IMG/VR virus record: IMGVR_UViG_3300037882_003354
Coordinates: 124,001 to 188,000 of that record
Length of the DNA stretch: 64,000 bases
From: a virus
Strand: one strand, 5' to 3'
Numbering within the stretch: position 1 is the stretch's first letter; the number at the start of each line of letters is the position of its first letter. Made by a program: the position numbers and the translations under genes. This document shows positions 1 through 64,000 of this stretch, piece by piece. The notes beneath the pieces are model-generated. The model saw only the letters and a list, made by a program, of their open reading frames with translations, ran no database searches and was not told the DNA's origin.

Positions 1-17
1 TTGAACCTGGAATCCTG

Positions 18-242
18 ATGAATCACAGTCCCATTCTGCAGTGGACAGCCACTGCCGTGACACTGCTGGGCGCCATGCTCACAGCGGCAGCTCTGGATCC
101 CTGGAATGTCTACTGTCTGAATGCCGGCAGTGGCCTGTGGCTCATCTGGGCCTGGCGGGTGCGCAGCCGCAGCTTGATCGTGGTCAACGCTGGCCTGGTG
201 CTCATATACATGGCAGGCCTGGTCCGAGCCTTCTTTGCTTGA
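18..242 (+). CDS. Small predicted membrane protein
   Basis: A 74-residue hydrophobic protein with about three possible membrane segments (roughly residues 8-26, 29-46 and 53-72) separated by a short Arg-rich turn (RVRSRS). I do not recognise the family. Start chosen at the ATG at 18, behind GGAATCCTG; upstream sequence is outside the window, so its promoter is not visible. Its TGA stop (240-242) lies inside the TTGACA box of the next promoter, a layout repeated through this early block. Confidence 0.6.
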   Translation: MNHSPILQWTATAVTLLGAMLTAAALDPWNVYCLNAGSGLWLIWAWRVRSRSLIVVNAGLVLIYMAGLVRAFFA

Positions 243-266
243 CAATCTGGATCATTGTGCTATAGT
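239..266 (+). promoter_or_regulatory. Early sigma70-type promoter
   Basis: TTGACA (239-244), 16-bp spacer, TATAGT (261-266). Expected start point is near 273, where the leader begins ATCGCAACACAACAAGGA and supplies the ribosome site for the gene at 297. Confidence 0.85.
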
Positions 267-296
267 ACTGACATCGCAACACAACAAGGAAGACAC

Positions 297-554
297 ATGA
301 AGAAAGACCTTATGACCCGTGACCTGAAACGGCATGCCCTGGTACAAGACACCGTGACTGGCTTTGTGCAGGCTCAGTACGAATTGCATGACAGCCATGC
401 CTACGCCACCGGCTACATGGAGAGCCTGCTGGTGCAGATCTTGACCTATCACGTGACTGAGGCCAACCGTGCCCGATTCCTGGATGAGCTGGCTCGCAGC
501 GCCGACAAGGCTCGGGTGGAGAGCACCTACAGGGCATTGACCCTGGCTGCGTGA
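297..554 (+). CDS. Hypothetical early protein
   Basis: 85 residues, predicted mostly helical, charged, with no motif I recognise. The ATG at 297 follows AAGGA with good spacing; an upstream TTG in frame lies within the promoter and is rejected. The TGA stop overlaps the ATG of the next gene (TGATG), suggesting translational coupling. Confidence 0.7.
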   Translation: MKKDLMTRDLKRHALVQDTVTGFVQAQYELHDSHAYATGYMESLLVQILTYHVTEANRARFLDELARSADKARVESTYRALTLAA

Positions 555-733
555 TGACTGACTACCAGTTCTGCATGATCCTCCGCGATGGCGGCCATCG
601 GATCATCACCGTGGGGGCGGAGAATCAGGATCACGCCCATGACATGTTCCATCGCATCTACGGCACGGACCTGCCGGCCTTCCTGTACCAGCACCCGCCG
701 GCCTTTGTTCAAGAACTGGTTGACAACTCCTGA
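554..733 (+). CDS. Hypothetical early protein
   Basis: 59 residues beginning MTDYQFCMILRDGG. The first half looks like a beta-alpha fold with a conserved-looking HD-rich middle; no family recognised. It starts at the TGATG overlap with the preceding gene. Its last codons (Val-Asp-Asn) overlap the TTGACA of the next promoter. Confidence 0.65.
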   Translation: MTDYQFCMILRDGGHRIITVGAENQDHAHDMFHRIYGTDLPAFLYQHPPAFVQELVDNS

Positions 734-747
734 ACTCCTGCTATAAT
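720..747 (+). promoter_or_regulatory. Early sigma70-type promoter
   Basis: TTGACA (720-725), 16-bp spacer, TATAAT (742-747). The leader starts near 754 with ATCACAACGCAACAGGGG and leads to the ATG at 781. Confidence 0.88.
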
Positions 748-780
748 ACATTCATCACAACGCAACAGGGGAAGCAGAGC

Positions 781-1053
781 ATGGCCTACGTATTGATCAA
801 TCGCAACCAGAAGGGACGGCAAGAAGCCATCCGCACCTATGCCACCTACAAGGGTGCCCTGATTGGCATGCGCGTGAGCAACCGCAACGCCGGCTGGACT
901 CGTAGCAGCCGCTGCTACCTGGGCTACTGCGCCATGGAATGGGGTCATGATGCCGCTGGCGACTACGAGTACGCACCCTACGCCATCATGCACGAGTTTG
1001 ATTACAAGATGCGGCATCAGCCTCTTGACACGGTGCGTGGGGCCGCTGTATAA
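781..1053 (+). CDS. Hypothetical early protein
   Basis: 90 residues, basic at the start (NRNQKGRQEAIRTYATYKGA) and rich in Tyr in the middle (CYLGYCAMEWG, DYEYAPYAIMHEFDYK). No family recognised. The stop codon TAA is itself part of the TATAAT box (1049-1054) of the next promoter. Confidence 0.7.
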   Translation: MAYVLINRNQKGRQEAIRTYATYKGALIGMRVSNRNAGWTRSSRCYLGYCAMEWGHDAAGDYEYAPYAIMHEFDYKMRHQPLDTVRGAAV

Positions 1054-1054
1054 T
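1025..1054 (+). promoter_or_regulatory. Early sigma70-type promoter
   Basis: TTGACA (1025-1030), 18-bp spacer, TATAAT (1049-1054), then ACACAC and an ATG at 1061, the expected start point of the transcript. Confidence 0.88.
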
Positions 1055-1084
1055 ACACACATGAAGACACAACAGGAGCAACAG

Positions 1085-1255
1085 ATGAATGACTTTAGAC
1101 GGGCCATGCGAGTCATGTGCTCTGCATGTCAAGAATTTCACCAGGTGAAGGATGTGAAATTCATTGACATCCAGGAAGATTATGCCGGCAGGGATCTGAT
1201 GACCTTTGAGTGCTCGGTGACCAGCACCCAACAAAAGGCCTACGTGCTGGGCTGA
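1085..1255 (+). CDS. Small Cys-containing early protein
   Basis: 56 residues. A CSAC pair near residue 12, plus a later Cys (FECS), hints at a small zinc-binding fold, but the set of ligands is incomplete. The ATG at 1085 follows CAGGAGCAACAG. An in-frame ATG at 1061 would add the peptide MKTQQEQQ (see findings). Confidence 0.65.
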   Translation: MNDFRRAMRVMCSACQEFHQVKDVKFIDIQEDYAGRDLMTFECSVTSTQQKAYVLG

Positions 1256-1259
1256 TCAC

Positions 1260-1287
1260 TTGACAATTGGTGCCATGATGTTATAAT
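1260..1287 (+). promoter_or_regulatory. Early sigma70-type promoter
   Basis: TTGACA (1260-1265), 16-bp spacer, TATAAT (1282-1287), ACACAC, ATG at 1294. Confidence 0.88.
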
Positions 1288-1317
1288 ACACACATGATGA
1301 CACAACTGGAGCAACAC

Positions 1318-1518
1318 ATGAATGAATTCGTAGCATCGGCAGTGGATCGGGTGGAGAGCAAGTTCCTGGTCCACTGCGACACTGATGTTCCAGCCGAGAT
1401 CCTGGCTGATGTCCTGCACTATTGCCGGGTCAAAGGCATTGACTTCGACAACGAGCTGCGCCTGGCTCGTGACTACGTGGAGGCAGAACTGGCTGAGTTT
1501 TTCGGTGTAGGTGCTTGA
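1318..1518 (+). CDS. Hypothetical early protein
   Basis: 66 residues, acidic and helical (long helix in the second half, NELRLARDYVEAELAEFFG). Start at 1318 follows TGGAGCAACAC; in-frame ATGs at 1294 and 1297 sit at the expected transcript start. The TGA stop lies inside the next TTGACA. Confidence 0.7.
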   Translation: MNEFVASAVDRVESKFLVHCDTDVPAEILADVLHYCRVKGIDFDNELRLARDYVEAELAEFFGVGA

Positions 1519-1542
1519 CAACCGGAGCGATCCTGCTATAAT
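1515..1542 (+). promoter_or_regulatory. Early sigma70-type promoter
   Basis: TTGACA (1515-1520), 16-bp spacer, TATAAT (1537-1542). ATG at 1549 is the expected first base of the transcript. Confidence 0.88.
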
Positions 1543-1572
1543 GCTGACATGGACAACGCAAAGGAGCAGCAA

Positions 1573-1875
1573 ATGGAACTGAACACACGGCAGGTACGGG
1601 CAATTGCATTGAAGGCAACGGACAAGCCCTTCCACACTTGGACGGACAAGACCAGCGACTACGATGACGCACGACGCAGCGTGGTGTGGAGTTTTTATGG
1701 CACGGGTGGGGCACAGGCATTGTTTGACCTGTTGCAGGCAGAGTTTGCACGGCTGGGCGTGACGAATAAGTTGACGCTCACGGGCACTGCCTATGAATAC
1801 GTGCGCGTGATTGCACCCCTGGGCAATCTGCCTGCCCTGCGCTGGCAGGACTTGCCTGAAGTTTATCCCATCTGA
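1573..1875 (+). CDS. Hypothetical early protein
   Basis: 100 residues, alpha-beta in appearance, with no recognised motif. The ATG at 1573 lies 9 nt after AAAGGAG. An in-frame ATG at 1549 would add eight residues (MDNAKEQQ). Confidence 0.7.
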   Translation: MELNTRQVRAIALKATDKPFHTWTDKTSDYDDARRSVVWSFYGTGGAQALFDLLQAEFARLGVTNKLTLTGTAYEYVRVIAPLGNLPALRWQDLPEVYPI

Positions 1876-1880
1876 TGGTG

Positions 1881-1918
1881 GCAGGGTGCTTGACAACACC
1901 AGCACCCTGCGCTATAAT
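1881..1918 (+). promoter_or_regulatory. Early promoter with a hairpin across the spacer
   Basis: TTGACA (1890-1895), 17-bp spacer, TATAAT (1913-1918). A perfect 10-bp inverted repeat, GCAGGGTGCT (1881-1890) and AGCACCCTGC (1901-1910), brackets the -35 box. It could end transcripts from upstream or bind a regulator. Confidence 0.85.
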
Positions 1919-1951
1919 ACACACATGACGACGCAACAACAGGAGAGGCAA

Positions 1952-2149
1952 ATGACGGTGACCCAATACCTGATGACCCAGGGCTGCGGCCAGGAAGAGA
2001 TCCGCACCATCCTGGAAGAGATGGAGTATCACAGGCAGCAGGAGCTCTGGGTGTCCCAGGACCCCCACGGCGATGAGGGCATGGACTGGGATGCGTTTGA
2101 TGACGCGCAGGCCGAAAGGCTCTGGCCAGAAGCAGAAGATTTTGCTTGA
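1952..2149 (+). CDS. Hypothetical acidic early protein
   Basis: 65 residues, strongly acidic and rich in Glu, Gln and Trp. No family recognised. The start at 1952 follows AGGAGAGGCA; the in-frame ATG at 1925 would add MTTQQQERQ. The TGA stop sits inside the next -35 box. Confidence 0.7.
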   Translation: MTVTQYLMTQGCGQEEIRTILEEMEYHRQQELWVSQDPHGDEGMDWDAFDDAQAERLWPEAEDFA

Positions 2150-2173
2150 CATTCCAAACGAATGCGTTATAAT
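2146..2173 (+). promoter_or_regulatory. Early promoter of the first AAA+ gene
   Basis: TTGACA (2146-2151), 16-bp spacer, TATAAT (2168-2173). This leader lacks the upstream ATG; GAAAGGCGAC gives the ribosome site. Confidence 0.88.
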
Positions 2174-2206
2174 GCAGACTTACACACAACGAAAGGCGAC
2201 ACTAAC

Positions 2207-3085
2207 ATGGCAAAGGCAGCAATGAAGAACCCCAGCAAAGGCACCAGCACCGTGCTGGAATTTGACACCGACGCTATCAAAAGGCGTGAACAAGAAGTGG
2301 CACTGGAGAGCGATGAGGACATCATCAATCGCCTGCGCGAGCGCTTTGACATCCTGACTGACATGACCAAGGCGGTCAAAGAAGGCCATGTGCGGGCCAT
2401 GATTGTAAGCGGTCCACCGGGCGTGGGCAAGAGCTACGGCGTGGAGGCTGTGCTGGAGAAGGACGACTTGTTCAACAAGTTGGCAGAACGCAAGCCCAAG
2501 TACGAGATCGTCAAGGGCGCCATGAGCAGCATTGGACTCTACGCCAAGCTCTACGAGTTCAGCAAGGCTGGCAACGTGGTGGTGTTCGACGACTGCGACA
2601 GCATCCTGATGGAGGACCTGAGCCTGAACATCCTGAAGGGTGCACTGGACAGCAGCAGCCGCCGCTTCATCAGCTGGAACACCGACAGCCGCATCCTGCG
2701 CGCCGAGGGCATTCCCGACCGCTTTGAGTTCTGTGCAGGTGCCATCTTCATCACCAACATCAAGTTTGAGCACGTGCGCAGCAAGAAGCTCAAGGACCAC
2801 CTGGATGCACTGGAGTCGCGCTGCCACTACATTGACCTGCAGATGGACACCACACGCGAGAAGATCCTGCGCATCCGGCAGATCATCAACGATGGCATGC
2901 TGGAGAAGTACGAGTTCAGTCAGCCGGACCTGGTGCGTGACGAGCTGGTGGAGTTCGTGGTGGACAACCAGGACCGACTGCGTGAGCTGAGCCTGCGCAT
3001 GGTGCTCAAGTTGGCGGACCTGCGCAAGAGCTTCCCCACCAATTGGCAAGCCATGGCCAAGACCACTTGTATGCGTCGGTCATGA
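2207..3085 (+). CDS. AAA+ type P-loop ATPase, copy 1
   Basis: 292 residues. Walker A GPPGVGKS at 69-76 and Walker B VVVFDDCD near 124-131, followed by KGALDSSSRRFISW and a sensor-like FITN segment near 195. A helical region follows (about 220-290), as in AAA+ lid domains. The family is the compact ATPase often seen in aquatic T4-like phages; its substrate is unknown to me. It heads a three-gene unit (2207-3587) with ATGA overlaps. A clear paralogue lies at 10598-11488. Start chosen at 2207 after AAAGGCGACACTAAC. A role in remodelling a host or phage complex early in infection is inference. Confidence 0.85.
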   Translation: MAKAAMKNPSKGTSTVLEFDTDAIKRREQEVALESDEDIINRLRERFDILTDMTKAVKEGHVRAMIVSGPPGVGKSYGVEAVLEKDDLFNKLAERKPKYEIVKGAMSSIGLYAKLYEFSKAGNVVVFDDCDSILMEDLSLNILKGALDSSSRRFISWNTDSRILRAEGIPDRFEFCAGAIFITNIKFEHVRSKKLKDHLDALESRCHYIDLQMDTTREKILRIRQIINDGMLEKYEFSQPDLVRDELVEFVVDNQDRLRELSLRMVLKLADLRKSFPTNWQAMAKTTCMRRS

Positions 3086-3360
3086 TCAACCAACTGCTCT
3101 ACGCCACCTGGGTGGAGCGCCTGGTGGCGCTCACCGCCCAGGCCCTGGTGCTGTGGTGGGTGGGTGCCCAACTGGAGGGAGATCACTTCTGGGCCTTGTG
3201 CAGCATCCTGGCCATGACCCTGGTGTTGGAGTACTTGGCCTGGCAACAGGGCATTGCACAAGGCATGGCCATCTACGCGGGACTGACACCACAGCAACAG
3301 GCTGACGTCAGTGCCATCTTAAACTCAACCGACGACACAACTGAAGAAGAACAAAAATGA
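3082..3360 (+). CDS. Small two-segment membrane protein
   Basis: 92 residues with two hydrophobic stretches (about 10-30 and 37-55) and a polar acidic tail ending TTEEEQK. It starts in an ATGA overlap with the AAA+ gene, so it is probably translated with it; this may tether the ATPase pathway to the membrane, which is inference only. Confidence 0.65.
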   Translation: MINQLLYATWVERLVALTAQALVLWWVGAQLEGDHFWALCSILAMTLVLEYLAWQQGIAQGMAIYAGLTPQQQADVSAILNSTDDTTEEEQK

Positions 3361-3587
3361 ACAACCCATGCACCTGGATTGGCCCATACGGACTAAAGTG
3401 TACATGTGACCGACCGGCCATGCCCACCCGCAACTATTGTGAGGATCACATCTGGTTGATCTATCAGAAGGGCACCAACCTACGCCGACGACACAAGGAC
3501 ATTCGAGTGGCTAATGCCGTGTGGGACTGGGAGAGCGAGTTCAACTCAGCGGTGCAGGAACTGGTGGAAGAAGGCTTCGAAGTTTAA
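3357..3587 (+). CDS. Small Cys/His protein, possible zinc binder
   Basis: 76 residues. Cys5, Cys15, Cys17, Cys28 and His31 (CEDH) form a plausible zinc site of the kind seen in small phage proteins beginning with a short beta-hairpin. Starts in an ATGA overlap, third gene of the AAA+ unit. Confidence 0.65.
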   Translation: MNNPCTWIGPYGLKCTCDRPAMPTRNYCEDHIWLIYQKGTNLRRRHKDIRVANAVWDWESEFNSAVQELVEEGFEV

Positions 3588-3595
3588 AAGATTGC

Positions 3596-3623
3596 TTGAC
3601 ATCTCTTGTGATTGTGCTATACT
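3596..3623 (+). promoter_or_regulatory. Early sigma70-type promoter
   Basis: TTGACA (3596-3601), 16-bp spacer, TATACT (3618-3623). Leader starts near 3630 with ATCAACAACGCAAAGGA. Confidence 0.85.
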
Positions 3624-3653
3624 ACATTCATCAACAACGCAAAGGAAGACGAA

Positions 3654-4268
3654 ATGCCTAACTGGTGCAACAATCGAGTGACACTGACCCACACAGACCC
3701 TGTGATGATTGACCGTGCTGTCAAGGCCTACCAACAGGGTCGCTTGCTGAACGAGTTCATCCCTGTGCCACAGGAACTCATGGACACCCAGGCCAGCCCG
3801 GGCACCCAGGAGGAGGCCCTGGTGGCCCAGCGCACAGCCAATACAGAGAAGTTTGGTTTCGCCGACTGGTATACCTTCTGTCTGACCAACTGGGGCACCA
3901 AGTGGGATGTGGGTGGCGATGGTGAGTTCATCGAGCAAGACTCGCCCAATGAGGTCGAACTGGCTTTTGACAGCGCCTGGGCACCACCCATTGCGGCCTA
4001 CGAGCAACTGGAGGGCCTGGGTTTTGAGATTGAAGCCTATTACTTTGAACCCGGCATGGCCTTCTGCGGCGTCTGGACCAATGAGTTCGGTGACGACTAC
4101 TGTGAATACACAGACATGACACCGCAAGAGATCCGTGATCAGATGCCCGAGATTGACGAACGCTTCTGCATCAGCGACATGCTGGAGGAGTGGGCACGAG
4201 AAGAGGCTGAGAATGAAGAGAACCTGGAGATTGACCTGGACGGCGGCTTGAGCGCCACCAACGAATAA
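3654..4268 (+). CDS. Api92/YubB-like protein (ferredoxin-like fold)
   Basis: 204 residues opening with MPNWCNNRVTL, the hallmark start of the YubB/Api92-like family found in phages and plasmids, followed by FGFADWYTFCLTNWGTKWD and a later AFDSAWAPP segment, also typical. The fold is ferredoxin-like; the molecular role of the family is not known. The last 50 residues are very acidic. The start at 3654 follows AAAGGAAGACGAA and is fixed by the family's N-terminus. Transcribed alone from its own promoter. Confidence 0.85.
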   Translation: MPNWCNNRVTLTHTDPVMIDRAVKAYQQGRLLNEFIPVPQELMDTQASPGTQEEALVAQRTANTEKFGFADWYTFCLTNWGTKWDVGGDGEFIEQDSPNEVELAFDSAWAPPIAAYEQLEGLGFEIEAYYFEPGMAFCGVWTNEFGDDYCEYTDMTPQEIRDQMPEIDERFCISDMLEEWAREEAENEENLEIDLDGGLSATNE

Positions 4269-4271
4269 AGA

Positions 4272-4300
4272 TTGACAGGGGCTCAGTCCCCTGTTATAAT
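4272..4300 (+). promoter_or_regulatory. Early promoter with spacer hairpin
   Basis: TTGACA (4272-4277), 17-bp spacer, TATAAT (4295-4300). The spacer contains the inverted repeat ACAGGGG / CCCCTGT (4275-4294), which overlaps the -35 box and runs into TTATAAT, so it could also act as a terminator for the gene before it. Confidence 0.85.
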
Positions 4301-4329
4301 ACGACATCAACACAACAAAAGGAAACAAG

Positions 4330-4719
4330 ATGGCAACTCGCGGCGTAATTGGGGTCATGTATGGTGAAGTCTGCAAGAGCATTTATGTGCACTGGGATTC
4401 GTATCTGGGCGGTGTGGGTGCCACGCTGCTGGAGAACTACGGACGAGTGGGTGCTAGCGAACTCATTGCCTGCGGCAACGTCAGCAGCCTGGGTGCCACC
4501 ATTCCGGACACCCGGTTCTTTGACCAAGAAACCGAGTGCCTGACTGCCAACAACTTTGAAGAGTTCCTGGATCAGTGGGGCGACTCCTGGATAGAGTACA
4601 TGTACATCATGGGCATGGATGAGCAGTGGTATGTGGTGCGTGACAACCGCAGCCTGCAACTGTTGAGCGAGGCCCTGGCGGCCGAACGGGCCTTGGACAA
4701 CATGAAGGAGCAAGCATAA
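4330..4719 (+). CDS. Conserved-type phage hypothetical protein
   Basis: 129 residues. The start MATRGVIGV with YVHWDSYLGGVGATLLENY resembles a widespread small phage family of unknown function that opens with T-R-(G/A)-xIG and a YxHxDGY-like motif. Start at 4330 follows AAAGGAAACAAG. Its TAA shares its last base with the ATG of the next gene. Confidence 0.7.
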   Translation: MATRGVIGVMYGEVCKSIYVHWDSYLGGVGATLLENYGRVGASELIACGNVSSLGATIPDTRFFDQETECLTANNFEEFLDQWGDSWIEYMYIMGMDEQWYVVRDNRSLQLLSEALAAERALDNMKEQA

Positions 4720-4931
4720 TGGGTCTGGAAAAGGTGGTGCTCAGGGACTTGGAAGATGAATCGGTCTATGACGTCTATTGGTCATCAGGCCGCTTGTACT
4801 ACATGAACGAATGGGACTTGCCCACCATTCGTCAGGTGCTCAGGGATCGTTACCCATTGGTGAACCAGGACATCCTGGTGGCTGATACAGATGCTGTCAT
4901 GTTCGATCCCTATGCAACTGTCAACAGCTAG
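4719..4931 (+). CDS. Hypothetical early protein
   Basis: 70 residues, acidic, alpha-beta. Starts in a TAATG overlap with the preceding gene, so translation is probably coupled. No family recognised. Confidence 0.65.
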   Translation: MGLEKVVLRDLEDESVYDVYWSSGRLYYMNEWDLPTIRQVLRDRYPLVNQDILVADTDAVMFDPYATVNS

Positions 4932-4969
4932 ACACCCTAAAACCCCGCTGCAAGGGTGGGCAGAATCGG

Positions 4970-4998
4970 TTGACAAGACTGAATTTACATGTTAAACT
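4970..4998 (+). promoter_or_regulatory. Early promoter, weaker -10
   Basis: TTGACA (4970-4975), 17-bp spacer, TAAACT (4993-4998). A loose inverted repeat (CACCCT near 4933, AGGGTG near 4953) precedes it and might end upstream transcripts. Confidence 0.7.
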
Positions 4999-5049
4999 AA
5001 TGACACTGGACCAATGATGGTTCGGTATTACACACACAAAGGAAATTTT

Positions 5050-5451
5050 ATGACTGACAAGACTTATACCCACGCTGGCGTGAGCACTTTTGAAGGCGTG
5101 ATCAAGCCGCGCTTCACCTGCAATCCCAATCGTGTGAAGACCATGATCAAGGAAGGGCACACTGCCATCGACTTCCTGGAGCTCTTGAAGCCCATGACCA
5201 CGCAGGAGGCCATCGCTTACTTGCTCAAGATCAATTACGGTGACGACGCCACTCGTGCGGCACTCACGGCAGCCCTGGACCGTCGCGTGCCGGCTGTCAA
5301 GGCACCCAAGACCGTCCGGGTCAAGGCTGAGAAGAAGGTCAAGCCCACCTTGTCGTCCATCGCTGCACGTGGCCCCCGCAATCCTGTGACCCAGGTCACC
5401 CGAGCTGAGGTTGAAGCCCAGCTGGCCGATCTGGACGACGCGCCCTTCTAA
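5050..5451 (+). CDS. Basic hypothetical early protein
   Basis: 133 residues with a helical first half (residues 25-75, possibly a small helical bundle) and a Lys/Arg/Pro-rich segment (about 80-115, VPAVKAPKTVRVKAEKKVK) that could bind nucleic acid. Ends acidic (LADLDDAPF). Start at 5050 follows AAAGGAAATTTT. Binding to DNA or RNA is inferred only from charge. Confidence 0.65.
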   Translation: MTDKTYTHAGVSTFEGVIKPRFTCNPNRVKTMIKEGHTAIDFLELLKPMTTQEAIAYLLKINYGDDATRAALTAALDRRVPAVKAPKTVRVKAEKKVKPTLSSIAARGPRNPVTQVTRAEVEAQLADLDDAPF

Positions 5452-5456
5452 GCACC

Positions 5457-5669
5457 ATGAGCCAACTGCTGTTCGTTGGCCGTCCCTGGACGGTGTTTGA
5501 CGCCCACAACCGTCAGCACCGCCAGTGGTTCGCGGAGTTCCAGCGCCGCCGCTCCTGGGGCTCCTGTCCTGTCAGGTTCATCATCCCGGACGACGCTGGG
5601 GACTTATTGAGTATGATCCAGGGCCGGTTAATAGAATATTATACCAATAAAGAGTTTAAAATCAGTTGA
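5457..5669 (+). CDS. Hypothetical early protein
   Basis: 70 residues, starting 5 nt after the previous stop. Aromatic and basic first half (VGRPWTVFDAHNRQHRQWFAEFQRRRSWG); no family recognised. The TGA stop is inside the next TTGACA. Confidence 0.65.
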   Translation: MSQLLFVGRPWTVFDAHNRQHRQWFAEFQRRRSWGSCPVRFIIPDDAGDLLSMIQGRLIEYYTNKEFKIS

Positions 5670-5720
5670 CATCCTGACAGATACTGTATACCATAGTATC
5701 AACTGTTTGAATACAGTATC
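5666..5720 (+). promoter_or_regulatory. Promoter with operator-like inverted repeats
   Basis: TTGACA (5666-5671) and TATACC (5687-5692, 15-bp spacer). A perfect 10-bp inverted repeat, GATACTGTAT (5680-5689) and ATACAGTATC (5711-5720), overlaps the -10 region, and a third half-site AGTATC lies at 5695-5700. Placed directly before a winged-helix gene, this looks like a self-regulating operator. Confidence 0.7.
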
Positions 5721-5736
5721 ACATAAGGATATCAAA

Positions 5737-5982
5737 ATGAGTTTAATCAAATTAACCAAGCCGCAAAACCAATTTCTAGAAGAGCACCTTCGTGGAACTG
5801 GACGCACCCTGAGCGCACGTCAGGCACGGGCCGCCTACGGCATCCAGAACCTCCGCGCTCGCATGACGGAACTTCGTCACGCTGGGTTGCGAGTCACCAC
5901 TGACATCAACAGTCAGGGCCGCACAGTGTATGCCATCAGCAGCCGTGACGTCACCGGCAGTCGTGCTGCCCGCTTTGCCTGA
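5737..5982 (+). CDS. Winged-helix (HTH_39-like) DNA-binding protein
   Basis: 81 residues. The pattern TLSARQARAAYGIQNLRARMTELRHAGL, then a short beta-wing (VTTDINSQGRTVYAI), fits the small HTH_39-type winged-helix domain found in phage regulators. A C-terminal basic tail (SRAARFA) follows. The start at 5737 follows AAGGATATCAAA. The operator-like repeats in its own promoter suggest that it represses or activates itself; that is inference. The next gene starts in a TGATG overlap. Confidence 0.75.
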   Translation: MSLIKLTKPQNQFLEEHLRGTGRTLSARQARAAYGIQNLRARMTELRHAGLRVTTDINSQGRTVYAISSRDVTGSRAARFA

Positions 5983-6200
5983 TGCATGACATCACAGTCG
6001 CCGTGCAGTTGACTGGGCAGGATCTGGAGTTCCTGGACTCGGTGTTGAAGTGTGTGATTGACACCAACACTGAGCAGGAGGCTGAGACACTGACCCTGCT
6101 GCGTGCCAGACTGGCCCATGCCCAGGCAGAGTTGATGAGTGCCAGGGCCATGGCCCTGGCATTAAATACTCAGTCTTATATTAAAGGAGATAGATTATGA
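5982..6200 (+). CDS. Hypothetical helical protein
   Basis: 72 residues, nearly all helix, with a coiled-coil-like second half (EAETLTLLRARLAHAQAELM). Overlaps both neighbours (TGATG before, ATGA after), so it is part of a three-gene unit with the winged-helix protein and the holin-like protein. Confidence 0.65.
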   Translation: MHDITVAVQLTGQDLEFLDSVLKCVIDTNTEQEAETLTLLRARLAHAQAELMSARAMALALNTQSYIKGDRL

Positions 6201-6430
6201 GCAATTTAGATACTAAAGTATCAGAAGTCACCGCGGAAGTGGTAGTCAGTCAGTTGACTGGCAAGAAGTGGTACCTGTCCAAGACACTCTGGGCCAACGT
6301 GGGCATGATTGCAGCCATCTGGTTCCAGGGCCACTTTGGAGTTGCCATGAGCGTGGAACTGCAGGCCCTAATCATGGCTGGTGTCAACATGGCACTGCGC
6401 ACCATCACCAAGGAACCTGTGGTCTGGTGA
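6197..6430 (+). CDS. Holin-like small membrane protein
   Basis: 77 residues. A basic KKWYLSKTLW entry is followed by one membrane segment (about 31-45) and an amphipathic segment ending NMALRTITKEPVVW. This SKT-W...LR-ITK-P arrangement is typical of small phage membrane proteins often labelled holin or holin-associated. No endolysin is seen nearby, so a lysis role is tentative. Confidence 0.6.
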   Translation: MSNLDTKVSEVTAEVVVSQLTGKKWYLSKTLWANVGMIAAIWFQGHFGVAMSVELQALIMAGVNMALRTITKEPVVW

Positions 6431-6431
6431 G

Positions 6432-6460
6432 TTGACAAGAACCGCATCACCTGCTATACT
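6432..6460 (+). promoter_or_regulatory. Early sigma70-type promoter
   Basis: TTGACA (6432-6437), 17-bp spacer, TATACT (6455-6460). Confidence 0.85.
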
Positions 6461-6488
6461 GACTCCACATTAACACATGGAGTTGGAA

Positions 6489-6575
6489 ATGCAGCAGGTG
6501 AAATTGGTTCTGGGTTGGATCGCCGTCATTGTCCTGTCAGCCTTCATGGGTGTTTTACTCGCCTGGAGGGGTTGA
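6489..6575 (+). CDS. 28-residue single-pass membrane peptide
   Basis: MQQVKLVLGWIAVIVLSAFM is the first part: a short basic start and one membrane helix, ending AWRG. The ATG at 6489 follows GGAGTTGGAA; an in-frame ATG at 6477 would add four residues. It has its own promoter and its TGA lies in the next TTGACA, the same signature as its neighbours, which argues that it is real despite its size. Confidence 0.6.
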   Translation: MQQVKLVLGWIAVIVLSAFMGVLLAWRG

Positions 6576-6600
6576 CAGGACTCTTCTCTGACTGTAGAAT
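6572..6600 (+). promoter_or_regulatory. Early promoter giving a leaderless mRNA
   Basis: TTGACA (6572-6577), 17-bp spacer, TAGAAT (6595-6600), ACACAC, then the ATG at 6607. The expected transcript start is the A of the start codon. Confidence 0.83.
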
Positions 6601-6606
6601 ACACAC

Positions 6607-6807
6607 ATGAAATACAACATCCAGCAAGAGACCACCCAGTGGGCCAGCCCCACCACTCCCAATCATGTGTACATTTTTGAAGGCACGGTGAGCGGCCGTG
6701 GGGCCAAGGCCATTGGCTACGTCAAGGCTGGCACCACTCACGTGCAGCGATTCCGTGTGCCCATGATGATGGACACTCGCGGCAGGACCTTTGTTGCCTT
6801 GAAATGA
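6607..6807 (+). CDS. Hypothetical early protein, leaderless start
   Basis: 66 residues, beta-rich, no family recognised. There is no ribosome site: the ATG lies 6 nt after the -10 box, so the mRNA should start at or within a base of the ATG. No later ATG would leave a sensible protein (the next are at MMM near residue 53). Ends in an ATGA overlap with the next gene. Confidence 0.65.
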   Translation: MKYNIQQETTQWASPTTPNHVYIFEGTVSGRGAKAIGYVKAGTTHVQRFRVPMMMDTRGRTFVALK

Positions 6808-6992
6808 GAAACAGCAGATACGGTTTTGACACCCTGCCAGCCATCCCATTCACCAGTGCGCCCTGGGTGCCTGTGGGTGAAGCCACTGAGATCACCTGGG
6901 CTCAGGCCTACTCACAGTGGAGTCAGGCGCAACGGGTGCCCGTGACACCACAGGACTTCTTGAAGGCCTTCAGGCTTGACTCCGACAGATGA
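6804..6992 (+). CDS. Hypothetical early protein
   Basis: 62 residues, Trp- and Pro-rich, starting in an ATGA overlap with the preceding gene. No family recognised. Its 3' end contains the next promoter's -35 box. Confidence 0.6.
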   Translation: MRNSRYGFDTLPAIPFTSAPWVPVGEATEITWAQAYSQWSQAQRVPVTPQDFLKAFRLDSDR

Positions 6993-7004
6993 TGCTGCTA
7001 GAAT
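6976..7004 (+). promoter_or_regulatory. Early sigma70-type promoter
   Basis: TTGACT (6976-6981), 17-bp spacer, TAGAAT (6999-7004). The leader carries ACAACAGGAG before the ATG at 7031. Confidence 0.75.
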
Positions 7005-7030
7005 AGATGCAAGACAACAGGAGTAGACGA

Positions 7031-7177
7031 ATGCCATACACATTGATCACTCCACTGGGACAGATTTACACTTTCTATCTCCAGGTGACGGCCCAGACAT
7101 TCCAGCAGGCCTACGGTGGTCACATCCTGACTGCCGATATGCTGCAGACTGAAGCCCAGCCCATACTCATCAACTAA
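7031..7177 (+). CDS. 48-residue hypothetical early protein
   Basis: Begins MPYTLITPLGQIYTFYL and ends AQPILIN. The pattern of a few beta strands then a helix (QTFQQAYGGHILTADML) looks like a small compact domain. The ATG is preceded by CAGGAG with 9-nt spacing, and it has its own promoter. Family not recognised. Confidence 0.6.
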   Translation: MPYTLITPLGQIYTFYLQVTAQTFQQAYGGHILTADMLQTEAQPILIN

Positions 7178-7188
7178 AAGGAAACCCT

Positions 7189-7434
7189 ATGAAAAACTCC
7201 ACTCTTGCCGCCTGGCGCACCGCCGGCTGGGTCTTGGCCATGGTGGCCTTGTGCCTGATTGCTCACCTGACATTCACCCTGGTGCCCGCCCAGGTGCTGC
7301 TCAACAGCCTGTATGCCCTGATGGGCATTGGCGCCGTGGTGGGCCTGTATCATATAGCACTGGCTCAGATTGAGTACCAGCAGGTGGCACGTGACATCGC
7401 CCAGCGTGAAAAGTTCCCCAACATCCAGGAATAA
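7189..7434 (+). CDS. Small two-segment membrane protein
   Basis: 81 residues with two membrane segments (about 10-31 and 38-58) and a polar helical tail (EYQQVARDIAQREKFPNIQE). Starts 11 nt after the previous gene, with AAAAGGAAACCCT before the ATG. Confidence 0.68.
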   Translation: MKNSTLAAWRTAGWVLAMVALCLIAHLTFTLVPAQVLLNSLYALMGIGAVVGLYHIALAQIEYQQVARDIAQREKFPNIQE

Positions 7435-7437
7435 GTC

Positions 7438-7465
7438 TTGACAAATCGTCAGAAGTCGCTATAAT
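7438..7465 (+). promoter_or_regulatory. Early promoter, AAGTCGC subtype
   Basis: TTGACA (7438-7443), 16-bp spacer, TATAAT (7460-7465). The stretch AGAAGTCGCTATAATG is shared with the promoters at 8074 and 8765. Confidence 0.88.
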
Positions 7466-7499
7466 GGATCACATGACGACGCAACAACAGGAGCAGAAC

Positions 7500-7718
7500 A
7501 TGGGCTACACCGTAATCGCAGACAAGTATCAAATGGACCAGATGCGCGACAATTACGGTCCACGCCGGGGCTTGGAAGGGCCTTTCAACTTCAGCGGCCG
7601 GGTTCTGTATTACGACGTCCAGGAGGGCAAGTACTATGACCCTCGCAGCGATTTTTATGTGGAGCAGGATGAAATGAACCTGATCAACGCCCGGCTCATG
7701 AACACGCTCAGGGGCTGA
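7500..7718 (+). CDS. Hypothetical early protein
   Basis: 72 residues, Tyr- and Asp-rich (VLYYDVQEGKYYDPRSDFY). No family recognised. Start at 7500 after GGAGCAGAAC; in-frame ATG at 7473 would add MTTQQQEQN. Confidence 0.68.
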   Translation: MGYTVIADKYQMDQMRDNYGPRRGLEGPFNFSGRVLYYDVQEGKYYDPRSDFYVEQDEMNLINARLMNTLRG

Positions 7719-7719
7719 C

Positions 7720-8070
7720 ATGAGCCGGAACACTCGCATCCATGCACACCGCATGATCCAGGTGATCAAGACTGGTGCCCTGGACACACAGAGCACTGAG
7801 TTTGACGCATGGCAGACGCCCACCACAGCCACCTGGCACATCCTGATCCCTGTGGACACGGCCGCCCGACTGCAGGCCTATCGTGACTGGGTCATGAGCG
7901 CCTGCCAGGATGAGACCGAGAACGTCTACGCTGAGGACGACTTGTTCCAGGCGGGCGAGCCCGTGAGCACGGTCATCGTCAATCACGGGCGTGATCACAT
8001 CGCCCAATTGGATGAGTGGCTGGCGCTCTTGGAGCAGACAGGCTGGGAAGTGTCAGTGGATGCCTGGTAA
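7720..8070 (+). CDS. Hypothetical early protein
   Basis: 116 residues, alpha-beta, acidic, rich in Trp (WQTPTTATWHILIPV, EWLALLEQTGWEVSVDAW). Starts immediately after the previous stop (TGACATG). No family recognised. Confidence 0.68.
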   Translation: MSRNTRIHAHRMIQVIKTGALDTQSTEFDAWQTPTTATWHILIPVDTAARLQAYRDWVMSACQDETENVYAEDDLFQAGEPVSTVIVNHGRDHIAQLDEWLALLEQTGWEVSVDAW

Positions 8071-8073
8071 GGC

Positions 8074-8101
8074 TTGACACGGCCTGAGAAGTCGCTATAA
8101 T
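8074..8101 (+). promoter_or_regulatory. Early promoter giving a leaderless mRNA
   Basis: TTGACA (8074-8079), 16-bp spacer, TATAAT (8096-8101), GAACAC, ATG at 8108. AAGTCGC subtype. Confidence 0.85.
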
Positions 8102-8107
8102 GAACAC

Positions 8108-8212
8108 ATGAAGACAAAAGACCTACTGTTTGAAATTGAAGTCATCCTCATGCTCATCGTGGGCTTTGGATTGTTTTTCGCACTCCTTTACATGGCAGGA
8201 ATGACACTATGA
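8108..8212 (+). CDS. 34-residue single-pass membrane peptide
   Basis: Begins MKTKDLLFEIEVILMLIVG and continues into one membrane helix (about 10-30), ending AGMTL. No ribosome site: the ATG falls at the expected transcript start. Its stop overlaps the next start (ATGA), and it has its own promoter, which support it being real. Confidence 0.6.
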   Translation: MKTKDLLFEIEVILMLIVGFGLFFALLYMAGMTL

Positions 8213-8445
8213 GCAAGATGAGTGAACTATTTTACGACCTCCTGGAGATGCTGGAACTGGGCCGCACTGATTCAGAAATCAGCCTGGCCACCGGCTTCCC
8301 GCTGGAAGCCATTGCCATCTGGCGGGCAGATGCTGAACTGCGCCCTGAGAGCGCCAGTGAAGAGAGCGACTGGCAAACCGACACCGGGCCTGGTGATGAA
8401 GAGGATGGCTGGGACGATGACGAATGGTTCATCCAGGCCGAGTGA
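8209..8445 (+). CDS. Acidic protein with possible HTH segment
   Basis: 78 residues. Residues 2-37 (MLELGRTDSEISLATGFPLEAIAIWRA) have the spacing of a helix-turn-helix; the second half is extremely acidic (DTGPGDEEDGWDDDEW), suggestive of a DNA-mimic or a charged tail. Overlaps the membrane peptide by ATGA. DNA binding is inference. Confidence 0.62.
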   Translation: MSKMSELFYDLLEMLELGRTDSEISLATGFPLEAIAIWRADAELRPESASEESDWQTDTGPGDEEDGWDDDEWFIQAE

Positions 8446-8450
8446 CAGAC

Positions 8451-8768
8451 ATGCGGCCACCACCCCAGAACGTGCCCACCCTGACTGACGTGGTGCATGA
8501 GCCACCACCCAGGTGGGTGGTGCATCAGACTCTGAGCGACCACCAGCTGCCCAAACTCAGCTGCATCATGCTGCACCTGCGACTGCATGAACAGTATTAT
8601 CAGGTGCAGCTGAGCACCTCACGTGGCATCTGGGCCATGATTCGCCTGGCCCTGGTGCCCCTGTCGGAGATTCAACAGGCCAACGACCTGTTGCGCATGA
8701 AGATCCAGAAGTACGGTGACATCCGAGGATATCGCCTGCTGGTGGCGGGTTGCAGGAAAAACACTTGA
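8451..8768 (+). CDS. Hypothetical early protein
   Basis: 105 residues, Pro/His-rich start (MRPPPQNVPTLTDVVHEPPP) then alpha-beta. A 7-bp hairpin (ACCACCC / GGGTGGT, near 8505-8523) lies within the gene. TGA stop inside the next TTGACA. Family not recognised. Confidence 0.62.
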   Translation: MRPPPQNVPTLTDVVHEPPPRWVVHQTLSDHQLPKLSCIMLHLRLHEQYYQVQLSTSRGIWAMIRLALVPLSEIQQANDLLRMKIQKYGDIRGYRLLVAGCRKNT

Positions 8769-8792
8769 CATCCTGACGGAAGTCGCTATAAT
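8765..8792 (+). promoter_or_regulatory. Early promoter, AAGTCGC subtype
   Basis: TTGACA (8765-8770), 16-bp spacer, TATAAT (8787-8792), GATCAC, leader ATG at 8799. Confidence 0.88.
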
Positions 8793-8822
8793 GATCACAT
8801 GACGACGCAACAGGAGCACCAG

Positions 8823-9239
8823 ATGGCTAAATTGAACAAAGAACAGCGCGAAGCCCTGGCCGTGGCCGATGCCCAGGCTGAACAGGCCCGGCTGCAGTCC
8901 CTGGTGGACTCCTATCCCCAGCGCCTGATGGACGCTCTGAGCCGGGCCCTGGCCCAGGGTGCTCATGCGGATGTGGATGCCCCGGGCATGTTCTTCAGTG
9001 TGGTGTTCCGTGACTCAGGGCGTGTGATCAATGTGTCCTATGCATGCGGCGGGCCCATGGATGAGGAGTATCTGCAGGACCTGCTGTTCGAGGTGGCCCA
9101 CCTGGAGTTCCTGCGTGAGGAAGAACGCCGCCTGGAACAGGTGCGAGTCACGGCCCTGGCCAAACTGTCGGATGAAGAAATCAAGGTCTTGGGGCTCCAG
9201 TGCGCCGCCCGGGGCACCTGGAACCGCGACTGCTATTGA
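8823..9239 (+). CDS. Hypothetical early protein
   Basis: 138 residues, helix-rich at both ends with a beta-rich centre (FFSVVFRDSGRVINVSYACGG). No family recognised. Start at 8823 follows CAGGAGCACCAG; in-frame ATG at 8799 would add MTTQQEHQ. Confidence 0.7.
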   Translation: MAKLNKEQREALAVADAQAEQARLQSLVDSYPQRLMDALSRALAQGAHADVDAPGMFFSVVFRDSGRVINVSYACGGPMDEEYLQDLLFEVAHLEFLREEERRLEQVRVTALAKLSDEEIKVLGLQCAARGTWNRDCY

Positions 9240-9253
9240 GCCGGGAGCACCTG

Positions 9254-9469
9254 ATGTACGCACTATTCGCTGGAGATGTATTCTACCCACAGGGCGGCTG
9301 GCGGGACCTGCAGGGAGTGTACCAGACCCTGACACAGGCACAGGAGGCCCTGGCTCGCATACAATCTGAGCCTGATGAGCACGGTGACGTGCCCGATGCC
9401 TTCGAATGGGCTCACGTGGTGGACCTGCGCCGTGCCCATCTGGTGTGGGACTGGCACCGTCAGGATTGA
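9254..9469 (+). CDS. Hypothetical early protein
   Basis: 71 residues, no family recognised. The ATG at 9254 follows GGGAGCACCTG, 14 nt after the preceding stop. TGA stop inside the next TTGACA. Confidence 0.65.
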   Translation: MYALFAGDVFYPQGGWRDLQGVYQTLTQAQEALARIQSEPDEHGDVPDAFEWAHVVDLRRAHLVWDWHRQD

Positions 9470-9493
9470 CATTCAGCACAGGGTGTGTATAAT
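9466..9493 (+). promoter_or_regulatory. Early promoter with no clear gene behind it
   Basis: TTGACA (9466-9471), 16-bp spacer, TATAAT (9488-9493), GCACTC, ATG at 9500. Strength looks equal to its neighbours, but the next real gene has its own promoter at 9579. Confidence 0.8.
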
Positions 9494-9578
9494 GCACTCA
9501 TGCGTTCGAACAGTCTGACTGGGGGTGGACGGCGAGGCTGGGCCACATGATGGCCCTCCCTTTCCCTGAAAGAAACAG
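9494..9578 (+). other. Short transcribed stretch without a convincing gene
   Basis: From the expected start near 9500 only two tiny frames exist: a 16-codon one (MRSNSLTGGGRRGWAT) and an 11-codon one from 9547 whose TGA falls in the next TTGACA. Either a small RNA, a leaderless micropeptide, or what remains of a lost gene. I see no terminator hairpin. Confidence 0.4.
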
Positions 9579-9606
9579 TTGACAAGACGGCACAAGGCGC
9601 TAGAAT
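9579..9606 (+). promoter_or_regulatory. Early sigma70-type promoter
   Basis: TTGACA (9579-9584), 16-bp spacer, TAGAAT (9601-9606). Confidence 0.85.
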
Positions 9607-9643
9607 ACATGACATGACGACGCAACTTCAACTGGAGCAGAAC

Positions 9644-9820
9644 ATGGACATGAACCAACGCCGCCAACTGGCCCTCCGCGCAGCCGCAGCCTTCCGTGAA
9701 GCCTGGGCGCTCATGGACCAGGCCATTGGCTGGGACGCCAGCGGCGCCCTGGCTGAGGATGGCCTGGTCACCATCATCCACGAACTGGAGCGGCAGGAGT
9801 TCGTGGGAGTGGCGGAATAA
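9644..9820 (+). CDS. Hypothetical early protein
   Basis: 58 residues, helical. Start at 9644 follows TGGAGCAGAAC (ATG at 9650 also possible). An in-frame ATG at 9614 would add MTTQLQLEQN. No family recognised. Confidence 0.62.
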   Translation: MDMNQRRQLALRAAAAFREAWALMDQAIGWDASGALAEDGLVTIIHELERQEFVGVAE

Positions 9821-9827
9821 GGAGCAC

Positions 9828-10058
9828 ATGATGAAGCGTCAATACAATAAATGGAGTGAGATCCTGAAGGGTGATCTATCCGCCCAGGATCGTCGAAAGA
9901 TTCGGAACTCTGTCACACTATACGTTCAGACCCCCAAGGGCTGGAACAGCGTTGCCGTATGCTATACCCGACAAGAAGCTGAAGAGTTCAAAGAACGAAT
10001 TGTTCGGGGCAGGTTCACACTCAAATACGAGCACGAAAAAGTCTTTAAAATTGGTTGA
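9828..10058 (+). CDS. Basic hypothetical early protein
   Basis: 76 residues, Lys/Arg-rich, begins MMKRQYNKWSEILKGDLSAQ. The start follows AAGGAGCAC, 8 nt after the previous stop. Charge would allow nucleic acid binding; nothing more can be said. TGA stop inside the next TTGACA. Confidence 0.65.
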   Translation: MMKRQYNKWSEILKGDLSAQDRRKIRNSVTLYVQTPKGWNSVAVCYTRQEAEEFKERIVRGRFTLKYEHEKVFKIG

Positions 10059-10082
10059 CATTCCGGCAGAAGGCGGTATAAT
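10055..10082 (+). promoter_or_regulatory. Early sigma70-type promoter
   Basis: TTGACA (10055-10060), 16-bp spacer, TATAAT (10077-10082), ACACAC, leader ATG at 10089. Confidence 0.88.
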
Positions 10083-10112
10083 ACACACATGACGACGCAA
10101 CAGGAGCCAACA

Positions 10113-10532
10113 ATGACTGAAGCCACTTTCCCCAGCTGGGACGACATGACGGACCTGCAGCAGGCCCAGTGCATGTTCTGGGACATGTACAAGGACGCCC
10201 ACGGCTTCCGTCCCCGTGGCGTGGACACCAGCGCCTGGACCCTGGAGGACTTCAGCCGGGAGTTTGACTTCCTGGGGCGGGTGATTGAGCAGCAGGAACA
10301 GGAGCGCATCCTGAAGGAGCAGCAGGCCATCACCCACTTTGAGCGCCGCCTGCAGGAGTTGATGAAACTGGGCGCCCAGGACCGTGAGGACGCCATCCGC
10401 TGGTGCCTGGATGCGGACGATGCCCGGGACCTGGAGGACTTGGCCTGGCGCAACGAACTGCCCTGGAACTACCTCCGGGTTCAGCCCCTGCGTGGTGACG
10501 GCCGCTACGACGCTGAAGTCAGCGACGAATAA
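10113..10532 (+). CDS. Acidic helical hypothetical protein
   Basis: 139 residues, with a long charged helix in the middle (about 58-90, EQQEQERILKEQQAITHFER) that may form a coiled coil, and an acidic second half. No family recognised. Start at 10113 follows CAGGAGCCAACA. Confidence 0.7.
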   Translation: MTEATFPSWDDMTDLQQAQCMFWDMYKDAHGFRPRGVDTSAWTLEDFSREFDFLGRVIEQQEQERILKEQQAITHFERRLQELMKLGAQDREDAIRWCLDADDARDLEDLAWRNELPWNYLRVQPLRGDGRYDAEVSDE

Positions 10533-10536
10533 AGGC

Positions 10537-10564
10537 TTGACATTCCGGCTGCGGCCGCTATAAT
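10537..10564 (+). promoter_or_regulatory. Early promoter of the second AAA+ gene
   Basis: TTGACA (10537-10542), 16-bp spacer with a small CGGC/GCCG inverted repeat, TATAAT (10559-10564), ACACAC, leader ATG at 10571. Confidence 0.88.
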
Positions 10565-10597
10565 ACACACATGACGACAACTACACAGGAACGCAAC

Positions 10598-11488
10598 ATG
10601 AAGACAGGCATCATCGTATTCTCCGAAGGCAAGTGGCAGGGTCGTGACGAACAAGGCCGCATCTTGCTCACCAGCGTGGACCAGGACCGTGTGCGCCGTG
10701 TGCTCATGAAAAAGCACGAGTGCACCAACGTCCAGATCCTGGATCAAGCCCAGTCAGAGGCTGCCGAGACCCAGAGCCAGTGGCCCATCAATCAGCGTTT
10801 CGACTTCCTGAGCCAGCTGGTGCGCATGGTGGGACAAGGCAACGCGGTGAGCTTGATTGTCACGGGTCCCGGCGGCCTGGGCAAGACCCACACGGTGCGT
10901 GAGGGACTCCTGGCATGTGGCCTCAAAGAAGCCACCGTGGACGGCGTGAATGGCGAAGGCACCTTCAAGATCATCAAGGGCTACAGCACCGCCAAGGGCT
11001 TGTACCGCGAGCTGTATCAGAACCAGGACAGCGTGTTGGTGTTTGACGACTGCGATGATGTGCTCAAGGATCCCACTGCACTCAACCTGCTGAAAGGCGC
11101 ACTGGATTCGTACGACAAGCGCATCATCAGCTGGAATGCAGACATGCGTGACGACGACCTGGAGCGCAGTTTCCAGTTCAACGGCCGCGTGATCTTCATC
11201 AGCAATCTCAACCGCGATCGCATGGACACGGCACTCAAGACCCGAGCCTACTGCGTGGACCTGGCCATGAGCTTGAGCCAGAAGATCGAGCGCATGCAGG
11301 TGCTGGCTGCGTCGGATGACTTCATGCCACGTGCCCGCCGTGAGCACAAGGCCGACGCCCTGGCTCTGATCCAAGAGCTGGGCCCACGCTGCCGTGAAGT
11401 CAGCCTGCGCACCCTGCAGGCCGTCACCCGCATCCGTGCTGCGGGCGGCGCCTGGCGTGAACTGGCAGAGTACACCCTGACCAATTGA
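10598..11488 (+). CDS. AAA+ type P-loop ATPase, copy 2
   Basis: 296 residues. An N-terminal segment of about 55 residues (an extra beta-rich piece, MKTGIIVFSEGKWQGRDEQG) precedes the ATPase core. Walker A GPGGLGKT at 90-97, Walker B VLVFDDCD at 146-153, then KGALDSYDKRIISWNAD and VIFISNLN. These segments match the copy at 2207-3085 (KGALDSSSRRFISWN, IFITN), so the two are paralogues. The start at 10598 follows CAGGAACGCAAC; an in-frame ATG at 10571 would add nine residues. Partner and substrate unknown. Confidence 0.85.
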   Translation: MKTGIIVFSEGKWQGRDEQGRILLTSVDQDRVRRVLMKKHECTNVQILDQAQSEAAETQSQWPINQRFDFLSQLVRMVGQGNAVSLIVTGPGGLGKTHTVREGLLACGLKEATVDGVNGEGTFKIIKGYSTAKGLYRELYQNQDSVLVFDDCDDVLKDPTALNLLKGALDSYDKRIISWNADMRDDDLERSFQFNGRVIFISNLNRDRMDTALKTRAYCVDLAMSLSQKIERMQVLAASDDFMPRARREHKADALALIQELGPRCREVSLRTLQAVTRIRAAGGAWRELAEYTLTN

Positions 11489-11514
11489 CACACCAGGGCT
11501 CCTGCCCTTATAAT
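11485..11514 (+). promoter_or_regulatory. Early promoter of the SprT-like gene
   Basis: TTGACA (11485-11490), 18-bp spacer containing AGGGC/GCCCT hairpin, TATAAT (11509-11514), GCATTC, leader ATG at 11521. Confidence 0.87.
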
Positions 11515-11541
11515 GCATTCATGATGACCCAGGAGCCCTGC

Positions 11542-12255
11542 ATGCTGCAAGAACGAATCCAACTGGTCCAAGCAAAGATCCAGACCCTGATCACCCAGTG
11601 GTCTGCCCAGACTGGGCAGACCCTGCCTGACATCCAGGTGAAGTTTGATCTGCGCGGCCGGGTGGCTGGCTGGGCCGGGTCACGTGGTGGCCGGTACTTC
11701 ATGCGCTTCAACACCGACATGATGCAGAACGCCGCATGGACGCATGTGATCAACAACACCGTGCCACACGAGCTGGCCCACGTCATCTGCTTTGTTCAGG
11801 GCACGGACTCAGGACATGGCCGTGTATGGGTCAGAACCTGCCGCAGCCTGGGCGGTAATGGAGAGCGTTGCCACTCAGAGGCTGTCACATACGCCAAAGG
11901 CAAGACCTATGTGTACACCACCCACACGGGCCGCACCATCCACCTGAGCAGCATCAAGCATAAGAAGATCCAGCAGGGCGCATCCTATACGGGACGCAAC
12001 GGCCTGGGCCGCATAGACAGCCGGTGTGCATATCATGTGCTGGGGCAGACTGTACAGCCCGTGACCCGTGTGACGCCACCCGTGGCAGCACCGCGTGTGG
12101 TCTCGGGCAGCCGTGCGGCGCAGGTGCGCGCCTGGATAGTGCAGGGTCTGACCCAGGCTCAGGTTTATGAGCTGTGCCGGAGCCAGCTGGCTCAGACTGA
12201 CGCTCAGGCCCGACAGTATTGGAGGACCGAGAGTGCCAAGGTGGGCCGTGTGTGA
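11542..12255 (+). CDS. SprT-like zinc metalloprotease domain protein
   Basis: 237 residues. The zinc protease motif HELAH (His76, Glu77, His80) with a third likely ligand His92 in GTDSGHGRVW fits the SprT-like family (eukaryotic SPRTN, bacterial SprT). N-terminal helices precede it; residues 100-170 may be a zinc-ribbon-like or beta region (TCRSLGGNGERCHSEAV), and a C-terminal helical tail starts near 195. SPRTN-type enzymes cut DNA-bound proteins, so removal of host DNA-bound proteins early in infection is a fair inference, not shown. Start at 11542 follows AGGAGCCCTGC. Last gene of the plus-strand early block. Confidence 0.82.
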   Translation: MLQERIQLVQAKIQTLITQWSAQTGQTLPDIQVKFDLRGRVAGWAGSRGGRYFMRFNTDMMQNAAWTHVINNTVPHELAHVICFVQGTDSGHGRVWVRTCRSLGGNGERCHSEAVTYAKGKTYVYTTHTGRTIHLSSIKHKKIQQGASYTGRNGLGRIDSRCAYHVLGQTVQPVTRVTPPVAAPRVVSGSRAAQVRAWIVQGLTQAQVYELCRSQLAQTDAQARQYWRTESAKVGRV

Positions 12256-12267
12256 GGGTGGCTCAGG

Positions 12268-12287
12268 TGGGCAGGGTAGGGTGCCCA
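12268..12287 (+). terminator. Weak hairpin after the early block
   Basis: TGGGCA (12268-12273) and TGCCCA (12282-12287) flank an 8-nt loop just past the SprT-like gene. There is no T-run, so intrinsic termination is doubtful. Confidence 0.3.
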
Positions 12288-12340
12288 GGGCTCAGTCGAC
12301 AAATGCCATCACTTGCTGGACTTTTGCAAGCTGCATGCTT

Positions 12341-12383
12341 TCTTCAAATGATCTTCAAATGATCTTCAAATGATCTTCAAAAT
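12341..12383. repeat. Tandem 11-bp repeat, four copies
   Basis: Unit ATCTTCAAATG, copies at 12341-12350 (first base missing), 12351-12361, 12362-12372 and 12373-12383 (last bases differ), with a degenerate copy near 12394. The 11-bp period keeps one face of the helix, as in iteron or operator arrays. It lies in the 415-bp gene-poor stretch 12256-12670, which otherwise holds AT-rich sequence and two of the 45-bp elements. Confidence 0.75.
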
Positions 12384-12456
12384 AAACCATCAAACCTTCA
12401 AAATACCACAGGGGTGTTAGAGTGAATACCTGTTTCTAGACTTCTTAAAAACACAG

Positions 12457-12502
12457 AATATTTCTCCGTCGAAATTTCACAGTACCCGGAAAAATGGGGC
12501 CC
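12457..12502. repeat. 45-bp element, copy C
   Basis: Starts GAATATTTCTCCGTCGAAAT and ends CCCGGAAAAATGGGGCCC. Aligns with the copies at 12591 and 12951. Confidence 0.6.
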
Positions 12503-12590
12503 AGGGTGTTGGCATGACTAGCCCACCCTGCCCTCATGGTGACATCCACCGTGTGTAAAACTTTCACTCACCACAGCATCAGCCCTGGCT

Positions 12591-12636
12591 GAATTTTTTT
12601 TACCGAATTTTCGGGCTGCCCGGAAAACATGGGGCC
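12591..12636. repeat. 45-bp element, copy B
   Basis: Starts GAATTTTTTTTACCGAATTT and ends CCCGGAAAACATGGGGCCC, with a CGGGC/GCCCG hairpin inside. Confidence 0.62.
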
Positions 12637-12670
12637 CTGTGGTATTCCCACCTGGGAACAACATCCATGA

Positions 12671-12850
12671 TCAGGCCCACCACCATGCACATGCCAGCAC
12701 CAGCACGACCATCACCCCCACCGCATCCCAGATGCCGTTCAGGGGATTGTCAGGACTTCTGCCACCACATCCATCCAGTGGACTGGTACAGTGGGCACAG
12801 CGCGTGGCCACCCATTCAACTTGTTGTAGACATGCATGACATGTGGCCAT
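12671..12850 (-). CDS. 59-residue Cys-rich membrane-anchored peptide
   Basis: Read directly from the minus strand. Begins MATCHACLQQVEW, has two CxxC pairs (Cys4/Cys7, Cys18/Cys21) plus Cys28 (DGCGG), and ends in a hydrophobic helix (about 43-59, AVGVMVVLVLACAWWWA). The ATG at 12850 follows GGAGAGAGCAGG, and a good promoter lies upstream at 12897-12925. A zinc-ribbon head with a membrane tail is the likely form; function unknown. Two plus-strand frames over the same bases are shadows. Confidence 0.6.
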   Translation of the reverse strand: MATCHACLQQVEWVATRCAHCTSPLDGCGGRSPDNPLNGIWDAVGVMVVLVLACAWWWA

Positions 12851-12896
12851 CCTGCTCTCTCCGTATTAAAAGTGTTAAAAGTTCGGTTGTCATTCT

Positions 12897-12925
12897 AGTC
12901 TACGCTGGGACGCTGTGATTGTCAA
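12897..12925 (-). promoter_or_regulatory. Minus-strand early promoter
   Basis: Reading on the minus strand: TTGACA (12925-12920), 17-bp spacer, TAGACT (12902-12897), then AGAATGACAACCGAAC, which resembles the leader of the plus-strand early genes. The TTGACA again overlaps a stop codon (12924-12922). Confidence 0.72.
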
Positions 12926-13101
12926 CTCAAGAACACCATCGCCCCTGCCAGAATTTTTTTACCCGATTTCTGCCTCACCCGGTAAATATTCCCCAGCATC
13001 ATGCCACCTGATGCCGCCAGGACATGGTCCCAGCCCGTGGATACCCTGAATTCCGTCAGCAGGGTCATCTGGCCTGGCCACGCACGGTTGCTCAGGGTCA
13101 T
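12922..13101 (-). CDS. 59-residue minus-strand hypothetical protein
   Basis: Begins MTLSNRAWPGQMTLLTEFRV, then GWDHVLAASGG and a basic stretch RVRQKSGKKI. The ATG at 13101 follows CCAGGAGACCGC, a good ribosome site, and the TGA lies inside the next TTGACA as in the rest of the early block. It is antisense to the start of the ParB-like frame at 13024-13362, so the two cannot both be fully correct as drawn. No promoter of its own is clear. Confidence 0.48.
   Translation of the reverse strand: MTLSNRAWPGQMTLLTEFRVSTGWDHVLAASGGMMLGNIYRVRQKSGKKILAGAMVFLS
12951..12994. repeat. 45-bp element, copy A, with late-promoter core
   Basis: Starts GAATTTTTTTACCCGATTTC and ends CCCGGTAAATATTCCCC. Its CCGGTAAATATT core matches the late promoter at 14769, so this copy may be a plus-strand late promoter and copies B and C decayed relatives. 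Confidence 0.6.
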
Positions 13102-13362
13102 GCGGTCTCCTGGTCTGATCTACACCTTGTGGGCAATGTGGAGACCGATCTCAGCGTACTAGCACCTGACAAAGTCACCCGGGCACAACGTCAGGTCACC
13201 CAGGGTCGTGTGGAGATGCCCATGGTGGGCATCTGGCCCGACCATTCACTGGATTTAATCGGTGGCAACACTCGTACGGCCGCCCTGCTGGCTGCCGGAC
13301 ATGATCCACAAGTGTGGTTGGTCACTGTGCCCGCCCGGCTGAGTCACCGGTCTTCACGCTGA
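13024..13362 (+). CDS. ParB-like domain protein, start uncertain
   Basis: The second half carries a ParB/sulfiredoxin-like pattern: TRAQRQVTQGRVEMPMVGIW, then DLIGGNTRTAALLAAGHDPQVWLV, where GGNTR is the usual signature loop. The first 35 residues look unlike protein and are antisense to the gene at 12922-13101, so the true start may be a GTG near 13129 or the gene may have lost its front. A late-promoter-like core lies at 12983. Small phage proteins with this domain are of unknown role. Confidence 0.5.
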   Translation: MVPARGYPEFRQQGHLAWPRTVAQGHAVSWSDLHLVGNVETDLSVLAPDKVTRAQRQVTQGRVEMPMVGIWPDHSLDLIGGNTRTAALLAAGHDPQVWLVTVPARLSHRSSR

Positions 13363-13381
13363 TTAAGTCAGTAGTTTAATT

Positions 13382-13424
13382 TAAAAAAATCTTTTCCACG
13401 CTTCGCGCTTCGCGCAGTGTGGGG
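13382..13424 (-). terminator. Possible minus-strand terminator
   Basis: On the minus strand an imperfect hairpin (CCAC...GCGCGAAGCGC...GTGG) is followed after four bases by a run of seven T. It would stop antisense reading from the right. The stem is interrupted, so confidence is low. Confidence 0.35.
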
Positions 13425-13466
13425 CCCAGACCCGCGCCGGACTCACCGCCATTCTTTTCATCCGGA

Positions 13467-13474
13467 CATAAATA
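13467..13474 (+). promoter_or_regulatory. T4-type late promoter
   Basis: CATAAATA (13467-13474), six bases, then ATG at 13481. No ribosome site between. Confidence 0.72.
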
Positions 13475-13480
13475 TTCACT

Positions 13481-14728
13481 ATGAGAGCACGCGAATTCCT
13501 TAGATTACTTGAAGAAGATGCATCATCTTCTGACCCTTTGTACGGGCTAAAAGTCATGATTGCCGGCAAGATCAAAGATCTTCCACCCACCAAAGAAACA
13601 CAAGACGCCCTGACTGAGATTGAAGATCTACTCAGCAATGTGGGCGCTGGTGGACGACTGGGCTTGATCAATCAGACATTGAGCTCCATTCATGATCCCA
13701 GTGTGACCAAGGCACAAAAACTCCTGGCCAAATACATATTGAGTGTTCCCATGACACGGGAACAACGAGATGATCTGTTCAGTCGGTGGCGTAATGATCA
13801 ACTGGTCAACAAGGATCTGTTGTTGCAGACTGGGCAGCATGAGATCAAGGACATCATACTGGGCTATGATGAGAATCCTGCCATCAAGGAACTCACCATT
13901 GATCTGGCACAGGTACAGGCCATTGGACAGGGCAAGGGAGAATTTCTCCTCAGCGTGTTCAGCAAGAGCATTTCCAAATTGCAGAAGGGTGACCTCATGA
14001 TCGATGGTCACCAGATTGAAGTCAAAACCTATGACGTAGGTGGCGGTCGATTCTATGACCAGGAGGTTCGAACAGCACAGGGGTACAGCGCCTCCGTGGA
14101 GAATTTCAGGAACACCTGGGCTGATGAAATCGCCTATGCATTTCCCAGTCTGGCCAAGTCGGGATTGAAGCTGGATGATCTCATACTGCTGTCTGACCAC
14201 ATTGAAGTAAAAAAGAAAAAGAAGTACTGGGAGTCTGTCCGACAGGTTTTCCAGAATCTGTTTCCCGGCCAGGACACGTCGGGCATCATCGATGCCATGC
14301 AGGTGGGCAGCAGTGGCGCTGCCAAGCAACTGTATGCATTGACCAGTGTCAAGTATTACCAGAGTGTCAAGAAGGACGATTACGGCATTATTTTCATCAA
14401 CCTGTCAGCTGCCATACCCACATTCGTATTCTTTAAAGATCCTGATGAGTTGTCCGACAGTGGACTGCGGTTGCATGCATCCACGGCCTATCCCGTGGCC
14501 GCCATGGATCCCAAGGATGCATATCCACAGATACGTATTGTACCCGGCGGTGGTGGCGTCACCACAGCACCCAGTTCACCCACTGCGTCACGCAGCCCAG
14601 CTGCGGCGGCTGCACCAGCAGCACGTAAACCCAAACCTGCACCTGTTGCAGCACCCGTCGCTGCACAACCCGCACCTGCTGCCACCACACCACCATCGGT
14701 GCCGGCGGACACGCAACAGCAGCCTTGA
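13481..14728 (+). CDS. Nuclease-motif protein with Ala/Pro-rich tail
   Basis: 415 residues. Begins MRAREFLRLLEED, a start shared by many late proteins of aquatic T4-like phages. Residues about 160-200 (KGDLMIDGHQIEVKTYDVGG) have the D...ExK spacing of PD-(D/E)xK nucleases, followed by a Gly-rich GGGRFYDQEV. From about residue 355 the chain is Ala/Pro/Thr-rich and disordered. A nuclease role is an inference from a short motif; it could equally be a virion protein with a relic nuclease fold. Transcribed from its own late promoter with no ribosome site. Confidence 0.6.
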   Translation: MRAREFLRLLEEDASSSDPLYGLKVMIAGKIKDLPPTKETQDALTEIEDLLSNVGAGGRLGLINQTLSSIHDPSVTKAQKLLAKYILSVPMTREQRDDLFSRWRNDQLVNKDLLLQTGQHEIKDIILGYDENPAIKELTIDLAQVQAIGQGKGEFLLSVFSKSISKLQKGDLMIDGHQIEVKTYDVGGGRFYDQEVRTAQGYSASVENFRNTWADEIAYAFPSLAKSGLKLDDLILLSDHIEVKKKKKYWESVRQVFQNLFPGQDTSGIIDAMQVGSSGAAKQLYALTSVKYYQSVKKDDYGIIFINLSAAIPTFVFFKDPDELSDSGLRLHASTAYPVAAMDPKDAYPQIRIVPGGGGVTTAPSSPTASRSPAAAAAPAARKPKPAPVAAPVAAQPAPAATTPPSVPADTQQQP

Positions 14729-14768
14729 TCGATCAGGACATTTAATACACCGGTGGCGATCTTTCCGG

Positions 14769-14774
14769 TAAATA
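14769..14774 (+). promoter_or_regulatory. T4-type late promoter
   Basis: CCGG then TAAATA (14769-14774), six bases, ATG at 14781. Confidence 0.7.
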
Positions 14775-14780
14775 TTTTAC

Positions 14781-15335
14781 ATGAACAAACGAATATCCTG
14801 CCAGGGACAACTGCTGGCCGCCAATCCGGTAAACCCTGCCGATGAACTCTGCAAGGCCGTCATCCTGGTGCTCAGCCACAACCCCGACCGGGCTATTGGC
14901 ATACAGATCAACAGCCCCCTGGAAAATCTCACACTACAAGCAGTGGCCGGTAAATTGGGCATAGAGTATGAAGGTGCAGACCCCATCTGGTCTGGTGGCC
15001 CAGCCGGACCAACTAAAATTCATGTCATACATAGTCTGGACTGGGCCAGCCTGAGCACTGTGCAAATCAACGAAGGAATTGGAGTCACCAGTGATGTGTC
15101 AGTGATTGCTGCACTCAGTCGTGGTGATGGCCCTGAACATTTCCGAGCATGTTCGGGATTCTGGATCTGGGAGGATGGACGTCTGGATCGGCAACTGGAT
15201 GTCCGGTCACAAGAGCCCTATACCTGGGAACTCAGCGCCGCCACCGTGACGTCTGTGTTCCAGGGCGAGGGCACCATGCAGTGGCTGGCCGTTCTGGAAG
15301 ACAGTGCCCAGCTGCAGATAGACAACTGGTTCTAA
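14781..15335 (+). CDS. YqgE/AlgH (DUF179) family protein
   Basis: 184 residues. The opening CQGQLLAANPVNPADELCKA, then VILVLSHNPDRAIGIQINSP, is the standard start of YqgE/AlgH proteins (G-x-L-L-x-A-x-P, HN-x-x-x-A-x-G-x-x-x-N-x-P), and SGGPAGPTKIHVIHS and GDGPEHFRACSGFWIW follow in the expected order. Family length is usual. Bacterial YqgE has no firmly established biochemical role. The 3' end overlaps the convergent helicase gene by four bases. Confidence 0.82.
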   Translation: MNKRISCQGQLLAANPVNPADELCKAVILVLSHNPDRAIGIQINSPLENLTLQAVAGKLGIEYEGADPIWSGGPAGPTKIHVIHSLDWASLSTVQINEGIGVTSDVSVIAALSRGDGPEHFRACSGFWIWEDGRLDRQLDVRSQEPYTWELSAATVTSVFQGEGTMQWLAVLEDSAQLQIDNWF

Positions 15336-16822
15336 TCCCGCTCGGGGTTCACATCAGGCATGGTCAACATGCCGCGTATGCTGGCCGGCCGGCTGGATGC
15401 ATTGTTCTTGAACTTGTTGGCACTCATGCCCACAGTGGGATCAATGATCTCCCCAGTGGCATCGTCCACTGATGTGGTGCTGACCACGCTGGTACGCTTG
15501 AGTCCCTGATACGCACTATTACCACCGCCAGTGCTCTGCTGTGCTCGTTGTTGGCTGAAACTACTGGTGTCTTCATCCTCGTTCAAGTCTGTGATGCGCA
15601 GAGTGTCCAGGTTAAACTCCAGATCCACCTTCTGTCCCACACCACTACTGCTGCGTGTCTTCATGAACTGAATCTGATAACGACCACGTTCCTTCATGGC
15701 CCTGCTGGTAAAGATGCCAATGACATTGTCTGCTGTCATGATCTTGCTCAAGCCACCTGAAATGTGACTGTGGTCAAACTCAATCTCCTCCACTGCACTG
15801 CGATTCAACTGACTGGCAGTGACTGTGACACATTGCGTCTCCATGGCCAAGTTTCTGATCTCCTCACTCACGTATTTGTCCTTGACGAACAGATCACTGG
15901 GCGATACCTTTACTGACAGTGGCATCATCAAATCCAGGTAATCTATGAGCAAAACATCAGGTTTTACGCCTTTTTTCACCTGATATTCTTTAAGATATGC
16001 TCTGATATCGTTACAATTCTTGCCACTTGGCATGTACTTGATCTGTATGCTGCCCGCCTTCTTGCCCAGCATCTTGACCTTGAGTTCCACGTCATCAATG
16101 TTCTTGAAGATCTCGCGTGTGCTGATGCCTGTGGTCATGCTGTCCAGTCGCATGGCCACCAGACCCTCGCTCAACTCGAATGTCAGGTACAACACATTTA
16201 GACCCAGTTGCGCCCAGTTGACTCCCATGTTGGCCAGGAACAGACTCTTGCCGCCACCTGATCCTGCACAGAAGATGTTGAGCTCGCCGCGGTTAAATCC
16301 GCCATACAACTTGCGATCAATGCTGGGCCAGCCTGTGCTGATCTGCCCGTTGCCGTCTTTCAACTTGCTCAATCGACTGCGCGGATCTTCAAAGTAGTCA
16401 GTGCCCATGTCCTTGTTCAGACTGATCTGAATGGCATCCTTGATCAACTTCTCCACAGGTCCATAGTCTCCAGCCTCCAGCAGATCACTGCTCTTGATGA
16501 TGGCCCGCTCCAGGCCCTTGTGCCGGCTGAAGTTCTCAAACTCATCCATGAGCCATTCGTAGTTCTCACGGGGCAGGGTAATGGCATCGAAAGTGCTGCG
16601 TGTGGCTGCATTAACAATGCTGGCCTCGGGCATGACCTTGTATTCATCCACATACCGGTTGATAAACTCTGCGGCCGCCTGCAGACGTTGATCAAAGTTC
16701 TCATGATCAAAAATATTCTGACACCTGACAAATGTTTCAGCATCTGACAGGAACATCTCCAAATATAACTTCTGCATGGCAAAGTCATAGTTGGGTTTGA
16801 CCGCGGCTTTATTCTTCTGCAT
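15332..16822 (-). CDS. gp41: Replicative DNA helicase, T4 gp41-like (DnaB family)
   Basis: 496 residues, close to T4 gp41. Walker A GSGGGKS at 187-193 within GELNIFCAG, Walker B-type LLIDYLDLM near 315, and an arginine-rich C-terminal RecA core (KERGRYQIQFMKTRSS). The N-terminal 180 residues are the helical collar domain. As a hexamer it unwinds the fork on the lagging strand and carries the primase. The gene overlaps the 3' end of the primase gene by 14 bases, so the two primosome parts are translated together. Confidence 0.93.
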   Translation of the reverse strand: MQKNKAAVKPNYDFAMQKLYLEMFLSDAETFVRCQNIFDHENFDQRLQAAAEFINRYVDEYKVMPEASIVNAATRSTFDAITLPRENYEWLMDEFENFSRHKGLERAIIKSSDLLEAGDYGPVEKLIKDAIQISLNKDMGTDYFEDPRSRLSKLKDGNGQISTGWPSIDRKLYGGFNRGELNIFCAGSGGGKSLFLANMGVNWAQLGLNVLYLTFELSEGLVAMRLDSMTTGISTREIFKNIDDVELKVKMLGKKAGSIQIKYMPSGKNCNDIRAYLKEYQVKKGVKPDVLLIDYLDLMMPLSVKVSPSDLFVKDKYVSEEIRNLAMETQCVTVTASQLNRSAVEEIEFDHSHISGGLSKIMTADNVIGIFTSRAMKERGRYQIQFMKTRSSSGVGQKVDLEFNLDTLRITDLNEDEDTSSFSQQRAQQSTGGGNSAYQGLKRTSVVSTTSVDDATGEIIDPTVGMSANKFKNNASSRPASIRGMLTMPDVNPERD

Positions 16823-17807
16823 TTTCCAGTTTCCTCTTCAGTAGATGTAGATTTATCTCTCCACTGACCTTGTAGTGTAATATTGTGGACAACGTGTATA
16901 ACCTGCCGTATCGTTTCACAGCATCAGCCGCATCTTTGACATCTGACTCCCAGGGCGGCAAGCTCACGCTCCAGCCCTGATCGACAGCCACCTTGATCAT
17001 CTTGGCGCCCGCTCGATCACGATCAGGTACCACTATGACCTCCCGACCCAGGGAATTTATTCTAGCGCATTGTGTTTCATTGGGTTCATTGTGCATGATG
17101 GCCACTCCATCCACAGCAATGGCATCAAACTGTCCTTCAACTACTATAACAAATTTACGCTCGTTTGTCTGTCTATCCAGGTTAAAAACATAACCAGGTT
17201 GCGCATCTGTCAGGTACTTGGGTTTGCCGGGTGTAATCTTGCGACCAGTGTAGCCCACAATCTTGCCCTGATGATAGAAGGGAATGATGACTCTATCCCG
17301 GTAACCCTTGGCTGCACTCCAGTGCCAGTTGTACCAATCCCAGCCCATCTTGCGTTCATCCACCAGGTACGTGATTATATCAAGCAGTTCAGCTTCTTGC
17401 ATGCCCTGAGCTATCCATGTGTCCATGGGCAAACAGTCTGCAGGCAGAGGACGTTCCTCCAAGGCCAGTTGCAATGCTTTTTTGGATACAGGTTGATCGT
17501 CTTTGATCTTGAGTGCCAGCAGGTTCAACTTGCCTATGTCCATGTCACTAGCGCCCAACCATTTGAACAAATTTTTGGTATTCTTGCTCAGCAGCTTGCC
17601 CGGGGACCAGCCGGCTTTAAAATTACAGTTGAAACAACTGTATGCCCAGCCACCATCTGGGCTGGTCTTGATACCGCCTCGCTTCCTGTCATCCCTCTTT
17701 TCGCCGTTGTACGAACAACAGACCGAATTGAAACTATCCCACCCGCTGGGTGTGGATTTTCGATTGGGCGGCAGCAGTGAGAACAGGGCGGCCTGTATGT
17801 CGTTCAT
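16809..17807 (-). CDS. gp61: DNA primase, T4 gp61-like
   Basis: 332 residues. N-terminal zinc-binding domain with Cys30/Cys31 and Cys58/Cys61 (SCFNCNF), then the TOPRIM core: Glu224 in VVEGQFDA and the metal-binding PDRDRAG at 261-267. It makes RNA primers at the fork with gp41. The helicase gene overlaps its end. Eight bases upstream ends the virion-type gene 17816-18652, so the primase is probably read from that gene's promoter as well as from others. Confidence 0.92.
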   Translation of the reverse strand: MNDIQAALFSLLPPNRKSTPSGWDSFNSVCCSYNGEKRDDRKRGGIKTSPDGGWAYSCFNCNFKAGWSPGKLLSKNTKNLFKWLGASDMDIGKLNLLALKIKDDQPVSKKALQLALEERPLPADCLPMDTWIAQGMQEAELLDIITYLVDERKMGWDWYNWHWSAAKGYRDRVIIPFYHQGKIVGYTGRKITPGKPKYLTDAQPGYVFNLDRQTNERKFVIVVEGQFDAIAVDGVAIMHNEPNETQCARINSLGREVIVVPDRDRAGAKMIKVAVDQGWSVSLPPWESDVKDAADAVKRYGRLYTLSTILHYKVSGEINLHLLKRKLENAEE

Positions 17808-17815
17808 GCACTATT

Positions 17816-18652
17816 TTAACACCTGTAGAGCACTTTGTCAAATGAACCGTAATATGCAGGATTGTCGTTGTCAAATTCAGCAGGTGCAGTGGCTGGCACA
17901 TACATGATTCGAACATAGGAAAAGATGCCGTTGAAGTTTACATAATCAACACCGGTGAAGTCGTCGTAAGACAGTGTTTGTACAGTTACGTATCGATCAA
18001 AACTTTGCGGGCTGTTGTACAAGGTGCCCTGTACATACACGGTGCCACGGAAACCGGTCATGTACATGGCCATGGTGTGCAAGGCAGTGTTACTATTATA
18101 CTCTGGGCATGCATAAACATTACCGCTCTTGTGCTCGTACTGATTGGTAAATGAATTAAATGATTTGTTAAAACTCACGATCTCTTGGCTGGACTGTAGC
18201 ACAGGATTAATGTCTTCGGCCAAGTGAACAGTGCCAGCAACTCCGTAATAGGTGTTGGCGTAAGTGGGCAAATACGTGCCGTCATCAGGATCTCGATACT
18301 TGACGCTGAATTGATAACTGGACTTGGTGAGATCCATGGTGTCGCTTTCCGTCAGGGTCAGCAGGGCCAGTCCCCGTGTGCTGGTGTTGGTCTCAATGAC
18401 CTCCAGTTGCTTCTCCAGCACCAGCCGTTGGCTGATGGTGTCGAACATGGAGAATACAAATGTCTGCGTGTTGCTGATGGACACTCGCTTTTGATCGCTA
18501 TTCTTAAACTGAATGCGTACCTTGTTCTTGATTCCCTTTTGAATCTTGAGATCGTGCTGATACATAACTTGATTGACTCCTCGTACAGTGGGGTACAAAT
18601 CTAATATTACATCCAGATTGTTGTCATATAAATAGATTGGTAAATTTTGCAT
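17816..18652 (-). CDS. Conserved virion-type structural protein
   Basis: 278 residues. The start MQNLPIYLYDNNLDVILDL, then VMYQHDLKIQKGIKNKVRIQFKNSDQKR, matches a conserved family of T4-like aquatic phages annotated as virion structural proteins; the body is beta-rich. The exact position in the particle is unknown to me. The ATG at 18652 lies five bases after a TAAATA late element; the longer upstream frame crosses that promoter and is rejected. Confidence 0.72.
   Translation of the reverse strand: MQNLPIYLYDNNLDVILDLYPTVRGVNQVMYQHDLKIQKGIKNKVRIQFKNSDQKRVSISNTQTFVFSMFDTISQRLVLEKQLEVIETNTSTRGLALLTLTESDTMDLTKSSYQFSVKYRDPDDGTYLPTYANTYYGVAGTVHLAEDINPVLQSSQEIVSFNKSFNSFTNQYEHKSGNVYACPEYNSNTALHTMAMYMTGFRGTVYVQGTLYNSPQSFDRYVTVQTLSYDDFTGVDYVNFNGIFSYVRIMYVPATAPAEFDNDNPAYYGSFDKVLYRC
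18627..18634 (+). promoter_or_regulatory. Perfect TATAAATA on the plus strand
   Basis: TATAAATA (18627-18634), 38 bases before the ATG at 18673, inside the start of the minus-strand gene. A candidate late promoter for 18673-19056. Confidence 0.5.
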
Positions 18653-18657
18653 ACTAG

Positions 18658-18663
18658 TATTTA
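18658..18663 (-). promoter_or_regulatory. T4-type late promoter, 5 nt from ATG
   Basis: TAAATA read from 18663 to 18658, five bases, ATG at 18652. Confidence 0.75.
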
Positions 18664-18672
18664 TTGATAACA

Positions 18673-19056
18673 ATGTCAACAACCACCATCTTCCAAGAAA
18701 ACTATCCCTTTATCACCTGCATCAAGTCAAACGACATTGAATACGTGGGGTTGATCATCAATAACGATACCTATATCACCAGCATCTACGATATTGCAAC
18801 ATTACGTTCCGGTGATGAACGTCGCATTTTTTTGGAAATGGGAGAAGTATGGTGGTGGGAGAGCAACCGTAAAATACCCATCAACATATTTCTTAAAAAA
18901 GAAATGCAATTGTTCAAGTATACCATCAAAACTTTCAACAGCAAGGACACCGTTATAGTCTTCGGACCCACGGTAAATCTCAGTGAGATTGCCGAGAAAC
19001 GCGTCAAGCGCAAATCCATTCAATTGGTCAGGGTTCCCAAGCAGAATCTCGACTGA
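18673..19056 (+). CDS. Conserved T4-like phage protein, function unknown
   Basis: 127 residues. EYVGLIINNDTYITSIYD, then MGEVWWWESNRKIPINIFL and the end KRVKRKSIQLVRVPKQ recall a conserved small protein of aquatic T4-like phages. Basic C-terminus. Isolated on the plus strand among minus-strand genes; its end overlaps the convergent gene by 29 bases. Confidence 0.7.
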   Translation: MSTTTIFQENYPFITCIKSNDIEYVGLIINNDTYITSIYDIATLRSGDERRIFLEMGEVWWWESNRKIPINIFLKKEMQLFKYTIKTFNSKDTVIVFGPTVNLSEIAEKRVKRKSIQLVRVPKQNLD

Positions 19057-19618
19057 GGTTTTCACATATCAAATTCATCTGCATGACCACGGCATGTGCA
19101 TAGCCATAGGCATGGGATTTTTTCCATGAGTATTCCACAGTCTTGGTCCAGATGTCTGAGGCAATGGCCGCCCAACCCTGATGCGCACACACTGATATCA
19201 GATGCCGTTTTCCCGGTCTCAGCAGTGCCAGAAACATGGCCAATTGATCGATATTACGTGGCCTCAGTTCAGCCACCAGGTCATGATGACCATTGACATG
19301 AAATATCATGTCGGAAAACTCACGTTGCTCCAATAGTTCCCACATGGGTTCCACGGCCAGCAGCCGGTTGATATGAGTTTCGTCCTTGACATCCTGGTAC
19401 ACACCCACATTCAAAAAGTCTATCTTGAAATAACCCCGAGCCTGAGCCGCACGGTAGTCCATGCTGGCTGTGCCGGTCAAAGGGTTCACGGGAATTTCCT
19501 GGCAGTAGACACCAGTGTTATGACGCTTGACCGTTTTGCCATCATCAATGGTGGCTGGCACATGCTTGATCAACTCAAGTATGCTGTTGCGATCTCCAAA
19601 ATCAATGTCAATGTCCAT
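19028..19618 (-). CDS. Short protein with C-family polymerase (DnaE-like) palm motifs
   Basis: 196 residues. It opens MDIDIDFGDR, like the PDFDVDF strand of DnaE; Asp4 and Asp6 would match the catalytic Asp401/Asp403 of E. coli. HNTGVYCQEIPV (33-44) resembles the HAGGVVIAP segment, GYFKIDFL (62-69) resembles GLVKFDFL with Lys65/Asp67 matching Lys553/Asp555, and LRPRNIDQLAMFLALLRPGK resembles the LxPxxFxDxxALxALxRPG segment. So all three metal-binding aspartates appear in order in one sixth of the length of DnaE. Overlaps the hldD-like gene by 11 bases. Activity cannot be judged from sequence. Confidence 0.68.
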   Translation of the reverse strand: MDIDIDFGDRNSILELIKHVPATIDDGKTVKRHNTGVYCQEIPVNPLTGTASMDYRAAQARGYFKIDFLNVGVYQDVKDETHINRLLAVEPMWELLEQREFSDMIFHVNGHHDLVAELRPRNIDQLAMFLALLRPGKRHLISVCAHQGWAAIASDIWTKTVEYSWKKSHAYGYAHAVVMQMNLICENLSRDSAWEP

Positions 19619-20384
19619 TGAGTGTCTGTGTTAGCTTGGTTAGATCAGCACAGGTGTACTGCTGATATTGTTTCTTTATATTGTCTGGCATGGGTATATA
19701 TTCTATTTTAGCACCATAATGCACGGCAATCGAGCGAGCCACTGCTTCAAATGATCTGGGCTTGCCAGTGCCCACATTCCAGATGCCAGATTCCTTGATG
19801 TCAAAAAACTTCTTATGCACATCAATTACATCATCCACGTGTACAAAATCCCTGAGGTATTGATCCGAGTTTTCAAATAATTTTATCACACCAGTCTCAC
19901 GAGCCTGCTTTTCAAATTTATAATAAGGGCTGGCTTGATCACCTTTGTGTTCTTCATGAGGACCGTGTACGTTAAAATACCGGAACCCCTGCACTCGGAT
20001 TCCGTTAAACTTGTTGGACAGCACATGGCGATCAAACAAATACTTGCTCCAGGCATAGGGGCTCTGTGGGCTGTGCGGTGCCTGCTCACTAAAATTTTTA
20101 CCCAACCCGTACACACTGGCCGAACTGGCATACTGCAAATTCACATTGTTGGTCTGGCAGGCCACCAATAATATGCAACTGAAGTCATGATTCTGTCGCA
20201 TGACTTTCTCAACATCAGTCTCAGTGGTGCTGCTGATGGCGCCCAGGTGTATGACCCAATCCAAACCTTCAAATTCGGGAATGGCATCACCCCACTCGTA
20301 ATAAGTCAGCTGGTGGTCGTCACGTAGTGCTTTGACCATGTTCTGGCCGATAAATCCTTTGTATCCCGTGATTAAAATTTTCAT
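19608..20384 (-). CDS. hldD: NAD-dependent sugar epimerase, HldD-like
   Basis: 258 residues, extended short-chain dehydrogenase fold. Nucleotide loop GYKGFIG at 7-13, Ser/Tyr/Lys triad with SSASVYG and YAWSK (Tyr109, Lys113), then GFRYFNVHGPHEEHKGDQAS and RDFVHVDDV. The YFNVHGPxExHK segment is typical of ADP-L-glycero-D-manno-heptose 6-epimerase. It sits beside a HldE-like cytidylyltransferase and a cupin, overlapping the former by four bases, which supports a heptose role. Substrate is inferred. Confidence 0.82.
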   Translation of the reverse strand: MKILITGYKGFIGQNMVKALRDDHQLTYYEWGDAIPEFEGLDWVIHLGAISSTTETDVEKVMRQNHDFSCILLVACQTNNVNLQYASSASVYGLGKNFSEQAPHSPQSPYAWSKYLFDRHVLSNKFNGIRVQGFRYFNVHGPHEEHKGDQASPYYKFEKQARETGVIKLFENSDQYLRDFVHVDDVIDVHKKFFDIKESGIWNVGTGKPRSFEAVARSIAVHYGAKIEYIPMPDNIKKQYQQYTCADLTKLTQTLNGH

Positions 20385-20797
20385 TTGGTAGCCAATACTG
20401 CGTTGTAAATGTCTTGAACTTTCTTGGTTGTCGAATACAGGTCCAATCGATCATAGAATATGACTTCTTTGCAATGCTCTGCACCGATGATGTGCCGGCC
20501 TCGATAGTCACTGCCCTTGATCATGAGATCCGGTTCAAAGTTTTTTATCAGAGTGTCTAATTCTGTATCTGAGTCAAATATATCCACACGATCCACCGCC
20601 TTGAGCGCAAACAAGAAACTTGATCTTTCAAATTCGTTGTTGACTGGCCTGTGTTTGCCCTTGAGTTGGGCAATCCTTCGATCACTGTCAATAAGAACAT
20701 AAACGTAGGAGTCAGGGTGGCAACGGGCGTATTCCAATAATCGCAAATGGCCCACGTGTAATATATCAAATGATCCATTAACAATTATTTTTTTCAT
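20381..20797 (-). CDS. Cytidylyltransferase-like protein, HldE C-terminal type
   Basis: 138 residues. GSFDILHVGHLRLLEYA (8-24) carries the HxGH nucleotidyltransferase signature; DRVDIFDSDTELDTLI and the later KGSDYRGR are as in RfaE/HldE C-terminal domains, which load heptose 1-phosphate with AMP. Glycerol-3-phosphate cytidylyltransferase is the main alternative. The kinase half of HldE is not in the window. Confidence 0.8.
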   Translation of the reverse strand: MKKIIVNGSFDILHVGHLRLLEYARCHPDSYVYVLIDSDRRIAQLKGKHRPVNNEFERSSFLFALKAVDRVDIFDSDTELDTLIKNFEPDLMIKGSDYRGRHIIGAEHCKEVIFYDRLDLYSTTKKVQDIYNAVLATK

Positions 20798-21150
20798 TTT
20801 TGACTGTCCCCCGGCATCACTCGATAATTATCCTCCACAGAATCAGGTGTGCTGACTTCTATGATGGTGCCTGCCTGCAAGCAGGTGATACGATGCGGTA
20901 CCAGTGGATCATTATGATGAACACCACCTTCCCCGACAATTTTCTTATTCACTTTGGCAGTTAGGGTGTCAATGACTTCAATTTCAAACAGGCCACTCAG
21001 CACATACCAAGTTTCTTCTTTTTCAGAATGAAAGTGCATGCTAAACTTGCTGCCTGTATTGAAGTTAAGGAACTTGCTGCAATATTTGTCGTTGGTGACC
21101 CAGATGAGTTCTGAACCCCAGCCCTTTTCAACTTTTCCGTCTAATCTCAT
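20794..21150 (-). CDS. Cupin-fold protein, sugar-isomerase-like
   Basis: 118 residues forming one cupin barrel. Metal ligands are visible: His39 and His41 in MHFHSEKEETWYVLSG, and a later His in VPHRI. EKGWGSELIW resembles mannose-6-phosphate isomerase and dTDP-sugar epimerase-like cupins. It overlaps the cytidylyltransferase gene by four bases and belongs to the same sugar module; substrate unknown. Confidence 0.75.
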   Translation of the reverse strand: MRLDGKVEKGWGSELIWVTNDKYCSKFLNFNTGSKFSMHFHSEKEETWYVLSGLFEIEVIDTLTAKVNKKIVGEGGVHHNDPLVPHRITCLQAGTIIEVSTPDSVEDNYRVMPGDSQK

Positions 21151-21530
21151 AATTCTCCGCTTTCAGCCAATTTTAACATCAGGCTATATTGTTCGTAAGC
21201 CCGTCGTACAGACGGGTATTTTTCTTTCAAATGTTTTTCTTGTTCTTTTTGTTTCATGAGTATCTCAAACATTTGATGATGACCACGCTGTTGCATGTTG
21301 TTAAACACTTGTGATTCAAAATTTGCAATTCGTTCTAGTTCACTTTCTGCGATCTCTATAGTATACAATGGCTCGCTATCAACTACAATGTCTTCGTAAA
21401 CTCGATTAAAATCCGTGGGATCCTTGAAATAATTTACATTAACTTTGTGATATCGACTGGCTCGTTTGTTGGTGTCGATCACTTTAATGCCGTGTTGTTC
21501 ACAAAATGTTCTTAAATTTTCATTTGTCAT
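21147..21530 (-). CDS. Conserved T4-like phage protein, function unknown
   Basis: 127 residues, charged, with a coiled-coil-like C-terminal half (ESELERIANFESQVFNN, EILMKQKEQEKHLKEKYP). This kind of protein is common beside uvsW in aquatic T4-like phages. It overlaps both neighbours by four bases. Confidence 0.65.
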   Translation of the reverse strand: MTNENLRTFCEQHGIKVIDTNKRASRYHKVNVNYFKDPTDFNRVYEDIVVDSEPLYTIEIAESELERIANFESQVFNNMQQRGHHQMFEILMKQKEQEKHLKEKYPSVRRAYEQYSLMLKLAESGEL

Positions 21531-22228
21531 TTTATACCCACCTCATGACATATTTCTTTGACCAGGGCCACATCAGCCGGGGTCTCTCGGAATTTCTTCA
21601 TCCAGAAGGGAACATCAAATGCCGGTGCAATCATGTTCAACTGATCGTCGCTCATTTTCCTGACCATGGATTGGCCCACTGCGCTGTTCAAAACCATCCA
21701 GGGACTTATGCGACCATGCAGAATGTCGTGCACTGCCTTGTTCAGACTGACGTAGTTAAAGTAGTGAGCGAACTCTGCCTTGTGTTCATCGCCCCACTCC
21801 ATCATGGTCTGCAGGGTACGCTGTACCGCTGACTCAACCGGTTCAATCTTGATCATTTCAAACAAATATTTTTCGTACAGTTCATCTCTGCACCAGTGGT
21901 CCAATTTGACGCCACTCTTGATCACATAGTCAACAAACCTGTCAGGATAGATGGGATTGACGTTGTTGACAAAACTACCGAATTTTACAAACGCATTGTA
22001 ATAAGGGCTGTCGCAGAAGTCCTTGTACAGGATTTTTTTCTTGGAATTGTTGGTCAGTTGCCAGAATCTAATGAAGGCCGAGAACCCAGCCTGCACTCGC
22101 TTTTCTTTTTCCTGAAACGCACGACGCTTCTTTTCACACAGGTGGCTCACAAGTGTCTTGGGCTGACTGAATTTTTTGCCACAATAATCACACTGATGTG
22201 GTTGTGGCATGAGCAGGCTGTTACTCAT
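21527..22228 (-). CDS. Zinc-finger protein conserved in T4-like phages
   Basis: 233 residues. An N-terminal C2H2-type finger (CDYCGKKFSQPKTLVSHLC, with Cys14/Cys17 and His29) is followed by a charged helix and a globular domain with DSPYYNAFVKFGSFVNN and HGRISPWMVLNS. The same layout occurs in aquatic T4-like phages near the recombination genes. DNA or protein binding through the finger is inferred; the role is not known to me. Confidence 0.7.
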   Translation of the reverse strand: MSNSLLMPQPHQCDYCGKKFSQPKTLVSHLCEKKRRAFQEKEKRVQAGFSAFIRFWQLTNNSKKKILYKDFCDSPYYNAFVKFGSFVNNVNPIYPDRFVDYVIKSGVKLDHWCRDELYEKYLFEMIKIEPVESAVQRTLQTMMEWGDEHKAEFAHYFNYVSLNKAVHDILHGRISPWMVLNSAVGQSMVRKMSDDQLNMIAPAFDVPFWMKKFRETPADVALVKEICHEVGIK

Positions 22229-22706
22229 ATTCCTTGCGCTGTTTTTTATCGAACCCCATGCTGTCGAACAACTCCTTGATGTCTTCCTTGGTCATCATTT
22301 TGGCCAGTATTTTAACTTCAGTCATCTTCATGGTAGGGTTCAATTCAGCCACCAGTCGTTCAATCTTGACTGCCTTTTCCTTCTTGGTGGCCGCCAAGTA
22401 GGGATGGTATGCTGGTACACCAGCACCCGTGGCTGCGTATAATTTCCATAGCAATGCCTTGTGATCCTTACTCAGCACCCAATGATTCTTGTTGACATAT
22501 TCGTTGGTGGTTTCCAAAAACCATTCCTGTATGTCACGATCACCCTGCACATTGGCAGTATACCGCATGAGTACATATGGGCTAAATGCCTTGCGTTCTT
22601 CATCGGTCAGGTTGCTGTAAAAATCGTAGTCTTTGTTGTCAACTGCGGCCAGTTCCCGCTTGATGTCCAACACTGGCGGCTTCTTGGGTTTAGGTGTTGT
22701 TGCCAT
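22221..22706 (-). CDS. Conserved T4-like phage protein, function unknown
   Basis: 161 residues. DIKRELAAVDNKDYDFYSNLTDEERKAFSPYVLMRYTANVQG opens a conserved helical domain seen in T4-like aquatic phages next to the zinc-finger gene, and the basic C-terminus ends DKKQRKEYE. No catalytic motif. Overlaps the next gene by eight bases. Confidence 0.68.
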   Translation of the reverse strand: MATTPKPKKPPVLDIKRELAAVDNKDYDFYSNLTDEERKAFSPYVLMRYTANVQGDRDIQEWFLETTNEYVNKNHWVLSKDHKALLWKLYAATGAGVPAYHPYLAATKKEKAVKIERLVAELNPTMKMTEVKILAKMMTKEDIKELFDSMGFDKKQRKEYE

Positions 22707-22938
22707 TTTCCATGCTCAAGTAATACAATATTTTAACACGTTCCAGTGCTGCGTGTAAAGCAGGATCTGTTCGTGCAGCCCGCCTGATGTTACCCCAAAG
22801 TTGATTCTCCATCATGTGTTCATGCAATGGACGGCCATCGGACGTTCGGGCATCCCTGATCAACTCACGTTCACTAGAACCCGATTCACGCTGATAGACG
22901 ATGTTACCGCCATCCGGGCTTTCGTATATCAGGGCCAT
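22690..22938 (-). CDS. Small conserved phage protein
   Basis: 82 residues from the ATG at 22938, which directly follows the previous stop (TGACATG). The longer upstream frame would overlap the preceding gene by over 150 bases and is rejected. Helical middle with SGSSERELIRDARTSDGRP. Function unknown. Confidence 0.62.
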   Translation of the reverse strand: MALIYESPDGGNIVYQRESGSSERELIRDARTSDGRPLHEHMMENQLWGNIRRAARTDPALHAALERVKILYYLSMENGNNT

Positions 22939-22939
22939 G

Positions 22940-23443
22940 TCACCAGCATTTGGTATAATCCACCAGTTCACTCTGGCGGCTGACTTCTTTGACAAAGTAT
23001 GCACACAGAGGTTTTTTACCTGCATGTAATGGAGTGCACAGCAATTGCCCGGGTCGCATTTTGGGAAAGTACCATTTGACATCTTGGTAGACATCGATGA
23101 TGTCTATCTCCAGTAATTCTGGTCTAAAACTGCTAAGTGGATTGAAACAGAAAGTTTTAAATCCGCGATCGTTAAGACTGGTGAGTGGCAGGATTTCCAT
23201 GTCCGGGCCCTCAGCATCACCCACAATGGTGCACCAATCCAGGGGCATGGTGATCTCGTGTGGTCCTATTTTTAGCACAACTGCTGGGCCTGTAAAACTT
23301 TCCAGGAAGATCAGGGGAATGAAAAAGTGGTCGGGGTTTTGATTGTCACTATTGTCCAGCACAGCAAATCGCAAGTCGTCATCAACTTCATCTGGCAGTT
23401 TATTGAGAAAGAATGTTTCGTTATCGAGCGTGAGTATTTGCAT
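22940..23443 (-). CDS. Conserved T4-like phage protein, function unknown
   Basis: 167 residues, beta-rich, starting MQILTLDNETFFLNKLPD and ending with a conserved-looking LCAYFVKEVSRQSELVDY stretch. Always, in my experience of this phage group, close to uvsW. Its start overlaps the UvsW stop by one base. Confidence 0.66.
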   Translation of the reverse strand: MQILTLDNETFFLNKLPDEVDDDLRFAVLDNSDNQNPDHFFIPLIFLESFTGPAVVLKIGPHEITMPLDWCTIVGDAEGPDMEILPLTSLNDRGFKTFCFNPLSSFRPELLEIDIIDVYQDVKWYFPKMRPGQLLCTPLHAGKKPLCAYFVKEVSRQSELVDYTKCW

Positions 23444-24906
23444 TATTGGTATTTTACTTTCTCTATTGTGAATGGGTATTTGGCATCTTTGTAAAATCGT
23501 TTGCGTTCGGTCAGATGCCGCTTGGCGTATTTTGTGCTGGCAGTGATATCCCAGATGCTGACAAAGTCTTTGTCGTCGGCCTTTCTTATGCCCCGTCCAA
23601 TACTCTGTATAACACGGACAAAACTTTTCCCGGGTTCCAACAGAACCAGATTAAAAATCCGAGGGATATTAATACCCACAGCGGCAACACCATAGGTAGC
23701 CACAATAATCTTGTTATCAGCAGTCTTAATTTCGTCATATTCTTCTTTTCTGTCCTTGGTTTTAACTTCCCCAGAGACAAAAACACTACCTGGTATTTTT
23801 TCCGCTATGGCTCTTCCTGAATCAATTCGATTGACCAGCACCAGAGTGTTGCCACTTGCTGAGATGGTATTTACTAGTTCGCTGACATAATCCATGCGCG
23901 TGTTGTCTGTGACCAAATATTTAAGTTCTTCTGCATAACTGCCAAACTCTTTCCACTCCGCAGTCTGTATGATGTTCACATGACAGTTGCTCAGTACACC
24001 TTTCTCCTGCAACTCATGTGCGCTCACCCGATTGATCACCTCACCCAGGCTGGCACGGATGCTTTGGAATTCGTGATCGGCCTTGGGCACGGTGCCAGTC
24101 AGCCCCCATCTGATGGGAGCATGGGACAGATTGCGTGTCAACAAATTCCTCAACACGTCTGCTTTGGCCATGTGCACCTCGTCCACCATGACTGTGCTGA
24201 CACCTTCCAGCAACTCTGCCAGTGTCAGCAGTTCGGCATCTCTGCTGAAATCCTTGGACTTTTTATCCAGGATGTTCAGACTTTGCCAGGTGCAGATGGT
24301 GTGTGTTTTATCCAGATTTTTTCTATCACCATAGTACACACCCACATCCAGACCGCAGTTGAGGAAGTCTTCTTCAGTTTGTTCCACCAGACTCTTGTTG
24401 GGCACAATGGTGACCGTACGTCCATACTTTTCGCAGATCTTGGCCAGGGTGGCCGTGGTGATGGTTTTGCCAAATCCCGTGGCGATCTCTTGGATGCATT
24501 GTGGGTTCTTTAGGAACATGTTGACCACTTCCACTTGGTCATCACGCAGACGAATTGGTTGACCTGCAAATCGATGACCCACTGGCCATGTTTGCTCGCC
24601 CCAAAAATCTTCAAAAATCTCTTCAAACTCCAGTGCTGGGCTGGTGCGCAAGTCTTCCACTTCCACGTAATAGTTTTTACTTTCCAAGTATTCCAGCACT
24701 GGTTCTAACATGCTCAAGTAGGTGGTACCACCCAGTCCAAAGAAAGAAATGCTGCCATCCCAGCGACCCAATTTGTAACTGGGTCGGAATCTGGCCGATG
24801 GATCCTCGTACTTGAATTTTTTAACCAGAGCCTTGCGTGTATCGAGATCTAGATTCGATATCTTGACATTGACTTCGTCTAGGATTGTTACCCGTGCTGT
24901 GGCCAA
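23443..24906 (-). CDS. uvsW: UvsW-like DNA helicase
   Basis: 487 residues, superfamily 2. N-terminal small domain (about 1-110), Walker A ATGFGKT at 142-148, DEVH box at 242-245, WGLTGT (motif III) and QSIGRGIRK (motif VI). In T4 this enzyme remodels branched DNA and R-loops and turns origin-dependent into recombination-dependent replication. It overlaps the preceding gene by 19 bases. Confidence 0.92.
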   Translation of the reverse strand: MATARVTILDEVNVKISNLDLDTRKALVKKFKYEDPSARFRPSYKLGRWDGSISFFGLGGTTYLSMLEPVLEYLESKNYYVEVEDLRTSPALEFEEIFEDFWGEQTWPVGHRFAGQPIRLRDDQVEVVNMFLKNPQCIQEIATGFGKTITTATLAKICEKYGRTVTIVPNKSLVEQTEEDFLNCGLDVGVYYGDRKNLDKTHTICTWQSLNILDKKSKDFSRDAELLTLAELLEGVSTVMVDEVHMAKADVLRNLLTRNLSHAPIRWGLTGTVPKADHEFQSIRASLGEVINRVSAHELQEKGVLSNCHVNIIQTAEWKEFGSYAEELKYLVTDNTRMDYVSELVNTISASGNTLVLVNRIDSGRAIAEKIPGSVFVSGEVKTKDRKEEYDEIKTADNKIIVATYGVAAVGINIPRIFNLVLLEPGKSFVRVIQSIGRGIRKADDKDFVSIWDITASTKYAKRHLTERKRFYKDAKYPFTIEKVKYQ

Positions 24907-26072
24907 TTGATCTCCATTTGCGCCGGCTGCTTGGAAAAGTTCACCAGATTTTCATGATTGCGAATAAACGCCTTGGTGGTATAATGAGCACTCTCAAAAC
25001 CCAGGTTTATGATACAATTAAATTTCATATTAGATTTTACAACAGTCTTGGGCAGCTTGCAACTGATAAAAACAATTTTGGTGGCATCCGTGATGGGTGA
25101 ATTAAGGTTTTGTGTTCGTACAAACTGGTTAAATTGCTGATGCCGGTCTGATGGCAATCTGAACATCACCGACATTTCTTCATCAGCAAAGCCTGCCTGT
25201 TTTAAGAAGTCATAGGCACACTGCGTGGTTTCAAGTTCATTACTGCCCGGAATAACAAACAGGCAGGGGCTCAGGTGTTTTACAATGTCTGTCAAACTGG
25301 ACATGTCCACTGTTTCGCTGTTGACATGGAATGATTCACCAGGGTCAAGATTTAAAAACTCCCTGGTGATGGGACAGATGGACTGGTTGTCCAACTGGTG
25401 ATTGATTGTTTCGTCCCAGGCGTAAATTCCTGCCCGCCTGCTTTCAAATACTGCTTCCAACACCGTGGTTGCCTGCAATCTGGGTAGGGCAGGACTCACA
25501 TTCTTATATTGTGGCATGCCCTGATCAAACACCAGTGTGGGCACATGTTGTTCAAAATCTTGCAGAATGGTGGAAATTTGAGACATGTAGGATTGTACTT
25601 CCTGGTCGCAAACAAATGCCTCCTGCTCCACCAATCGATTGAGGAAAGTCAGATTGTCTTCACTGACTGAAAATATCCAGGCCTTGTGTTCACCATCCCA
25701 ATGTGCAAAGTCCAGTGACTCCCTGGATTTTCGAATCAAGGCCAAGGTGTCTTCCCGGTAGGGAAATTCCACTTTGATGGCTCGTCCATACATGGGATAG
25801 TCAATCATGCTCAGGGACTTGATGGTGTTAACCGAGCGATGAGGGAATTTATATTGTGGGCAATCCAGGTATTGCTGAATGTCCTGACCCAACAGAGTGG
25901 TCAGTTGACCGGAGTATCGGTTGACCAGTTTTAAAGCCAGAGCAGCCTGCTTCTCTGTGAAGCCCGATTTACGATGGATTTGATCGTAGAAACTGGTGAC
26001 CACGTTGGTGTCCCAACGGTTGCATTTTACACCCAGAGTGGTCATGTACAATACCAAGTCTTCGATGGTCAT
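24888..26072 (-). CDS. HARP-like domain protein of the recombination operon
   Basis: 394 residues. Residues about 88-145 (GRAIKVEFPYREDTLALIRK, then DGEHKAWIFSVSEDN) look like the HARP domain of SMARCAL1-type annealing helicases. The second half resembles the distant end of a helicase core (KIVFISCKLPKTVVKSNMKF, NLGFESAHYTTKAF) but has no Walker A or DExH motif. Placed between UvsY and UvsW, a non-catalytic partner in recombination is a fair guess. Confidence 0.6.
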   Translation of the reverse strand: MTIEDLVLYMTTLGVKCNRWDTNVVTSFYDQIHRKSGFTEKQAALALKLVNRYSGQLTTLLGQDIQQYLDCPQYKFPHRSVNTIKSLSMIDYPMYGRAIKVEFPYREDTLALIRKSRESLDFAHWDGEHKAWIFSVSEDNLTFLNRLVEQEAFVCDQEVQSYMSQISTILQDFEQHVPTLVFDQGMPQYKNVSPALPRLQATTVLEAVFESRRAGIYAWDETINHQLDNQSICPITREFLNLDPGESFHVNSETVDMSSLTDIVKHLSPCLFVIPGSNELETTQCAYDFLKQAGFADEEMSVMFRLPSDRHQQFNQFVRTQNLNSPITDATKIVFISCKLPKTVVKSNMKFNCIINLGFESAHYTTKAFIRNHENLVNFSKQPAQMEINWPQHG

Positions 26073-26524
26073 AGTGTGATGTCTTCAAGCCCTGCGGCTC
26101 TGAGTTTGATGATGTTGCTCAATTGCCACTGTTTGATATCCAGGGCTTTAATGATGCCCAGCCACTGATTGCGTAGCATGGCAAATTCGTTGATGATCTT
26201 TTCCATGTCAACGACATCTGCCTCGCCTTCCACGTATTTTTCACAATCACGACTGCTAAGAGCACGTTGATAATTTTCCAGATACTTTTTAAAAGCCTTG
26301 GACCTGATGCGTCTAAGCTCGATGTTCAAATATTCTAGAATGGCTTCAATCTCTTGAAGTTGATTAAAACGCTGTTCAACGATGCCAGGCAAGGCGGCAC
26401 TGGCTCGTTCTACGTTTCCGTAGATCTTTACCTCTTGCCTGGCTACGTCTAACTCTCGATAGAAGTGATCTAAACTACTGGGAAGGTGTGCTATGTCTTT
26501 GCTGACCTTAGCATACCATGACAT
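26069..26524 (-). CDS. uvsY: UvsY-like recombination mediator
   Basis: 151 residues starting MSWYAKVSKDIAHLPSSLDH, close to T4 UvsY in length and in its helical character. UvsY loads UvsX onto gp32-coated single strands. The start at 26524 overlaps the previous stop (TGATG); a longer upstream frame is rejected. Same operon as UvsX and gp32. Confidence 0.85.
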   Translation of the reverse strand: MSWYAKVSKDIAHLPSSLDHFYRELDVARQEVKIYGNVERASAALPGIVEQRFNQLQEIEAILEYLNIELRRIRSKAFKKYLENYQRALSSRDCEKYVEGEADVVDMEKIINEFAMLRNQWLGIIKALDIKQWQLSNIIKLRAAGLEDITL

Positions 26525-26781
26525 CAGTCGTCCTCGTCTGCTTCGTACGAATCCCAATCATCCTCATCTACAAAATCCGAGGCGTCAGTATTTTCGTCTA
26601 TTACCAATTGGATGGCATGGTCCAGATGGGAATCATATCCCATGATGGCCTCAAGTGCGGAGATTTCAATCGATTGTCCCAGCAGGTAACCAACATAATG
26701 ATTGGCTGCCGTTTCTTTGTTTTTGTCTGTGATGTAGTCTTTAAACAAATCCCACATTTCGATGATCTGATCTTCTTCCAT
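26524..26781 (-). CDS. Small acidic protein between uvsX and uvsY
   Basis: 85 residues starting MEEDQIIEMWDLFKDYITDK, with a helical core (NKETAANHYVGYLLGQS) and an extremely acidic end (DEDDWDSYEADEDD). A protein of this size and composition usually sits here in aquatic T4-like phages. Joined to uvsX by a TAATG overlap. Function unknown. Confidence 0.72.
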   Translation of the reverse strand: MEEDQIIEMWDLFKDYITDKNKETAANHYVGYLLGQSIEISALEAIMGYDSHLDHAIQLVIDENTDASDFVDEDDWDSYEADEDD

Positions 26782-27839
26782 TATGCCTCCTCTGGTTCTT
26801 CTGTAGTTGTTGACATGGGCACCACTGCCGAGTGATCCCACTCCAGCATGATGGTCATCAATTTGTCTTCGGTCCAACCTTTGCGGAATTCAGACATGAT
26901 CTCGCCAGTCTTCTTACTTATATATTGTAGCTTGTTTCCGCTCTTTGTCAACACATTCATCTTCTCAAACATGTCCAGCAGCCCTGATGTGGGGGCCATG
27001 CCTGTTGAGTAGGGAATCTTGACTTGCACAGTCTCAAACGGTTTGGCGTATCGTGTTTTCATGATCTTGCAAGCCGACCGAATGCCCAGTACGTCAGTGC
27101 TCTTGTTACCGTCTTCGTCTTCCTTGAGCTTGAGCTTCTTCATGGCCACTACAATGGAACTTGCATAAACAAATCCCTGCCCGCCTGAAATCTTGTCGTC
27201 AGGATCAAACATGTCCTGTGACGCATAGGTATGATTGGTGGCAATCAAGCCCACGTTGTAACTACCAAACATGTTGACGCAGTTACGTACCAGGGATGTC
27301 AGTGCCTTGGGCTTACGACCCATGTCACCCTTCATCTCACCTGCTTCAAACTGATTGACGTCAGTGGGAGTCAACAACATGCCCAGACTGTCAATGACAA
27401 ACAACACCTTGGGACGTTCATCCGCAGGCATGACTTTGTACTCTTTCATGAATTCTGAAATAGTTTTTGCCACATCGTCAATCATGGCCATGTTAAGTTT
27501 GAGTAGTTTGTCGTCACCAGTGTTCACACCCAGATCCACCAACCACTTTTCGTCCAAGGCATTTTCAGTATCAACCAGGATGACAAAAATGCCCTGCTCC
27601 TGTGCATGACGAATGATGTTTCCGGAACAGATGTAACTCTTTCCAGCACCACTTTCGCCTGCAAACACAGTCACCTTGCCAAGGGGCACTCCCTTGAAGA
27701 AGTCCCCGCTGATAAGATAATTCAGGGCATAGTTTCCAGTTGAAATCCAATCTGTGGGATCGTTAAATCCAATCCCCAGTCCATCAATACTCTTGGTGAT
27801 GGATTTACGGAACTTTGAAATATCAAATGATTTTGACAT
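26781..27839 (-). CDS. uvsX: UvsX RecA-like recombinase
   Basis: 352 residues. Walker A GESGAGKS at 61-68, Walker B VLFVIDSLGML near 145, conserved GGQGFVYASSIV, and a C-terminal acidic tail (EPEEA). UvsX forms the filament for strand exchange that drives T4-type replication. It follows gp32 by nine bases. Confidence 0.95.
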   Translation of the reverse strand: MSKSFDISKFRKSITKSIDGLGIGFNDPTDWISTGNYALNYLISGDFFKGVPLGKVTVFAGESGAGKSYICSGNIIRHAQEQGIFVILVDTENALDEKWLVDLGVNTGDDKLLKLNMAMIDDVAKTISEFMKEYKVMPADERPKVLFVIDSLGMLLTPTDVNQFEAGEMKGDMGRKPKALTSLVRNCVNMFGSYNVGLIATNHTYASQDMFDPDDKISGGQGFVYASSIVVAMKKLKLKEDEDGNKSTDVLGIRSACKIMKTRYAKPFETVQVKIPYSTGMAPTSGLLDMFEKMNVLTKSGNKLQYISKKTGEIMSEFRKGWTEDKLMTIMLEWDHSAVVPMSTTTEEPEEA

Positions 27840-27848
27840 CGGTTAACC

Positions 27849-28862
27849 TCAAGTGGACTGGCGCTTGCGAATCATGGCAATAATGTCTGCAGCACGGCTG
27901 CCTGCATCACCACTTGCTGCTGGCGCAGCCTCCGTCTTGGGTTCCTCCCAAGGAGCATCTTCAGCATCTTCTTCCACTGGTGCAGGTGCAGCGGCACGAA
28001 CAGGGGCCGCTGGTGCCGGAGTTGCAGCAGGTGCCGCAGCCCGTGGTGCTGAGCCAGTGGCCTGACCACTGCCACCCATGCCGGCTGGCTTGTAGTATGC
28101 ACCCCAACGTTCCATGTCAAATGCATCACCGTCCACAGACGCTTCAAACATTTCCTTGATTACCTTGAGTTCCACATCAGTGGGCTTCTTGGGCAAGAAA
28201 CTCTTGAGGTCAAACAGACCGTGTTGTGCAATGGCTGCATTTTCTACTTCGCTCAGAGCACGTTCACGACGAGCCCAGGTGGAGGTGGAGTAGTCAGCAT
28301 AACCGCCCTTGCTGGTCTTGGCGATCTTGAAATCCAGTCCACGTACCAGGTCAGTGGGCAATTCTTCAATCTCGCTGTCCATGAGCGCGTTCTTGACGAT
28401 GTTAAAAATCTGGCTGCCGATGATGAATCGGCGGATGGGATTCTCAGGAACTTTGCCGTCCTCTTGCAACTTGCTGTCTACAACAAATCCCTGGAACAGA
28501 TAACTTTTCTTCTTCCAATACTTGCGACCCATGTCTTCCAGGCTCTTGTCCTTGAACCAAGGGCGCACCTCTGTCAGAACAGGGCAGGTTTCGCCCCACA
28601 TTTCCATACACGGAACTTGCACAGTCACTGGCTTGGAATTGGTCTCACCCTTGATTCCGGCAAAAGGCAACTTGATCATTGCTCGTTCGATCCAGAAAAA
28701 AGTGTTATTGGGATCTGCATCTGGCAGGAAACGCACTGTGGTAGTGGTTCCTTCTGCTGCATTCCAGTGTGGGAAGATTGCGTTGTCTCCACCTGCTGCG
28801 CCGCCGGTGTTTTGTTGAGATGACGATTGAAGTTTCGCGCGAATTTCTGCTAACGTGGCCAT
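27849..28862 (-). CDS. gp32: Single-stranded DNA-binding protein, T4 gp32-like
   Basis: 337 residues. N-terminal basic region for cooperativity, an OB-fold core with VPCMEMWGETCPVLTEVRPWF (only two of the T4 zinc-site cysteines are seen here, as in other aquatic relatives), then a long Ala/Pro linker (about 265-310) and an acidic tail (EEDAEDAPWEE) that binds partners. Start follows AAGGAGAACATT. Heads the recombination operon. Confidence 0.93.
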   Translation of the reverse strand: MATLAEIRAKLQSSSQQNTGGAAGGDNAIFPHWNAAEGTTTTVRFLPDADPNNTFFWIERAMIKLPFAGIKGETNSKPVTVQVPCMEMWGETCPVLTEVRPWFKDKSLEDMGRKYWKKKSYLFQGFVVDSKLQEDGKVPENPIRRFIIGSQIFNIVKNALMDSEIEELPTDLVRGLDFKIAKTSKGGYADYSTSTWARRERALSEVENAAIAQHGLFDLKSFLPKKPTDVELKVIKEMFEASVDGDAFDMERWGAYYKPAGMGGSGQATGSAPRAAAPAATPAPAAPVRAAAPAPVEEDAEDAPWEEPKTEAAPAASGDAGSRAADIIAMIRKRQST

Positions 28863-28921
28863 AATGTTCTCCTTGATAATGTGCCTATTTTATGCCATTT
28901 TCCTAGAGCCAACTGACTAAA

Positions 28922-28959
28922 GGAAAAAACTGTGCATACATTGAGTATAGCACAGTTTT
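28922..28959 (-). terminator. Intrinsic terminator after the 1061-residue gene
   Basis: AAAACTGTGC (28926-28935) pairs with GCACAGTTTT (28950-28959); inner ATAC/GTAT pairs extend the stem. On the minus strand it ends in six T. The plus strand also reads into TTTTATTT, so it may work both ways. Confidence 0.8.
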
Positions 28960-28996
28960 ATTTATCCCTGCAAGAATTATCTTGCTATATATCGAT

Positions 28997-31900
28997 TTAT
29001 TTCTTCAATCCGGCCAACTTTAAAATATCGGTCAACCCTTCGCTCATACCCAATTTTGCCTTTAGTGCCGCCAACCCTTCTGGGCTGGTGGGACTCTTTG
29101 TTCTTTCTTTTTCCAAATCTTTACCAGTTACTTTCCAGTCGCCACCCTGCGCTTTACGCTGCGCAGCAGGAATGTCGCTTTTGTTGGGGCTTTCGCTTTT
29201 TAATTTACCAGTACGCTCCAAATCATGCAGCATATCTATACGATCGCGGTAGCCGGCAACACCTGGTTTGATGTCATGTGCGGCCATGCGCTGTTGCACT
29301 GTGGGATTGTCTGCGTGTCGCATGGTGGTGTCATACTGATGACTGTGATCTGGATTATGTTCTTCAGAGGACATGATGTTCGTGTTGAAGTCTTCACCGC
29401 CATGGCCTTGATCACCAATGCCTTCCACTTTACCCTTGATTCGATTTAAGATTTCTTTCAATCCATCAATGGTCAATCCATCACCGCCCACTGGCTTGCC
29501 ATGACGCTCTTGGTATTCTTGTGTGAGTTTTTCCATGAACATGCCAGCCATCTGCTCAGCTTGCTCACCTGCTTGCTCGCCAAACATTTCTGAAATCTTC
29601 TTCTTGACGTCGATGACAATGCCTTCTTCGCCACGGAATGGTCCAACGTCTGGATTGTCCCTGTTGTAAAAACTTTTGACAATCTTGGCCACTTCTTTGA
29701 TCATGCCTTCTTTGCTCATCATTTTGGGAATTCCGCTGCCGTCCATATTTTCAGCAGCCGGTGTCGCAGGAGCCACTGGTTCGGCGGGCGCTGGTTCAGC
29801 AGGGGCGGGCTCTTGTGCAGGAGCCTGTGTGCCACTCATGCCCAGGGCCACAGTGAGTTCTGGGTAATTGTCTGTTGCCCATAATTTAAACACTTCTAGA
29901 GCGTTGGTTTCTGCATCAACATTGGCCATGTCTTTGAACTTGTCTTCTAGATCCGAATCCTCAATGCCCAGTTCGTTAAAAAATTGCCAGGCAGTCTGTC
30001 CATCTGGTCCCAGTTTTAATTCTGGACCCGACTGATCTTGTGGCAATTCTTCCAGTGCTTGCTTCATCAGGGCTATTTGATCGTCTGTCAACTTGCCCTG
30101 TTCGGTAGCATCTGCCCAGTCTTCAAAAGCATCGATGCTTTCGGCTGGTGACTTTTCTTTGGACATCTTCTCTGTTTCACGACGTGCTTTGTCACTGAGG
30201 TTAGTCACACGGCCACGACCGTCTTTCTTGGATGATGCTTTCCATTCGCCCTCATCTTTCCAACTGACTACCCGGCCAGTCTCATCTTTGGTCTCTGACC
30301 TTTCTTCCTGAACATAGTCTGCCAGGTCCACCTGGTTGACTTCGCTCATGATGCGGTGCAGCAATGGGAAATAGCCAGCCAGTTCTTCCTGGAAGGAACT
30401 CTGTGTAAATGTCTGCTTGTATTGTTCCATGGTGACCTCATCCATGGTCAGCCCGTCGTCCATCATGTCTTCTTCATTAAATCCCGCCATCCAGGATTCG
30501 TAGTGACTGCGCCGACCCAGGGCGGCCATCTGTGATTTAAGTTCATGCAGGCGGCCAATGGCACGCTCTGTGATGCCAGTGGCATCGTCATGTAAACTTG
30601 CATGCTGTACTTTGCGCTGGAATTCAGCCAGTTGAGCGATCTGCTCGCTCATGCCTATGATGGCCTTGCCTGCTGGATCATGCGGTGTGCCACCATGATC
30701 CACGTGTTGTGCCATGGCAAATGCACCGGCAGTGTGGATGAATGGATACTTGAATCGCTCGCCCTCTTTATTCTGTATGAAGATGGCCTTGATATTTTTG
30801 CGTTGGCTACGGCTGCCTGCATATTCTTCGTCCACTGCATGGGCGTGCCGCACGATGACTTCTGTTTTACCTTGCACGGCGCGGCTGGTTTTCCGGCTGC
30901 TTTTATTATTCCAACGACCTTCTTGTAAGCCTTCTGCCATGTCTTGCTGCCCAGCATCCAATCCTTTGCCGTACAAGGACACAGCGCGAGCGCCTGCTCC
31001 ATAGGGCGGATTTAGGTTGATACCCTGCCGGCCGTGTTCAACACCTATGGTATACCAATCAATTTTATCGGAACCACCAGCCTTTTGTGCTTGCTGTTTC
31101 CAGAAAGTCAAACTGTCCATGCCTTCTGACACGCCTTGTTCAGGATTCTCATCATGCCAAATGTGTTCATTTTCTTCACCATACACCTCGACAAAATCAT
31201 CAAGCGTCATGGTGTCTGCAGAAATCTTCATATCTTCTATTGATACGTTTTCCGACATGCCTTGCTCTGGAAGTTGTCCCGTAGGCCCCGCCATCTTGCT
31301 TCTTGGACTGCGGGTGATTTTGTATTTGGTTAGTCGATTGGTCTTCTTCATATTCGCAACGATGCGCTGGGCCTGGTCCACACTGTGGTATGTTCCTGCT
31401 TTTTCACCGTCCCTATAAATGTGATAGACATACTCCTTGTCAACTGGATGATCCAATGTGTAATTGACGGAACCGTCTGCTGCCGAGCCTTCCGACATGC
31501 CTTGCTGATCCAACATACTCGGCAAGCCCTGTGCCTTACGAGCCATATGACGGGCATAATCTACTTTATCGTCATTAACAACATCAACTAACTCGGCCAT
31601 TTTCTTTGCTATTAAGGCGTGTGCTGTTGATGGCTTATATTTTTTCATATTCAACTTTTTAGCAACATCAATGTAAAGTTGTAAATCATTGCCATCATCG
31701 CCACCGTTAAATCCATCCGGGGCAAATTCATTTAGAGAGCCTTCCGCCACATGGTGTCTAGTTTTTTTATTTTCGTTCATGGTGTTTGTATCCTGTTCTT
31801 TGGGGCCTTGTGTTGCGGCCAAATGTTTGAAATCATTTTTGTCCAGGTTGGTCTTGGCAATGTCCCTGGTGTCAAAACGCAATAGTCTGCGCTTGGCAAA

Positions 31901-32182
31901 ATATCGCATCTCTCTTAAAAAACCATACCACATGCGCCGCACGGGATCATCACGATTTTCAGTGATACCCTGGCTGTAGTAAACTTTTAGACTGCCCAGA
32001 TCCCCCAGGCTGATGCTCACGCGGCCCAGGTTGTTGCCTTCTATGACAAAGTCAAAGTCGAAAAATCTCGCTTGCGCGGGATCAATGGTGACTGCGCCTG
32101 TTTTGTCGCCCATTTCTAAATTACTGAAACGGCTGCGAACTTTATCAAACAGGTCTTGGCTGATTATTTGAATGGCTTCCAT
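28997..32182 (-). CDS. Large virion structural protein with insert modules
   Basis: 1061 residues. Residues 1-120 (MEAIQIISQDLFDKVRSRFS, DFDFVIEGNNLG, MWYGFLREMRYFAKRR) and a later domain from about 435 (VIVRHAHAVDEE, GSRSQRKNIKAIF, ERFKYPFIHTAGAFAMAQHV) match a virion structural protein of aquatic T4-like phages. Between them lie segments bounded by VAEG (145-148), MSEG (229-232), MSEN (309-312), VSEG (351-354), MAEG (415-418) and LQEG (419-422); another MSEG is near 1046. The C-terminal third is acidic with an Ala/Pro linker. The start at 32182 has no ribosome site and lies five bases after TAAATA. Confidence 0.78.
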   Translation of the reverse strand: MEAIQIISQDLFDKVRSRFSNLEMGDKTGAVTIDPAQARFFDFDFVIEGNNLGRVSISLGDLGSLKVYYSQGITENRDDPVRRMWYGFLREMRYFAKRRLLRFDTRDIAKTNLDKNDFKHLAATQGPKEQDTNTMNENKKTRHHVAEGSLNEFAPDGFNGGDDGNDLQLYIDVAKKLNMKKYKPSTAHALIAKKMAELVDVVNDDKVDYARHMARKAQGLPSMLDQQGMSEGSAADGSVNYTLDHPVDKEYVYHIYRDGEKAGTYHSVDQAQRIVANMKKTNRLTKYKITRSPRSKMAGPTGQLPEQGMSENVSIEDMKISADTMTLDDFVEVYGEENEHIWHDENPEQGVSEGMDSLTFWKQQAQKAGGSDKIDWYTIGVEHGRQGINLNPPYGAGARAVSLYGKGLDAGQQDMAEGLQEGRWNNKSSRKTSRAVQGKTEVIVRHAHAVDEEYAGSRSQRKNIKAIFIQNKEGERFKYPFIHTAGAFAMAQHVDHGGTPHDPAGKAIIGMSEQIAQLAEFQRKVQHASLHDDATGITERAIGRLHELKSQMAALGRRSHYESWMAGFNEEDMMDDGLTMDEVTMEQYKQTFTQSSFQEELAGYFPLLHRIMSEVNQVDLADYVQEERSETKDETGRVVSWKDEGEWKASSKKDGRGRVTNLSDKARRETEKMSKEKSPAESIDAFEDWADATEQGKLTDDQIALMKQALEELPQDQSGPELKLGPDGQTAWQFFNELGIEDSDLEDKFKDMANVDAETNALEVFKLWATDNYPELTVALGMSGTQAPAQEPAPAEPAPAEPVAPATPAAENMDGSGIPKMMSKEGMIKEVAKIVKSFYNRDNPDVGPFRGEEGIVIDVKKKISEMFGEQAGEQAEQMAGMFMEKLTQEYQERHGKPVGGDGLTIDGLKEILNRIKGKVEGIGDQGHGGEDFNTNIMSSEEHNPDHSHQYDTTMRHADNPTVQQRMAAHDIKPGVAGYRDRIDMLHDLERTGKLKSESPNKSDIPAAQRKAQGGDWKVTGKDLEKERTKSPTSPEGLAALKAKLGMSEGLTDILKLAGLKK

Positions 32183-32187
32183 AGTAT

Positions 32188-32193
32188 TATTTA
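32188..32193 (-). promoter_or_regulatory. T4-type late promoter, 5 nt from ATG
   Basis: TAAATA read from 32193 to 32188, five bases, ATG at 32182. The TAA stop of the terminase gene lies directly before it. Confidence 0.75.
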
Positions 32194-33783
32194 TTAATAA
32201 CTGCTGATATAGATGGGCATGGGCAGGTCGTGTTCTTCCATGCCCTCCTGGTCTCGCATCTTTTCATAGATACTTGGGTCCCAATCCTGCAGGATCATGA
32301 TCATGCGTACAGCCAACAGCAGGCTGGACACCAGGTCATCGTGTTGTCCGGGTTTGGCCTTGAAACTCAAGGCTGCAGACACATATGTTTTGAGTTCACT
32401 GATCAGGCTCTTGCTGTGCAATTTAAGTTTTTTATTCTCAATCAGTTGTTTTAACTTGGCACAGGCATTGATCTTGGCCACATGTGTGGTATTAAATCCC
32501 TTGCGGAACCTGCGCACATGACCCTTTTTAACCGGCTCGCTTAAAAACATGCCAGGGAATGTTTCTTCTCCCAGCTCACTAATGGCCACCAGGGCCGCTT
32601 CACCTATGCTGTTGTTTTCCACACTGTAGTATATGCTGGGCACCAGGCCCTGCTTGGCACATTCATCCTCGATAAATTTCAGCAGATCTCTAAGCACACG
32701 TGCCTGCCCCTGCACCGGCGTGGTATTGTGGTTCCATTCACACACCTGTTCCAGACTGGGCACTTCTATGACTTCAATGGCTGCATAATCTCCACCAGTG
32801 CCCAGACTGGGATCCAGAGATACGATGTAGGTCATGGCAGGGTTCACTCGTTTGTACCATCGGGCCTGCCCCATTTTCATCAAGGGTTCTTTGCCTTCCA
32901 AATTGGACAGGGTGATGCTGTTAACCAAGGTTTCATCGAACACCAGGAATATGCACTCGTGTTCTCTTTGAAATCTTTCAGCCCCCACACGACTGCGTTC
33001 GGCCTCAGCCCAGATTTCGTCACGATCTGGATGTTCACTCCAGATGGCAATACAGGGGTAGAAACCATTCCTGCCCAGTTCGGTCCGATTGCCGTATTCG
33101 TCGAATCTCTTGTTGGCCTCGTTCCAGATCTGTGCAAACTGATCCTCGTCGCTGTTGGGGGTGGATGTGATGATGGCTTTACCGCCAGTGGCCAGGGTAG
33201 GGCTGATACTGGTCCAAAACTCAGTGGCAATGCCAGGTTCCACATAGGCAAACTCATCCAGATAGATCAAGCTCAAGCTCATGCCTCGTCCAGTGGTTTC
33301 AGTGGTAGTCTGTGCCACAATGCGGCTGCCATTTTCAAATTCAATACTCTGCTTGTTGTAACTGGTGACACCCGCACGTATCCAATCAGGGCATGTCTCG
33401 TATGCATAACGCAGACGTTGCATGATTTCCTGCGCACCTGTATATTTGTGCGCAGCAATCAGTATGGTGCTGTCGGGCACAAACATGGCATACCATAACA
33501 GGTAGCCCACCGCAGTGGTGGTTTTCCCCAGCTGACGCCCCAGCATGTTCACACTGAATCTGTGTTTGTGATAACTGTCCAGCAGCCGTTGTTGGTAGGG
33601 AAAGGGGGCGTATTGTATTTTGCCCTTGGTGGGGTGTTGTATAAAAAAGTAATTGGCTAAAAAATATTCAGGGCCAGTGTCAGCATGCTGGCATTTCATT
33701 AGATCCGCAATGTCCTGCTCAGAAAATTTCTGTGTGACATTGGCCTTTTTAACCAAGTTGCCGTCTAAGTTTTTTGATCCCAT
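32194..33783 (-). CDS. terL: Terminase large subunit, T4 gp17-like
   Basis: 529 residues. Walker A LGRQLGKTT (81-89), Walker B LSLIYLDEFAYVE (near 175), and a C-terminal RNase H-like nuclease beginning YIVSLDPSLGTGGDYAAIEV, with later acidic residues. It packages DNA into the prohead with gp16. The start at 33783 has no ribosome site, five bases after TAAATA. Confidence 0.95.
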   Translation of the reverse strand: MGSKNLDGNLVKKANVTQKFSEQDIADLMKCQHADTGPEYFLANYFFIQHPTKGKIQYAPFPYQQRLLDSYHKHRFSVNMLGRQLGKTTTAVGYLLWYAMFVPDSTILIAAHKYTGAQEIMQRLRYAYETCPDWIRAGVTSYNKQSIEFENGSRIVAQTTTETTGRGMSLSLIYLDEFAYVEPGIATEFWTSISPTLATGGKAIITSTPNSDEDQFAQIWNEANKRFDEYGNRTELGRNGFYPCIAIWSEHPDRDEIWAEAERSRVGAERFQREHECIFLVFDETLVNSITLSNLEGKEPLMKMGQARWYKRVNPAMTYIVSLDPSLGTGGDYAAIEVIEVPSLEQVCEWNHNTTPVQGQARVLRDLLKFIEDECAKQGLVPSIYYSVENNSIGEAALVAISELGEETFPGMFLSEPVKKGHVRRFRKGFNTTHVAKINACAKLKQLIENKKLKLHSKSLISELKTYVSAALSFKAKPGQHDDLVSSLLLAVRMIMILQDWDPSIYEKMRDQEGMEEHDLPMPIYISSY

Positions 33784-33788
33784 GTGAG

Positions 33789-33794
33789 TATTTA
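33789..33794 (-). promoter_or_regulatory. T4-type late promoter, 5 nt from ATG
   Basis: TAAATA read from 33794 to 33789, CTCAC, ATG at 33783. Confidence 0.78.
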
Positions 33795-33796
33795 CT

Positions 33797-33820
33797 GAAA
33801 AGAATAGCCTCCGAAGAGGC
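33797..33820 (-). terminator. UUCG-loop terminator
   Basis: On the minus strand GCCTC-TTCG-GAGGC (33820-33807) followed by TATTCTTTT. A stable UUCG tetraloop is typical of T4-group terminators. It ends the 34837 transcript just before the terminase promoter. Confidence 0.85.
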
Positions 33821-33844
33821 CATCTGGTTCAGGTGTCTAATGTA

Positions 33845-34837
33845 TTAAGCAGAATGTACTGTAGCTTTCTTGCCCTTGGCTTGCAGGCTTCTGGCAATAT
33901 TTTCTGCTTGACGGCGGTCGTCGAATGTTTTCCAAGTACGACCGTCAATTGCCACTGCAAACTTGGCGGGTTCAACTTCGTGACCAAGTTCGTGTTGCAA
34001 TTCTTGTTTCTTAAAAGACCGATGTGAAAGGTCGCCCATGTCGCCTTCAGCGACAAAACGCTTGTACTCGTCCATGAGTGACTCTTCCATGGTGGCAAAA
34101 GCCTTGGGACGGTCACCATCCATACGATCGCCAACACCAGGGTGGCCAGCTGGATCTTGGTTCATACGTCCAGGATCAATCATGGCATCTGCATCCATGT
34201 CTGGTATGTCATCAACGCCAGTGGGCGTATTATCATACTGCCCTTCCTTGGCTTCTTCGTCGTCTTCATCACCAGCGTCATCACCGTTGATCCGGTCAAT
34301 CACAGCTCGCATCTCGTCACCAGCACTGGCGGCAGGACCCATGACTGTCATGGGCTCGGCAGTTAATGTCACAGGTGCTGGTTCTACACCCAGATCATGT
34401 GGCTCAACCTTGTGTACACCAGCCAGGGACATAATGTCCTTGAGCATGTTGCTCAACTCTTCACCACTGCCGGCAGTGATGTTAACACTAGCGGGAGTAT
34501 GAGGGTGTGCCATGTCGGGCATGGGAGACATGCCGCATGCTGACGACCCTTCTGCAACACCTTGGTCTTCAAGCATGTTTGCGTCTTCCAGTTCAGACAT
34601 CACCAGGGTCGACAGGTATTTTAAATCAGTGGGGTTCTTGCCCACCATTTTTAAATATTTCGATACATGATCATCGATATTACCACGATTTATGTTTGGC
34701 ATTCCCATCAATTTTTGTGCTATTTTTTTTGCAGCATCCTCATCCCGCATGCCAATATTGGACGAAACATCTTCTGCCATGTTGGTATTTTTGGCATCCA
34801 ACTCGGCCAGGCGCTTGATAACGTCAATCATGTTCAT
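33845..34837 (-). CDS. Acidic late protein with VAEG motif
   Basis: 330 residues, acidic with low-complexity stretches. A helical front (1-90), then DQGVAEGSSACGM (VAEG at 94-97), a SVNITAGSGEELSNMLKDIM segment common in such aquatic phage proteins, a disordered acidic middle, a second FVAEG near residue 258, and a small basic domain at the end (AFAVAIDGRTWKTFDDRRQA-type). A prohead core or internal protein is possible. The start follows AAGGAAATAATT. Confidence 0.6.
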   Translation of the reverse strand: MNMIDVIKRLAELDAKNTNMAEDVSSNIGMRDEDAAKKIAQKLMGMPNINRGNIDDHVSKYLKMVGKNPTDLKYLSTLVMSELEDANMLEDQGVAEGSSACGMSPMPDMAHPHTPASVNITAGSGEELSNMLKDIMSLAGVHKVEPHDLGVEPAPVTLTAEPMTVMGPAASAGDEMRAVIDRINGDDAGDEDDEEAKEGQYDNTPTGVDDIPDMDADAMIDPGRMNQDPAGHPGVGDRMDGDRPKAFATMEESLMDEYKRFVAEGDMGDLSHRSFKKQELQHELGHEVEPAKFAVAIDGRTWKTFDDRRQAENIARSLQAKGKKATVHSA

Positions 34838-34839
34838 AA

Positions 34840-35430
34840 TTATTTCCTTGTTTGGGCTGATGCCAACACAGTTCCTGCGTCTGCAGGGGTATCAGTATTA
34901 TACTTGGCTGGGCCGTCTGTGGGGATTTCTTCCCCACGAGCCTTGCGTTGCAACTTTAGCAGAGCGTTGAGTTCTTTGACAAACTCACCGTTGTATTTGT
35001 CACCATAGTAATCTTCAAACTTGGGACTGCCTGCTTCTTTATAATCAGGATCATCAAGCAGTGCACCGGTGCGTGGCTCCACCAGAGTTTGATATTCTTC
35101 ACTGGGCTCGCCAGGACGACGAACTACTAAATTTTGTTTGCTCACTTCTAGGCCAGCGGCCAAATATTCTGTAAGTTCCTGCTGAGTGGTGGGATACTGC
35201 AAGCTGACTTCGTAGATGCTGACTTCGCAATTCTTGACCTGCGGGAAGTCCAAGGGCAGTGCCTGAATGGGAGTCTTGCTCACCTTCTTGAACACATTGA
35301 CTTCAAATCGTTCCAGCATGGATTTCAATTTTTCTTCTTGTTCAGAGGTAAAGTCGCCTGCTACCTTGACTCGAAAGTCATATGTTTTACCAGAGGTAGA
35401 TTCTGAGAGATAGTCGAGGAATGTTTTCAT
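34840..35430 (-). CDS. Conserved late protein, function unknown
   Basis: 196 residues starting MKTFLDYLSES. Two segments, TYDFRVKVAGDFTSEQEEKL and PLDFPQVKNCEVSIYEVSLQYPTTQ, are alpha-beta and resemble a conserved protein of aquatic phages; the C-terminal third is disordered. Placed between terminase small subunit and the acidic late protein, so likely virion-related. Confidence 0.65.
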   Translation of the reverse strand: MKTFLDYLSESTSGKTYDFRVKVAGDFTSEQEEKLKSMLERFEVNVFKKVSKTPIQALPLDFPQVKNCEVSIYEVSLQYPTTQQELTEYLAAGLEVSKQNLVVRRPGEPSEEYQTLVEPRTGALLDDPDYKEAGSPKFEDYYGDKYNGEFVKELNALLKLQRKARGEEIPTDGPAKYNTDTPADAGTVLASAQTRK

Positions 35431-35437
35431 AGTGCTT

Positions 35438-35920
35438 TTATTTATTCAAATTCTTTAATTTTTCCAGAATACTATTACGGTCAGTGAGAATATAACCCTG
35501 ACCTTCCACAGTTTCTCCGGTTTCTGTGCCATGTTTTTTGTCTATGGCCAGCTTCTTCAGCTGTAGGTCAACCATTTTTAACTTCTTGTCTATCTTGGCA
35601 CTCTTGGCCTGTATGGCAGCGTTCATCATGTTGGCTGCCACTTCAAACATTCTGGCACCATACCGGGCCTCCACATTCATGCCCAGGTCCATGAGATCGT
35701 CGTATGCTTGCTCGGCCTTGGATGCCAGATCGTCAAATTCTTGATCGCTGAGATCGCCCAGACCAGTTACCCTGGGCAATGCTGCAGAAATTTTGTCAAA
35801 TTCTTCCAGTTGATCTTGTAGATTGATTGCAGGTACCACCTCTGTGGCCTTGGCATTGTTTTTAATCAAGGGCTCATTATTGGGCGGTAAATCCAAAAGT
35901 TCTTCTAATTTTCGAGTCAT
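35438..35920 (-). CDS. gp16: Terminase small subunit, T4 gp16-like
   Basis: 160 residues. The core QEFDDLASKAEQAYDDLMDLGMNVEARYGARMFEVAANM and the following long helix (KSAKIDKKLKMVDLQLKKLA) fit gp16 of T4-like phages, which recognises DNA for packaging as a ring. Its stop TAA is part of the AATAAATAA late element of the next gene. Confidence 0.82.
   Translation of the reverse strand: MTRKLEELLDLPPNNEPLIKNNAKATEVVPAINLQDQLEEFDKISAALPRVTGLGDLSDQEFDDLASKAEQAYDDLMDLGMNVEARYGARMFEVAANMMNAAIQAKSAKIDKKLKMVDLQLKKLAIDKKHGTETGETVEGQGYILTDRNSILEKLKNLNK
35439..35444 (-). promoter_or_regulatory. T4-type late promoter overlapping a stop codon
   Basis: TAAATA read from 35444 to 35439, eight bases before ATG at 35430. 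The last codons of gp16, AAT AAA TAA, form the element. Confidence 0.65.
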
Positions 35921-35925
35921 GTGTG

Positions 35926-35931
35926 TACTTA
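35926..35931 (-). promoter_or_regulatory. Variant late promoter TAAGTA
   Basis: TAAGTA read from 35931 to 35926, five bases, ATG at 35920. Its TAA is the stop of the gp4-like gene. Confidence 0.55.
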
Positions 35932-36372
35932 TCGTGTCTTAGCGCCGCCGTGAAAAATATCGCCCTCACTGATAATTCTAAATTTAATTCCCTGCTGCTT
36001 GCACCAGTTGTTGGCCGCCGCCCACTTGGCTTGATTTTTAACAAACTGCGCCTGGTTGTAGGGATTCTTGCCCACTTTTTCTTTCAGAGTCTGGTTGAGT
36101 GGTTTGATTTCTATGAGTTCCACATGCTTGACCTGGTTTCGATCGATGTAGGTGATTAAAAAATCAGGCACATACACAGTCTGCTTGCCAGTCAGCGGAT
36201 CCCTGTAGGGAATACGCACGCACTCACTGGCCCACTGCTGTATGCTGGGGTTATTGTCACAAAACGTCATGAAAGACAATTCCCAACCGCTGCGGAATGT
36301 GGGCTGTCGTGTGCCCATGTATTTGTCTGGATTTTTAACCTTGTATATACCCTGATTAAACTTGAGACTCAT
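35929..36372 (-). CDS. gp4: Head completion protein, T4 gp4-like
   Basis: 147 residues, near the 150 of T4 gp4. The start GIYKVKNPDKYMGTRQPTFRSGWELSFMTFCDNNPSIQQW, then PYRDPLTGKQTVYVPDFL, and the later VELIEIKP (nuclease-like D...ExK) fit the family. In T4 it finishes the filled head. Overlaps the previous gene by an ATGA. Confidence 0.87.
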   Translation of the reverse strand: MSLKFNQGIYKVKNPDKYMGTRQPTFRSGWELSFMTFCDNNPSIQQWASECVRIPYRDPLTGKQTVYVPDFLITYIDRNQVKHVELIEIKPLNQTLKEKVGKNPYNQAQFVKNQAKWAAANNWCKQQGIKFRIISEGDIFHGGAKTR

Positions 36373-36749
36373 GCTATGACGTTTCTGACCACTTCCTGAT
36401 ATGGTGTAAATTCCAGCGCGTATCCTAGAAAACTTGTCTTAAACCTATTGAAGTTGACAATCTCTGAAACCAGCGCACTGATTTCCACACTGTCTAGTCC
36501 TTTGAGTGTGTCCAGGATGGTCATGGGATTGTAACCGTCAATTTTTGCCTGCTTCATGATGATCACCGTGATGGATTCTGAAGATGATTCATCAAAACCC
36601 CTGCTGGTAAAAAAGCCCTTGATGGCATCGAAGTTAACTGCACTCAGCTCAAATGGGGTGTCAAAGTAAGCATCAAAGGCACGGAGTGTGACGCGGCTGC
36701 TGTTGGGCACGCTGCTGTTGGGTATGTTGTTGAATTGATTGGTTGCCAT
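36369..36749 (-). CDS. Conserved small virion-type protein
   Basis: 126 residues from the ATG at 36749, preceded by GGAGGATAAATCC. RVTLRAFDAYFDTPFELSAVNFDAIKGFFTSRGFD and the helical middle (IIMKQAKIDGYNPMTILDTLKGLDS) match a conserved protein of T4-like aquatic phages located in tail gene clusters. Position in the virion unknown. Confidence 0.68.
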   Translation of the reverse strand: MATNQFNNIPNSSVPNSSRVTLRAFDAYFDTPFELSAVNFDAIKGFFTSRGFDESSSESITVIIMKQAKIDGYNPMTILDTLKGLDSVEISALVSEIVNFNRFKTSFLGYALEFTPYQEVVRNVIA

Positions 36750-36753
36750 GGAT

Positions 36754-38001
36754 TTATCCTCCAGTAATCTTGGATTCTGTGGCAGGTGTTGTGCCGTTGG
36801 TGCTGCTGTTTTTGTCAGCAAAAATATTGATGCCAACTCTGCCAAGTTGTCCTATGCCAGACTGACTCAATCCTTGTTCAGCCGCTCCACGAGTACCACC
36901 TGGTTGATTGCCGGTGGCCTGTATGTTGCCCAGCACCCCGGATACAATACTGTATCCTTCTGTTTTAAGATTTAAATTTTTTGCATTTTTAACTACATTG
37001 ACGCCCTGTACAACTGCTGCCAGGTAATTGGGATCATCACTGCTCAGGTTGCCAAATACTGAAGCCGCGCCCGCCAAGACTCCGCCGGCCCCAAACAGAG
37101 TGTTGGTTCCGTTTCCACCCACACTCAGTGGGCTGGGGCTGGTGTCGTAGTACACTGCTGTAAACTTTGATGACTCATCACCGCTGGTGATTGCCCCAGA
37201 TTTATACAATACATCTTCGTATGCCACAGTCATTTTATTTTGTAATATTTTAGCGCCATCGTTTTGATCCAAATTATCATGAGCCCAGTCTGTGACCAGG
37301 GGATTTATCAATGTTATTTGAGTGAACTTCTGCTGGTGCAACACGTATATGTCTATGCTTTTAAAAAATGGAATGGATTGCGAATTACTCAGACCGTAGG
37401 CATAATCGGTGGTGCCATACTTGGTGTCTCCAAATGCAGTGGGCACACCTGTGGCACCTGAAGTTGCACCTGGCGATCTACCGCGACCACCGCGCAATGT
37501 GTTCAGTACATTGCTGGCTACGCCTTCTAAAAAGCCCGCGGGCTTGTCGCCACCATTGTTTGCCGGGGCCGTGGTCAGCTGGCCGTAATTACTGTCGGAA
37601 AAATAATATCTGTAGTAGTTGATCCATAAATTGTTGGTTATGTCGCTGTTGTCGTCATGGAAATCCATGCTGACTGGTTGATATGTTAGTTTGGATTGCA
37701 CCACGGTTTTTCTGTTATATTGATTCAGCGTCTCTGTGGTAATGTTAAACTTGGGCAAATCAATTTTTTTAACCAGCAACCCAATGTCCTGAACACCGCC
37801 CTTCTGCAACCACTGTGCATTTCCCACTGCCTCGGTGTTGACATTAAAACTGACAAAATATAGGAATCCGTGCTTGGGCGACCGGGCATAGGTGTTCCTG
37901 ACATACAGGCGATCAGCATGTTGATAGTCTTTGAGGTCGCCGGTGGTTCCAAAAAACCCACTGGAAACACCGCTTAAAAAATTTGTGAAGGCATTACTCA
38001 T
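36754..38001 (-). CDS. Tail-tube/baseplate-type structural protein
   Basis: 415 residues. HGFLYFVSFNVN, KKIDLPKFNITTETLNQYNRKTVVQSKLTYQPVSMDFHDD and LINPLVTDWAHDNLDQND have the tail-tube-fold pattern also seen in gp19 and gp54, and the C-terminal third is Gly/Ser-rich. In related phages this position holds a virion protein of the tube or tube initiator (gp54) type. The exact equivalent cannot be fixed here. Confidence 0.65.
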   Translation of the reverse strand: MSNAFTNFLSGVSSGFFGTTGDLKDYQHADRLYVRNTYARSPKHGFLYFVSFNVNTEAVGNAQWLQKGGVQDIGLLVKKIDLPKFNITTETLNQYNRKTVVQSKLTYQPVSMDFHDDNSDITNNLWINYYRYYFSDSNYGQLTTAPANNGGDKPAGFLEGVASNVLNTLRGGRGRSPGATSGATGVPTAFGDTKYGTTDYAYGLSNSQSIPFFKSIDIYVLHQQKFTQITLINPLVTDWAHDNLDQNDGAKILQNKMTVAYEDVLYKSGAITSGDESSKFTAVYYDTSPSPLSVGGNGTNTLFGAGGVLAGAASVFGNLSSDDPNYLAAVVQGVNVVKNAKNLNLKTEGYSIVSGVLGNIQATGNQPGGTRGAAEQGLSQSGIGQLGRVGINIFADKNSSTNGTTPATESKITGG

Positions 38002-38006
38002 GATAA

Positions 38007-38012
38007 TATTTA
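38007..38012 (-). promoter_or_regulatory. T4-type late promoter, 5 nt from ATG
   Basis: TAAATA read from 38012 to 38007, TTATC, ATG at 38001. Confidence 0.77.
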
Positions 38013-38014
38013 GT

Positions 38015-38044
38015 CAAAGAAAAAGGCCTGGTTGCCCAGGCCTT
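38015..38044 (-). terminator. Strong intrinsic terminator after the tail tube gene
   Basis: Perfect 9-bp stem AAGGCCTGG / CCAGGCCTT (38023-38044, 4-nt loop); the minus strand continues TTTTTCTTT. It separates the tail tube gene from the next late promoter. Confidence 0.9.
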
Positions 38045-38061
38045 GGTGTGGGGCGTGAGCT

Positions 38062-38697
38062 TTAACCGCCCACTGCCAGTGTACGTACAGTACGACCAAC
38101 TGATGCACCCAGTCCGGTTGGGTTGCCTGAACCGTCGACTTGGATGGCATTGTCATAGCAAACAGTCAATGCAATGTCCATGATGTCTGTTGACGAATTG
38201 TAGTCGCCACCTTGATAGGTGGCACCTTGTAACCAGCACCCGTGGAACTCAAATGTTTCCAAGGTGTTGGGTGTGTAGGCACCATTACCACCGTCCAGTA
38301 TTTCCACTCTCATCATGAACTTGTAGTCAATACCTGATGCTGCACCACTTTGTTCAAAGAAGTCGAATTGCTTTTGCAGTTGCTCGCCCACTTTCTTGGT
38401 AACTGCGTTGGTAACGTCGTCACGCAGAGTTAATTTGGCATTGGCAAAAGAGTGTTTTCCAGCTATCTTGACAGTGCTGTTATAAACACCCAGTTTGATT
38501 TCGTCAAAAGAAATCTCAGGGCGTGTGACATTCATCACCTGTTTGGTTAATTCCGTAGTAGGAGTACCTGCCACACCGAATCCATCCATGGTCACGCGAA
38601 AGCGATACTTGAGTTTGGGCATGAGCAGACCCTGAGAGGTTGAACTCTGATTGGTGGCTAATGGTACTGAAAATTTGCTTAGACTTGAGATTGGCAT
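38062..38697 (-). CDS. gp19: Tail tube protein, T4 gp19-like
   Basis: 211 residues. LMPKLKYRFRVTMDGFG and TRPEISFDEIKLGVYNSTVKIAGKHSF, with TFEFHGCWLQGATYQGGDYN near the end, are typical of gp19 in T4-like phages. It stacks as rings inside the sheath. The ATG follows AAGGAGCATTT, a conventional ribosome site, and TATAAAGA (38718-38711) upstream may be a late promoter variant. Confidence 0.9.
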   Translation of the reverse strand: MPISSLSKFSVPLATNQSSTSQGLLMPKLKYRFRVTMDGFGVAGTPTTELTKQVMNVTRPEISFDEIKLGVYNSTVKIAGKHSFANAKLTLRDDVTNAVTKKVGEQLQKQFDFFEQSGAASGIDYKFMMRVEILDGGNGAYTPNTLETFEFHGCWLQGATYQGGDYNSSTDIMDIALTVCYDNAIQVDGSGNPTGLGASVGRTVRTLAVGG

Positions 38698-38727
38698 AAA
38701 TGCTCCTTATTCTTTATATTGTTCTGA

Positions 38728-41700
38728 TTAACCTAAATTTCCAGATGCTATTTCACCAGTGTTGAGCAATCTCAATGGAATGTAAATAAATTCCACTGCT
38801 TTGACTGGTTCAATGGCAACGTCCACCCAGAGTTCTGATCGGTCAATTCTAGCAGGCGTATTGTTGGAAGTGTCGCAGACCACAATGAAGTCGTACAATG
38901 CGCGTTGTCCCACCAATTCCACCAGTAGACTTTCCACGGCTGCTTTAATTTCATTGCGCGTTTGTGCATCGTTGGGTTCAAACAAGTAAGGCTTGGCCAG
39001 TATGCCCAGTTGCTGACGTAGGTAGCAGACCAGTCTGGCCACATTGATACGATCCAGGGACGATGCATTCTTGGCGCGTGTATACTGACCAAAGTTAACA
39101 AGTCCCACACCTGGCAATGTTGCGATGGGGTTGATCTTGACATCGTGCATGACATTGCGCAGGCCTTCATACAAGGATGCAGTCTTGAACTCACCTTCGC
39201 TGGTGATGTATCCCACAGATGTGGCATTGTCAACACCGCCGCGGCGAGTACCAGCCGGTGCAAACCATGGATAACTGACATTGTCGCTGTTAAGGATGGT
39301 GCGCAATATCATGTGACTTGGCGGAACAACAATGTTGTTGCCTGCGTTATCTGTGGTGAATCCGCTGGGGTAGAACATGCCCATGTAACTGTCATAGCTC
39401 ACAGCACCATCGTCGCCGTTGTCAAAAGCCAGGGCTGCATTGTTACCCCAGTTGCTTAGTTCAGTGGCAGTGGGTTCCAATCTAAATGGGGTGTCGCCCA
39501 CAACAAATGCAGTCTGTCCACGGTCTGTGTTGAATGCCACCATGTTCTGTATGACTTCTGGATAACCAGGACAGGCAATCAAGTTAAACATCAGCGCGTC
39601 GGTGTCTCGAACTGCTTCGTTTGTATCAATGGTGGCCTTGAGTTTGGACACCACATATCCGCGTTGGGCAAGACGTCCAAACTTACCGCTGCCGTCTTCA
39701 TTGTTGGCACTCACTGTGACCCAACGATCTGGGGAATAGCCGGCCATGGGATCGTTTGCAAATCGAAGGTTTGATCCGTTGTTGGCGTTAACGTTGATGT
39801 GGCCAGCCATGAACTGTTTGACATTAAATCCGCTGCGACGCAGATTCCACAGTCGTGTGCCCCTGGGGTACAGACGTGGGTCCACGCAATCTGGATCCAC
39901 ATAGTTGCTGGACAGCAGGTCAGTAATGGCCGTCACCGTCTCTGGACCGGTCGCACCAGCATCGCTCCAACGTGCATCTGCAAACACCCAGCCGGTGGGG
40001 CTGGTCTGATCTGCAACATCCTGCAGCACCCATTCGAGCAAATCTCTGTCCCAGACATAGATATGACGTCCATACATGTCAGGATCTGATGTGTCAATCC
40101 AGATGTCACCAGTCACTAGATCGGTTCCATCGCTTTGTACAGTGGGCTTGGTGGCGCTAATGATGGGGCCGTTGGGATCAGAAGTGGCAAATGCATTCCG
40201 ATACCCAATCCAACGGGTGCCTTCATTGTACATGATGTCCACAGATTCCATATTGCTGTCATACCACAACTTGCCGTCAACTGGTTTGGTCGTGGGAGTA
40301 GTACCCGTCGCCTGGTAAACCAATGGCTTCCAGTTGCTGGCTGAGAAATCATACCCATCACCCTGAGGTGCCTGATACAAATTAACTGTTCCTGATTTGT
40401 TCACAGGATCGTATGCAGCAAATCCCGCAATGTCCAAGGGCGTTCCCACGCCGTCCAGCAGTTGGAAATCGCCGCCCAGCTTGTGCGTCAGGGTCAATCT
40501 GTTGGTCACAAGATCATAGTTAGCGGTGATATTTTGCAGTGCAGAGTTGCTAATGCCCACTGTAATTTGCGAGGCTACACTGGCAATACTTGATCCGGGA
40601 ACAGTAATAACAATATCATTGCTCCAGTCGGTGTCACTGGCCAGTGTTTCCCTGATGGTAAACTCTGATGAAACTCCATTTGTGGCTGTGGAAGCATCGC
40701 TGACTATCACAGTGGCGCCTGAATTACTTCTTCTCCAGAGTTTAAATCCTGCGGCTGGACCAACATCCAGACCATAGTGCTCAGGATCAGATTCAACAAA
40801 CAGTGTGCCCACTGCAATATTTTTGCCGCCGCCTGCATAGTCGATCTTTTCCAGTGCTTGACGAGCGCTGTCGTAGACTGGTGCATTGATACTGGTCCAT
40901 GCTTGTGTGCTGCCATTGTAATATTTCACCATCCAGTTGGCACCAAGGCCCGGCGTGGTTGTCTTGATCCACACGCTGCCAGTTACAGCTGAGTTGCCCG
41001 TGCTGGTGGTGAAGTCAGGATAATCATAATGCGGCGCAACAGTCAACTTCTTGGTGGCCGATTCGTCCCATAAATTTCCAGTATTCGATGAAACTTCCAC
41101 CCAGTTGGTGGCAGTCCTGTAGTAAAGTGCATTGGTGTTGTTGGATGTGACCACCATGGCGTAATCGCCGCGGTTGCCAAAACCTGACTTGGGACTATAC
41201 ACATCGGAAACTAGGTCAGCAACCACATCCTTGTTACTGTCATCGATGATCAAGGGCGTCTTGGTGGTAAATTTTTGTGTGACTGCGTCCCATTCGTTGA
41301 TACCAAACAGGCTGTTTTTAGTGTCCACCCAATAAGTGCCGCTGACTGGATCCCCAGCCGGCACGCTGGTGGTGGGCGACAATTCGGCTAGGTCAACATC
41401 GGCACGAACTACATATGCTCTGGAACTAACACCCAGCAAACTGTAGGCAGTCTGCAATCCGTATTCATTCAATTCACCGCCGTGAATTGGGTTGCCGTTA
41501 TTGGTGTAAAACAGCGGAGTACCAAATGTATCGGAAAGATCACGCTGACTGGTGATGGCCCAAACTTTACCCAAATTAGCAGCAGTGGTGCCTTGGGCAG
41601 TGCCACTGGCTGATGCATTGCTCTTGTCTTGCGCAGTTGCAACAAAGATGAGTGGCACTGTGCCGGGGGCTGCGGGGGTGTAAAAACTCTCGTCAACGAC

Positions 41701-41736
41701 TGTTACTTGTACGCCGGGTGAACCTAATGTGGCCAT
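38728..41736 (-). CDS. gp18: Tail sheath protein, T4 gp18-like, enlarged
   Basis: 1002 residues against about 659 in T4. The N-terminus (SPGVQVTVVDES) and the C-terminal core (FGQYTRAKNASSLDRINVARLVCYLRQQLG, then YDFIVVCDTSNN) are standard sheath. The extra length lies between about residues 125 and 600 and contains several short W-rich units: GTYWVDTKNSLFGINEWDA, GSVWIKTTTPGLGANWM, GKLWYDSNMESVDIMY and GDIWIDTSDPDMYGRHIYV. These likely form surface domains. The ATG follows AAGGAGATTTAAAAC. Confidence 0.93.
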   Translation of the reverse strand: MATLGSPGVQVTVVDESFYTPAAPGTVPLIFVATAQDKSNASASGTAQGTTAANLGKVWAITSQRDLSDTFGTPLFYTNNGNPIHGGELNEYGLQTAYSLLGVSSRAYVVRADVDLAELSPTTSVPAGDPVSGTYWVDTKNSLFGINEWDAVTQKFTTKTPLIIDDSNKDVVADLVSDVYSPKSGFGNRGDYAMVVTSNNTNALYYRTATNWVEVSSNTGNLWDESATKKLTVAPHYDYPDFTTSTGNSAVTGSVWIKTTTPGLGANWMVKYYNGSTQAWTSINAPVYDSARQALEKIDYAGGGKNIAVGTLFVESDPEHYGLDVGPAAGFKLWRRSNSGATVIVSDASTATNGVSSEFTIRETLASDTDWSNDIVITVPGSSIASVASQITVGISNSALQNITANYDLVTNRLTLTHKLGGDFQLLDGVGTPLDIAGFAAYDPVNKSGTVNLYQAPQGDGYDFSASNWKPLVYQATGTTPTTKPVDGKLWYDSNMESVDIMYNEGTRWIGYRNAFATSDPNGPIISATKPTVQSDGTDLVTGDIWIDTSDPDMYGRHIYVWDRDLLEWVLQDVADQTSPTGWVFADARWSDAGATGPETVTAITDLLSSNYVDPDCVDPRLYPRGTRLWNLRRSGFNVKQFMAGHINVNANNGSNLRFANDPMAGYSPDRWVTVSANNEDGSGKFGRLAQRGYVVSKLKATIDTNEAVRDTDALMFNLIACPGYPEVIQNMVAFNTDRGQTAFVVGDTPFRLEPTATELSNWGNNAALAFDNGDDGAVSYDSYMGMFYPSGFTTDNAGNNIVVPPSHMILRTILNSDNVSYPWFAPAGTRRGGVDNATSVGYITSEGEFKTASLYEGLRNVMHDVKINPIATLPGVGLVNFGQYTRAKNASSLDRINVARLVCYLRQQLGILAKPYLFEPNDAQTRNEIKAAVESLLVELVGQRALYDFIVVCDTSNNTPARIDRSELWVDVAIEPVKAVEFIYIPLRLLNTGEIASGNLG

Positions 41737-41769
41737 GTTTTAAATCTCCTTAATTGGATTACTTTGTTT

Positions 41770-41775
41770 TATTTA
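41770..41775 (-). promoter_or_regulatory. T4-type late promoter of the sheath gene
   Basis: TAAATA read from 41775 to 41770, 33 bases before ATG at 41736. Unlike the other late genes, this one leaves room for a leader with AAGGAG. Confidence 0.72.
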
Positions 41776-41801
41776 GCAACTATGTTCAAAAATCTCTGGA
41801 T

Positions 41802-41807
41802 TAAATA
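41802..41807 (+). promoter_or_regulatory. T4-type late promoter, plus strand
   Basis: TAAATA (41802-41807), 30 bases before ATG at 41838; leader contains AAAAAGGGCG. Confidence 0.6.
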
Positions 41808-41837
41808 CCCAAAAAGGTATACAAAAAGGGCGCATGT

Positions 41838-42176
41838 ATGAGAAAATTATGTAAACTGTGCAACGAACGTCCACAAGCCATCAACTACCACAAGCATGGG
41901 GTGGTGCACTACAGATCAAAGTGTGATCATTGCAACAGCGGACGAAAGAAAGGGCGGTCGCCCTGGGAGTTGTCGGGATATAAGAAAAAGTCAATATGCG
42001 AGAGGTGTGGCTATCTGTCCAAATATTCCGAACAGTTTAATGTATTCCATATTGACGGACACTTGAACAATTGTAGGTACACCAACCTAAAAACAGTATG
42101 TGCCAATTGTCAGCGTATCTTGCATCGTGACGGTGCAAAATGGCGGCAGGGCGATCTAGTCCCTGATAAGATTTAA
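41838..42176 (+). CDS. HNH-type endonuclease-like zinc protein
   Basis: 112 residues with four Cys pairs: CKLC at 5-8, CDHC near 34-37, CERC near 54-57 and CANC near 90-93. FHIDGHLNNCRYTNLKTVCANCQRILH matches the HNH pattern (His, Asn, then CxxC and a final His). Free-standing HNH genes in T4-like phages are usually mobile. It sits in an otherwise minus-strand stretch right after the sheath gene and overlaps the convergent neighbour by 21 bases. Confidence 0.75.
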   Translation: MRKLCKLCNERPQAINYHKHGVVHYRSKCDHCNSGRKKGRSPWELSGYKKKSICERCGYLSKYSEQFNVFHIDGHLNNCRYTNLKTVCANCQRILHRDGAKWRQGDLVPDKI

Positions 42177-42914
42177 CCGCAGTTTTTCTACGAAACAATA
42201 ATTCACGTAGTGATTAGTTTTAGTGTCCACGATATAATTCAGGATGGCTTGATTGGATGTTATCCATCGTTCAAACGCATACCTGTAAGTGGGCCCCACA
42301 GGCTCGTAATATGCTTCGGTATCCAGTGGATCTGACAGTGTCCGAATGTGACTTGATTTTGACCACCAGTAGTTGCCACTCATCACAAGATCACTAGAGA
42401 TGGCATCGCGAACACCTGATACATCATGGTCCTGCAACTTTCTCACATGATGTGTCCATTCTTTGATGACAAAATGGTCCAGTACTTCTTTCCAATTGGT
42501 GGTGGTGGCCACTGGAGAATAGTTGGTAATACCCTTGCTGTGCAGGTAAAGAAAATATGCATCCACTTGGCAAGCGCGTTGTTGTAGCAATTTTAAAGTT
42601 TTACCTTCATACGTATTGGGCTCTGTGACGTCGCAGATGTCCACAATATTAACAAAGGGATACCTCAGGTTCACATATTCACGGATCTTGTCTTCAAAAG
42701 TCAATATCACGGATGCGTCGTCGTTTTTGGTCAGTGAAAATCCTGCAATCTCTGTCCAGTGCTTGGGCATGGTGATGGACAGGTTGACATTGGATATTTC
42801 TAATAATCTGGATTCAGCAAGTTGTGCAATAAATCCGTCTAAAAAATGCGACCATAAACAGCACTTCCAGTCACTGGGTATGTATAAATGATAAAAAATT
42901 TCTATGGGATGCAT
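42156..42914 (-). CDS. Glycan-locus type protein, possible glycosyltransferase
   Basis: 252 residues. The pattern FLYLHSKGITNYS, with WKEVLDHFVIKEW and then MSGNYWWSKSSHIRTL, recalls a family (YLHTKG...SGNFWW) found in polysaccharide loci and often called glycosyltransferase-like. No DxD motif is clear. It would fit the phage's other sugar genes but lies apart from them, joined to the dNMP kinase gene by a one-base overlap. Confidence 0.55.
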   Translation of the reverse strand: MHPIEIFYHLYIPSDWKCCLWSHFLDGFIAQLAESRLLEISNVNLSITMPKHWTEIAGFSLTKNDDASVILTFEDKIREYVNLRYPFVNIVDICDVTEPNTYEGKTLKLLQQRACQVDAYFLYLHSKGITNYSPVATTTNWKEVLDHFVIKEWTHHVRKLQDHDVSGVRDAISSDLVMSGNYWWSKSSHIRTLSDPLDTEAYYEPVGPTYRYAFERWITSNQAILNYIVDTKTNHYVNYCFVEKLRLNLIRD

Positions 42915-43540
42915 CAGGGCGCAGACATGATCAGGGATTTGAGTTGTAAAAATAACTCGTCAATGGTGCCATCGTTGGACACCGCATGATCGATGGCACC
43001 GCCCACCCAGGAGGTCTCGCTGGCATGAATGCCCAATTGTGACAATTGCCGACTGCAATCAAGATCACCGGAATTGGCTGCAACCGCCAGGTCAAACCAT
43101 GCAGGATCAGGACCCCTCTTGGTGCGAATCACCACACCCCCTGCATTATGAATTGCCTTGATTTCGTTGGGGAAACGAACATCACTGATGACAATACTGT
43201 CGTTGGTCTTGCGCATCTTGTTTTCCAGGCTGGCGATCCAGATGTCGTCGTGAAATCCTTGACGGCAAACTTCAGTGCCCCAATGTTGTAAAATCCAGCG
43301 TGGAGTTAAGTTGGGCAGGTTCAATCGCGCAGACCACCAAGGGTCCACCTGCTCTCGCCAGGCACGTGACTCTGATGTTCGCCCCTCTAATAGAGTTCGA
43401 TCCCAACCAAATATCACGCTAACCGCGTCTTTGAGAGTGTTGGCAAAACTATCACGACGAAAGCCGTGTACATTGCAGAGGTAATCTGCTGCTGTGTCTT
43501 TTCCACTGCCGATAAAACCAACTAGACCTACAATCATCAT
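42914..43540 (-). CDS. gp1: Deoxynucleoside monophosphate kinase, T4 gp1-like
   Basis: 208 residues. P-loop GFIGSGKD at 8-15, then SFANTLKDAVSVIFGW, RTSESRAWREQVDPWW and LQHWGTEVCRQ, all typical of T4 gene 1 kinases that convert dNMPs to dNDPs for replication. It has its own host-type promoter at 43558-43586, so it is likely expressed early despite lying among late genes. ATG at 43540 or 43537 follows GGGGGAT. Confidence 0.9.
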   Translation of the reverse strand: MMIVGLVGFIGSGKDTAADYLCNVHGFRRDSFANTLKDAVSVIFGWDRTLLEGRTSESRAWREQVDPWWSARLNLPNLTPRWILQHWGTEVCRQGFHDDIWIASLENKMRKTNDSIVISDVRFPNEIKAIHNAGGVVIRTKRGPDPAWFDLAVAANSGDLDCSRQLSQLGIHASETSWVGGAIDHAVSNDGTIDELFLQLKSLIMSAP

Positions 43541-43557
43541 ATCCCCCGTATGGGTAT

Positions 43558-43586
43558 ACTATATTGCATTCGTATTACATAGTCAA
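43558..43586 (-). promoter_or_regulatory. Early promoter of the dNMP kinase gene
   Basis: On the minus strand TTGACT (43586-43581), 17-bp spacer, TATAGT (43563-43558). Confidence 0.78.
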
Positions 43587-43603
43587 TGAGTTTTTAAAAT
43601 ATT

Positions 43604-44362
43604 TTATCCAGTGACCCAGGTGAGTGGAGTCGAACCTTCTTTGTAATTGATCAAATCTTGTTCCAGGGCTTCCATTTCAGCCTTGCCCTCTCCCTTGAGT
43701 GCAGCACCGTTGAGTTGGGTACCGCCCTGTGGGCTGGCGATGGTGGCAAATTTTTCACGAGCCTCGCCCAAGATCACCTTGCAGTTGGCCAATGCGTAAT
43801 CTTTCAACCACTGACCCGCATAGTTGTCCTGCAACAGATTGAAGTCTGGGCGATAGTTGTACATCCAGACCAGCAGTTCTTCGTCGGACCTGGGACGCTG
43901 CATGATGGTCAGCATGCGGCTGGTCTTGTTGAAGGTAAAATTAATTTCTGATCCAAACATTTTACCCACTTGCTTCTGATAACTGGCAAATGCATAATAT
44001 GTGGCCAGACCGCCCATGTTGGTGGAAGTCAACAGATAGGTGTTGGAATATGCCAGGTTAAACGGCTCGAACAGGCTGCCACCATCGCCGCCACCTGATC
44101 TGGAGCCAATACTACGACGGAACAACTGCCGGATTTCCATGACTTCCTTGGGCATGATGTAGTCATTCTGGTCCACCTGTATGGTCAGGAATCCAAAACT
44201 TTCTTCCACGGCATTGCTACTGCGCTGGCGGTACTTGGCCAGGGCACGATTTAATGCAGTTTCATAATGAATTGGGTCAAGTTCTACATCCACCATGCCG
44301 GAACCCAGCATGGCTTGCACGTACTCAACTACTTGTCGGCGAGAGTTTAGTGTTTCATCCAT
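43604..44362 (-). CDS. gp13: Neck protein, T4 gp13-like
   Basis: 252 residues from the ATG at 44362, five bases after TAAATA; the longer upstream frame is rejected. MDETLNSRRQVVEYVQAMLG, then LDPIHYETALNRALAKYRQRSSNAVEESF and MPKEVMEIRQLFRRSIGS, fit gp13 of aquatic T4-like phages, which joins head to tail with gp14. The gp14 gene diverges from it. Confidence 0.82.
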   Translation of the reverse strand: MDETLNSRRQVVEYVQAMLGSGMVDVELDPIHYETALNRALAKYRQRSSNAVEESFGFLTIQVDQNDYIMPKEVMEIRQLFRRSIGSRSGGGDGGSLFEPFNLAYSNTYLLTSTNMGGLATYYAFASYQKQVGKMFGSEINFTFNKTSRMLTIMQRPRSDEELLVWMYNYRPDFNLLQDNYAGQWLKDYALANCKVILGEAREKFATIASPQGGTQLNGAALKGEGKAEMEALEQDLINYKEGSTPLTWVTG

Positions 44363-44367
44363 GTCAA

Positions 44368-44373
44368 TATTTA
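44368..44373 (-). promoter_or_regulatory. Late promoter of gp13, 5 nt from ATG
   Basis: TAAATA read from 44373 to 44368, TTGAC, ATG at 44362. Confidence 0.77.
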
Positions 44374-44414
44374 GTCTCAGATGTGGTCTTTCCATCTGTT
44401 ATCACTCGATTCAA

Positions 44415-44420
44415 TAAATA
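44415..44420 (+). promoter_or_regulatory. Late promoter of gp14, 5 nt from ATG
   Basis: ATAAATA (TAAATA at 44415-44420), TAACT, ATG at 44426. Back to back with the gp13 promoter, 41 bases apart. Confidence 0.78.
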
Positions 44421-44425
44421 TAACT

Positions 44426-45625
44426 ATGCCAAGACTCAGCCTGTACAGATCAGAAAAAGGTGCGGATTTCCGATTCATTGACCGCGTGATCAATGAAGAA
44501 TTTCAAGTGGGAGGTGTGGACATTTTTGTACACAAATACCTGGGCCCAGTGGATCCACTGGCTGGCGAAAGCACACCCAGCACACCTGTCAATTCCAATG
44601 CCATACCGGAACTGGGCATCCAAGATATAATCTTCATGGAAAACCGAGATCGGCATTATGATCCAGATGTGTATGTCATGCGTGGCATATACCAGATGCA
44701 GGATTTGGATTTCAACCTGAGTCAGTTTGGTCTGTTTTTACAGAATGACACTGTGATGTTGCACTTCCATCTGAGGAATACCGTGGACACCCTGACGCGC
44801 AAAATCATGCCAGGTGACGTGGTGGAAATGCCTCACTTGAAAGATGAGTATGCCCTGGACGACCACATGGTTGCGCTCAAGAGATTTTATGTGGTGCAAG
44901 ACGTCACACGACCTGCCAATGGATTCAGCCAGACCTGGTATCCGCACCTGTTGCGTGCCAAGTGTGTGCCCCTGGTGGACAGTCAGGAATTTAAAGAAAT
45001 TCTGGACGGCGATGCCGGTGACGGCACACCGCTGCGCGATTTGCTCAGCACTTACCAGAAAAGCATTGAGGTCAATGATCAAATCATTGCCCAGGCTGAG
45101 GCAGATGTTCCGAAAAGTGGATATGATACCCAGAGTTATTTTGTCATACCCACAAGAGAATCAGGATTGGTTGATAATGCTGATGCATCCTCCGTGGACG
45201 AGGATGCCAGCATAGACCAAGCCATCTACGACGCCAGTGTGGTGTTGAGAAGTCCCAACAGAGACCTGTATGTGGGGTACATGACCGGAGACGGAGTACC
45301 GCCCAACGGTGCTCCATATGGTTTCGGAATCACTTTTCCCAATAATCCAGTAAATGGATCATTTTATCTCAGAACCGATTATTTGCCCAATCGGCTGTTT
45401 AGATTTAATGGCAACAACTGGATCAAGTTTGAAGACAATGTTCGCATGACAGTGAACAACTTTGGTGCAGGCGATGTTGCTGGCGGTGCCAATGCAGGCA
45501 AGGACATCCGACAAACTCAGAAACTTGGATTCATTAACAACACAAACACCTCCACCATCGCGGGCGAGGTTGTACAAGAGCGTCAGGCGCTGAGCAAGGC
45601 ATTGAAACCCAAGGCGGACAATTGA
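44426..45625 (+). CDS. gp14: Neck protein, T4 gp14-like
   Basis: 399 residues from the ATG at 44426. MPRLSLYRSEKGADFRFIDR, then GGVDIFVHKYLGP and IQDIIFMENRDRHYDPDVY, are the usual start of gp14 in aquatic T4-like phages. Near residue 310-340 it carries a W-type unit (NGSFYLRTDYLPNRLFRF, FNGNNWIKFE) similar to those in the sheath. Followed one base later by the next tail gene. Confidence 0.85.
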   Translation: MPRLSLYRSEKGADFRFIDRVINEEFQVGGVDIFVHKYLGPVDPLAGESTPSTPVNSNAIPELGIQDIIFMENRDRHYDPDVYVMRGIYQMQDLDFNLSQFGLFLQNDTVMLHFHLRNTVDTLTRKIMPGDVVEMPHLKDEYALDDHMVALKRFYVVQDVTRPANGFSQTWYPHLLRAKCVPLVDSQEFKEILDGDAGDGTPLRDLLSTYQKSIEVNDQIIAQAEADVPKSGYDTQSYFVIPTRESGLVDNADASSVDEDASIDQAIYDASVVLRSPNRDLYVGYMTGDGVPPNGAPYGFGITFPNNPVNGSFYLRTDYLPNRLFRFNGNNWIKFEDNVRMTVNNFGAGDVAGGANAGKDIRQTQKLGFINNTNTSTIAGEVVQERQALSKALKPKADN

Positions 45626-45626
45626 C

Positions 45627-47015
45627 ATGAGTGACTTTTTCTATGACGCGCAGGTAAAACGTTACCTGACTCAATTCATGAGAATCATGAGCAGCTTCTC
45701 CTATAAAGATGCCAAGGGCCAATTGGTACGCATACCAGTCAGATACGGAGACATGAACCGGCAAGTGGCCAGCATACTGAAAAAGAACAGTGAGAACACC
45801 ATTCCCAGTGCGCCATTCATTGCATGCTATATCAAAGAACTAAAGTTTGATCGTTCACGATTGCAAGATCCCACTTTCGTCAGCAAAGTGAACATCAGGG
45901 AACGGGCATTCGACGCCGCTGGTAATGAATATTTGAATTTACAGGGTGCAAATTACACAGTGGAGCGCATCATGCCAACTCCATACTTGATTACCTTTGC
46001 GGCAGATGTCTGGACCACCAACACTGATCAGAAGTTGCAAATATTTGAGCAATTGGCGGTGTTATTCACACCCAGTTTTGAACTACAGACCACTGACAAT
46101 TACATTGACTGGACCAGCCTGAGTGTACTTGAGCTGAGTGATCAAGGTTCGTTCAGCAGCAGGCAGATACCACAGGGTGCAGAACAGGATATAGACATCA
46201 TGAACATGATCTTTACATCTCCCATCTGGATCACACCGCCGGCCAAGGTCAAACAACTGGGCATCATTACAAAAATTATTTCCAACATTTTCGCAGTGCC
46301 CAGTGGCACAGTGGCGTCCTTGGAAGGTGGCTACGGAGATGCAATCTTTGGGGATACCCCTGAAACAGTGGTGGTGACCCCAGGCAACTTTGACCTCTTG
46401 GTTCTGGATAATGTGGCCAAATTAGTGGGCCCAGCAGTGCCCGACGGAATTGTCAATATTGGTGATGTGGAAAATAATACATCCTGGCTAAGGGTGCTGG
46501 ATCTTTATCCCGGCAGGTTCAGAGCAGGACTGAGTCAGTTGCGTCTGGCCAAGGAGGGCGGCACTGAGATTGTGGCCTACATCAGCCTGGATCCCATGGA
46601 TGAATCCAAGATGATGTTGAATTTTGACAACGACACCCGACCAAGCGACACAGAAATCGCCGGCAGGAGCACCATCGATGCCATCATCAATCCAGAAACA
46701 TTCAACCCCACTGGGGTGGTGACCGGCACACGATACTTGGTACTGGAGAACATCAATGAGTTTTACAACCAACCCGGATATGATGGCCCAGTTGCCTGGA
46801 AGAATGCCAATGCCAGTGATTTTGTGGCTAATGCCAACGACATCATAGAATGGAATGGCACCGCATGGACTGTTGTGTTCAATTCACTGGCAACCACCAG
46901 CATTGTTTATATAACCAATTCATATACAAACGTACAATACAAATGGGATCAGGGATCATGGTCCAAGAGCTTTGAGGGTATATACTCCAAAGAACTTTGG
47001 CGACTGATACTTTGA
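45627..47015 (+). CDS. Tail sheath stabiliser-like protein (gp15 position)
   Basis: 462 residues. MSDFFYDAQVKRYLTQFMRIMSSFSYKDAKG, PVRYGDMNRQVASILKKNSENTIPSAPFIACYIKEL and NYTVERIMPTPYLITFAADVW form a conserved front found directly after gp14 in aquatic T4-like phages, annotated there as tail sheath stabiliser/completion protein. It is much longer than T4 gp15 (272 residues). The extra part includes W-type units near the C-terminus (IIEWNGTAWTVVF, VQYKWDQGSWSKSF). Confidence 0.7.
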   Translation: MSDFFYDAQVKRYLTQFMRIMSSFSYKDAKGQLVRIPVRYGDMNRQVASILKKNSENTIPSAPFIACYIKELKFDRSRLQDPTFVSKVNIRERAFDAAGNEYLNLQGANYTVERIMPTPYLITFAADVWTTNTDQKLQIFEQLAVLFTPSFELQTTDNYIDWTSLSVLELSDQGSFSSRQIPQGAEQDIDIMNMIFTSPIWITPPAKVKQLGIITKIISNIFAVPSGTVASLEGGYGDAIFGDTPETVVVTPGNFDLLVLDNVAKLVGPAVPDGIVNIGDVENNTSWLRVLDLYPGRFRAGLSQLRLAKEGGTEIVAYISLDPMDESKMMLNFDNDTRPSDTEIAGRSTIDAIINPETFNPTGVVTGTRYLVLENINEFYNQPGYDGPVAWKNANASDFVANANDIIEWNGTAWTVVFNSLATTSIVYITNSYTNVQYKWDQGSWSKSFEGIYSKELWRLIL

Positions 47016-47437
47016 ATCAAATTGTTTGCAGCGGCGGATTATTCTTAGCCAGAGACACTCGACGTTTTTTGTTCCTGTTGAGAACACAGGGAAAAACAGC
47101 TGGCACCTGGGGCATAGTGGGGGGCAAAAAAGAGCCTGCAGACACCACTGCATATGATATCCTTACTAGAGAGATAGCGGAAGAAGTGGGTCGCACACCC
47201 ACTATTAAGAAGGTGATTCCCTTGGAATTATTCACCAGCAACGATCAACAATTTCAGTACAACACCTATGTACTAATTGTGGAAAAAGAGTTTATTCCCA
47301 CTCTAAATGCAGAGCATGCTGGGTATGCTTGGTGTGATTTTTTGCGCTGGCCCAAGCCCTTGCACCAAGGTGTGAAAACCAGCTTGAGCAGTAAATCCAA
47401 TCAAGTTAAATTGGAAATGCTACTCGAGCTGGTTTGA
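47012..47437 (+). CDS. Nudix hydrolase-like protein
   Basis: 141 residues if it starts at the TTG at 47012, which overlaps the previous stop as TTGA; a TTG at 46997 is the alternative, and no ATG is available. The Nudix box is GGKKEPADTTAYDILTREIA followed by EEVG; compared with GX5EX7REUXEEXGU it has one extra residue and Asp in place of the first Glu. The REIAEE metal-binding part is intact, so activity is plausible. Substrate unknown. Confidence 0.75.
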   Translation: MNQIVCSGGLFLARDTRRFLFLLRTQGKTAGTWGIVGGKKEPADTTAYDILTREIAEEVGRTPTIKKVIPLELFTSNDQQFQYNTYVLIVEKEFIPTLNAEHAGYAWCDFLRWPKPLHQGVKTSLSSKSNQVKLEMLLELV

Positions 47438-47455
47438 CGTCCTGACGGGTTAAAC

Positions 47456-47758
47456 TTATGGTGTCAGTAGAGCCTTGATGCGATCATAAAGTATCTCGTC
47501 AGTCCAAGTGCCGCGAACTGCCAGGTATTCTGCACCTTCCCAGACTGTCATTCTGCGCTCGACATAGGGAACATCGCTCAACACCACCACAGCCATCACG
47601 CTGTTGGGGCGGCCAGGGGCGCGGCGGCCAGGTCCGTCTGTGTTGTCTTCTTCCCATCCGTAGTTTTCCTCAATGTAGGTCACTCGGAATGAACTAGTGG
47701 TCAAGGCATCGGTGGCTGCTGCAATGGTGTAGGGTTGCGTAAGTGAAATTGTTGTCAT
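47456..47758 (-). CDS. Late hypothetical protein
   Basis: 100 residues, start MTTISLTQPYTIAAATDALT, with a loop YGWEEDNTDGPGRRAPGRP. Family not recognised. The start follows TAGGAGATAAAAC, and TAAATA elements lie about 35 bases upstream, so it is a late gene with a normal leader. Confidence 0.68.
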   Translation of the reverse strand: MTTISLTQPYTIAAATDALTTSSFRVTYIEENYGWEEDNTDGPGRRAPGRPNSVMAVVVLSDVPYVERRMTVWEGAEYLAVRGTWTDEILYDRIKALLTP

Positions 47759-47790
47759 GTTTTATCTCCTAAGGGGTTACAATGATAATG

Positions 47791-47800
47791 TATTTATTTA
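47791..47800 (-). promoter_or_regulatory. Late promoter, doubled TAAATA
   Basis: The minus strand reads TAAATAAATA (47800-47791), 32 bases before ATG at 47758. Confidence 0.65.
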
Positions 47801-47807
47801 TCTACAA

Positions 47808-48260
47808 TTAAATGCTCATTAAATGCGACATTTTTGGGTTATTTGCAATATAGGCACCAATTATTTTTGCCCAACTCTCAGCATCTTTCTCTTTGACACG
47901 AAAGTCGTAGTTTGTTGGCGGCACAAAAACACGATTGGTATCCTCAAATCTACCTTCCTTGATGGTGTCCATCCAGATGGTCCAGTGAGCGTCAAGGTTT
48001 GTCCTCATCTCAATCAAGGGCGCTACGAAATCGCAAACCACAAAATCTTTTTTTGACGCATCAGCCAATTCCCGCATGCGCAGACTCTGACGTATGCGTC
48101 CTTGGTGGCTGAAATCCCAATCGTTGTATTGTTCACGAACAACATCAGCATTTAACCATAATACATTAGGAACAAGCCCGGCTACGAGCAGCGCGGCCAG
48201 TGTGGTCTTGCCTGAGCCTGGTAGACCCAGTATTAGTATTCGTGTTGGCGTTTTAATCAT
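47808..48260 (-). CDS. APS kinase-like P-loop protein
   Basis: 150 residues from the ATG at 48260. P-loop GLPGSGKT (12-19), then LWLNADVVREQYNDWDFSHQGRIRQSLRMRELADAS, which follows the CysC layout (LDxDxxR...GFSxxxRxxNxRR), and DFVAPLIEMR near residue 90. APS kinases add the 3' phosphate that makes PAPS, the donor used by sulfotransferases. Two sulfotransferase genes stand in the same operon, which supports the assignment. Some residues of the usual lid differ, so another small-molecule kinase is possible. Confidence 0.7.
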   Translation of the reverse strand: MIKTPTRILILGLPGSGKTTLAALLVAGLVPNVLWLNADVVREQYNDWDFSHQGRIRQSLRMRELADASKKDFVVCDFVAPLIEMRTNLDAHWTIWMDTIKEGRFEDTNRVFVPPTNYDFRVKEKDAESWAKIIGAYIANNPKMSHLMSI

Positions 48261-48283
48261 GATGACAGTTCCATGTGTGGTGG

Positions 48284-49147
48284 TCAAAGCCGACGATTGC
48301 TCAAGACAACTTTGATGGCCTTGGCAAAAGAGAATGAGTTCAACAAATCTTGTAGTTGATATTTTGCAATCACTGGAGAACCAACACCACCCACCAGACA
48401 AAGATTGGCTAGATCGTCTCCCCATTTTTCCGCAAATACATCGAAGTACTTTTGATTGCGTTGATTAATTTGTTGTTGATGTTCAGGACCTGCCCAGGTG
48501 CTCTTGCCGGCAAAGTGCAATATATAACTGTGACTGTAGTATTTTACCGGAAAATTATGGGAGATGGCGCGTATGCGATAGTCCACATCTTCGCCCCCGC
48601 CCACACCAAACCTCTCATCAAACAATCCCACTTGGTTGTACACCGTGGCAGGCAATACAAATGCATAAAAACCCATCAACAGGCGTTCGAAAAATCCCGA
48701 CCGCAGCCGGTCCCGGTGTGCCTGAGCAATCTTGCACAGATCAGCATATTGATTGTTATACTCATCCAGGTTCATGGTCTGCTGCAAGGTCAGTTGACCG
48801 CTGGCGTACAAATGAGTTTGGTTGCAACTGGGCATCACAATGGCATCTGGATGTTGCGTCAGTTCATGGGACCAGCCGGGGGTGAATACGATGTCGTTGT
48901 TGAGCACAATCAGAGTTCTGCCACGCGCAATGCCAATCATGTTGTTGACATTCTTGGCAAAACTCTGGGGTGTTGTATTGGATATCACGCTGGCTTGAGT
49001 GTCGTATGTGCCCTCGTTATCATTGTCAATCAGGTACACCTCATCCCCTGTGCCCAGCCGTGTGCTGCTAAAAAAAGAATCCAGGGCAAGTTTTGTGTAA
49101 AAATTAGAACCCCGGGTGGTGATCATGACGTATACATTGCCCATCAT
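48284..49147 (-). CDS. Glycosyltransferase, GT2-like
   Basis: 287 residues, GT-A fold. VMITTRGSNFYTKLALDSFFSS and YLIDNDNEG open the nucleotide-sugar domain, LIVLNNDIVF supplies the metal-binding acidic pair, and FDERFGVGGGEDVDYRIRA is the typical acceptor-side motif. The front resembles GT2 enzymes that extend surface glycans. It starts in an ATGA overlap with the sulfotransferase gene. Confidence 0.82.
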   Translation of the reverse strand: MMGNVYVMITTRGSNFYTKLALDSFFSSTRLGTGDEVYLIDNDNEGTYDTQASVISNTTPQSFAKNVNNMIGIARGRTLIVLNNDIVFTPGWSHELTQHPDAIVMPSCNQTHLYASGQLTLQQTMNLDEYNNQYADLCKIAQAHRDRLRSGFFERLLMGFYAFVLPATVYNQVGLFDERFGVGGGEDVDYRIRAISHNFPVKYYSHSYILHFAGKSTWAGPEHQQQINQRNQKYFDVFAEKWGDDLANLCLVGGVGSPVIAKYQLQDLLNSFSFAKAIKVVLSNRRL

Positions 49148-49944
49148 TTTTTATTCCAAAAATCCAAACTCAACGATCGATAGTATTCGGTCAATTCTGT
49201 TCCAATCACTTGTTCAGCAGGTGGACTGGCTCGTTTTAATTCCGGCCTAATGTCATGCAAGCCCATCAATCCATATGCTCGATCATTTTCTGGTTTGGGA
49301 GTCAGGTGCGCATGATTGAGATTGATAGAATTTGGTATTTCTAAAAAATCAAATATTCTACCCACGGTTGTCACAGAGTTTTCCACAATGTCACCATAGT
49401 CTAAAAACAACATGCTGGTGGGAGCATACTCCCAACCCAATTTTAAACTGGTCCATGGGATGTTGATATACTTTTCCCATAATAGTCTGCATCTATTTTG
49501 ATTGTTCACCGGCTTGTTTGTGTCAATTAACTCTTGATCAATATATGTGATCGTGTGGTTGTTTCTTTCTATTAACAGAATAAAACTGCTGAGAATTTCT
49601 GGAATGTCTCTGACTGTGCAGATGATCTTGGGCGGCTGGCCGTGTAGCTCGGTTAGAAACTTTATATGCCGCGGCCACTCTCTGTGTTTATCTATGATGT
49701 TGGTCTGGGCAACATGCCGGTAACTGGATTCAAATACTCCGTGGACAATGTTGTTCAACTGTCTGGGATCTTGATCCACCAGATGGCCAGTGATACCTGG
49801 CCACCTGTTTTTGATGACATTAATAAGATCCAACACTGGGCTGGTGGTGGTAGTGTAAACATCGGGATGCTGACTCAGCATGCTGGCCAACACCGTGCTA
49901 CCGCTTCTGGGCAGACCCGATATCATGAACACACGTTTATCCAT
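49144..49944 (-). CDS. Sulfotransferase family protein, copy 1
   Basis: 266 residues from the ATG at 49944. FMISGLPRSGSTVLASML (residues 6-23) is the PAPS 5'-phosphosulfate loop, and IICTVRDIPEILSS is the 3'-phosphate-binding segment with its Arg. Acceptor unknown, likely a sugar given the neighbours. Overlaps the glycosyltransferase genes on both sides. A paralogue lies at 52997-53821. Confidence 0.82.
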   Translation of the reverse strand: MDKRVFMISGLPRSGSTVLASMLSQHPDVYTTTTSPVLDLINVIKNRWPGITGHLVDQDPRQLNNIVHGVFESSYRHVAQTNIIDKHREWPRHIKFLTELHGQPPKIICTVRDIPEILSSFILLIERNNHTITYIDQELIDTNKPVNNQNRCRLLWEKYINIPWTSLKLGWEYAPTSMLFLDYGDIVENSVTTVGRIFDFLEIPNSINLNHAHLTPKPENDRAYGLMGLHDIRPELKRASPPAEQVIGTELTEYYRSLSLDFWNKK

Positions 49945-50857
49945 ATGCCCGTATGGTGTTAAAAAATTGTTGCCATTCCAATTTACGCTGTTCCCAGGAC
50001 CAATAGTGATTGTAATGTGTGGACTGGCGATGTATGTGGTATTGAGTGCTGACCTTCCAATACTCTGCAATGGCCAAATCTAGTTCCCGCGCAAATCTAG
50101 ATGCCAATACCTGGCGATGGTTTAGACCCACCGGAACCATGCGTGCCCAATCGCTGCATGTTTCAGGCAATGCACCATGGCTGGTGGTCACCTGCAGGCA
50201 GCCGGCGGCGGCAGCTTCTATGGCTGCCAGGCAACTGGTTTCTTCAAAAATACTGGGATATGCAAATACATGCGCTTGTTGCAATGCTGCCCTGACCACA
50301 TCGTTGGGTTGATATTCGTGGAAATTTACACCAGGTGTGTTTTTTGTACGTTTAAATATTTCGTCAAACCTGCCCTGGGTTATTTTTACAAAATGATCCC
50401 CGTATATTTTGGCACTGCTGTACACATCGAGTTCAATGTCTGTTCGATCCAGTAACTCAACTGCATCTAACAATATGTCCAGACCACGCCAGGGGGTGCT
50501 GGTGTAGATCAACTTGGTCTTGCCTTCACATCTGGGCATGAACTGTATGGGCTCAATGGCATTTTTTATGACAATACTCTTGTATGCCGGTACATTGAAC
50601 ACTTGACAAAATTTATTGTACTGCCAGTGACTGACAAATACAAAATAATCCACACGTTCTATAAACACTGGATTGGACATCAGTGCCACTTGTTCTTCGT
50701 TGGTGTTCAAGTGTTGCCATACCACATTGATCTTGTTGGGGTCAATTTTTGCATGATCGCACGAACTCAAGATCAGGTTCACTCGGTCCTGCCAGTCGGT
50801 GCCCACATGTTTTAACATGTTGAAATACAGTATCTCACTGCCGCCCATGGGATTCAT
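49937..50857 (-). CDS. Glycosyltransferase, GT4-like (GT-B)
   Basis: 306 residues. KNAIEPIQFMPR, then YTSTPWRGLDILLDAVELL and YPSIFEETSCLAAIEAAAAGCLQVTT, contain the E-x7-E donor site of GT4 enzymes. The GT-B N-terminal half is shorter than usual (start MNPMGGSEILYFNM). Overlaps its neighbours by 4 and 8 bases. Confidence 0.85.
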   Translation of the reverse strand: MNPMGGSEILYFNMLKHVGTDWQDRVNLILSSCDHAKIDPNKINVVWQHLNTNEEQVALMSNPVFIERVDYFVFVSHWQYNKFCQVFNVPAYKSIVIKNAIEPIQFMPRCEGKTKLIYTSTPWRGLDILLDAVELLDRTDIELDVYSSAKIYGDHFVKITQGRFDEIFKRTKNTPGVNFHEYQPNDVVRAALQQAHVFAYPSIFEETSCLAAIEAAAAGCLQVTTSHGALPETCSDWARMVPVGLNHRQVLASRFARELDLAIAEYWKVSTQYHIHRQSTHYNHYWSWEQRKLEWQQFFNTIRAYG

Positions 50858-51504
50858 AGACTCTCCGCAAATTTCATCAGGGTATCGTATATCTTGACCT
50901 TGGGTTTGAGCATACGATAAATGGGATTTTCCAGACGCTCACGGGCCTTTTGCCCCTTGCCAGTCAACACCAGCACAGGCGTGGCGCCTGCTCGCTCGGC
51001 CATGGTTAGGTCTTCTATGGTGTCGCCAACATAGGCGCCGCCGGCTATTTTGACGCCAGGACTGTTATTTTCCGCATGTTTAAACAGTCCCAGATTGGGC
51101 TTGGCATAAACATCATCCTTGCGTGAACTGGTGTTGTACCAGATGCCATCTATGCTGGTGCATCCTGCCTGCCCCAGCAAATTCAACATGTGCCGGTTGC
51201 AATCTTCCACTTGCTCCACAGTGACCTTTCGGTGACTTACACTGGGCTGATCATATAAGAAAAGCACCCGGTGTCCCTTGCTGCGTATGATGGCAACAGC
51301 ACGAAATGCATCTGCTATGGGAATAAATTTGTCAGGACCAGTTATTGCATCATGACATTCGCACACCACACCGTCCCTGTCCAGAGCAATGGTGAATTTA
51401 TCAAAAGTCGCCGGCATGACCAGGGCAGTAGATGTTGCAATACCGGAGTTCTCGCTCACCGCGGCATTGGGCAACATGTTTTTGTCAACACTAAATCTGC
51501 CCAT
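50854..51504 (-). CDS. HAD phosphatase, GmhB-like
   Basis: 216 residues. DxD motif in IALDRDGVVCE (Asp42, Asp44), a middle KPNLGLFKHA and C-terminal GGAYVGDTIEDLTMAERAGATPVLV, the order seen in heptose 1,7-bisphosphate phosphatase (GmhB/HisB-type). The Cys-rich zinc loop of GmhB is not evident. The N-terminal 35 residues are extra. Together with the HldD- and HldE-like genes it points to heptose synthesis. Confidence 0.72.
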   Translation of the reverse strand: MGRFSVDKNMLPNAAVSENSGIATSTALVMPATFDKFTIALDRDGVVCECHDAITGPDKFIPIADAFRAVAIIRSKGHRVLFLYDQPSVSHRKVTVEQVEDCNRHMLNLLGQAGCTSIDGIWYNTSSRKDDVYAKPNLGLFKHAENNSPGVKIAGGAYVGDTIEDLTMAERAGATPVLVLTGKGQKARERLENPIYRMLKPKVKIYDTLMKFAESL

Positions 51505-51507
51505 GAT

Positions 51508-52233
51508 TTACTCGTATAGTGATTTAATATCTTGCGGCGTGGAGACACGTTGTTTTATACCATCCAGCCATCCTGGGAAATCAGCAGTGAACAAATTGTT
51601 GGTGTTTTGTGAACAGGTGGTGGTGGGCCATGCCCAGATGTCTATGCCCAGGTCCTTGAGTTTGTTGCACAGCACCTGACTCTCATTAAAGAATCTGCCG
51701 TATTGTGTCTGATGCTCAAATACCACCTTGACATCATTGTTGTTTTCATCTGTGATGGAGACGTTGCTGTTCATCAAGGCTTGAATCACAGGCCGGTCCA
51801 GCTTCATGCAGGCTGTGCTGGCATAGGAAACTTTAAGGAATCCCTGCTGATCAAACTGCAGATTGGATTTGTCAAAATCAATGTCATATATCACACTGTT
51901 GGTCTTCTTGCTGATCACTGGCAGCACCACCACCGGCAGGTCAGACATCATGATTCGAACCATTTCATTGGCATCCCAGGCCAGATCATGATCAACAAAC
52001 ACCAGGCTGTCCACTTCCTGCTCAAATGCTATCTTGAGCAAATCGTTTTTTGCCATGGGAACAGACCGATCGTTGCCGATGAAAACCGGTATCACTGTGA
52101 TGCCCACGCTCATGGCAGACTTGATGGTGTCTGACAGACTGTGTACATAGAATACATCAAGTTTACTTTCCCGGGCCACAGTGGCCAGGATTACAAGTTT
52201 GGATTTTAGTGCTGTGTTATTTGGTGTCATCAT
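51508..52233 (-). CDS. Glycosyltransferase-like protein, GT-A type
   Basis: 241 residues. SKLDVFYVHSLSDTIKSAMSVGI, then KNDLLKIAFEQEVDSLVFVDHDLAWD, contain the acidic metal site; the layout parallels its neighbour at 52230-53000 (related by duplication, though diverged). It lacks some usual acceptor motifs. Overlaps that neighbour by four bases. Confidence 0.68.
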   Translation of the reverse strand: MMTPNNTALKSKLVILATVARESKLDVFYVHSLSDTIKSAMSVGITVIPVFIGNDRSVPMAKNDLLKIAFEQEVDSLVFVDHDLAWDANEMVRIMMSDLPVVVLPVISKKTNSVIYDIDFDKSNLQFDQQGFLKVSYASTACMKLDRPVIQALMNSNVSITDENNNDVKVVFEHQTQYGRFFNESQVLCNKLKDLGIDIWAWPTTTCSQNTNNLFTADFPGWLDGIKQRVSTPQDIKSLYE

Positions 52234-53000
52234 ATGCCTTTGTTGTTGATATATCTATTGAGGTAGTTGTTGCCGTAACTGGTGCGGGCGGCTGGTGGTG
52301 TTTGTGTTGTAGCAGGTGTGGCGGTGGGTCTGGTCTTGGCCAGCCAGGCATCAAAGTTTCCAGTGTACTTTTTAAATCCAATATGGTTGCAGGTGATGCT
52401 GGTGTCCAACCAGGTTTTAAATCCCAGTTGTTTGAGTTTTCTGCACAGGTGGATGTCTTCGCTGATCAAGCCGCCATTTTCCACAACCACCTCGAACACC
52501 CAGCGTCGGTCTTTGTTTTGGTCCAATTCCACATACACTGGACTGGCATCCCATATGGCATCCACTGCACGACGACTGAACCTGAGAAAACCAGTGCCTA
52601 GCCCATCAACCTCCAATAAATTGGTCACAGGGTCCTTGGCAGCGTATGGATCATCCATCTTGGCCACATATAGTTCAGTCTCACCCTTCTTGGGGTAAGT
52701 GCCGCCCACAATGTCCACGGGATAATTTAACAGTCGGTAGAACCATTCAGGTTCCCACTCAATGTCATTGTCGATGAATATGATGTCGTCGCAATCCAGT
52801 TCCCTGACCAGAGCAATAGTGTCGTTTCTGGCTCTTTGTACCAGGGCATCATAACTGACCCAGATGGGGATGATTTCCACATTCATCTCTGCGGCTAGTT
52901 TGACGGTGTTGACCAGACTGTTCACATACCATACATCAATGCTGCCATCATAGCAGGGTGTTCCCACCATGACTCGTCTTTTCTTTTTTATTTCCATCAT
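52230..53000 (-). CDS. Glycosyltransferase, GT-A type
   Basis: 256 residues. VMVGTPCYDGSIDVWYVNSL, RARNDTIALVRELDCDDIIFIDNDIEW and YPVDIVGGTYPKK are the standard pattern of phage-encoded GT-A enzymes. The C-terminal 40 residues are Thr/Pro-rich and disordered. I chose the ATG at 53000, which overlaps the previous stop; one at 53009 would add three residues. Confidence 0.78.
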   Translation of the reverse strand: MMEIKKKRRVMVGTPCYDGSIDVWYVNSLVNTVKLAAEMNVEIIPIWVSYDALVQRARNDTIALVRELDCDDIIFIDNDIEWEPEWFYRLLNYPVDIVGGTYPKKGETELYVAKMDDPYAAKDPVTNLLEVDGLGTGFLRFSRRAVDAIWDASPVYVELDQNKDRRWVFEVVVENGGLISEDIHLCRKLKQLGFKTWLDTSITCNHIGFKKYTGNFDAWLAKTRPTATPATTQTPPAARTSYGNNYLNRYINNKGI

Positions 53001-53821
53001 GCCATCCATAACATTTGTCGCTTGATATGGTCAAAATCATATTTCCAAAAACTGCTGGTCACATATGTTTGCCATAGGTCTGCAGGAATAATGGGCTTCC
53101 TGGCCTTATATTCTACACGACGACGAACAGTATGTAAACCAGAAATATTGGCCTGCTGATCAAATTCGTCGTAACTGTCTTCCACATTTTCAAAGTCGTG
53201 TTCAAACCAGGGTTCATTGATAAACTTATAAATTTGTTGCATGGTTTCCCTGGGACGTTTGGTCAACACATCATAATCCACCACACACAACATGTCTTTT
53301 TCGTTGCCATACATGGCTTGCTTGGTACAAGCAATGGGGCCGCTGACGTAACCACCGCCACCATCCTGGCTCATCAGCATGTTCACTCGATTGAACACCG
53401 TGGGCAGGTCCTGATGCTGAAACAATGCCTTGATGGTGTAGGGATTCCTGGCGTTCAACTGCTCGAAACTGTCCAGAATCCAGGGCACATCCCTAATGCA
53501 CACTATGATCTTGCTGGCGGGAAACAAGTCGCGCACCATGGGCGTTTGTGCACACCAGGCTCGATTGGTGTTAAAGCAAACCTCAGGTCCACCTTGGTAA
53601 AATGTGGAAAATAATCCGCGTATCAATGCTGCCCGTTTTTCCACAGGAACTGCCGACTCCATGCCCACTGCGGTGTGCGTCACTTGCAGTATGTTCCTGG
53701 AATAATCCTGCAATGGGTCAGAAATACTTGCATGAAACCTGGGGTTTTGTTTCAATATGGCACTGAGCAAGGTGGACCCACTGCGTGGAAGTCCGGATAT
53801 GAAGTGATATTTTTGCATCAT
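52997..53821 (-). CDS. Sulfotransferase family protein, copy 2
   Basis: 274 residues. HFISGLPRSGSTLLSAIL (6-23) and KIIVCIRDVPWILDSFEQL match the PAPS-binding loops of copy 1, as does the general order of motifs. The acceptor is unknown. It is translationally linked to the carbamoyltransferase gene by an ATGA overlap. Confidence 0.84.
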   Translation of the reverse strand: MMQKYHFISGLPRSGSTLLSAILKQNPRFHASISDPLQDYSRNILQVTHTAVGMESAVPVEKRAALIRGLFSTFYQGGPEVCFNTNRAWCAQTPMVRDLFPASKIIVCIRDVPWILDSFEQLNARNPYTIKALFQHQDLPTVFNRVNMLMSQDGGGGYVSGPIACTKQAMYGNEKDMLCVVDYDVLTKRPRETMQQIYKFINEPWFEHDFENVEDSYDEFDQQANISGLHTVRRRVEYKARKPIIPADLWQTYVTSSFWKYDFDHIKRQMLWMA

Positions 53822-55521
53822 TCTTTCACCAACAATTTACCCAGATCAGGCAGGTACAGATACTTTATATCCGACTTGAGCAGAGTGTTGATGGCGTCAA
53901 CCAGGGTTTCCACCAAGGGTTCCCCTGCCAGGTTGAAACTAGTGTTGAACACCATGGGAACCGATGTCCGGGTATAAAATGCCTGGATCACAGCATGGTA
54001 ATGAGAGTTGTCCTGTGCGTTGACCGTCTGCACTCGACAGGTGCCATCCACATGAGTCACTGCCGGAATCTCACCCAGTTTGTCAGTGGCCACATCAATG
54101 GCGTACATCATGAATGGGCTGGATTTTAGACCTCGCATGTCAAACCAGGTGGCAGCCTGTTCTTCCAGTATGCTGGCAGCAAATGGTCTAAACCATTCCC
54201 GACCTTTAACACGGTTCACACGGTCCTTGCCATCTTGAACACGCGGATCAAACAACATGGATCGGTTGCCCAGTGCCCGGGGGCCGCCTTCTGCACGACC
54301 ACTAAACATGGCCACGATGTTTTGGGTGGCCAATAATTCTGCAACGTCGTCAGCCAGGGCATGTTGCATTTTAAGTTGCGGCACTTGTGCCAGCAACTGA
54401 TCCAACATCTGATAGTTGGGTTGTGCGCCCAGGTACACATGCTTGAGTGGTCTGACCACTGAGTCCTCACTGTGCAAATGCCAGGCCAGTCGTGCCAGCC
54501 CCAGTGCAGTTCCGCCGTCGTGGCTGATGGGATCCACATAGAGATTGATGTCTTTACATCTGTCCAGGAGGTAATAGTTGGCCACACAGTTGAGTGCATA
54601 CCCACCAGCCAAGACAACATTTTTAATGCCAGTGGCAGCCACTGCTCGTTCGATCAGGATGCCCAGGAGTTCCTGTGTTTCCTGTTGCACATGGAAGGCC
54701 AGGTCGCGGTCCATGTCGGTGACTTTACTGAAGTCCCAGTGCCATTCCTTGGGGTCTTGTTTGCGTCGTAGATCAGGGAATCTATCCTCATCAATAAATG
54801 CACCAGCAGGATACATGGGCAACAGCAGGTTTTTATTGCCGCGGCCTTCTACGAAAAATGCAGGGATGGCTGCGTTGCGTTTGCCATAAGGCGCCAGCCC
54901 CATGGTTTTGCCGGCTTCGATAAATCCAAAACCCAGATACTGACTGACTGCTTCGTATGCCTTGGTGATGGTGACGGAATTGTCAAATTCCTGCAGGCCA
55001 TTGTTGAAGTAGGGAGTGCGTCCGTCAGAATATCTCTTGTACAAGGGCTCAAATGCAGCTGGGTAACTGCACTTGTAGACACTTTCTGTCTCGTATCCGC
55101 CCACCGGTGTACCAGTACCGTCTGGACCTGTGGTGGTGGACACCATGCTGCCGGCACCGTCCACCACAATGGCCAGGGCTTCAGTAAATCCGCTGTTGTA
55201 GAACGCACCAGCGGCATGGCCCAGGTGATGTTGGTGTCCTAGATTGGTGACCTTGACACCAGGATTGAATTTACGCACCAGGGCCGAGTAACTGTCCTCA
55301 CCGGTCCAGGGCAAGATGGCCAGTTCTGGATTGGTGCCACCAATCACCAGTTCGTCAATACGGTGACTCTGCAGGCATTCCAGCATGGCACGGAAGGGAT
55401 TGCCGTCATATTTCATGCGACTCAGTCGTTCTTCTTCTGAATAATAAACCACTTCACCGTCCACCACCAGGCATGCGCTGCCATTGTGGCCGGGATTTAT
55501 AGCAAGTATTGAATACGTCAT
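53818..55521 (-). CDS. Carbamoyltransferase, NodU/CmcH family
   Basis: 567 residues, usual family length. N-terminal Kae1-like domain with ILAINPGHNGSACLV (8-18 His/Asn) and HQHHLGHAAGAFYNSGF, VVDGAGS, and then the C-terminal motifs GRAEGGPRALGNRSML and VFNTSFNLAGEPLVETL. Enzymes of this family transfer a carbamoyl group from carbamoyl phosphate, through carbamoyl-AMP, to a hydroxyl on a sugar or similar acceptor. Here the acceptor is probably the glycan made by the neighbouring transferases. Confidence 0.9.
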   Translation of the reverse strand: MTYSILAINPGHNGSACLVVDGEVVYYSEEERLSRMKYDGNPFRAMLECLQSHRIDELVIGGTNPELAILPWTGEDSYSALVRKFNPGVKVTNLGHQHHLGHAAGAFYNSGFTEALAIVVDGAGSMVSTTTGPDGTGTPVGGYETESVYKCSYPAAFEPLYKRYSDGRTPYFNNGLQEFDNSVTITKAYEAVSQYLGFGFIEAGKTMGLAPYGKRNAAIPAFFVEGRGNKNLLLPMYPAGAFIDEDRFPDLRRKQDPKEWHWDFSKVTDMDRDLAFHVQQETQELLGILIERAVAATGIKNVVLAGGYALNCVANYYLLDRCKDINLYVDPISHDGGTALGLARLAWHLHSEDSVVRPLKHVYLGAQPNYQMLDQLLAQVPQLKMQHALADDVAELLATQNIVAMFSGRAEGGPRALGNRSMLFDPRVQDGKDRVNRVKGREWFRPFAASILEEQAATWFDMRGLKSSPFMMYAIDVATDKLGEIPAVTHVDGTCRVQTVNAQDNSHYHAVIQAFYTRTSVPMVFNTSFNLAGEPLVETLVDAINTLLKSDIKYLYLPDLGKLLVKE

Positions 55522-56459
55522 TATTTCACCTGTTTTTCTATGTCTGCGACAATCCGGTTGTAGATGTCCACAATCTCAGCCTCGTCAAAATCCATCATGC
55601 GATCATTATGGCGGTCTGCCAGTGTGCTGTCCAGACCAGTGATGCGTATGGGGCTGTATTTCTTCTCACCGGCTTTTTCTATGATCTGGAAAAAGTCAGG
55701 ATAACTGGTGTTCACAGGAAAGGTGGATCCAAAAATCACAGTGCCTGGCGTGTCAGTGGCCCGGGCCATGTGCTGTCCCACGGAATCCACACCCACAAAA
55801 TAATCAGCACAATCAATCAGGGCTGCCCACATGCGCAGGTCAGTGTTGGGTTGTAACTTGGCTGTGTATGTGTCTGTGACAATCTGGAATTGTTGTTCGC
55901 CAAAGAACACCATGTTGTATTTGGCTGCCAGTTTTTTCACCAGACTGATGTAAGCATCTGCTGACAGACTGCGACTGGCCGGATCCACCACGTCTGACCG
56001 ATCCAGAGTGGCACCGCGACCGAACGGCTGTATGACTATGGTCTTGTTCTTCTGCTGTGCCTGCTTGACGTCGGCAATGGTGTTGGCGGCCCATTTTTCT
56101 TCAGCCTTGTTGAATATCAACTTGGGTATGGTTAGATCACTGTGATCAGTGGTCATGTTGATCTCGCGATCAAAACCTTCCACCAGGCTGATTTCCTGTC
56201 GGAAATAGGCAGGCAGTCGGTAGGGCTCGGGTGTTAGAATACGATCTGCCTGTGACACCACGTTGTCCCAGAGCCCCTTGGTGTCGGCTCCGTAGGTCCG
56301 GTCCTGTAGTTCGGGTATGCTCCACAACAGGTAATCCCAGGCTGGAATGATGATGTTCCAGTCGGCACCAGGGTTCAGTCGGTGAAATTTCAGCAGGGCG
56401 GGAATGGCTGCAATCACTCGGCCAGCCCCGCCGTCTATGTAAATTATGGTCTTTGACAC
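55521..56459 (-). CDS. Glycosyltransferase, GT9 heptosyltransferase-like
   Basis: 312 residues. IDGGAGRVIAAIPALLKFH at the start is the GT9 acceptor-side loop, KTIVIQPFGRGATLDRSD the linker, and YFVGVDSVGQHMARATDTPGTVIFGST the donor site typical of heptosyltransferase-like enzymes. The start codon appears to be GTG, after AAGAGGATCCAAC. First gene of the glycan operon. Confidence 0.75.
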   Translation of the reverse strand: MSKTIIYIDGGAGRVIAAIPALLKFHRLNPGADWNIIIPAWDYLLWSIPELQDRTYGADTKGLWDNVVSQADRILTPEPYRLPAYFRQEISLVEGFDREINMTTDHSDLTIPKLIFNKAEEKWAANTIADVKQAQQKNKTIVIQPFGRGATLDRSDVVDPASRSLSADAYISLVKKLAAKYNMVFFGEQQFQIVTDTYTAKLQPNTDLRMWAALIDCADYFVGVDSVGQHMARATDTPGTVIFGSTFPVNTSYPDFFQIIEKAGEKKYSPIRITGLDSTLADRHNDRMMDFDEAEIVDIYNRIVADIEKQVK

Positions 56460-56474
56460 GTTGGATCCTCTTGA

Positions 56475-56500
56475 GTATATACTTAATGTATATACTTAAT
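56475..56500 (-). repeat. Two tandem 13-bp repeats at the operon head
   Basis: GTATATACTTAAT at 56475-56487 and 56488-56500. They lie 16 bases before the first glycan gene and may be a promoter or operator; a TTAAGTATATAC read is given on the minus strand. No standard promoter of either class is clear here. Confidence 0.6.
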
Positions 56501-56527
56501 TATCCTGTGTCAATGGCGATGCATGAT

Positions 56528-59119
56528 TTATTTGGTGGTCATCAATGTTTCAAGTTGTTGTTCAAGATTGTGTATTTTGATGTCTAGATCCTGAATGGCC
56601 TTGACCATGATGGGCATGAGTTTGCCAGGATCAGCATATAACTGTTCTGGATTAGCATCATGCGCCAGTCGTATGTGGTCTTGAACTCCATATTTCTTGA
56701 TCAATTCCAACAGGTCTTGAGCCAGGAATCCTGAATCTGGTATACCCGTTCTGTTGCCATCGCGAGTGGCCCAGGTGAATTGTACTGGTTTGACTTCCTT
56801 GATGAAATCCAGACCCACTGGTATGCCACTGATGCCAGTTTTATCTCGACAATCTGACAGGGATGTCCAGGTGGCACTGGGTGCATATTGGCTGGTGTAT
56901 GCGGTGGTTCCCAGCACTATACTATTGCATGATGTGGTGGTTGGCGCTGCTGCCAGATGGCCTATGATGATGTTGCTGCACCCCACAGTCAATGTGACGC
57001 CTGCACCTGCACCCAGTGCAATATTACCGCCCGATCCGTTTGAATTATACAACGCACAGCAACCAATGGCTATGTTGTTACATCCAGTGCGGTTGTTGGA
57101 CAGTGCGCAAATACCAATGGCCACGTTGTTGTTGCCAGTGGTGTTGCCATACATGGCACGTTCGCCCACCATGAAGTTATTGCAGGTAAGGATCGGCGAC
57201 GCCGTGCCGCCAACGGCGCGGCCAATGCCCACGTTGTTACATCCTCGAACGCATCGCATGGCGAACCGTCCAATGCCCACATTGGCATCACCATAAACGT
57301 ACGCGAGTGCACTCCAGCCAATGGCCACGTTGTCACTTCCTGTTGCCTGGAGCATGGCATATGGACCAATGGCCACATTACAACATCCATTAATCAGGTT
57401 TCCCATGGTAGACTGGCCGATGCCTACATTTAAAGCCGCAGCCACCGCACTTGATAGAGCACTATCACCTATGGCCACGTTACCATAACCACCCACCTGA
57501 CTGCATAATGCATTGGATCCAATGGCTATACCTCCACCGCCGTAAGTACTGGCCGCTAATGCACCTGCTCCCAGTGCCACATTGTTGCTGCCATTTATCA
57601 ATCCGGCCAGTGACTTGCACCCAATGCCTATGTTGCCAGTGCCGTAATTATAGCCATATTCTGCATCGCCTGTTCTTCTTAAATTATATAATGAACATAT
57701 GCCTGCAGAAAAATTGCTGTTGTTTCCATAATCATTACAGTATTGTGATTTGTATCCCTGAGCAAAATTCTCACTGCTTGATATGTTATTATACATGGCC
57801 TGTTTACCCAGGGCCATGTTATTATTGCCAAAAGCGTTGTTGTATAACGAACAGTAACCCACTGCCAAATTATTAGAACCCGAACAGGCACTGTATAATG
57901 AATATGTTCCAATGGCTATATTGCAATTGCCAAACACGCTCTTGCACAAGGAATAGGCTCCCATGGCTATGTTATCGCAACCCAAATTGTTTCGTAATGC
58001 AAATGTGCCAAATGCAGTATTATTACATCCAGTAGAATTACCTCTGCCTGCAAGACATCCCATACTAGTGTTGTTGCATCCGGTAATGTCAGTATTGCCA
58101 GCAAGACATCCTATGTGGGTGTTGCCATTACCAGTGGTATAACCAAACACTGATCCCAATGACGTGGGTGTGGCTGGTGTACTGGCGCCTCCGCCTGCAC
58201 TGCCAGTATAGCCCACGCTTCCATTATATCCTGATCCAATTGAACCAGTGTATCCCACACCGCCAGTGAGCAGGGTGTTGTTGACATACAAGCCAGTGGC
58301 ATCAACTTTTATTCGTTCAGTGGTACCAGCACCTATCAACACGGTGTCTGACAGTCCTGCAGTGGCCGGCAACTGACCAATGATGGTGTTGTTGGCACCT
58401 GTGGTTAGAAGGCATCCTGCGCATGTACCAATGCCAATGTTATTGCTTGCATCTGAACATTTGAGTGACAGGTAACCAATGGCGATTGAACACTGGGGAG
58501 TCTGTCCATAAAAGAGAGAATTCACACCAAGGGCCACGTTGTTGTTTCCGCCATGATTGGAGTACAAGGCTCCGTACCCCATGGCCATGTTACAACTTCC
58601 GGTGTCGTTACAGTAGAGAGCGATAGCGCCAATGGCCGTGTTGACTGCGCCGCTGGTGTTAGCGCGTAGTGCATACGATCCCACCGCAGTATTTGCACTT
58701 CCCGATGAATTACCGATTAACGCACCGTAGCCCACGGCTGTGTTTTCTGTTCCCTGTTGGTTGCTATTCAGTGACAGTGAACCCACGGCTGTGTTGAAGG
58801 CGCCAATGGTGTTTTGTTCCAGTGACAGGTAGCCAATGGCAGTATTTTGGCGGCCGGTGGTATTGCCGTAGAGTGACTCGTAGCCAAGGGCCACATTACT
58901 ATAGCCACAGGTGTTATATGCAAGTGCGCGATTTCCAATGGCAACGTTACTATAACCATTGATATTACGTTGCAATGCACAGACACCTATGGCCACATTG
59001 TTCTGGGCGCTGACCGTCACGCTGGACAAGGCACATTGCCCCACGGCCACGTTGCCATTGAGTACGCTAGCACCCGTGATATCGGGGATAACGGTGTTAC
59101 CAGAGAGTTTTATTGCCAT
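56528..59119 (-). CDS. Tail fibre protein with 17-residue repeats and S74 domain
   Basis: 863 residues. After a short head (MAIKLSGNTVIPDITGASVL) come dozens of 17-residue repeats of the form N-x-A-x-G-x-x-A-L-x-x-N-x-x-G-x-x, a stacked beta-roll fold common in aquatic phage fibres. They are broken once by a spacer (TVLIGAGTTERIKVDATG, GSIGSGYNGSVGYTGSAGGG). From about residue 745 the C-terminus (DCRDKTGISGIPVGLDFIKE, GFLAQDLLELIKKYG) is a peptidase_S74 intramolecular chaperone, which helps trimer folding and usually cuts itself off. Start follows ATGGAGCAAAG. Confidence 0.87.
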   Translation of the reverse strand: MAIKLSGNTVIPDITGASVLNGNVAVGQCALSSVTVSAQNNVAIGVCALQRNINGYSNVAIGNRALAYNTCGYSNVALGYESLYGNTTGRQNTAIGYLSLEQNTIGAFNTAVGSLSLNSNQQGTENTAVGYGALIGNSSGSANTAVGSYALRANTSGAVNTAIGAIALYCNDTGSCNMAMGYGALYSNHGGNNNVALGVNSLFYGQTPQCSIAIGYLSLKCSDASNNIGIGTCAGCLLTTGANNTIIGQLPATAGLSDTVLIGAGTTERIKVDATGLYVNNTLLTGGVGYTGSIGSGYNGSVGYTGSAGGGASTPATPTSLGSVFGYTTGNGNTHIGCLAGNTDITGCNNTSMGCLAGRGNSTGCNNTAFGTFALRNNLGCDNIAMGAYSLCKSVFGNCNIAIGTYSLYSACSGSNNLAVGYCSLYNNAFGNNNMALGKQAMYNNISSSENFAQGYKSQYCNDYGNNSNFSAGICSLYNLRRTGDAEYGYNYGTGNIGIGCKSLAGLINGSNNVALGAGALAASTYGGGGIAIGSNALCSQVGGYGNVAIGDSALSSAVAAALNVGIGQSTMGNLINGCCNVAIGPYAMLQATGSDNVAIGWSALAYVYGDANVGIGRFAMRCVRGCNNVGIGRAVGGTASPILTCNNFMVGERAMYGNTTGNNNVAIGICALSNNRTGCNNIAIGCCALYNSNGSGGNIALGAGAGVTLTVGCSNIIIGHLAAAPTTTSCNSIVLGTTAYTSQYAPSATWTSLSDCRDKTGISGIPVGLDFIKEVKPVQFTWATRDGNRTGIPDSGFLAQDLLELIKKYGVQDHIRLAHDANPEQLYADPGKLMPIMVKAIQDLDIKIHNLEQQLETLMTTK

Positions 59120-59128
59120 CTTTGCTCC

Positions 59129-59135
59129 ATTTATA
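59129..59135 (-). promoter_or_regulatory. Late promoter of the 863-residue fibre gene
   Basis: TATAAAT read from 59135 to 59129, with GGAG directly behind it and ATG at 59119, so the leader is very short. Confidence 0.6.
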
Positions 59136-59164
59136 CTTAATTAAAGTTCCGTCATGCTGCTCAT

Positions 59165-62100
59165 TTAGGAAAGTTTCTCGACCAGCGCATCTATCTGTGC
59201 CTGTTGCTGTTTGGCTGCTTCTATCAGGAAGGCTATTAAGGGCAAATAGTTGACCGTTTTGAAGTTTTCAGGGTTGGTATGCACCAATTCTGGCAAGGTC
59301 TGCTCAATTTCTTGAGCAATCACACCATAACTCTTGCGAGCCGTGTCACGCCAGTTGAAGCCCACCCCGCGCAGGCTGTTGATTACCATCATGGGATGCT
59401 GAATGGTCTCAATGTTGTCCTTGAGATTGCCGTCTGATGTGGAATTCAAGTCCACCACGGTCAGTTGACCAGTGCTGGGGTTGAAGGACAACTTGGAGGT
59501 GCTGATGTACGCAGTGGTCAGCGTGCCAGTGGTGGCTGACGACATGGTGGGGTAATAACTGGCGTTGGTGGCGGTGTCGTTGGTGACCGTGCTGGATCCG
59601 GAGCCGGTGAACAAACTACCGTTGACATACAAGCCTGAGCCATCAACTTTTATTCGTTCGGTGATACCTGCTCCGATCAACACGGTGTTTGACAGTCCGG
59701 GGTCACCTGATAGTGAACCAATCACAGTGTTGTTTGTGCCAGTGGTTATGCCTTGCCCGGCCTGGTAGCCGATGGCCACGTTGTTATAACCTGTGGTGTT
59801 ACCGTAGAGTGCAGCATAGCCCTGTGCCGTGTTGTTGCAGCCAATGGTGTTGTTATATAGTGCTGCATAGCCTTGCGCGGTGTTGCGCTTGCCAGTGGTG
59901 TTGACTATTAGTGTACTGTGACCCTGGGCAGTGTTGCCGTAACCGGTGGTGTTTTCGTAGAGTGAATCAGCGCCCACAGCAGTGTTGCTGTAACCGGTGG
60001 TATTATTTTGCAGTGAAGATACGCCAACTGCTGTGTTATAATTACCACAATTCAGATGTAATGAGCCATAACCCATGGCTGTGTTCGAGCTGCCGCCGAG
60101 GTTGTTACGCAGCGCGCAGGTGCCCACTGCCGTGTTGAAACTACCGGAGATGTTGGACTCAAGTGCACCCATGCCCACAGCGGTATTACAGCAACCAGTG
60201 GTGTTTTTACTCAGTGCGCAACTGCCTATGGCCACATTGGCGCATCCTATGGTGTTGCTATAGAGAGCACATGTACCCACGGCGGTGTTGAAACAACCGC
60301 GGGTGTTGTTATAAAGTGCACTGTGACCTTGGGCCGTGTTGTTGCAGCCAGTGGTATTGTTATTAAGTGCACTGTTACCCTGGGCAGTATTATTACTACC
60401 GCCGGTGTTGAGATTGAGCGCTCGGTGTCCCACCGCAGTATTAGTGTTGCCAGTAATGTTGCAGCATAGTGCACCCACTCCTTGTGCTGTGTTGTAGCTG
60501 CCAGTGGTGTTGTGGTACAGACTGTTGAAGCCCTGTGACGTGTTGTTGGTGCCGTCGGTATTGCTCAGTAGTGCGCTGGCACCGAATGCTGTGTTTGAAT
60601 CACCTCCACGGTTGGCATTGAGTGCCAGGGCGCCCACGGCTGTGTTGTAGCAGCCAGTGGTGTTGGATTGGAGTGCCAGAGTGCCAATGGCTGTGTTCCT
60701 GAAGCCCATGAGGTTGTTGCGCAGCGCCAGATATCCAATGGCTGTATTTTGATAACCTGTGGTGTTACAGCTCAGTGTTTCCAGTCCCACAGCCACATTG
60801 CCATCGCCAGTGGTGTTGTTGAACAGTGCACAAGTGCCCAGGGCCACATTGTGGATGCCCTGAGTGTTACCATATAGTGTTTTGAAACCCAGTGCAATGT
60901 TGCCGCATCCGGCATTGGCGCCGGCCGCCATGGCGAGAATGCCTATGGCTGTATTACAGCAGCCAGTGGTGTTGTTGGCCAGCGCACTGAGACCGATGGC
61001 TATATTGTAGCTGCCAGAGTTGTTTGACAGGGCTGTGGGTCCCATGCCAATATTATAACAACCGCCGTAGGAATTTATCATGGCATCAGCGCCAATGGCC
61101 ACATTATCGCTGCCGTAGGTGTTGTGGCCCAATGCTCTTGACCCCACCGCCACGTTGCTTCTACCAGTGTTGTTGGCACCTAGACGACCATAGAGTGCAC
61201 ACCACCCCATGGTGACATTATAGTCTCCTCCATGAAAATGCGATGTTTGAATACCCACGGCCACGTTGTAGCTGCCCGACTGATTGCAGAATAATGAACC
61301 AGCGCCCAGGGCAATGTTGTTACCTCCAGACACAGTGTTCAAGAGTGCATATGTTCCCACAGCTATGTTCTGACAATTGCTGGTACCTTGATGGCCGGCG
61401 CAGTAACCCAGGGACACATTGGGTGCGGGCTGGCCCGAAGCATGTGGAGGTCCTATGGGGGTACAAGCATATACGGTGCCCAATAACATGGTCTGGGCTT
61501 GTGGTGTGAGACCGGACAGCAGCCCACCGTTGATGTACAATCCGGCATCGTCCACACGCAGTCGCTCACAAGTGCCAGCACCAATCAGCAAGGTGCAGGT
61601 GAGACCAGGCGTGGCTGGCAATGATCCAATCACAGTGTTTTTAAAGCCAGTGGTCAGGTTGCAAGCTGCATTAAATCCAATGCCTATATTGCTCAGAGCA
61701 TTTGAACATTTCAGAGCACCCACTCCCACTGCCACTGCACAACGATTGCATGCGCCATAGAATAAAGAACATGTGCCAATGGCCACATTCACACAACCGG
61801 TGGTGTTGCCGTAGAGTGCAGTATAGCCCTGTGCCGTGTTGCCGCTACCGGTGGTGTTGTTCTGTAGTGCAGCATAGCCATGTGCCGTGTTGAGATCGCC
61901 AGCGGTGTTGCGGCCGAGTGCTTGGGCGCCTACTGCTGTGTTGGTGCCGCCGGTGGTGTTGCTGCTGAGTGCGCCGTAACCAATTGCCACGTTTCGCTCG
62001 CCGGCGGTGTTGTTGAGCAGTGCTTGGTAACCCAGAGCACTGTTCAGACTGCCAAGGGTGTTTGAGTATAGTGCAGAGTTGCCAATGGCCACGTTGTTGT

Positions 62101-64000
62101 CGCCGGTGGTGTTACTGCGCAGTGAATCGGAACCCAGGGCAATATTACCGAATCCCGCAGTGTTTAAGGTCATGGCCAGACTTCCAATGGCTATATTTTT
62201 ACAGCCAGCGGTGTTGCTACACAATGCACGTTTGCCTATGGCCGTGTTTTCATTGCCATGTGTATTTCTGAACAGTGCTCGCTCACCAATGGCTATATTG
62301 TCGCAGCCGGTGACATTGCCGTAGAGTGCTCGGTATCCCTGGGCCACATTGTTGTTGCCGAGAGTGTTCAGTGCCAGAGACTGGTGCCCCTGGGCAATGT
62401 TATTGACACCTGTGGTATTGCTGCATAATGTGCATGCACCGATGGCCACATTGCGGTTGCCCTGGGTATTGGCAGTTAAAGCCTGATGACCCAGTGCTGT
62501 GTTAAACGAACCTTGGACGTTGGATTTTAACGAGTTGCATCCAATGGCTATGTTGTGTGATCCTGTTGTGTTGGCTGTTAGACCATAGGCTCCCAGTGCC
62601 ACGTTGCCACCGCCGTCGGTGTTGCTGACCAATGCGCATCTGCCCAGCACCAGGTTGTCCTGGCCGGTCTGCGTCATGTTACCCGAGCAAAAGCCCACAC
62701 TGATGTTGCCTAGGTTTGATGTGGTATATGCATACACCGCGCCCAGTACCACTGGTGTGGCTGCTGTGGATGTGCTACCAGCACCCCCTCCAGTAAATGG
62801 GCTACCGTTGATGTATAATCCGGTGTCATCAACCTTGATACGCTCGGTGGTCCCTGCACCAATCAACACCGTGCCCACGCAATCAGCAGCGGCTGGCAGA
62901 CTGCCAATCACAGTGTTGTTCACACCAGTGGTTATGGAACAGCCTGCCAGGGCGCCCACGGCTAGGTTGCCGCCGGTGGCATTGGCATTAAAGAGTGCGC
63001 GGCATCCCACGGCTGTGCTGTTGCAGCCAGTGGTGTTGCTTTTGAGTGCCCAGGTGCCCAGGGCTGTATTATTGTCACCAACAGTGTTGCTGCACATGGC
63101 TCGATAACCCTGTGCAACGTTGAAATTACCATCCCTATTTTTGTGTAGCGCATCGTAACCGATGGCCACGTTCAAGTTGCCAGTGGAGTTGCACCTCAGT
63201 GCATTTGCACCCAGGGCCACGTTGGCTTGGCCCGTGGTGTTGTCCAAGAGGGCATTCCAGCCCACAGCCACGTTAGATTGACCCGTGGTGTTGTTGTAGA
63301 GTGCACCGTAGCCCAGCGCAGTGTTCTGACTGCCAATGGTGTTTTCGCGCAGTGTACCGGCACCCACGGCTGTATTTTCCACTCCCACAGTGTTAGCGTA
63401 GAGTGCCCTGCTGCCCACAGCCACGTTGTCGTAGCCATTGGTGTTGCTGTAGAGTGCTGTGTAACCCTGGGCCGTGTTGCCCACGCCGGTGGTGTTGCCG
63501 TAGAGTGCTTGATAACCCTGGGCAGTATTGTTAATACCGCTGGTGTTGTTGGCCAGCGCGGCATTGCCCACGGCTATGTTGTTGTAGCCGGTGGTGTTGC
63601 CGTAGAGTGCATTCATACCTAGAGCAGTGTTGCCGGTGCCCATGGTGTTGTTGGTAAGTGCCGCCCGTCCAATGGCTGTATTGCCGTATCCTGCTGTGTT
63701 GCAGGTGAGTGCGCGATCGCCCACAGCAGTGTTCTGGCAACCGGTGGTGTTACGGTAGAGTGCACCGTAGCCCTGAGCTGTGTTATTACAGCCGGTGGTG
63801 TTGCAGAACAGTGCCAGTGTACCCTGAGCGGTGTTATTACAGCCGGTGGTATTTTTACACAGCGCCATGGCTCCCAGGGCCGTGTTGCATTGGCCAAAGG
63901 TATTACCATAGAGTGCTTGATGGCCCACGGCTACATTATAACAACCAGTGGTGTTGCATTTGAGTGCCAGTGATCCAATGGCCAGATTGCAACTGCCCAG
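59165..64000 (-). CDS. Giant tail fibre protein, N-terminus outside the window
   Basis: At least 1611 residues; the frame stays open through the right edge, so the apparent start at 63928 (a GTG inside a repeat) is not real. It consists of about 70 repeats of 17 residues (51 bp), split into blocks that each end with a module like TVIGSLPAAADCVGTVLIGA, GTTERIKVDDTGLYINGSPF and a Gly-rich spacer (seen near 62900-62750, 61630-61500 and 59720-59590). The last 110 residues (DGNLKDNIETIQHPMMVINS, GVIAQEIEQTLPELV) are an S74 chaperone. Part of the tail that touches the host. Confidence 0.88.
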   Translation of the reverse strand: MGSCNLAIGSLALKCNTTGCYNVAVGHQALYGNTFGQCNTALGAMALCKNTTGCNNTAQGTLALFCNTTGCNNTAQGYGALYRNTTGCQNTAVGDRALTCNTAGYGNTAIGRAALTNNTMGTGNTALGMNALYGNTTGYNNIAVGNAALANNTSGINNTAQGYQALYGNTTGVGNTAQGYTALYSNTNGYDNVAVGSRALYANTVGVENTAVGAGTLRENTIGSQNTALGYGALYNNTTGQSNVAVGWNALLDNTTGQANVALGANALRCNSTGNLNVAIGYDALHKNRDGNFNVAQGYRAMCSNTVGDNNTALGTWALKSNTTGCNSTAVGCRALFNANATGGNLAVGALAGCSITTGVNNTVIGSLPAAADCVGTVLIGAGTTERIKVDDTGLYINGSPFTGGGAGSTSTAATPVVLGAVYAYTTSNLGNISVGFCSGNMTQTGQDNLVLGRCALVSNTDGGGNVALGAYGLTANTTGSHNIAIGCNSLKSNVQGSFNTALGHQALTANTQGNRNVAIGACTLCSNTTGVNNIAQGHQSLALNTLGNNNVAQGYRALYGNVTGCDNIAIGERALFRNTHGNENTAIGKRALCSNTAGCKNIAIGSLAMTLNTAGFGNIALGSDSLRSNTTGDNNVAIGNSALYSNTLGSLNSALGYQALLNNTAGERNVAIGYGALSSNTTGGTNTAVGAQALGRNTAGDLNTAHGYAALQNNTTGSGNTAQGYTALYGNTTGCVNVAIGTCSLFYGACNRCAVAVGVGALKCSNALSNIGIGFNAACNLTTGFKNTVIGSLPATPGLTCTLLIGAGTCERLRVDDAGLYINGGLLSGLTPQAQTMLLGTVYACTPIGPPHASGQPAPNVSLGYCAGHQGTSNCQNIAVGTYALLNTVSGGNNIALGAGSLFCNQSGSYNVAVGIQTSHFHGGDYNVTMGWCALYGRLGANNTGRSNVAVGSRALGHNTYGSDNVAIGADAMINSYGGCYNIGMGPTALSNNSGSYNIAIGLSALANNTTGCCNTAIGILAMAAGANAGCGNIALGFKTLYGNTQGIHNVALGTCALFNNTTGDGNVAVGLETLSCNTTGYQNTAIGYLALRNNLMGFRNTAIGTLALQSNTTGCYNTAVGALALNANRGGDSNTAFGASALLSNTDGTNNTSQGFNSLYHNTTGSYNTAQGVGALCCNITGNTNTAVGHRALNLNTGGSNNTAQGNSALNNNTTGCNNTAQGHSALYNNTRGCFNTAVGTCALYSNTIGCANVAIGSCALSKNTTGCCNTAVGMGALESNISGSFNTAVGTCALRNNLGGSSNTAMGYGSLHLNCGNYNTAVGVSSLQNNTTGYSNTAVGADSLYENTTGYGNTAQGHSTLIVNTTGKRNTAQGYAALYNNTIGCNNTAQGYAALYGNTTGYNNVAIGYQAGQGITTGTNNTVIGSLSGDPGLSNTVLIGAGITERIKVDGSGLYVNGSLFTGSGSSTVTNDTATNASYYPTMSSATTGTLTTAYISTSKLSFNPSTGQLTVVDLNSTSDGNLKDNIETIQHPMMVINSLRGVGFNWRDTARKSYGVIAQEIEQTLPELVHTNPENFKTVNYLPLIAFLIEAAKQQQAQIDALVEKLS

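Follow-up and report, generated by a model that had tools for sequence, protein, structure and literature searches.

The stretch of DNA analysed here, 64,000 nucleotides of a jumbo phage (the window), raises the question of how a set of late genes is translated when a T4-type late promoter box lies five or six bases before the start codon and a Shine-Dalgarno (SD) site is absent. We suggest that the late mRNAs of these box-adjacent genes are leaderless or near-leaderless, and from comparative sequence analysis we would put the probability of this reading at about 85%. The TAAATA boxes would be gp55-type late promoters, corresponding to the -11 to -6 part of TATAAATA. Transcription of certain late genes, always the same ones, would begin on the A of the start codon or no more than ~3 bases from it, and the 5'-terminal AUG would be bound directly by ribosomes. 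In the sheath, tube and major capsid genes an SD site instead precedes the ATG, with the box, where present, 17-44 bases upstream, and such SD-led leaders would be kept where much protein is needed. Leaderless late mRNAs had already been proposed in a preliminary description of the window; the proposal is unproven, but it has strong sequence support in the spacing peak, the almost exclusive use of ATG, the pyrimidine at -1, the terminators, the divergent gene pairs and the presence of SD sites where boxes are not adjacent.

At seven starts in the window, exactly five bases separate the box from the ATG. Six are on the minus strand: the box at 18658..18663 (ATG 18652) precedes the gene for a 278-aa protein of a virion structural family (phrog_14467); that at 32188..32193 (ATG 32182) precedes a gene for a 1061-aa protein with a weak virion structural family match, in whose orthologues an upstream comparison places the box at 4-7 bases; that at 33789..33794 (ATG 33783) serves the terminase large subunit; a TAAGTA box at 35926..35931 (ATG 35920) precedes a 160-aa protein with a weak terminase-small-subunit match; that at 38007..38012 (ATG 38001) belongs to a 415-aa tail-tube-related protein (gene 36754-38001); and that at 44368..44373 (ATG 44362) belongs to the head-tail adaptor Ad2, which is T4 gp13-like. 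The seventh, on the plus strand at 44415..44420 (ATG 44426), precedes the gene for a 399-aa protein of a virion structural family, divergent from Ad2. Two further TAAATA boxes on the plus strand, at 13469..13474 and 14769..14774, lie six bases before ATGs 13481 and 14781, which open the genes for a 415-aa protein without family match and an AlgH-like product (PF02622), respectively. All nine starts are where the preliminary description had placed them, and its claim that they lack a ribosome site also holds: no SD-like sequence is found at normal spacing before any of the nine. One more minus-strand TAAATA box (35439..35444) has an intermediate spacing, 8 bases before ATG 35430. The window contains 28 TAARTA boxes, for which an ATG would be expected about 0.62 times at any one spacing; at spacing 5 it is observed 7 times (Poisson p ~4e-6, uncorrected for the choice of spacing).

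Other late genes in the window are arranged differently. The tail sheath gene (ATG 41736) has its TAAATA box on the minus strand at 41770..41775, 33 bases upstream, and a leader with AAGGAG. The box at 47791..47796, also on the minus strand, lies 32 bases before ATG 47758, and the leader carries TTAGGAG. In the tail tube gene (38062..38697, minus strand), AATAAGGAGC precedes the ATG and the box is degenerate; in relatives the box of this gene lies ~20-31 bases upstream of the ATG. All three had been described as late genes that keep leaders with AAGGAG, which is correct for the sheath; the tube gene retains AAGGAG, but its TAAATA box, present in relatives, is lost, and at 47758 the site is TTAGGAG.

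The source record is a virus of 322,512 bases (~322.5 kb) and a T4-superfamily phage. Its terminase matches those of T4-superfamily jumbo phages, the best match being Pseudomonas phage PA5oct at 54.8% identity, and the genome encodes a gp55-type late sigma homologue (phrog_234, E 2.9e-24) and a T4-type Gp23 major capsid protein. A search for the clamp gp45 with phrog_223 gave no match in this genome, and phrog_223 matched nothing anywhere searched. Counting the box-to-ATG spacing over the whole genome and over relatives bore out the pattern of the window. Genome-wide, TAARTA-N5-ATG has 17 matches versus 6 for a reversed-pattern control, and each of the other spacings (2-4 and 6-10) is matched 2-7 times in the tally; relatives also peak at five. 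The genome-wide counts come from pattern searches and the loci that they returned. At least 4 of the 17 matches (L003, L012, L013, L014) are not gene starts, so that roughly a dozen appear to be real. Genes for a ClpS-like protein and a peptide deformylase (L001 and L017), outside the window, also have TAAATA-N5-ATG starts.

In T4 the late box spans -13 to -6 (PMC2988020), about the distance that the preliminary description had assumed, and with five spacer bases +1 would therefore coincide with the A of AUG; that transcription begins exactly there is what we infer. The TAAATA core, equivalent to -11 to -6 of TATAAATA, is present at the starts of the window and of its relatives. The TA at -13/-12 is not conserved among the relatives, with A, G and T at -13 in 42%, 38% and 12%, respectively, and A at -12 in 47%. 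Variants at these two positions are known in T4 and Aeh1 (PMC2988020), and we therefore call the boxes T4-like late promoters and not strict members of the class. The full TATAAATA was set aside as a motif: TATAAATA-N4-ATG, in which a spacing of four was used, has no match in the genome, and -13/-12 are unconserved. At spacing-5 starts the ATG is preceded by a pyrimidine in 96% of cases, versus 58% at SD starts (p 2e-27), and this pyrimidine followed by A fits a Y(-1)R(+1) initiator, the usual initiator preference. Start codons at spacing 5 are 193 ATG, 2 GTG and 1 TTG (n=196) versus 512, 14 and 45 at SD starts (n=571; p 2e-5). Both p-values overstate significance and are descriptive, because related sequences were treated as independent. 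Purine content was also used to place +1 independently in SD-led genes, but the result is weak: the expected purine step at +1 is clear only in a strict subset (87% versus 61%, n=84) and falls short of significance when the set is widened (p 0.21, n=136).

We fetched 80 IMG/VR loci with the terminase and scanned all genes in the resulting 1.1 Mb for box-to-ATG distance. The distribution is bimodal, with 29, 186, 24 and 34 starts at 4, 5, 6 and 7 bases, a valley of 1-4 starts per spacing at 8-16 bases, and a second hump from 17 bases up in which many genes carry an SD site. The valley fits two separate modes, one with almost no leader and the other with a leader long enough for an SD site. Box positions are conserved in diverged relatives while the five spacer bases vary. 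The terminase start could be read in 74 loci; in ~66 of them the box precedes it by a few bases, often with a terminator hairpin immediately before the box. Among its 59 distinct upstream sequences the box is adjacent in 52, 48 of which lack an SD-like tetramer, and an SD site is found in 6 of the 7 without an adjacent box; box adjacency and SD sites are thus nearly mutually exclusive in this gene. The 36754-38001 gene, too, is adjacent to its box in most cases, and so is Ad2. Sheath and tube genes are never box-adjacent across the 80 loci, and capsid genes are SD-led in 6 of 6.

Further scans were made with three proteins, the product of the 36754-38001 gene, Ad2 and the sheath; they are only partly independent, since some loci lie on contigs of the first 80. 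The 36754-38001 gene is box-adjacent, at 4-6 bases, in 48/48 distinct upstream sequences, all 48 of them free of SD sites. Ad2 is box-adjacent in 70/72, of which 58 have no SD site and 12 an SD-like tetramer upstream. The sheath gene has a leader and an SD site in 17/17. Rare switchers of mode were seen among orthologues of the 36754 gene and Ad2 (L082, L078, L065, L340), with the box at 16-17 bases and GGAG or AAGGAG in between. Across the collection, the T-tract pattern GGCTTTTTT-N4-TAAATA-N5-ATG occurs in 53 IMG/VR stretches, in 45 of which it opens an ORF of >=60 codons; the N8 control occurs in 6, and opens such an ORF in 0. The placement of these promoters is thus genuine, conserved in relatives and specific to particular genes, and the two modes that had been suggested among the late genes of the window are supported as a gene-specific and conserved distinction.

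The surroundings of the boxes also bear on how the mRNAs are made. In the window, an intrinsic-terminator hairpin, GCCTCTTCGGAGGC with a T-rich tail, lies directly upstream of the terminase box (33807..33820, minus strand) and is conserved in relatives, and a second hairpin, AGGCCTGGGCAACCAGGCCT with a T tract, lies directly upstream of the 38001 box (38024..38043, minus strand). Among relatives, terminators stand directly upstream of the box at 67 of 181 box-adjacent starts, versus 0.6 expected from shuffles, and at 3 of 173 leadered starts. Upstream transcripts should therefore mostly not reach the genes that have such a terminator. Ad2 and the gene for the ~400-aa virion protein are divergent, and in 50 of 72 relatives their boxes are back to back and only 24-51 bp separate their starts, a gap with no room for leaders; in the window the gap between the start codons of Ad2 and the 44426 gene is 63 bp. 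Some box-adjacent genes, among them 32182, lie behind another late gene with no terminator in between, and could be supplied by read-through mRNA as well.

We consider it unlikely, though worth weighing, that the late promoter starts imprecisely or somewhat upstream, giving leaders of 1-5 bases, and that translation relies on A/U-rich sequence and not on a 5'-terminal AUG. The spacings of 4, 6 and 7 bases are in keeping with such short leaders, and among spacing-7 starts the A at position 5 after the box, found in 97%, suggests a 3-base leader there. However, the peak at 5 is several-fold above the neighbouring spacings, and the prevalence of a pyrimidine before the ATG would focus initiation on the A. 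The spacing-7 starts, mostly orthologues of the 44426 gene and others, may form a group with a leader of 2-3 bases.

An addition to leaderless initiation, and not an alternative to it, is that a phage-encoded bS21 replaces the host protein and so favours leaderless late mRNA. Both the window phage and the Pelagibacter phage HTVC008M encode bS21, and E. coli ribosomes with the HTVC008M protein translate a GFP reporter at ~5% (PMC6375957). However, bS21 is also encoded by PA5oct, Phosso, Atu_ph07 and Vibrio 2.275.O; in the regions of PA5oct and Phosso that were analysed most late genes have leaders, and Atu_ph07 and Vibrio 2.275.O have no excess of box-adjacent ATGs when the full octamer is used. 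Nor was bS21 found in the contigs of nine box-adjacent relatives (~0.9 Mb, all partial). Because phages without the box-adjacent class carry it too, we have demoted bS21 as the specific cause and regard this role as rather improbable. In the window phage its gene (L137 1453-1689; G000:C1:37144-37296, outside the window) lies beside a ClpX-like gene. A phage-encoded IF3 was looked for and not found in these phages.

It is very unlikely, in our view, that TAAATA-N5-ATG is a translation element, an A/U-rich contact for the ribosome or S1 on read-through polycistronic mRNA, and not a promoter. Several of the genes lie in same-strand blocks where read-through is possible, and the box takes the place of the SD site. 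Yet genes with an SD site of their own carry the same box 17-44 bases upstream, terminators abut it at many of the box-adjacent starts, the divergent pairs share 24-51 bp, and the motif is the core recognised by gp55, which the phage encodes. Chance or an annotation artefact, in the form of AT-rich intergenic sequence and wrong start codons, can be dismissed despite the spacing-5 matches noted above that are not gene starts: the spacing outlasts the five bases themselves in diverged relatives, control motifs give no comparable single-spacing peak among the relatives' loci, the N8 control lacks ORFs, the proteins align from residue 1, and the further scans refute it.

The preliminary description had also suggested that the two modes could set protein ratios. 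T4 needs small numbers of terminase and neck proteins but many copies of the sheath, tube and capsid proteins. The sorting of genes agrees with the suggestion in that sheath, tube and major capsid genes are SD-led and terminase and neck genes box-adjacent, but the low-copy portal of HTVC008M is SD-led. Stoichiometric control would fit this sorting as a hypothesis. A broader possibility, which we offer tentatively and think somewhat doubtful, is that T4-superfamily phages of aquatic bacteria use a stoichiometry code: packaging, neck and tail-end proteins of low copy number would be made from leaderless mRNAs and the sheath, tube and capsid proteins from SD-led ones, possibly with tuning by late phage changes to the host ribosome.

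The T4 late system (gp55/gp33/gp45) shares with the window phage the TAAATA core, the gp55-type sigma, the late virion genes and the five bases from box to +1 (PMC2988020). In T4, however, 14-28 bases separate the TATAAATA box from the ATG and include an SD site, whereas in the window phage a conserved subset of genes has a distance of exactly five bases and lacks the SD site, and the TA at -13/-12 is not kept. The late genes of T4 and Syn9 have leaders, and show no excess at spacing 5. The isolate HTVC008M shows the pattern: 11 TAAATA-N5-ATG starts, versus 0-3 at other short spacings, match annotated CDS starts. They are at 6280, 7562, 11972, 16007 (minus strand), 18916 (minus strand), 18943, 19456, 31132, 49760, 75559 and 75830. 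They include genes for head closure, tail tube cap, tape measure, DNA end protector, tail completion and baseplate wedge proteins; the sheath, tube, portal and major capsid genes have SD sites. The spacing-5 starts of HTVC008M thus lie mostly in tail, neck and baseplate genes. Unlike the window phage, it has a genome of 147 kb and belongs to a separate lineage, the pelagimyophages. With its cultured host, Candidatus Pelagibacter ubique HTCC1062, HTVC008M would be a directly testable system.

A published survey of pelagimyophages reports a failure of late-promoter prediction (PMC7029224), which the geometry described here may explain. The full-text literature searched, from which many subscription papers are missing, yielded no account of leaderless late mRNAs of the T4 type. 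If leaderless initiation is correct, structural genes would be split between two initiation modes, fixed per gene over wide evolutionary distances; this would provide a natural test bed for the benefit of leaderless translation, and would guide the annotation of gene starts and promoters in many aquatic T4-like phages.

Leaderless genes of mycobacteria, Corynebacterium and Deinococcus have a -10 box ~10 bases before the start codon. They resemble the box-adjacent genes in having a promoter element immediately before an ATG, an AUG start and no SD site, but in the window phage the element is a late-sigma box, and whether a virion gene has a leaderless or an SD-led start appears fixed gene by gene. 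The cI gene of phage lambda has a leaderless mRNA that starts at AUG, but this is a single regulatory gene, in contrast to the clade-wide class of structural and packaging genes considered here. Among jumbo phages, phiKZ also has a late promoter motif at the transcription start, TATG, with +1 at its G (PMC4666361, PMC7618050); it differs in its polymerase, in having a box that is not of T4 type, and in its geometry.

Two long genes for tail fibres, at 56528-63928 in the window, show numerous internal matches to the same virion families, which suggests that these genes contain internal repeats.

Follow-up and report, generated by a model that had tools for sequence, protein, structure and literature searches.

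Genomic Location and Gene Neighborhood

The window analyzed here, a stretch of 64,000 nucleotides, corresponds to positions 124001-188000 of a phage record of 322,512 bases. A reading from the sequence alone had singled out an open reading frame (ORF) of 196 residues at 19028-19618 of this stretch, and we find it to be real and to lie on the minus strand (19618→19028); the plus-strand reading of the same interval is interrupted by stops. Its product comprises the DxD strand of a polymerase palm, the KxD strand and reduced fingers, and we refer to it below as the C-half, the candidate C-terminal half of a split minimal DNA polymerase (Pol) III alpha.

The 3' end of the gene overlaps that of a small opposite-strand ORF of 130 aa (18664-19056, plus strand); a small ORF on the opposite strand occupies the same position in L052-L055, L057, L058, L060, L061, and L064. 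This ORF has a weak match to DapH_N (E=0.005), below cut-off. There follow a gene of 288 aa (17816-18682, minus strand), with "virion structural" annotated at this position in several relatives, a DnaG/gp61-like primase (16809-17807, minus strand), whose DNAG_N and Toprim matches are weak and below the Pfam cut-off but which occupies the same place in annotated relatives, and a DnaB/gp41-like replicative helicase (15332-16822, minus strand; PF03796, E=3.9e-17), again in the same place in relatives. On the upstream side, the block includes a UvsW-like helicase (23443-24906, minus strand), also located upstream of the C-half in RaK2 and 121Q. The order C-half, small opposite-strand ORF, one gene, primase, and helicase is shared by the window and most relatives, with XacN1 and RAS14 differing. 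The T4-type replication setting attributed to this gene on first reading is thus borne out by the DnaB/gp41-like helicase, the DnaG-like primase and the UvsW-like helicase.

Directly upstream of the C-half, and overlapping its start codon, the window also holds a nucleotide-sugar cluster (19608-21150) with an NAD-dependent epimerase, a cytidylyltransferase-like and a cupin-like member. None was seen at this place in annotated relatives.

Sequence Relationships and Fold of the C-Half

In a profile search, residues 1-187 of the 196 match PHROG 11778, annotated as DNA polymerase, with E=5.3e-58, and the Pfam model of the DnaE fingers gives a weak match below cut-off. The four motifs MDIDIDFGDR, HNTGVY, GYFKIDFL, and LALLRPGK, listed in the sequence-only reading as counterparts of DnaE motifs, do occur in DnaE order, as the profile, the structure match and the conservation pattern all confirm. 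To these we add a fifth, KKSHAYGYA, which follows LALLRPGK and is the counterpart of DnaE NKSHAAGYG. Single-protein phmmer of the C-half against the PDB found no match, and a profile was needed; with it, seven of the nine matches, including the best two, are Pol III alpha chains, at weak E-values (best E=0.007). The top match is Mycobacterium tuberculosis (Mtb) DnaE1, in which PDIDIDFDDR, GLLKMDFL, ALYRPG, and FNKSHAAGY align in order, again at weak E-values. The codons of D2, D4, and D6 (DIDID) span 19601-19615 on the minus strand and align to PDIDIDFDDR of Mtb DnaE1 (414-424), while those of K65-I-D67 (KxD) span 19418-19426 on the same strand; the residues are invariant in homologues. D4 and D6 match D401 and D403 of Escherichia coli DnaE, and K65 and D67 are the counterparts of K553 and D555 (E. 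coli numbering).

An AF2 model built from 28 sequences (mean pLDDT 74) has high confidence in the fingers (pLDDT about 90) and low confidence over residues 1-80, the palm strands (37-69). Poor confidence in the palm strands of a lone C-half would be expected if the sheet needs its partner, but it could also come just from a shallow alignment. Residues 72-190 of the model superpose on E. coli DnaE 561-781 with Z 10.2 and rmsd 2.8 over 113 residues (VIA-align). This is the fingers region, a part of DnaE that also helps to bind the incoming nucleotide. The first 12 rows of the VIA-align ranking all belong to DnaE, to PolC, or to entries with DNA polymerase in the title; chains without such a relationship appear from Z 3.0. 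The C-half is a true relative of DnaE, that is, of the C-family polymerases, well above chance.

Conservation and Selection

Homologues of the C-half are found by tblastn in 63 phage records, mostly of at least 280 kb, at identities of up to 46%, and at 49 loci in IMG/VR with identities up to 80%. The alignment of 28 IMG/VR homologues has 44 columns without variation, among them D2, D4, D6, K65, D67, R134, K137, and H169. In a set of 20 very divergent phages (which includes RaK2, 121Q, GAP32, Phosso, Paride, Atu_ph07, XacN1, RAS14, and SCTP-2), D2, D4, D6, H33, G36, K65, D67, P120, A131, R134, P135, K137, H169, and Y173 never vary. The three catalytic aspartates (Asp4, Asp6, Asp67) and Lys65 to which the sequence-only reading had drawn attention therefore stand the comparison with homologues, and in the same 20 phages the catalytic residues of the N-half described below are invariant as well. 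Against its nearest relative (L001), the C-half has a dN/dS of 0.147/1.33, about 0.11 (NG86). Given the invariance of Asp4, Asp6, Lys65, and Asp67 and a dN/dS of about 0.1, the C-half is neither a chance resemblance nor a decaying relic.

A Second Gene for the GS-Motif Part of the Palm

The first residues of the C-half already belong to the DxD strand, and the GS-motif part of the palm, which in DnaE precedes DxD and is required to complete this active site, is absent from it. Starting where it does, the C-half alone is no complete catalytic unit. Across the whole phage record, PF07733 has a single match, at 289075-289317 on the minus strand (E=9.5e-13, profile positions 15-95 of 260). It falls within an ORF of 173 aa outside the window (G000:289072-289593, minus strand), which matches PHROG 11127 with E=4e-43, ends in ...VGRGSSVASYCLYLMGVHKVDSIKYELDIKEFLK-stop and lies about 145 kb from the C-half in the same genome. 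This protein, the N-half, carries the GS-motif part of the palm, and E. coli DnaE 320-392 is the stretch to which the profile of its family aligns. For its nearest IMG/VR relative (L075), residues 78-173 of the structural model superpose on DnaE 279-393 (Z 6.0, rmsd 3.0, 91 residues). This result is a VIA-align re-ranking of the chains returned by Foldseek, in which eight of nine rows are DNA polymerases at modest Z; Foldseek's own table for this model has no DnaE among its matches.

The two proteins correspond to adjacent, non-overlapping stretches of bacterial DnaE, with the N-half stopping just before the C-half begins; the end of the one alignment and the start of the other place the cut in the DnaE palm between residue 393 and the DxD motif. 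Only when both are taken together is the active-site set of C-family polymerases (GS, DxD, and KxD) present. A complete DnaE elsewhere in the genome was considered and rejected, there being neither a second PF07733 match nor any match to the compact single-chain phage DnaE.

As to the surroundings of the N-half, a gp44-type clamp loader lies near it in RaK2, Paride, and SCTP-2. A GroES-like ORF (L051:882-1214) is found near it in the window's phage, in G001 and in Phosso.

Joint Occurrence of the Two Halves

By profile search, both halves are present in 12 of 12 isolate genomes and in all six IMG/VR records of at least 250 kb, the window's genome included, these genomes having been picked for carrying one half. 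The genes are never adjacent; in relatives they lie between roughly 14 kb (in RAS14 and XacN1) and more than 200 kb from each other. Pairwise distances among N-halves and among C-halves correlate (r=0.87 over 20 pairs; none of 5000 label permutations as high), a correlation that shows shared descent, not contact. Co-occurrence and correlated distances would also follow from vertical descent within one phage lineage and are no proof of contact.

Phages with only one half, which BLAST had seemed to reveal, were rejected: RAS14 and SCTP-2 have both by profile search. Other apparent one-half records are short or partial (PP728206, MT837784, MT839356), and CM1 (OP883945) was left out of the profile check. 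The contigs with an N-half and no C-half (G015-G019 except G020, G021, G022) measure 184-246 kb and may be incomplete, and so provide no test of co-inheritance. C-half sequences also occur in contigs of MAGs labelled Neomarinimicrobiota, Natrialbaceae, Elusimicrobia, Rickettsiales, and others (L181-L188). We rejected a host origin on this basis, reading these eight contigs from unrelated phyla as probably misbinned jumbo-phage DNA.

Other Polymerases in the Same Genomes

A family-B polymerase is encoded in each of the 18 genomes that carry both halves, and the split enzyme would therefore add to the main replicase and not replace it. In the window's genome the match (E=8e-38) covers G000:266290-267495 inside an ORF of 896 aa, with DIE, SLYP, and YGDTDS kept. 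A DnaQ-like exonuclease was considered as an obligate partner and rejected, being found in 10 of the 18 split-polymerase genomes and not detected in that of the window. In RaK2-type phages (L176, L177, and others), a DnaQ-like 3'-5' exonuclease gene lies upstream of UvsW.

Some related jumbo-phage contigs contain a further enzyme, a single-chain, PHP-less DnaE-like polymerase of 582 aa with GS, DxD, and KxD intact, about 5 kb from the C-half (L074:1267-3015, plus strand; contig G001:23592-25337). Single-chain DnaE-like polymerases occur also in G003, G006, and G008 (L071-L073). In contig G001 this compact fused enzyme of the C family accompanies both split halves and a family-B polymerase. According to Iyer et al. 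(2021; PMC7824862), phages that have the split version are devoid of any further Pol III domain, and G001 looks like an exception to that statement.

A Probable Polymerase with Its Palm Divided between Two Proteins

We propose, and regard it as probable, that the C-half forms the C-terminal part of a minimal polymerase of the C family that is specific to phages and has its catalytic palm divided over two genes. The C-half contributes shortened fingers and the strands with DxD and KxD, which bear the three metal-binding aspartates, and the second gene contributes the palm portion with the GS motif; the two products would assemble non-covalently into one Mg2+-dependent nucleotidyltransferase active site. 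Since the palm needs pieces from both proteins, the active species would be a heterodimer, and the two proteins most likely form a thumb-less accessory polymerase without covalent link. Joining of the halves by a split intein was rejected, as there is no surplus sequence in either protein where they would meet: in all homologues read, the N-half extends no more than about 12 residues past the DnaE homology and the C-half has no more than about 20 before DIDID, which leaves no room for an intein. With the PHP, thumb, OB fold, and clamp- and tau-binding parts missing, synthesis is predicted to be short and of low processivity (distributive). The likeliest role, a speculative one drawn from the gene neighborhood, would be primer extension or short gap filling beside the family-B replicase, given that the C-half sits beside primase and helicase and that, in several relatives, the gp44 clamp loader is close to the N-half. 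A fuller picture, in which an obligate heterodimer of about 370 residues with one active site across the protein-protein interface hands primers to the T4-type family-B replicase, so that a bacterial-type and a B-family polymerase would act at the same fork, is possible but doubtful.

Without the thumb and about half of the fingers, the pair might carry out a simpler transfer or only bind nucleotide or DNA. In one such scenario, which we consider unlikely, the heterodimer keeps the metal/NTP site and is no DNA polymerase, acting instead as a single-step nucleotidyltransferase (end addition, priming, or protein or RNA nucleotidylation). A poor grip on duplex DNA is to be expected with these parts gone (113 residues aligned over a DnaE stretch of 220), and replication is already served by an intact PolB. 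Nevertheless, the invariant fingers motifs (P120, RPxK, H169, Y173) fit retained handling of template and nucleotide, and both genes lie within replisome gene blocks. As for the suggestion in the sequence-only reading of a minimal nucleotidyltransferase, the nucleotidyltransferase identity stands, on profile, structure and conservation, but the idea of a self-sufficient single protein does not, the GS-motif part of the palm being in a second gene.

Far less probable is an inactive structural or regulatory module, either a decoy aimed at the clamp or polymerase of the host, as had also been suggested at first, or a replisome subunit that only binds DNA. The small size of the C-half would suit it, as would one string, QLAMF, that resembles a clamp-binding motif. 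This string is the only one of its kind, falls within a helix of the DnaE fingers and lacks conservation, whereas the catalytic residues are all invariant across very divergent homologues; moreover, a decoy would have no use for an intact active site spread over two genes that are inherited together. The last alternative, a decayed remnant of a complete DnaE gene disrupted by an insertion, is akin to the structural relic once envisaged, and the fragment-like size and the split position would suit it. It can be practically dismissed, given invariant catalytic residues, the low dN/dS (about 0.11), conserved synteny and the presence, in each of the 18 large genomes, which come from many groups of hosts, of both halves with the same clean ends and the same point of division.

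If active, the divided polymerase that we favor would be an exceptionally small C-family enzyme and a rare case of a catalytic palm common to the products of two separate genes. It is relevant to the question of why jumbo phages, already equipped with a complete family-B replicase, retain another polymerase, and its activity is open to direct test in phages available in culture, among them RaK2, 121Q, and Paride. It also bears on the origin of C-family polymerases, the split enzyme having been proposed as a model of their ancestral form (Iyer et al. 2021; PMC7824862).

Comparison with Known Systems

In the "group 2.2" jumbo phages, Iyer et al. (2021; PMC7824862) described a minimal Pol III alpha whose two parts are separate proteins encoded far apart. 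They proposed that the two halves reconstitute a catalytic enzyme which, beside the family-B polymerase, perhaps acts on one strand or in repair. Earlier, a "truncated" Pol III alpha of 172 aa had been noted in phage CBB (2017; PMC5259590) and a Pol III alpha gene in Atu_ph07 (2018; PMC6102473). Our literature search, with most subscription papers outside its reach, found no experimental study of the split polymerase.

Bacterial DnaE/Pol III alpha (E. coli 2hnh, Taq 2hpi, Mtb 5lew) shares with the pair the order of the GS, DxD, KxD, and fingers motifs and a local fold match. Unlike it, the split pair lacks the PHP, thumb, OB, and tau- and clamp-binding parts, has its palm on two polypeptides and has fingers of about half the length; in place of a single chain with PHP, palm, thumb, fingers, and clamp-binding region, there are only proteins of 196 and 173 aa. 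The PHP-less single-chain phage DnaE-like polymerases (PHROG 405/11165; L074 in G001) likewise have a C-family palm and fingers without PHP, but differ from the pair in being one chain and in keeping the thumb region. From the group 2.2 split Pol III alpha (PHROG 11127 and PHROG 11778: RaK2, 121Q, GAP32, Atu_ph07, PA5oct/Paride, XacN1, SCTP-2) the window's phage has no defining difference: both have a C-half that starts from the DxD strand, with the Mg-binding aspartates and fingers, a distant gene for the GS-motif N-half, and a family-B polymerase. What sets it apart from the group 2.2 isolates is a C-half no more than 46% identical to theirs and the nucleotide-sugar cluster directly upstream. 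The window's genome is a new uncultured member of a split Pol III alpha family known from sequence since 2021.

Follow-up and report, generated by a model that had tools for sequence, protein, structure and literature searches.

What does a large phage do with a run of genes for heptose transfer, carbamoylation and sulfation that lies directly beside its fibre genes? The window, the whole stretch of 64,000 nucleotides analysed here, is part of a 322.5-kb contig of a T4-like jumbo phage whose closest terminase relatives infect Pseudomonas, and it carries ten minus-strand genes that run, in transcription order, from 56459 to 47808. The reading that I favour, with moderate confidence, is that this operon is one half, for transfer and tailoring, of a virion glycosylation system that the phage encodes, in which heptose made by the phage is placed on its own fibres, possibly on cysteines, and is then extended, carbamoylated and sulfated; the analysis shows gene content, motifs, folds, synteny and co-occurrence, and from these I infer the chemistry, the acceptor, the cysteine linkage and the role. 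The features concerned are listed in transcription order, with the separate heptose genes at the end.

59165..64000, minus strand: long fibre, proposed acceptor, about 2,300 aa and extending beyond the window (window part 1,611 aa, 3.5% Cys).
56528..59119, minus strand: short fibre, proposed acceptor, 863 aa, 3.9% Cys, with 17-residue repeats and an S74 chaperone domain (PF13884, 3e-7).
56460..56527, minus strand: intergenic leader from fibre to operon, with two copies of TTAAGTATATAC.
55521..56459, minus strand: GT9-family glycosyltransferase (GT9), ADP-heptosyltransferase fold, GTG start (PF01075, 2e-8; phrog_8954, 9e-75).
53818..55521, minus strand: O-carbamoyltransferase (CarbT), NodU/CmcH/TobZ family (PF02543, 7e-20, and PF16861, 1e-59).
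52997..53821, minus strand: PAPS-dependent sulfotransferase 1 (ST1), a core gene (Sulfotransfer_3, 2e-14; GLPRSGST loop, R110..S118 conserved).
52230..53009, minus strand: GT-A-type glycosyltransferase a (GT-A1; phrog_1574, 1e-24; DxD-like motif in FIDNDIEW).
51508..52233, minus strand: GT-A-type glycosyltransferase b (GT-A2), a weak call (phrog_1574, 2e-4; VDHD motif).
50854..51504, minus strand: GmhB-like HAD phosphatase (PRK08942, GmhB/HAD-IIIA, 4e-22), with a conserved N-terminal MGRF tag.
49937..50857, minus strand: GT4-family glycosyltransferase, conserved (Glyco_trans_1_4, 8e-12).
49144..49944, minus strand: PAPS-dependent sulfotransferase 2 (ST2), a variable gene (Sulfotransfer_3, 9e-16; PAPS motifs as in ST1).
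48284..49147, minus strand: GT2-family glycosyltransferase, a variable gene (Glyco_tranf_2_3, 1e-6; L008 homologue 43%).
47808..48260, minus strand: APS-kinase-like P-loop kinase (PF01583, 1e-6; best PDB match of the family profile adenylyl-sulfate kinase 2yvu, 1e-10).
20794..21150, minus strand: cupin, proposed isomerase (Cupin_2, 3e-5; MannoseP_isomer, 9e-5).
20381..20797, minus strand: HldE-C homologue, heptose-1-phosphate adenylyltransferase (TIGR02199, 8e-29, 100 against a cut-off of 181.5).
19608..20384, minus strand: HldD homologue, ADP-glyceromanno-heptose 6-epimerase (TIGR02197, 1e-74, 251 bits against a cut-off of 274.6).
G000:259669-260406, about 80 kb away: HldE-type kinase (HldE-N), 138 against a cut-off of 345.

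The junctions bear out the predicted layout, nine genes joined by overlaps or near-abutting ends and the tenth after a 23-base gap (GT9/CarbT -1, CarbT/ST1 -4, ST1/GT-A1 -13, GT-A1/GT-A2 -4, GT-A2/HAD +3, HAD/GT4 -4, GT4/ST2 -8 with the ST2 start placed at 49944, ST2/GT2 -4, GT2/APS-kinase-like +23 nt). The two large fibre genes do adjoin the operon, as its upstream neighbours in the sense of transcription, on the same strand and across a 68-base gap in which no terminator-like site was seen on the minus strand. The direct repeat TTAAGTATA occurs twice ahead of GT9 and also ahead of the short fibre gene (positions 56486, 56499 and 59140, minus strand only), and the leader 56460..56527 is a possible promoter of a type common to the short fibre gene; a search for the T4-type late promoter TATAAATA found none near the operon. 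A megablast search of phage records with the operon returned no match, and searches were therefore run at the protein level.

The conserved hub of the module is the GT9 gene. Its product of 312 aa contains one cysteine, begins its catalytic fold at the N-terminus and scores 34.2 bits against PF01075 (curated cut-off 22). As a PDB sequence search with its profile gave no matches, a structure model was used; the best PDB matches of this AF2 model (pLDDT 95) are all GT9 heptosyltransferases, including WaaF, WaaC and TibC, and the top 30 Foldseek structures belong to the GT9 heptosyltransferase family only. The donor-binding motif D(S/T)xxxxH is kept, its invariant D225 and H230 corresponding to D261 and H266 of WaaC in the alignment. 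The catalytic position is different: G13-R14 aligns with the invariant G12-D13 of WaaC and WaaF, of which I take D13 to be the catalytic Asp of E. coli WaaC, and Arg14 is invariant across 49 phage GT9 sequences at the catalytic-Asp position of O-heptosyltransferases. The D110A mutant of TibC is inactive (PMC4358343). With an invariant Arg in place of the catalytic Asp, the phage enzyme is thus no standard LPS heptosyltransferase but a GT9 relative whose active site is altered. The substrates of other GT9 enzymes are LPS or Ser-rich adhesins.

Profile searches of each protein upheld nearly all of the originally predicted families. CarbT scores over the cut-off for both PF02543 and PF16861 and matches the carbamoyltransferase 7xb6 (9e-78) and TobZ (5e-69) in the PDB; its residues H12, H98, H102, D121 and D335 are present and invariant in A2, the last four presumably equivalent to the TobZ metal ligands. 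The Sulfotransfer_3 matches exceed the Pfam cut-off, and the 5'-PSB loop and 3'-PSB Arg/Ser are present (G10, P12, R13, G15, R110 and S118 invariant in A8). The APS-kinase-like protein, whose relatives carry a fused nucleotidyltransferase domain, reaches 29.1 bits with PF01583 (cut-off 21.1) and 20 with TIGR00455 (cut-off 138.7); ATP sulfurylase (PF01747) was not found in the genome. The two GT-A calls are the weak ones, based only on phrog_1574, weak Pfam scores and DxD-like motifs; GT-A1 is kept in most close relatives, and GT-A2 is homologous to it by tblastn.

The ten-gene operon makes up one half of a larger system, with heptose genes also at 19608-21150 and at G000:259669-260406. For HldD, HldE-C and HldE-N the best NCBIfam match is a heptose enzyme each time, all below the equivalog cut-offs. 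The HAD family profile has GmhB as its best PDB match (4pnh, 2e-25; 2gmw, 4e-24), and the gene lies within ADP-heptose clusters in other phages; the protein scores 27 bits against TIGR00213 (cut-off 149.6), with higher scores in relatives, the Zn Cys ligands of GmhB were not seen in A5, and the catalytic Asp is lost in some relatives. Counting this phosphatase, candidates are present for every step to ADP-heptose except GmhA (TIGR00441), which is absent from the record while the control was positive. The cupin, present in the heptose blocks of relatives and with largely conserved HxH..E..H ligands, may replace it. In two close relatives, G001 (259 kb) and G003 (353 kb), GT9 and HAD are retained and a clear HldD or HldE kinase is lacking, so that the donor there may be host-derived or another sugar; as searches of the related jumbo contigs gave generic epimerases only and no kinase, I do not claim a universal heptose arm.

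In the pathway that these families suggest, the phage would make its own ADP-heptose by isomerisation, proposed for the cupin, followed by the HldE-N 7-phosphate kinase, the GmhB-like phosphatase, the HldE-C adenylyltransferase and the HldD epimerase. GT9 would then transfer heptose in the cytosol to the fibre proteins of the adjoining genes, probably at many surface positions on the repeats and possibly at cysteine thiols. The GT4, GT-A and GT2 enzymes would lengthen the bound sugar, CarbT would cap hydroxyls with carbamoyl groups, and the two sulfotransferases would add sulfate from PAPS, with the APS-kinase-like gene helping its supply. The fibres would end up with a charged coat of glycan, by which adsorption, stability or masking would be tuned.

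An unexpected observation is that proteins encoded beside GT9 are rich in cysteine. Within the repeat family of the window, fibres have 2.2-6.2% Cys where GT9 is present against 0.16-0.68% in five without it, while their Ser/Thr content is alike. A protein of at least 3% Cys lies upstream of GT9 in 54/75 loci, and one of at least 5% in 44/75, counts that ignore phylogeny; the remaining proteins of the loci checked mostly have about 0-2%. Two Cys-rich adhesins have homologues confined to GT9-bearing phages or to the same single cell. In Aeromonas phage HJ05 and Vibrio phage K479, with GT9 about 28% identical, the neighbouring proteins contain 4.1% and 2.4% Cys, and most other structural proteins 0-0.5%. 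The upstream fibres in L036 and L037 are Cys-poor (0.4%) although their GT9 is 84% identical, and HTVC111P/112P, with a diverged GT9-like enzyme directly after the fibre gene (hhalign E 4e-7), are classed as intermediate, not as GT9-negative. The fibre cysteines are scattered without fixed pairs at variable repeat positions, outside the conserved core. The AF2 model of the long fibre is a beta-solenoid (pLDDT 88); this fibre-repeat model gave no significant PDB fold match, and surface exposure of the cysteines was therefore judged from repeat variability only.

These cysteines could instead serve disulfides or metal binding. A variant that I consider possible, at rather long odds, has the virion glycosylated in the manner of TibC, O-linked to Ser/Thr/Tyr, with cysteines for disulfide or metal cross-linking. 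TibC, a GT9 fold match, heptosylates adhesin autotransporters (PMC4358343); the TibC/AAH enzymes (BAHT) work like the proposed system in fold, ADP-heptose donor and repetitive adhesin substrate, and Ser/Thr/Tyr/Asn too are abundant in the fibre repeats. However, it is Cys and not Ser/Thr that differs between fibres with and without GT9, fixed pairs are missing, and the phage enzyme, with Asp replaced by Arg and a phage fibre instead of an autotransporter as proposed substrate, lacks the four-Cys iron finger and N-terminal beta-barrel of BAHT. SunS-type glycocin S-glycosyltransferases are GT2 enzymes. They offer a parallel for a sugar on a Cys thiol, S-linked glucose (PMC6405829), although with a small bacteriocin as substrate and a hexose donor; for S-heptosylation I found no precedent. 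Only tentatively, one could go further and propose a widespread phage GT9 family with changed acceptor chemistry, S-heptosylating Cys-rich fibres and adhesins with the product of a phage ADP-heptose pathway in which the cupin replaces GmhA, the jumbo branch adding carbamoyl and sulfate to an anionic coat, and the GmhB-like protein and many adhesins docking to the same partner by a shared tag, M-[GSA]-R-[FY], at the N-terminus.

The favoured reading, glycosylation of the virion, gains from related loci. Gene order had been proposed as a check, and the order GT9-CarbT-ST-(GT-A/HAD/GT4)-APSK is found again in related contigs, adjoining nudix-gp15-gp14-gp13; because this order recurs, also in many lineages, and CarbT follows GT9 in 70/85 loci with room, the operon is not a chance assembly. 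Dozens of other phages have related gene sets adjoining Cys-rich fibre genes, the upstream neighbours match PHROGs for tail-fibre, fibre-assembly and baseplate proteins, and eight loci (L066, L068, L070-72, L074, L078 and L079) hold a single block GT9-CarbT-GmhB-HldEC-HldEN-cupin-HldD. Families, motifs and synteny thus speak for the predicted glycan pathway with heptose, carbamoyl and sulfate functions tied to fibre genes. That no described phage pathway has the full set stands in part: the sulfotransferase/APS-kinase/extra-glycosyltransferase tier is less familiar, whereas cyanophages offer precedents for the core of GT9, CarbT and ADP-heptose genes next to fibres. Large 'LPS' clusters have long been known from T4-like cyanophages. 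Those of P-SSM2, S-SSM7, S-CAM1 and Sf-FS3 (T4-GC 302-308), annotated as LPS or hypothetical genes (PMC3037559), have GT9 about 33-36% identical, CarbT (44-48%) directly after it, and next HldE-C, PfkB kinase, HAD, cupin and HldD, downstream of tail fibres and between these and neck or other structural genes. They list no sulfotransferase, APS-kinase or GT4/GT-A tier, have a 110-aa HAD instead of the GmhB-like one, and several add 2OG oxygenases; unlike them, the window phage has its heptose genes split among three places. Phage-encoded glycosyltransferases also glycosylate virion proteins in mycobacteriophage capsids and tails, a likeness that extends, to my knowledge, to no phage-encoded ADP-heptose pathway, carbamoylation or sulfation.

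The original prediction left the target between virion and host surface. Remodelling of the host, by which the LPS core would receive heptose, carbamoyl and sulfate late in infection, blocking superinfection or aiding progeny release, seems unlikely to me. The nearest terminase relatives infect Pseudomonas, whose LPS inner core is O-carbamoylated at Hep II, a modification ascribed to WapO (PMC8005017); a heptosyltransferase (there WaaC/WaaF) with a NodU-type carbamoyltransferase is therefore a known LPS pairing, and the cyanophage homologues were classed as LPS genes (PMC3037559). The phage system differs in its sulfation, its other extension enzymes and its probable fibre acceptor. Moreover, the LPS of Synechococcus WH8102, host of Sf-FS3, is without heptose or KDO (PMC4515613), yet cyanophages keep the GT9-CarbT-heptose cluster; the module goes together with fibre genes and with how much Cys these encode, and the Asp common to LPS heptosyltransferases is replaced. 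The heptose-free LPS and the co-occurrence of Cys-rich fibres with GT9 therefore favour the virion.

DNA hypermodification, with CarbT acting on 5-hydroxymethylcytosine and the glycosyltransferases decorating DNA, is very improbable. A metagenomic carbamoyltransferase does make 5-carbamoyloxymethylcytosine, but such enzymes accompany thymidylate synthases, mostly with Asp177, and those of unmodified contigs are flanked, as here, by e.g. group 1 glycosyltransferases (PMC8670742). The single thymidylate synthase of this genome has the canonical Asn (LGAPFN) and lies far from the operon; on this test, with no companion Asp177 homologue found, DNA modification was rejected. Carbamoyltransferase-TS pairs in S-RIM44 and Sf-FP1 were inspected as well; the TS of S-RIM44 is ThyX, beside which the carbamoyltransferase seems to lie by coincidence. 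Least credible of all is accessory cargo or headful 'stuffer' without maintained function, which was raised for the cyanophage clusters (PMC3037559) and would fit the variable genes and the catalytic residues lost in some HAD relatives, since GT9 and CarbT are about 60-84% identical among close contigs with motifs intact, and gene order and co-occurrence are kept across many lineages.

A comparison from 2010 called it unknown whether the T4-like cyanophage 'LPS' clusters are working or stuffer DNA (PMC3037559). As the clusters are now tied to Cys-rich fibres and to hosts with heptose-free LPS, the question of their function becomes directly testable on virion fibres. If the Cys linkage is true, it would be a new protein modification made by a new glycosyltransferase activity, useful in biotechnology. 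If virion glycosylation is true, these phages would own a dedicated pathway to a sugar nucleotide, and the part in contact with the host would bear a tailored coat, which would be relevant to adsorption and virion stability.

The ten minus-strand genes of the original prediction are all recovered by the ORF listing and a review of start sites, and their junctions, which agree with that prediction, measure -1, -4, -13, -4, +3, -4, -8, -4 and +23 nt. Profile searches agree with the predicted enzyme families, the calls for the two GT-A enzymes and the APS kinase being the weakest. The direct repeat TTAAGTATA, found on the minus strand only, lies twice before the GT9 gene (window 56486 and 56499) and once before the short fibre gene (59140), and is possibly a phage promoter element. 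The window (G000:C1:124001-188000) belongs to a virus record of 322,512 bases with T4-like gene content, namely a gp41 helicase and proteins of the UvsX/gp32 type, recognised in the sequence itself, and gp15, a profile match; its terminase is nearest to those of PA5oct-like Pseudomonas jumbo phages (55% identity).

The operon would make up only half of a pathway, as candidate genes for heptose synthesis are found elsewhere in the genome (G000, the whole record):

Heptose genes outside the operon
Window, within 19608-21150: HldD (TIGR02197, 1e-74)
Window, within 19608-21150: HldE adenylyltransferase domain (TIGR02199, 8e-29)
Window, within 19608-21150: cupin (profile match)
G000:259669-260406: HldE-type kinase, found with cyanophage proteins as probes (TIGR02198, 4e-40)

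By itself, the HAD phosphatase of the operon is only a modest match to GmhB, but its family profile has GmhB structures as first PDB matches (4pnh, 2e-25; 2gmw, 4e-24). No GmhA was found in the phage record. The conversion of sedoheptulose 7-phosphate to manno-heptose is a chemical analogue of the phosphomannose isomerase reaction, which is performed by some cupins, and since the cupin, like the HAD phosphatase, sits inside the heptose block in other phages, I propose that it may replace GmhA. The cyanophage genes annotated as 'phosphoheptose isomerase' (L024:22015-22359 and L025:22711-23046) encode HAD-like products of 110 aa that match a capsule-biosynthesis phosphatase model (EcbF/BcbF-like), so that this annotation is probably wrong.

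A search with GT9 returned seven close contigs and an alignment search 80 further loci, with at least 579 relatives overall. In the close relatives, a core of GT9, carbamoyltransferase, sulfotransferase, GT-A, HAD, GT4 and APS kinase adjoins nudix-gp15-gp14-gp13; four of these seven contigs have the HAD gene in the opposite orientation, and not all have the GT2 or the second sulfotransferase. GT9 is followed by the carbamoyltransferase in 70 of 85 loci, counting only loci with room for it, and eight loci hold the single block GT9-CarbT-GmhB-HldEC-HldEN-cupin-HldD. An equivalent set is located downstream of the tail fibres in the cyanophages P-SSM2, S-SSM7, Sf-FS3 and S-CAM1, directly before the neck genes in two of these four. 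For the cyanophage 'LPS' genes, Sullivan et al. (2010) regarded it as unknown whether they have a function or serve as stuffer DNA (PMC3037559).

Three lines of evidence favour the virion as destination of the sugar. The upstream neighbours of GT9 match tail-fibre, fibre-assembly and baseplate families. Furthermore, Sf-FS3 carries the heptose cluster though it infects Synechococcus WH8102, the LPS of which is without heptose and without KDO (PMC4515613). Finally, the neighbours are unusually rich in cysteine: among the 75 loci where GT9 is preceded by at least 3 kb, which are related by descent and thus not independent counts, an upstream ORF has at least 3% Cys in 54 and at least 5% in 44 (maximum about 12%), the majority of the other proteins in the listed loci having about 0-2%. 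Clear exceptions are L036 and L037 (0.4%). Cys-rich proteins are present in all four cyanophages, and no Cys-rich fibre was found in the whole genomes of P-SSM4 and S-SM1, which lack GT9. Two of the Cys-rich proteins have homologues, among 50,697 phage records, exclusively in phages with GT9 or in further contigs from the same single cell. In the distant GT9 lineages of Aeromonas phage HJ05 and Vibrio phage K479, where no carbamoyltransferase is annotated near GT9, the adjoining gene has 4.1% and 2.4% Cys, respectively, most of the remaining structural genes having 0-0.5%. ORFs resembling 2OG-Fe(II) oxygenases (L003:970-1539, L089:7672-8283, L104:9250-9873) are frequent near the GT9 and fibre genes of related phages, as in cyanophages, and possibly hydroxylate fibres.

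The fibres of the window contain 3.5-3.9% Cys versus about 1.1% in the remaining genome. Over 90 fibre repeats, Cys occurs chiefly at position -2 (21 times) and position +6 (14 times), which otherwise hold Ser, Asn, Tyr, Arg or Gln; in the conserved core it is very rare. Fibres with the same repeat have 2.2-6.2% Cys in GT9-bearing phages (n = 14) and 0.16-0.68% in phages with no GT9 seen (n = 5, judged from the listed organisms, LR756500 being checked separately); these counts, too, are not independent by descent. Ser/Thr content does not separate the two groups. In the Pelagibacter phages HTVC111P and HTVC112P, which have fibres with 1.5-1.9% Cys, the repeat fibre gene is immediately followed by the gene of a diverged GT9-like enzyme (L130:3621-4502, L134:3417-4298).

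The AF2 model of GT9 (pLDDT 95) has GT9 heptosyltransferases as first structural matches, among them enzymes of LPS synthesis and TibC, which heptosylates protein, and the donor motif is retained. Where the E. coli set of WaaC/WaaF sequences has an invariant Gly-Asp, the aligned phage sequences all have Gly-Arg; TibC D110A was described as catalytically inactive (PMC4358343). An enzyme that has lost a general base would be suited to a thiol as acceptor, which is suggestive only, as other residues could serve.

The carbamoyltransferase aligns across the core of TobZ and its relatives, with the expected His/Asp residues present. Action on 5hmC in DNA is disfavoured, as the sole thymidylate synthase in the genome is canonical (criterion from PMC8670742). 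Both sulfotransferases retain their PAPS motifs. Relatives of the APS-kinase-like protein (L002:7508-8302, L036:17227-18021, L051:13831-14682) carry a fused C-terminal nucleotidyltransferase domain (GRWQPWHxGHRALF...ISATKIR), reminiscent of a compact PAPS synthase, which the copy in the window lacks.

The tag M-[GSA]-R-[FY] stands at the N-terminus of 21 of 23 GmhB-like HADs and 13 of 32 Cys-rich adhesins, and occurs in one of 557 other ORFs:

Examples of the N-terminal tag
L063:7546-9441
L104:1273-2862
L112:4315-5925
L088:8075-8944
Window 50854-51504, minus strand: HAD gene

As the tag is kept in HADs that lost the catalytic Asp (L104-L112), HAD and adhesin may bind a common partner; alternatively, the HAD may be part of the virion. 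Outside the window, the same phage has further glycosyltransferase-like genes (G000:70479-75101, 113062-113892 and 298529-306021): they encode a multi-domain protein of 1,540 aa and a second protein that resembles heptosyltransferases, and include a run of such genes after a fibre-like ORF of 2,039 aa.

Fibre glycosylation is the best reading of these observations, and I consider it somewhat probable: phage-made heptose would be attached to the fibres, by either an O- or an S-linkage, and the sugar would then be extended, carbamoylated and sulfated.
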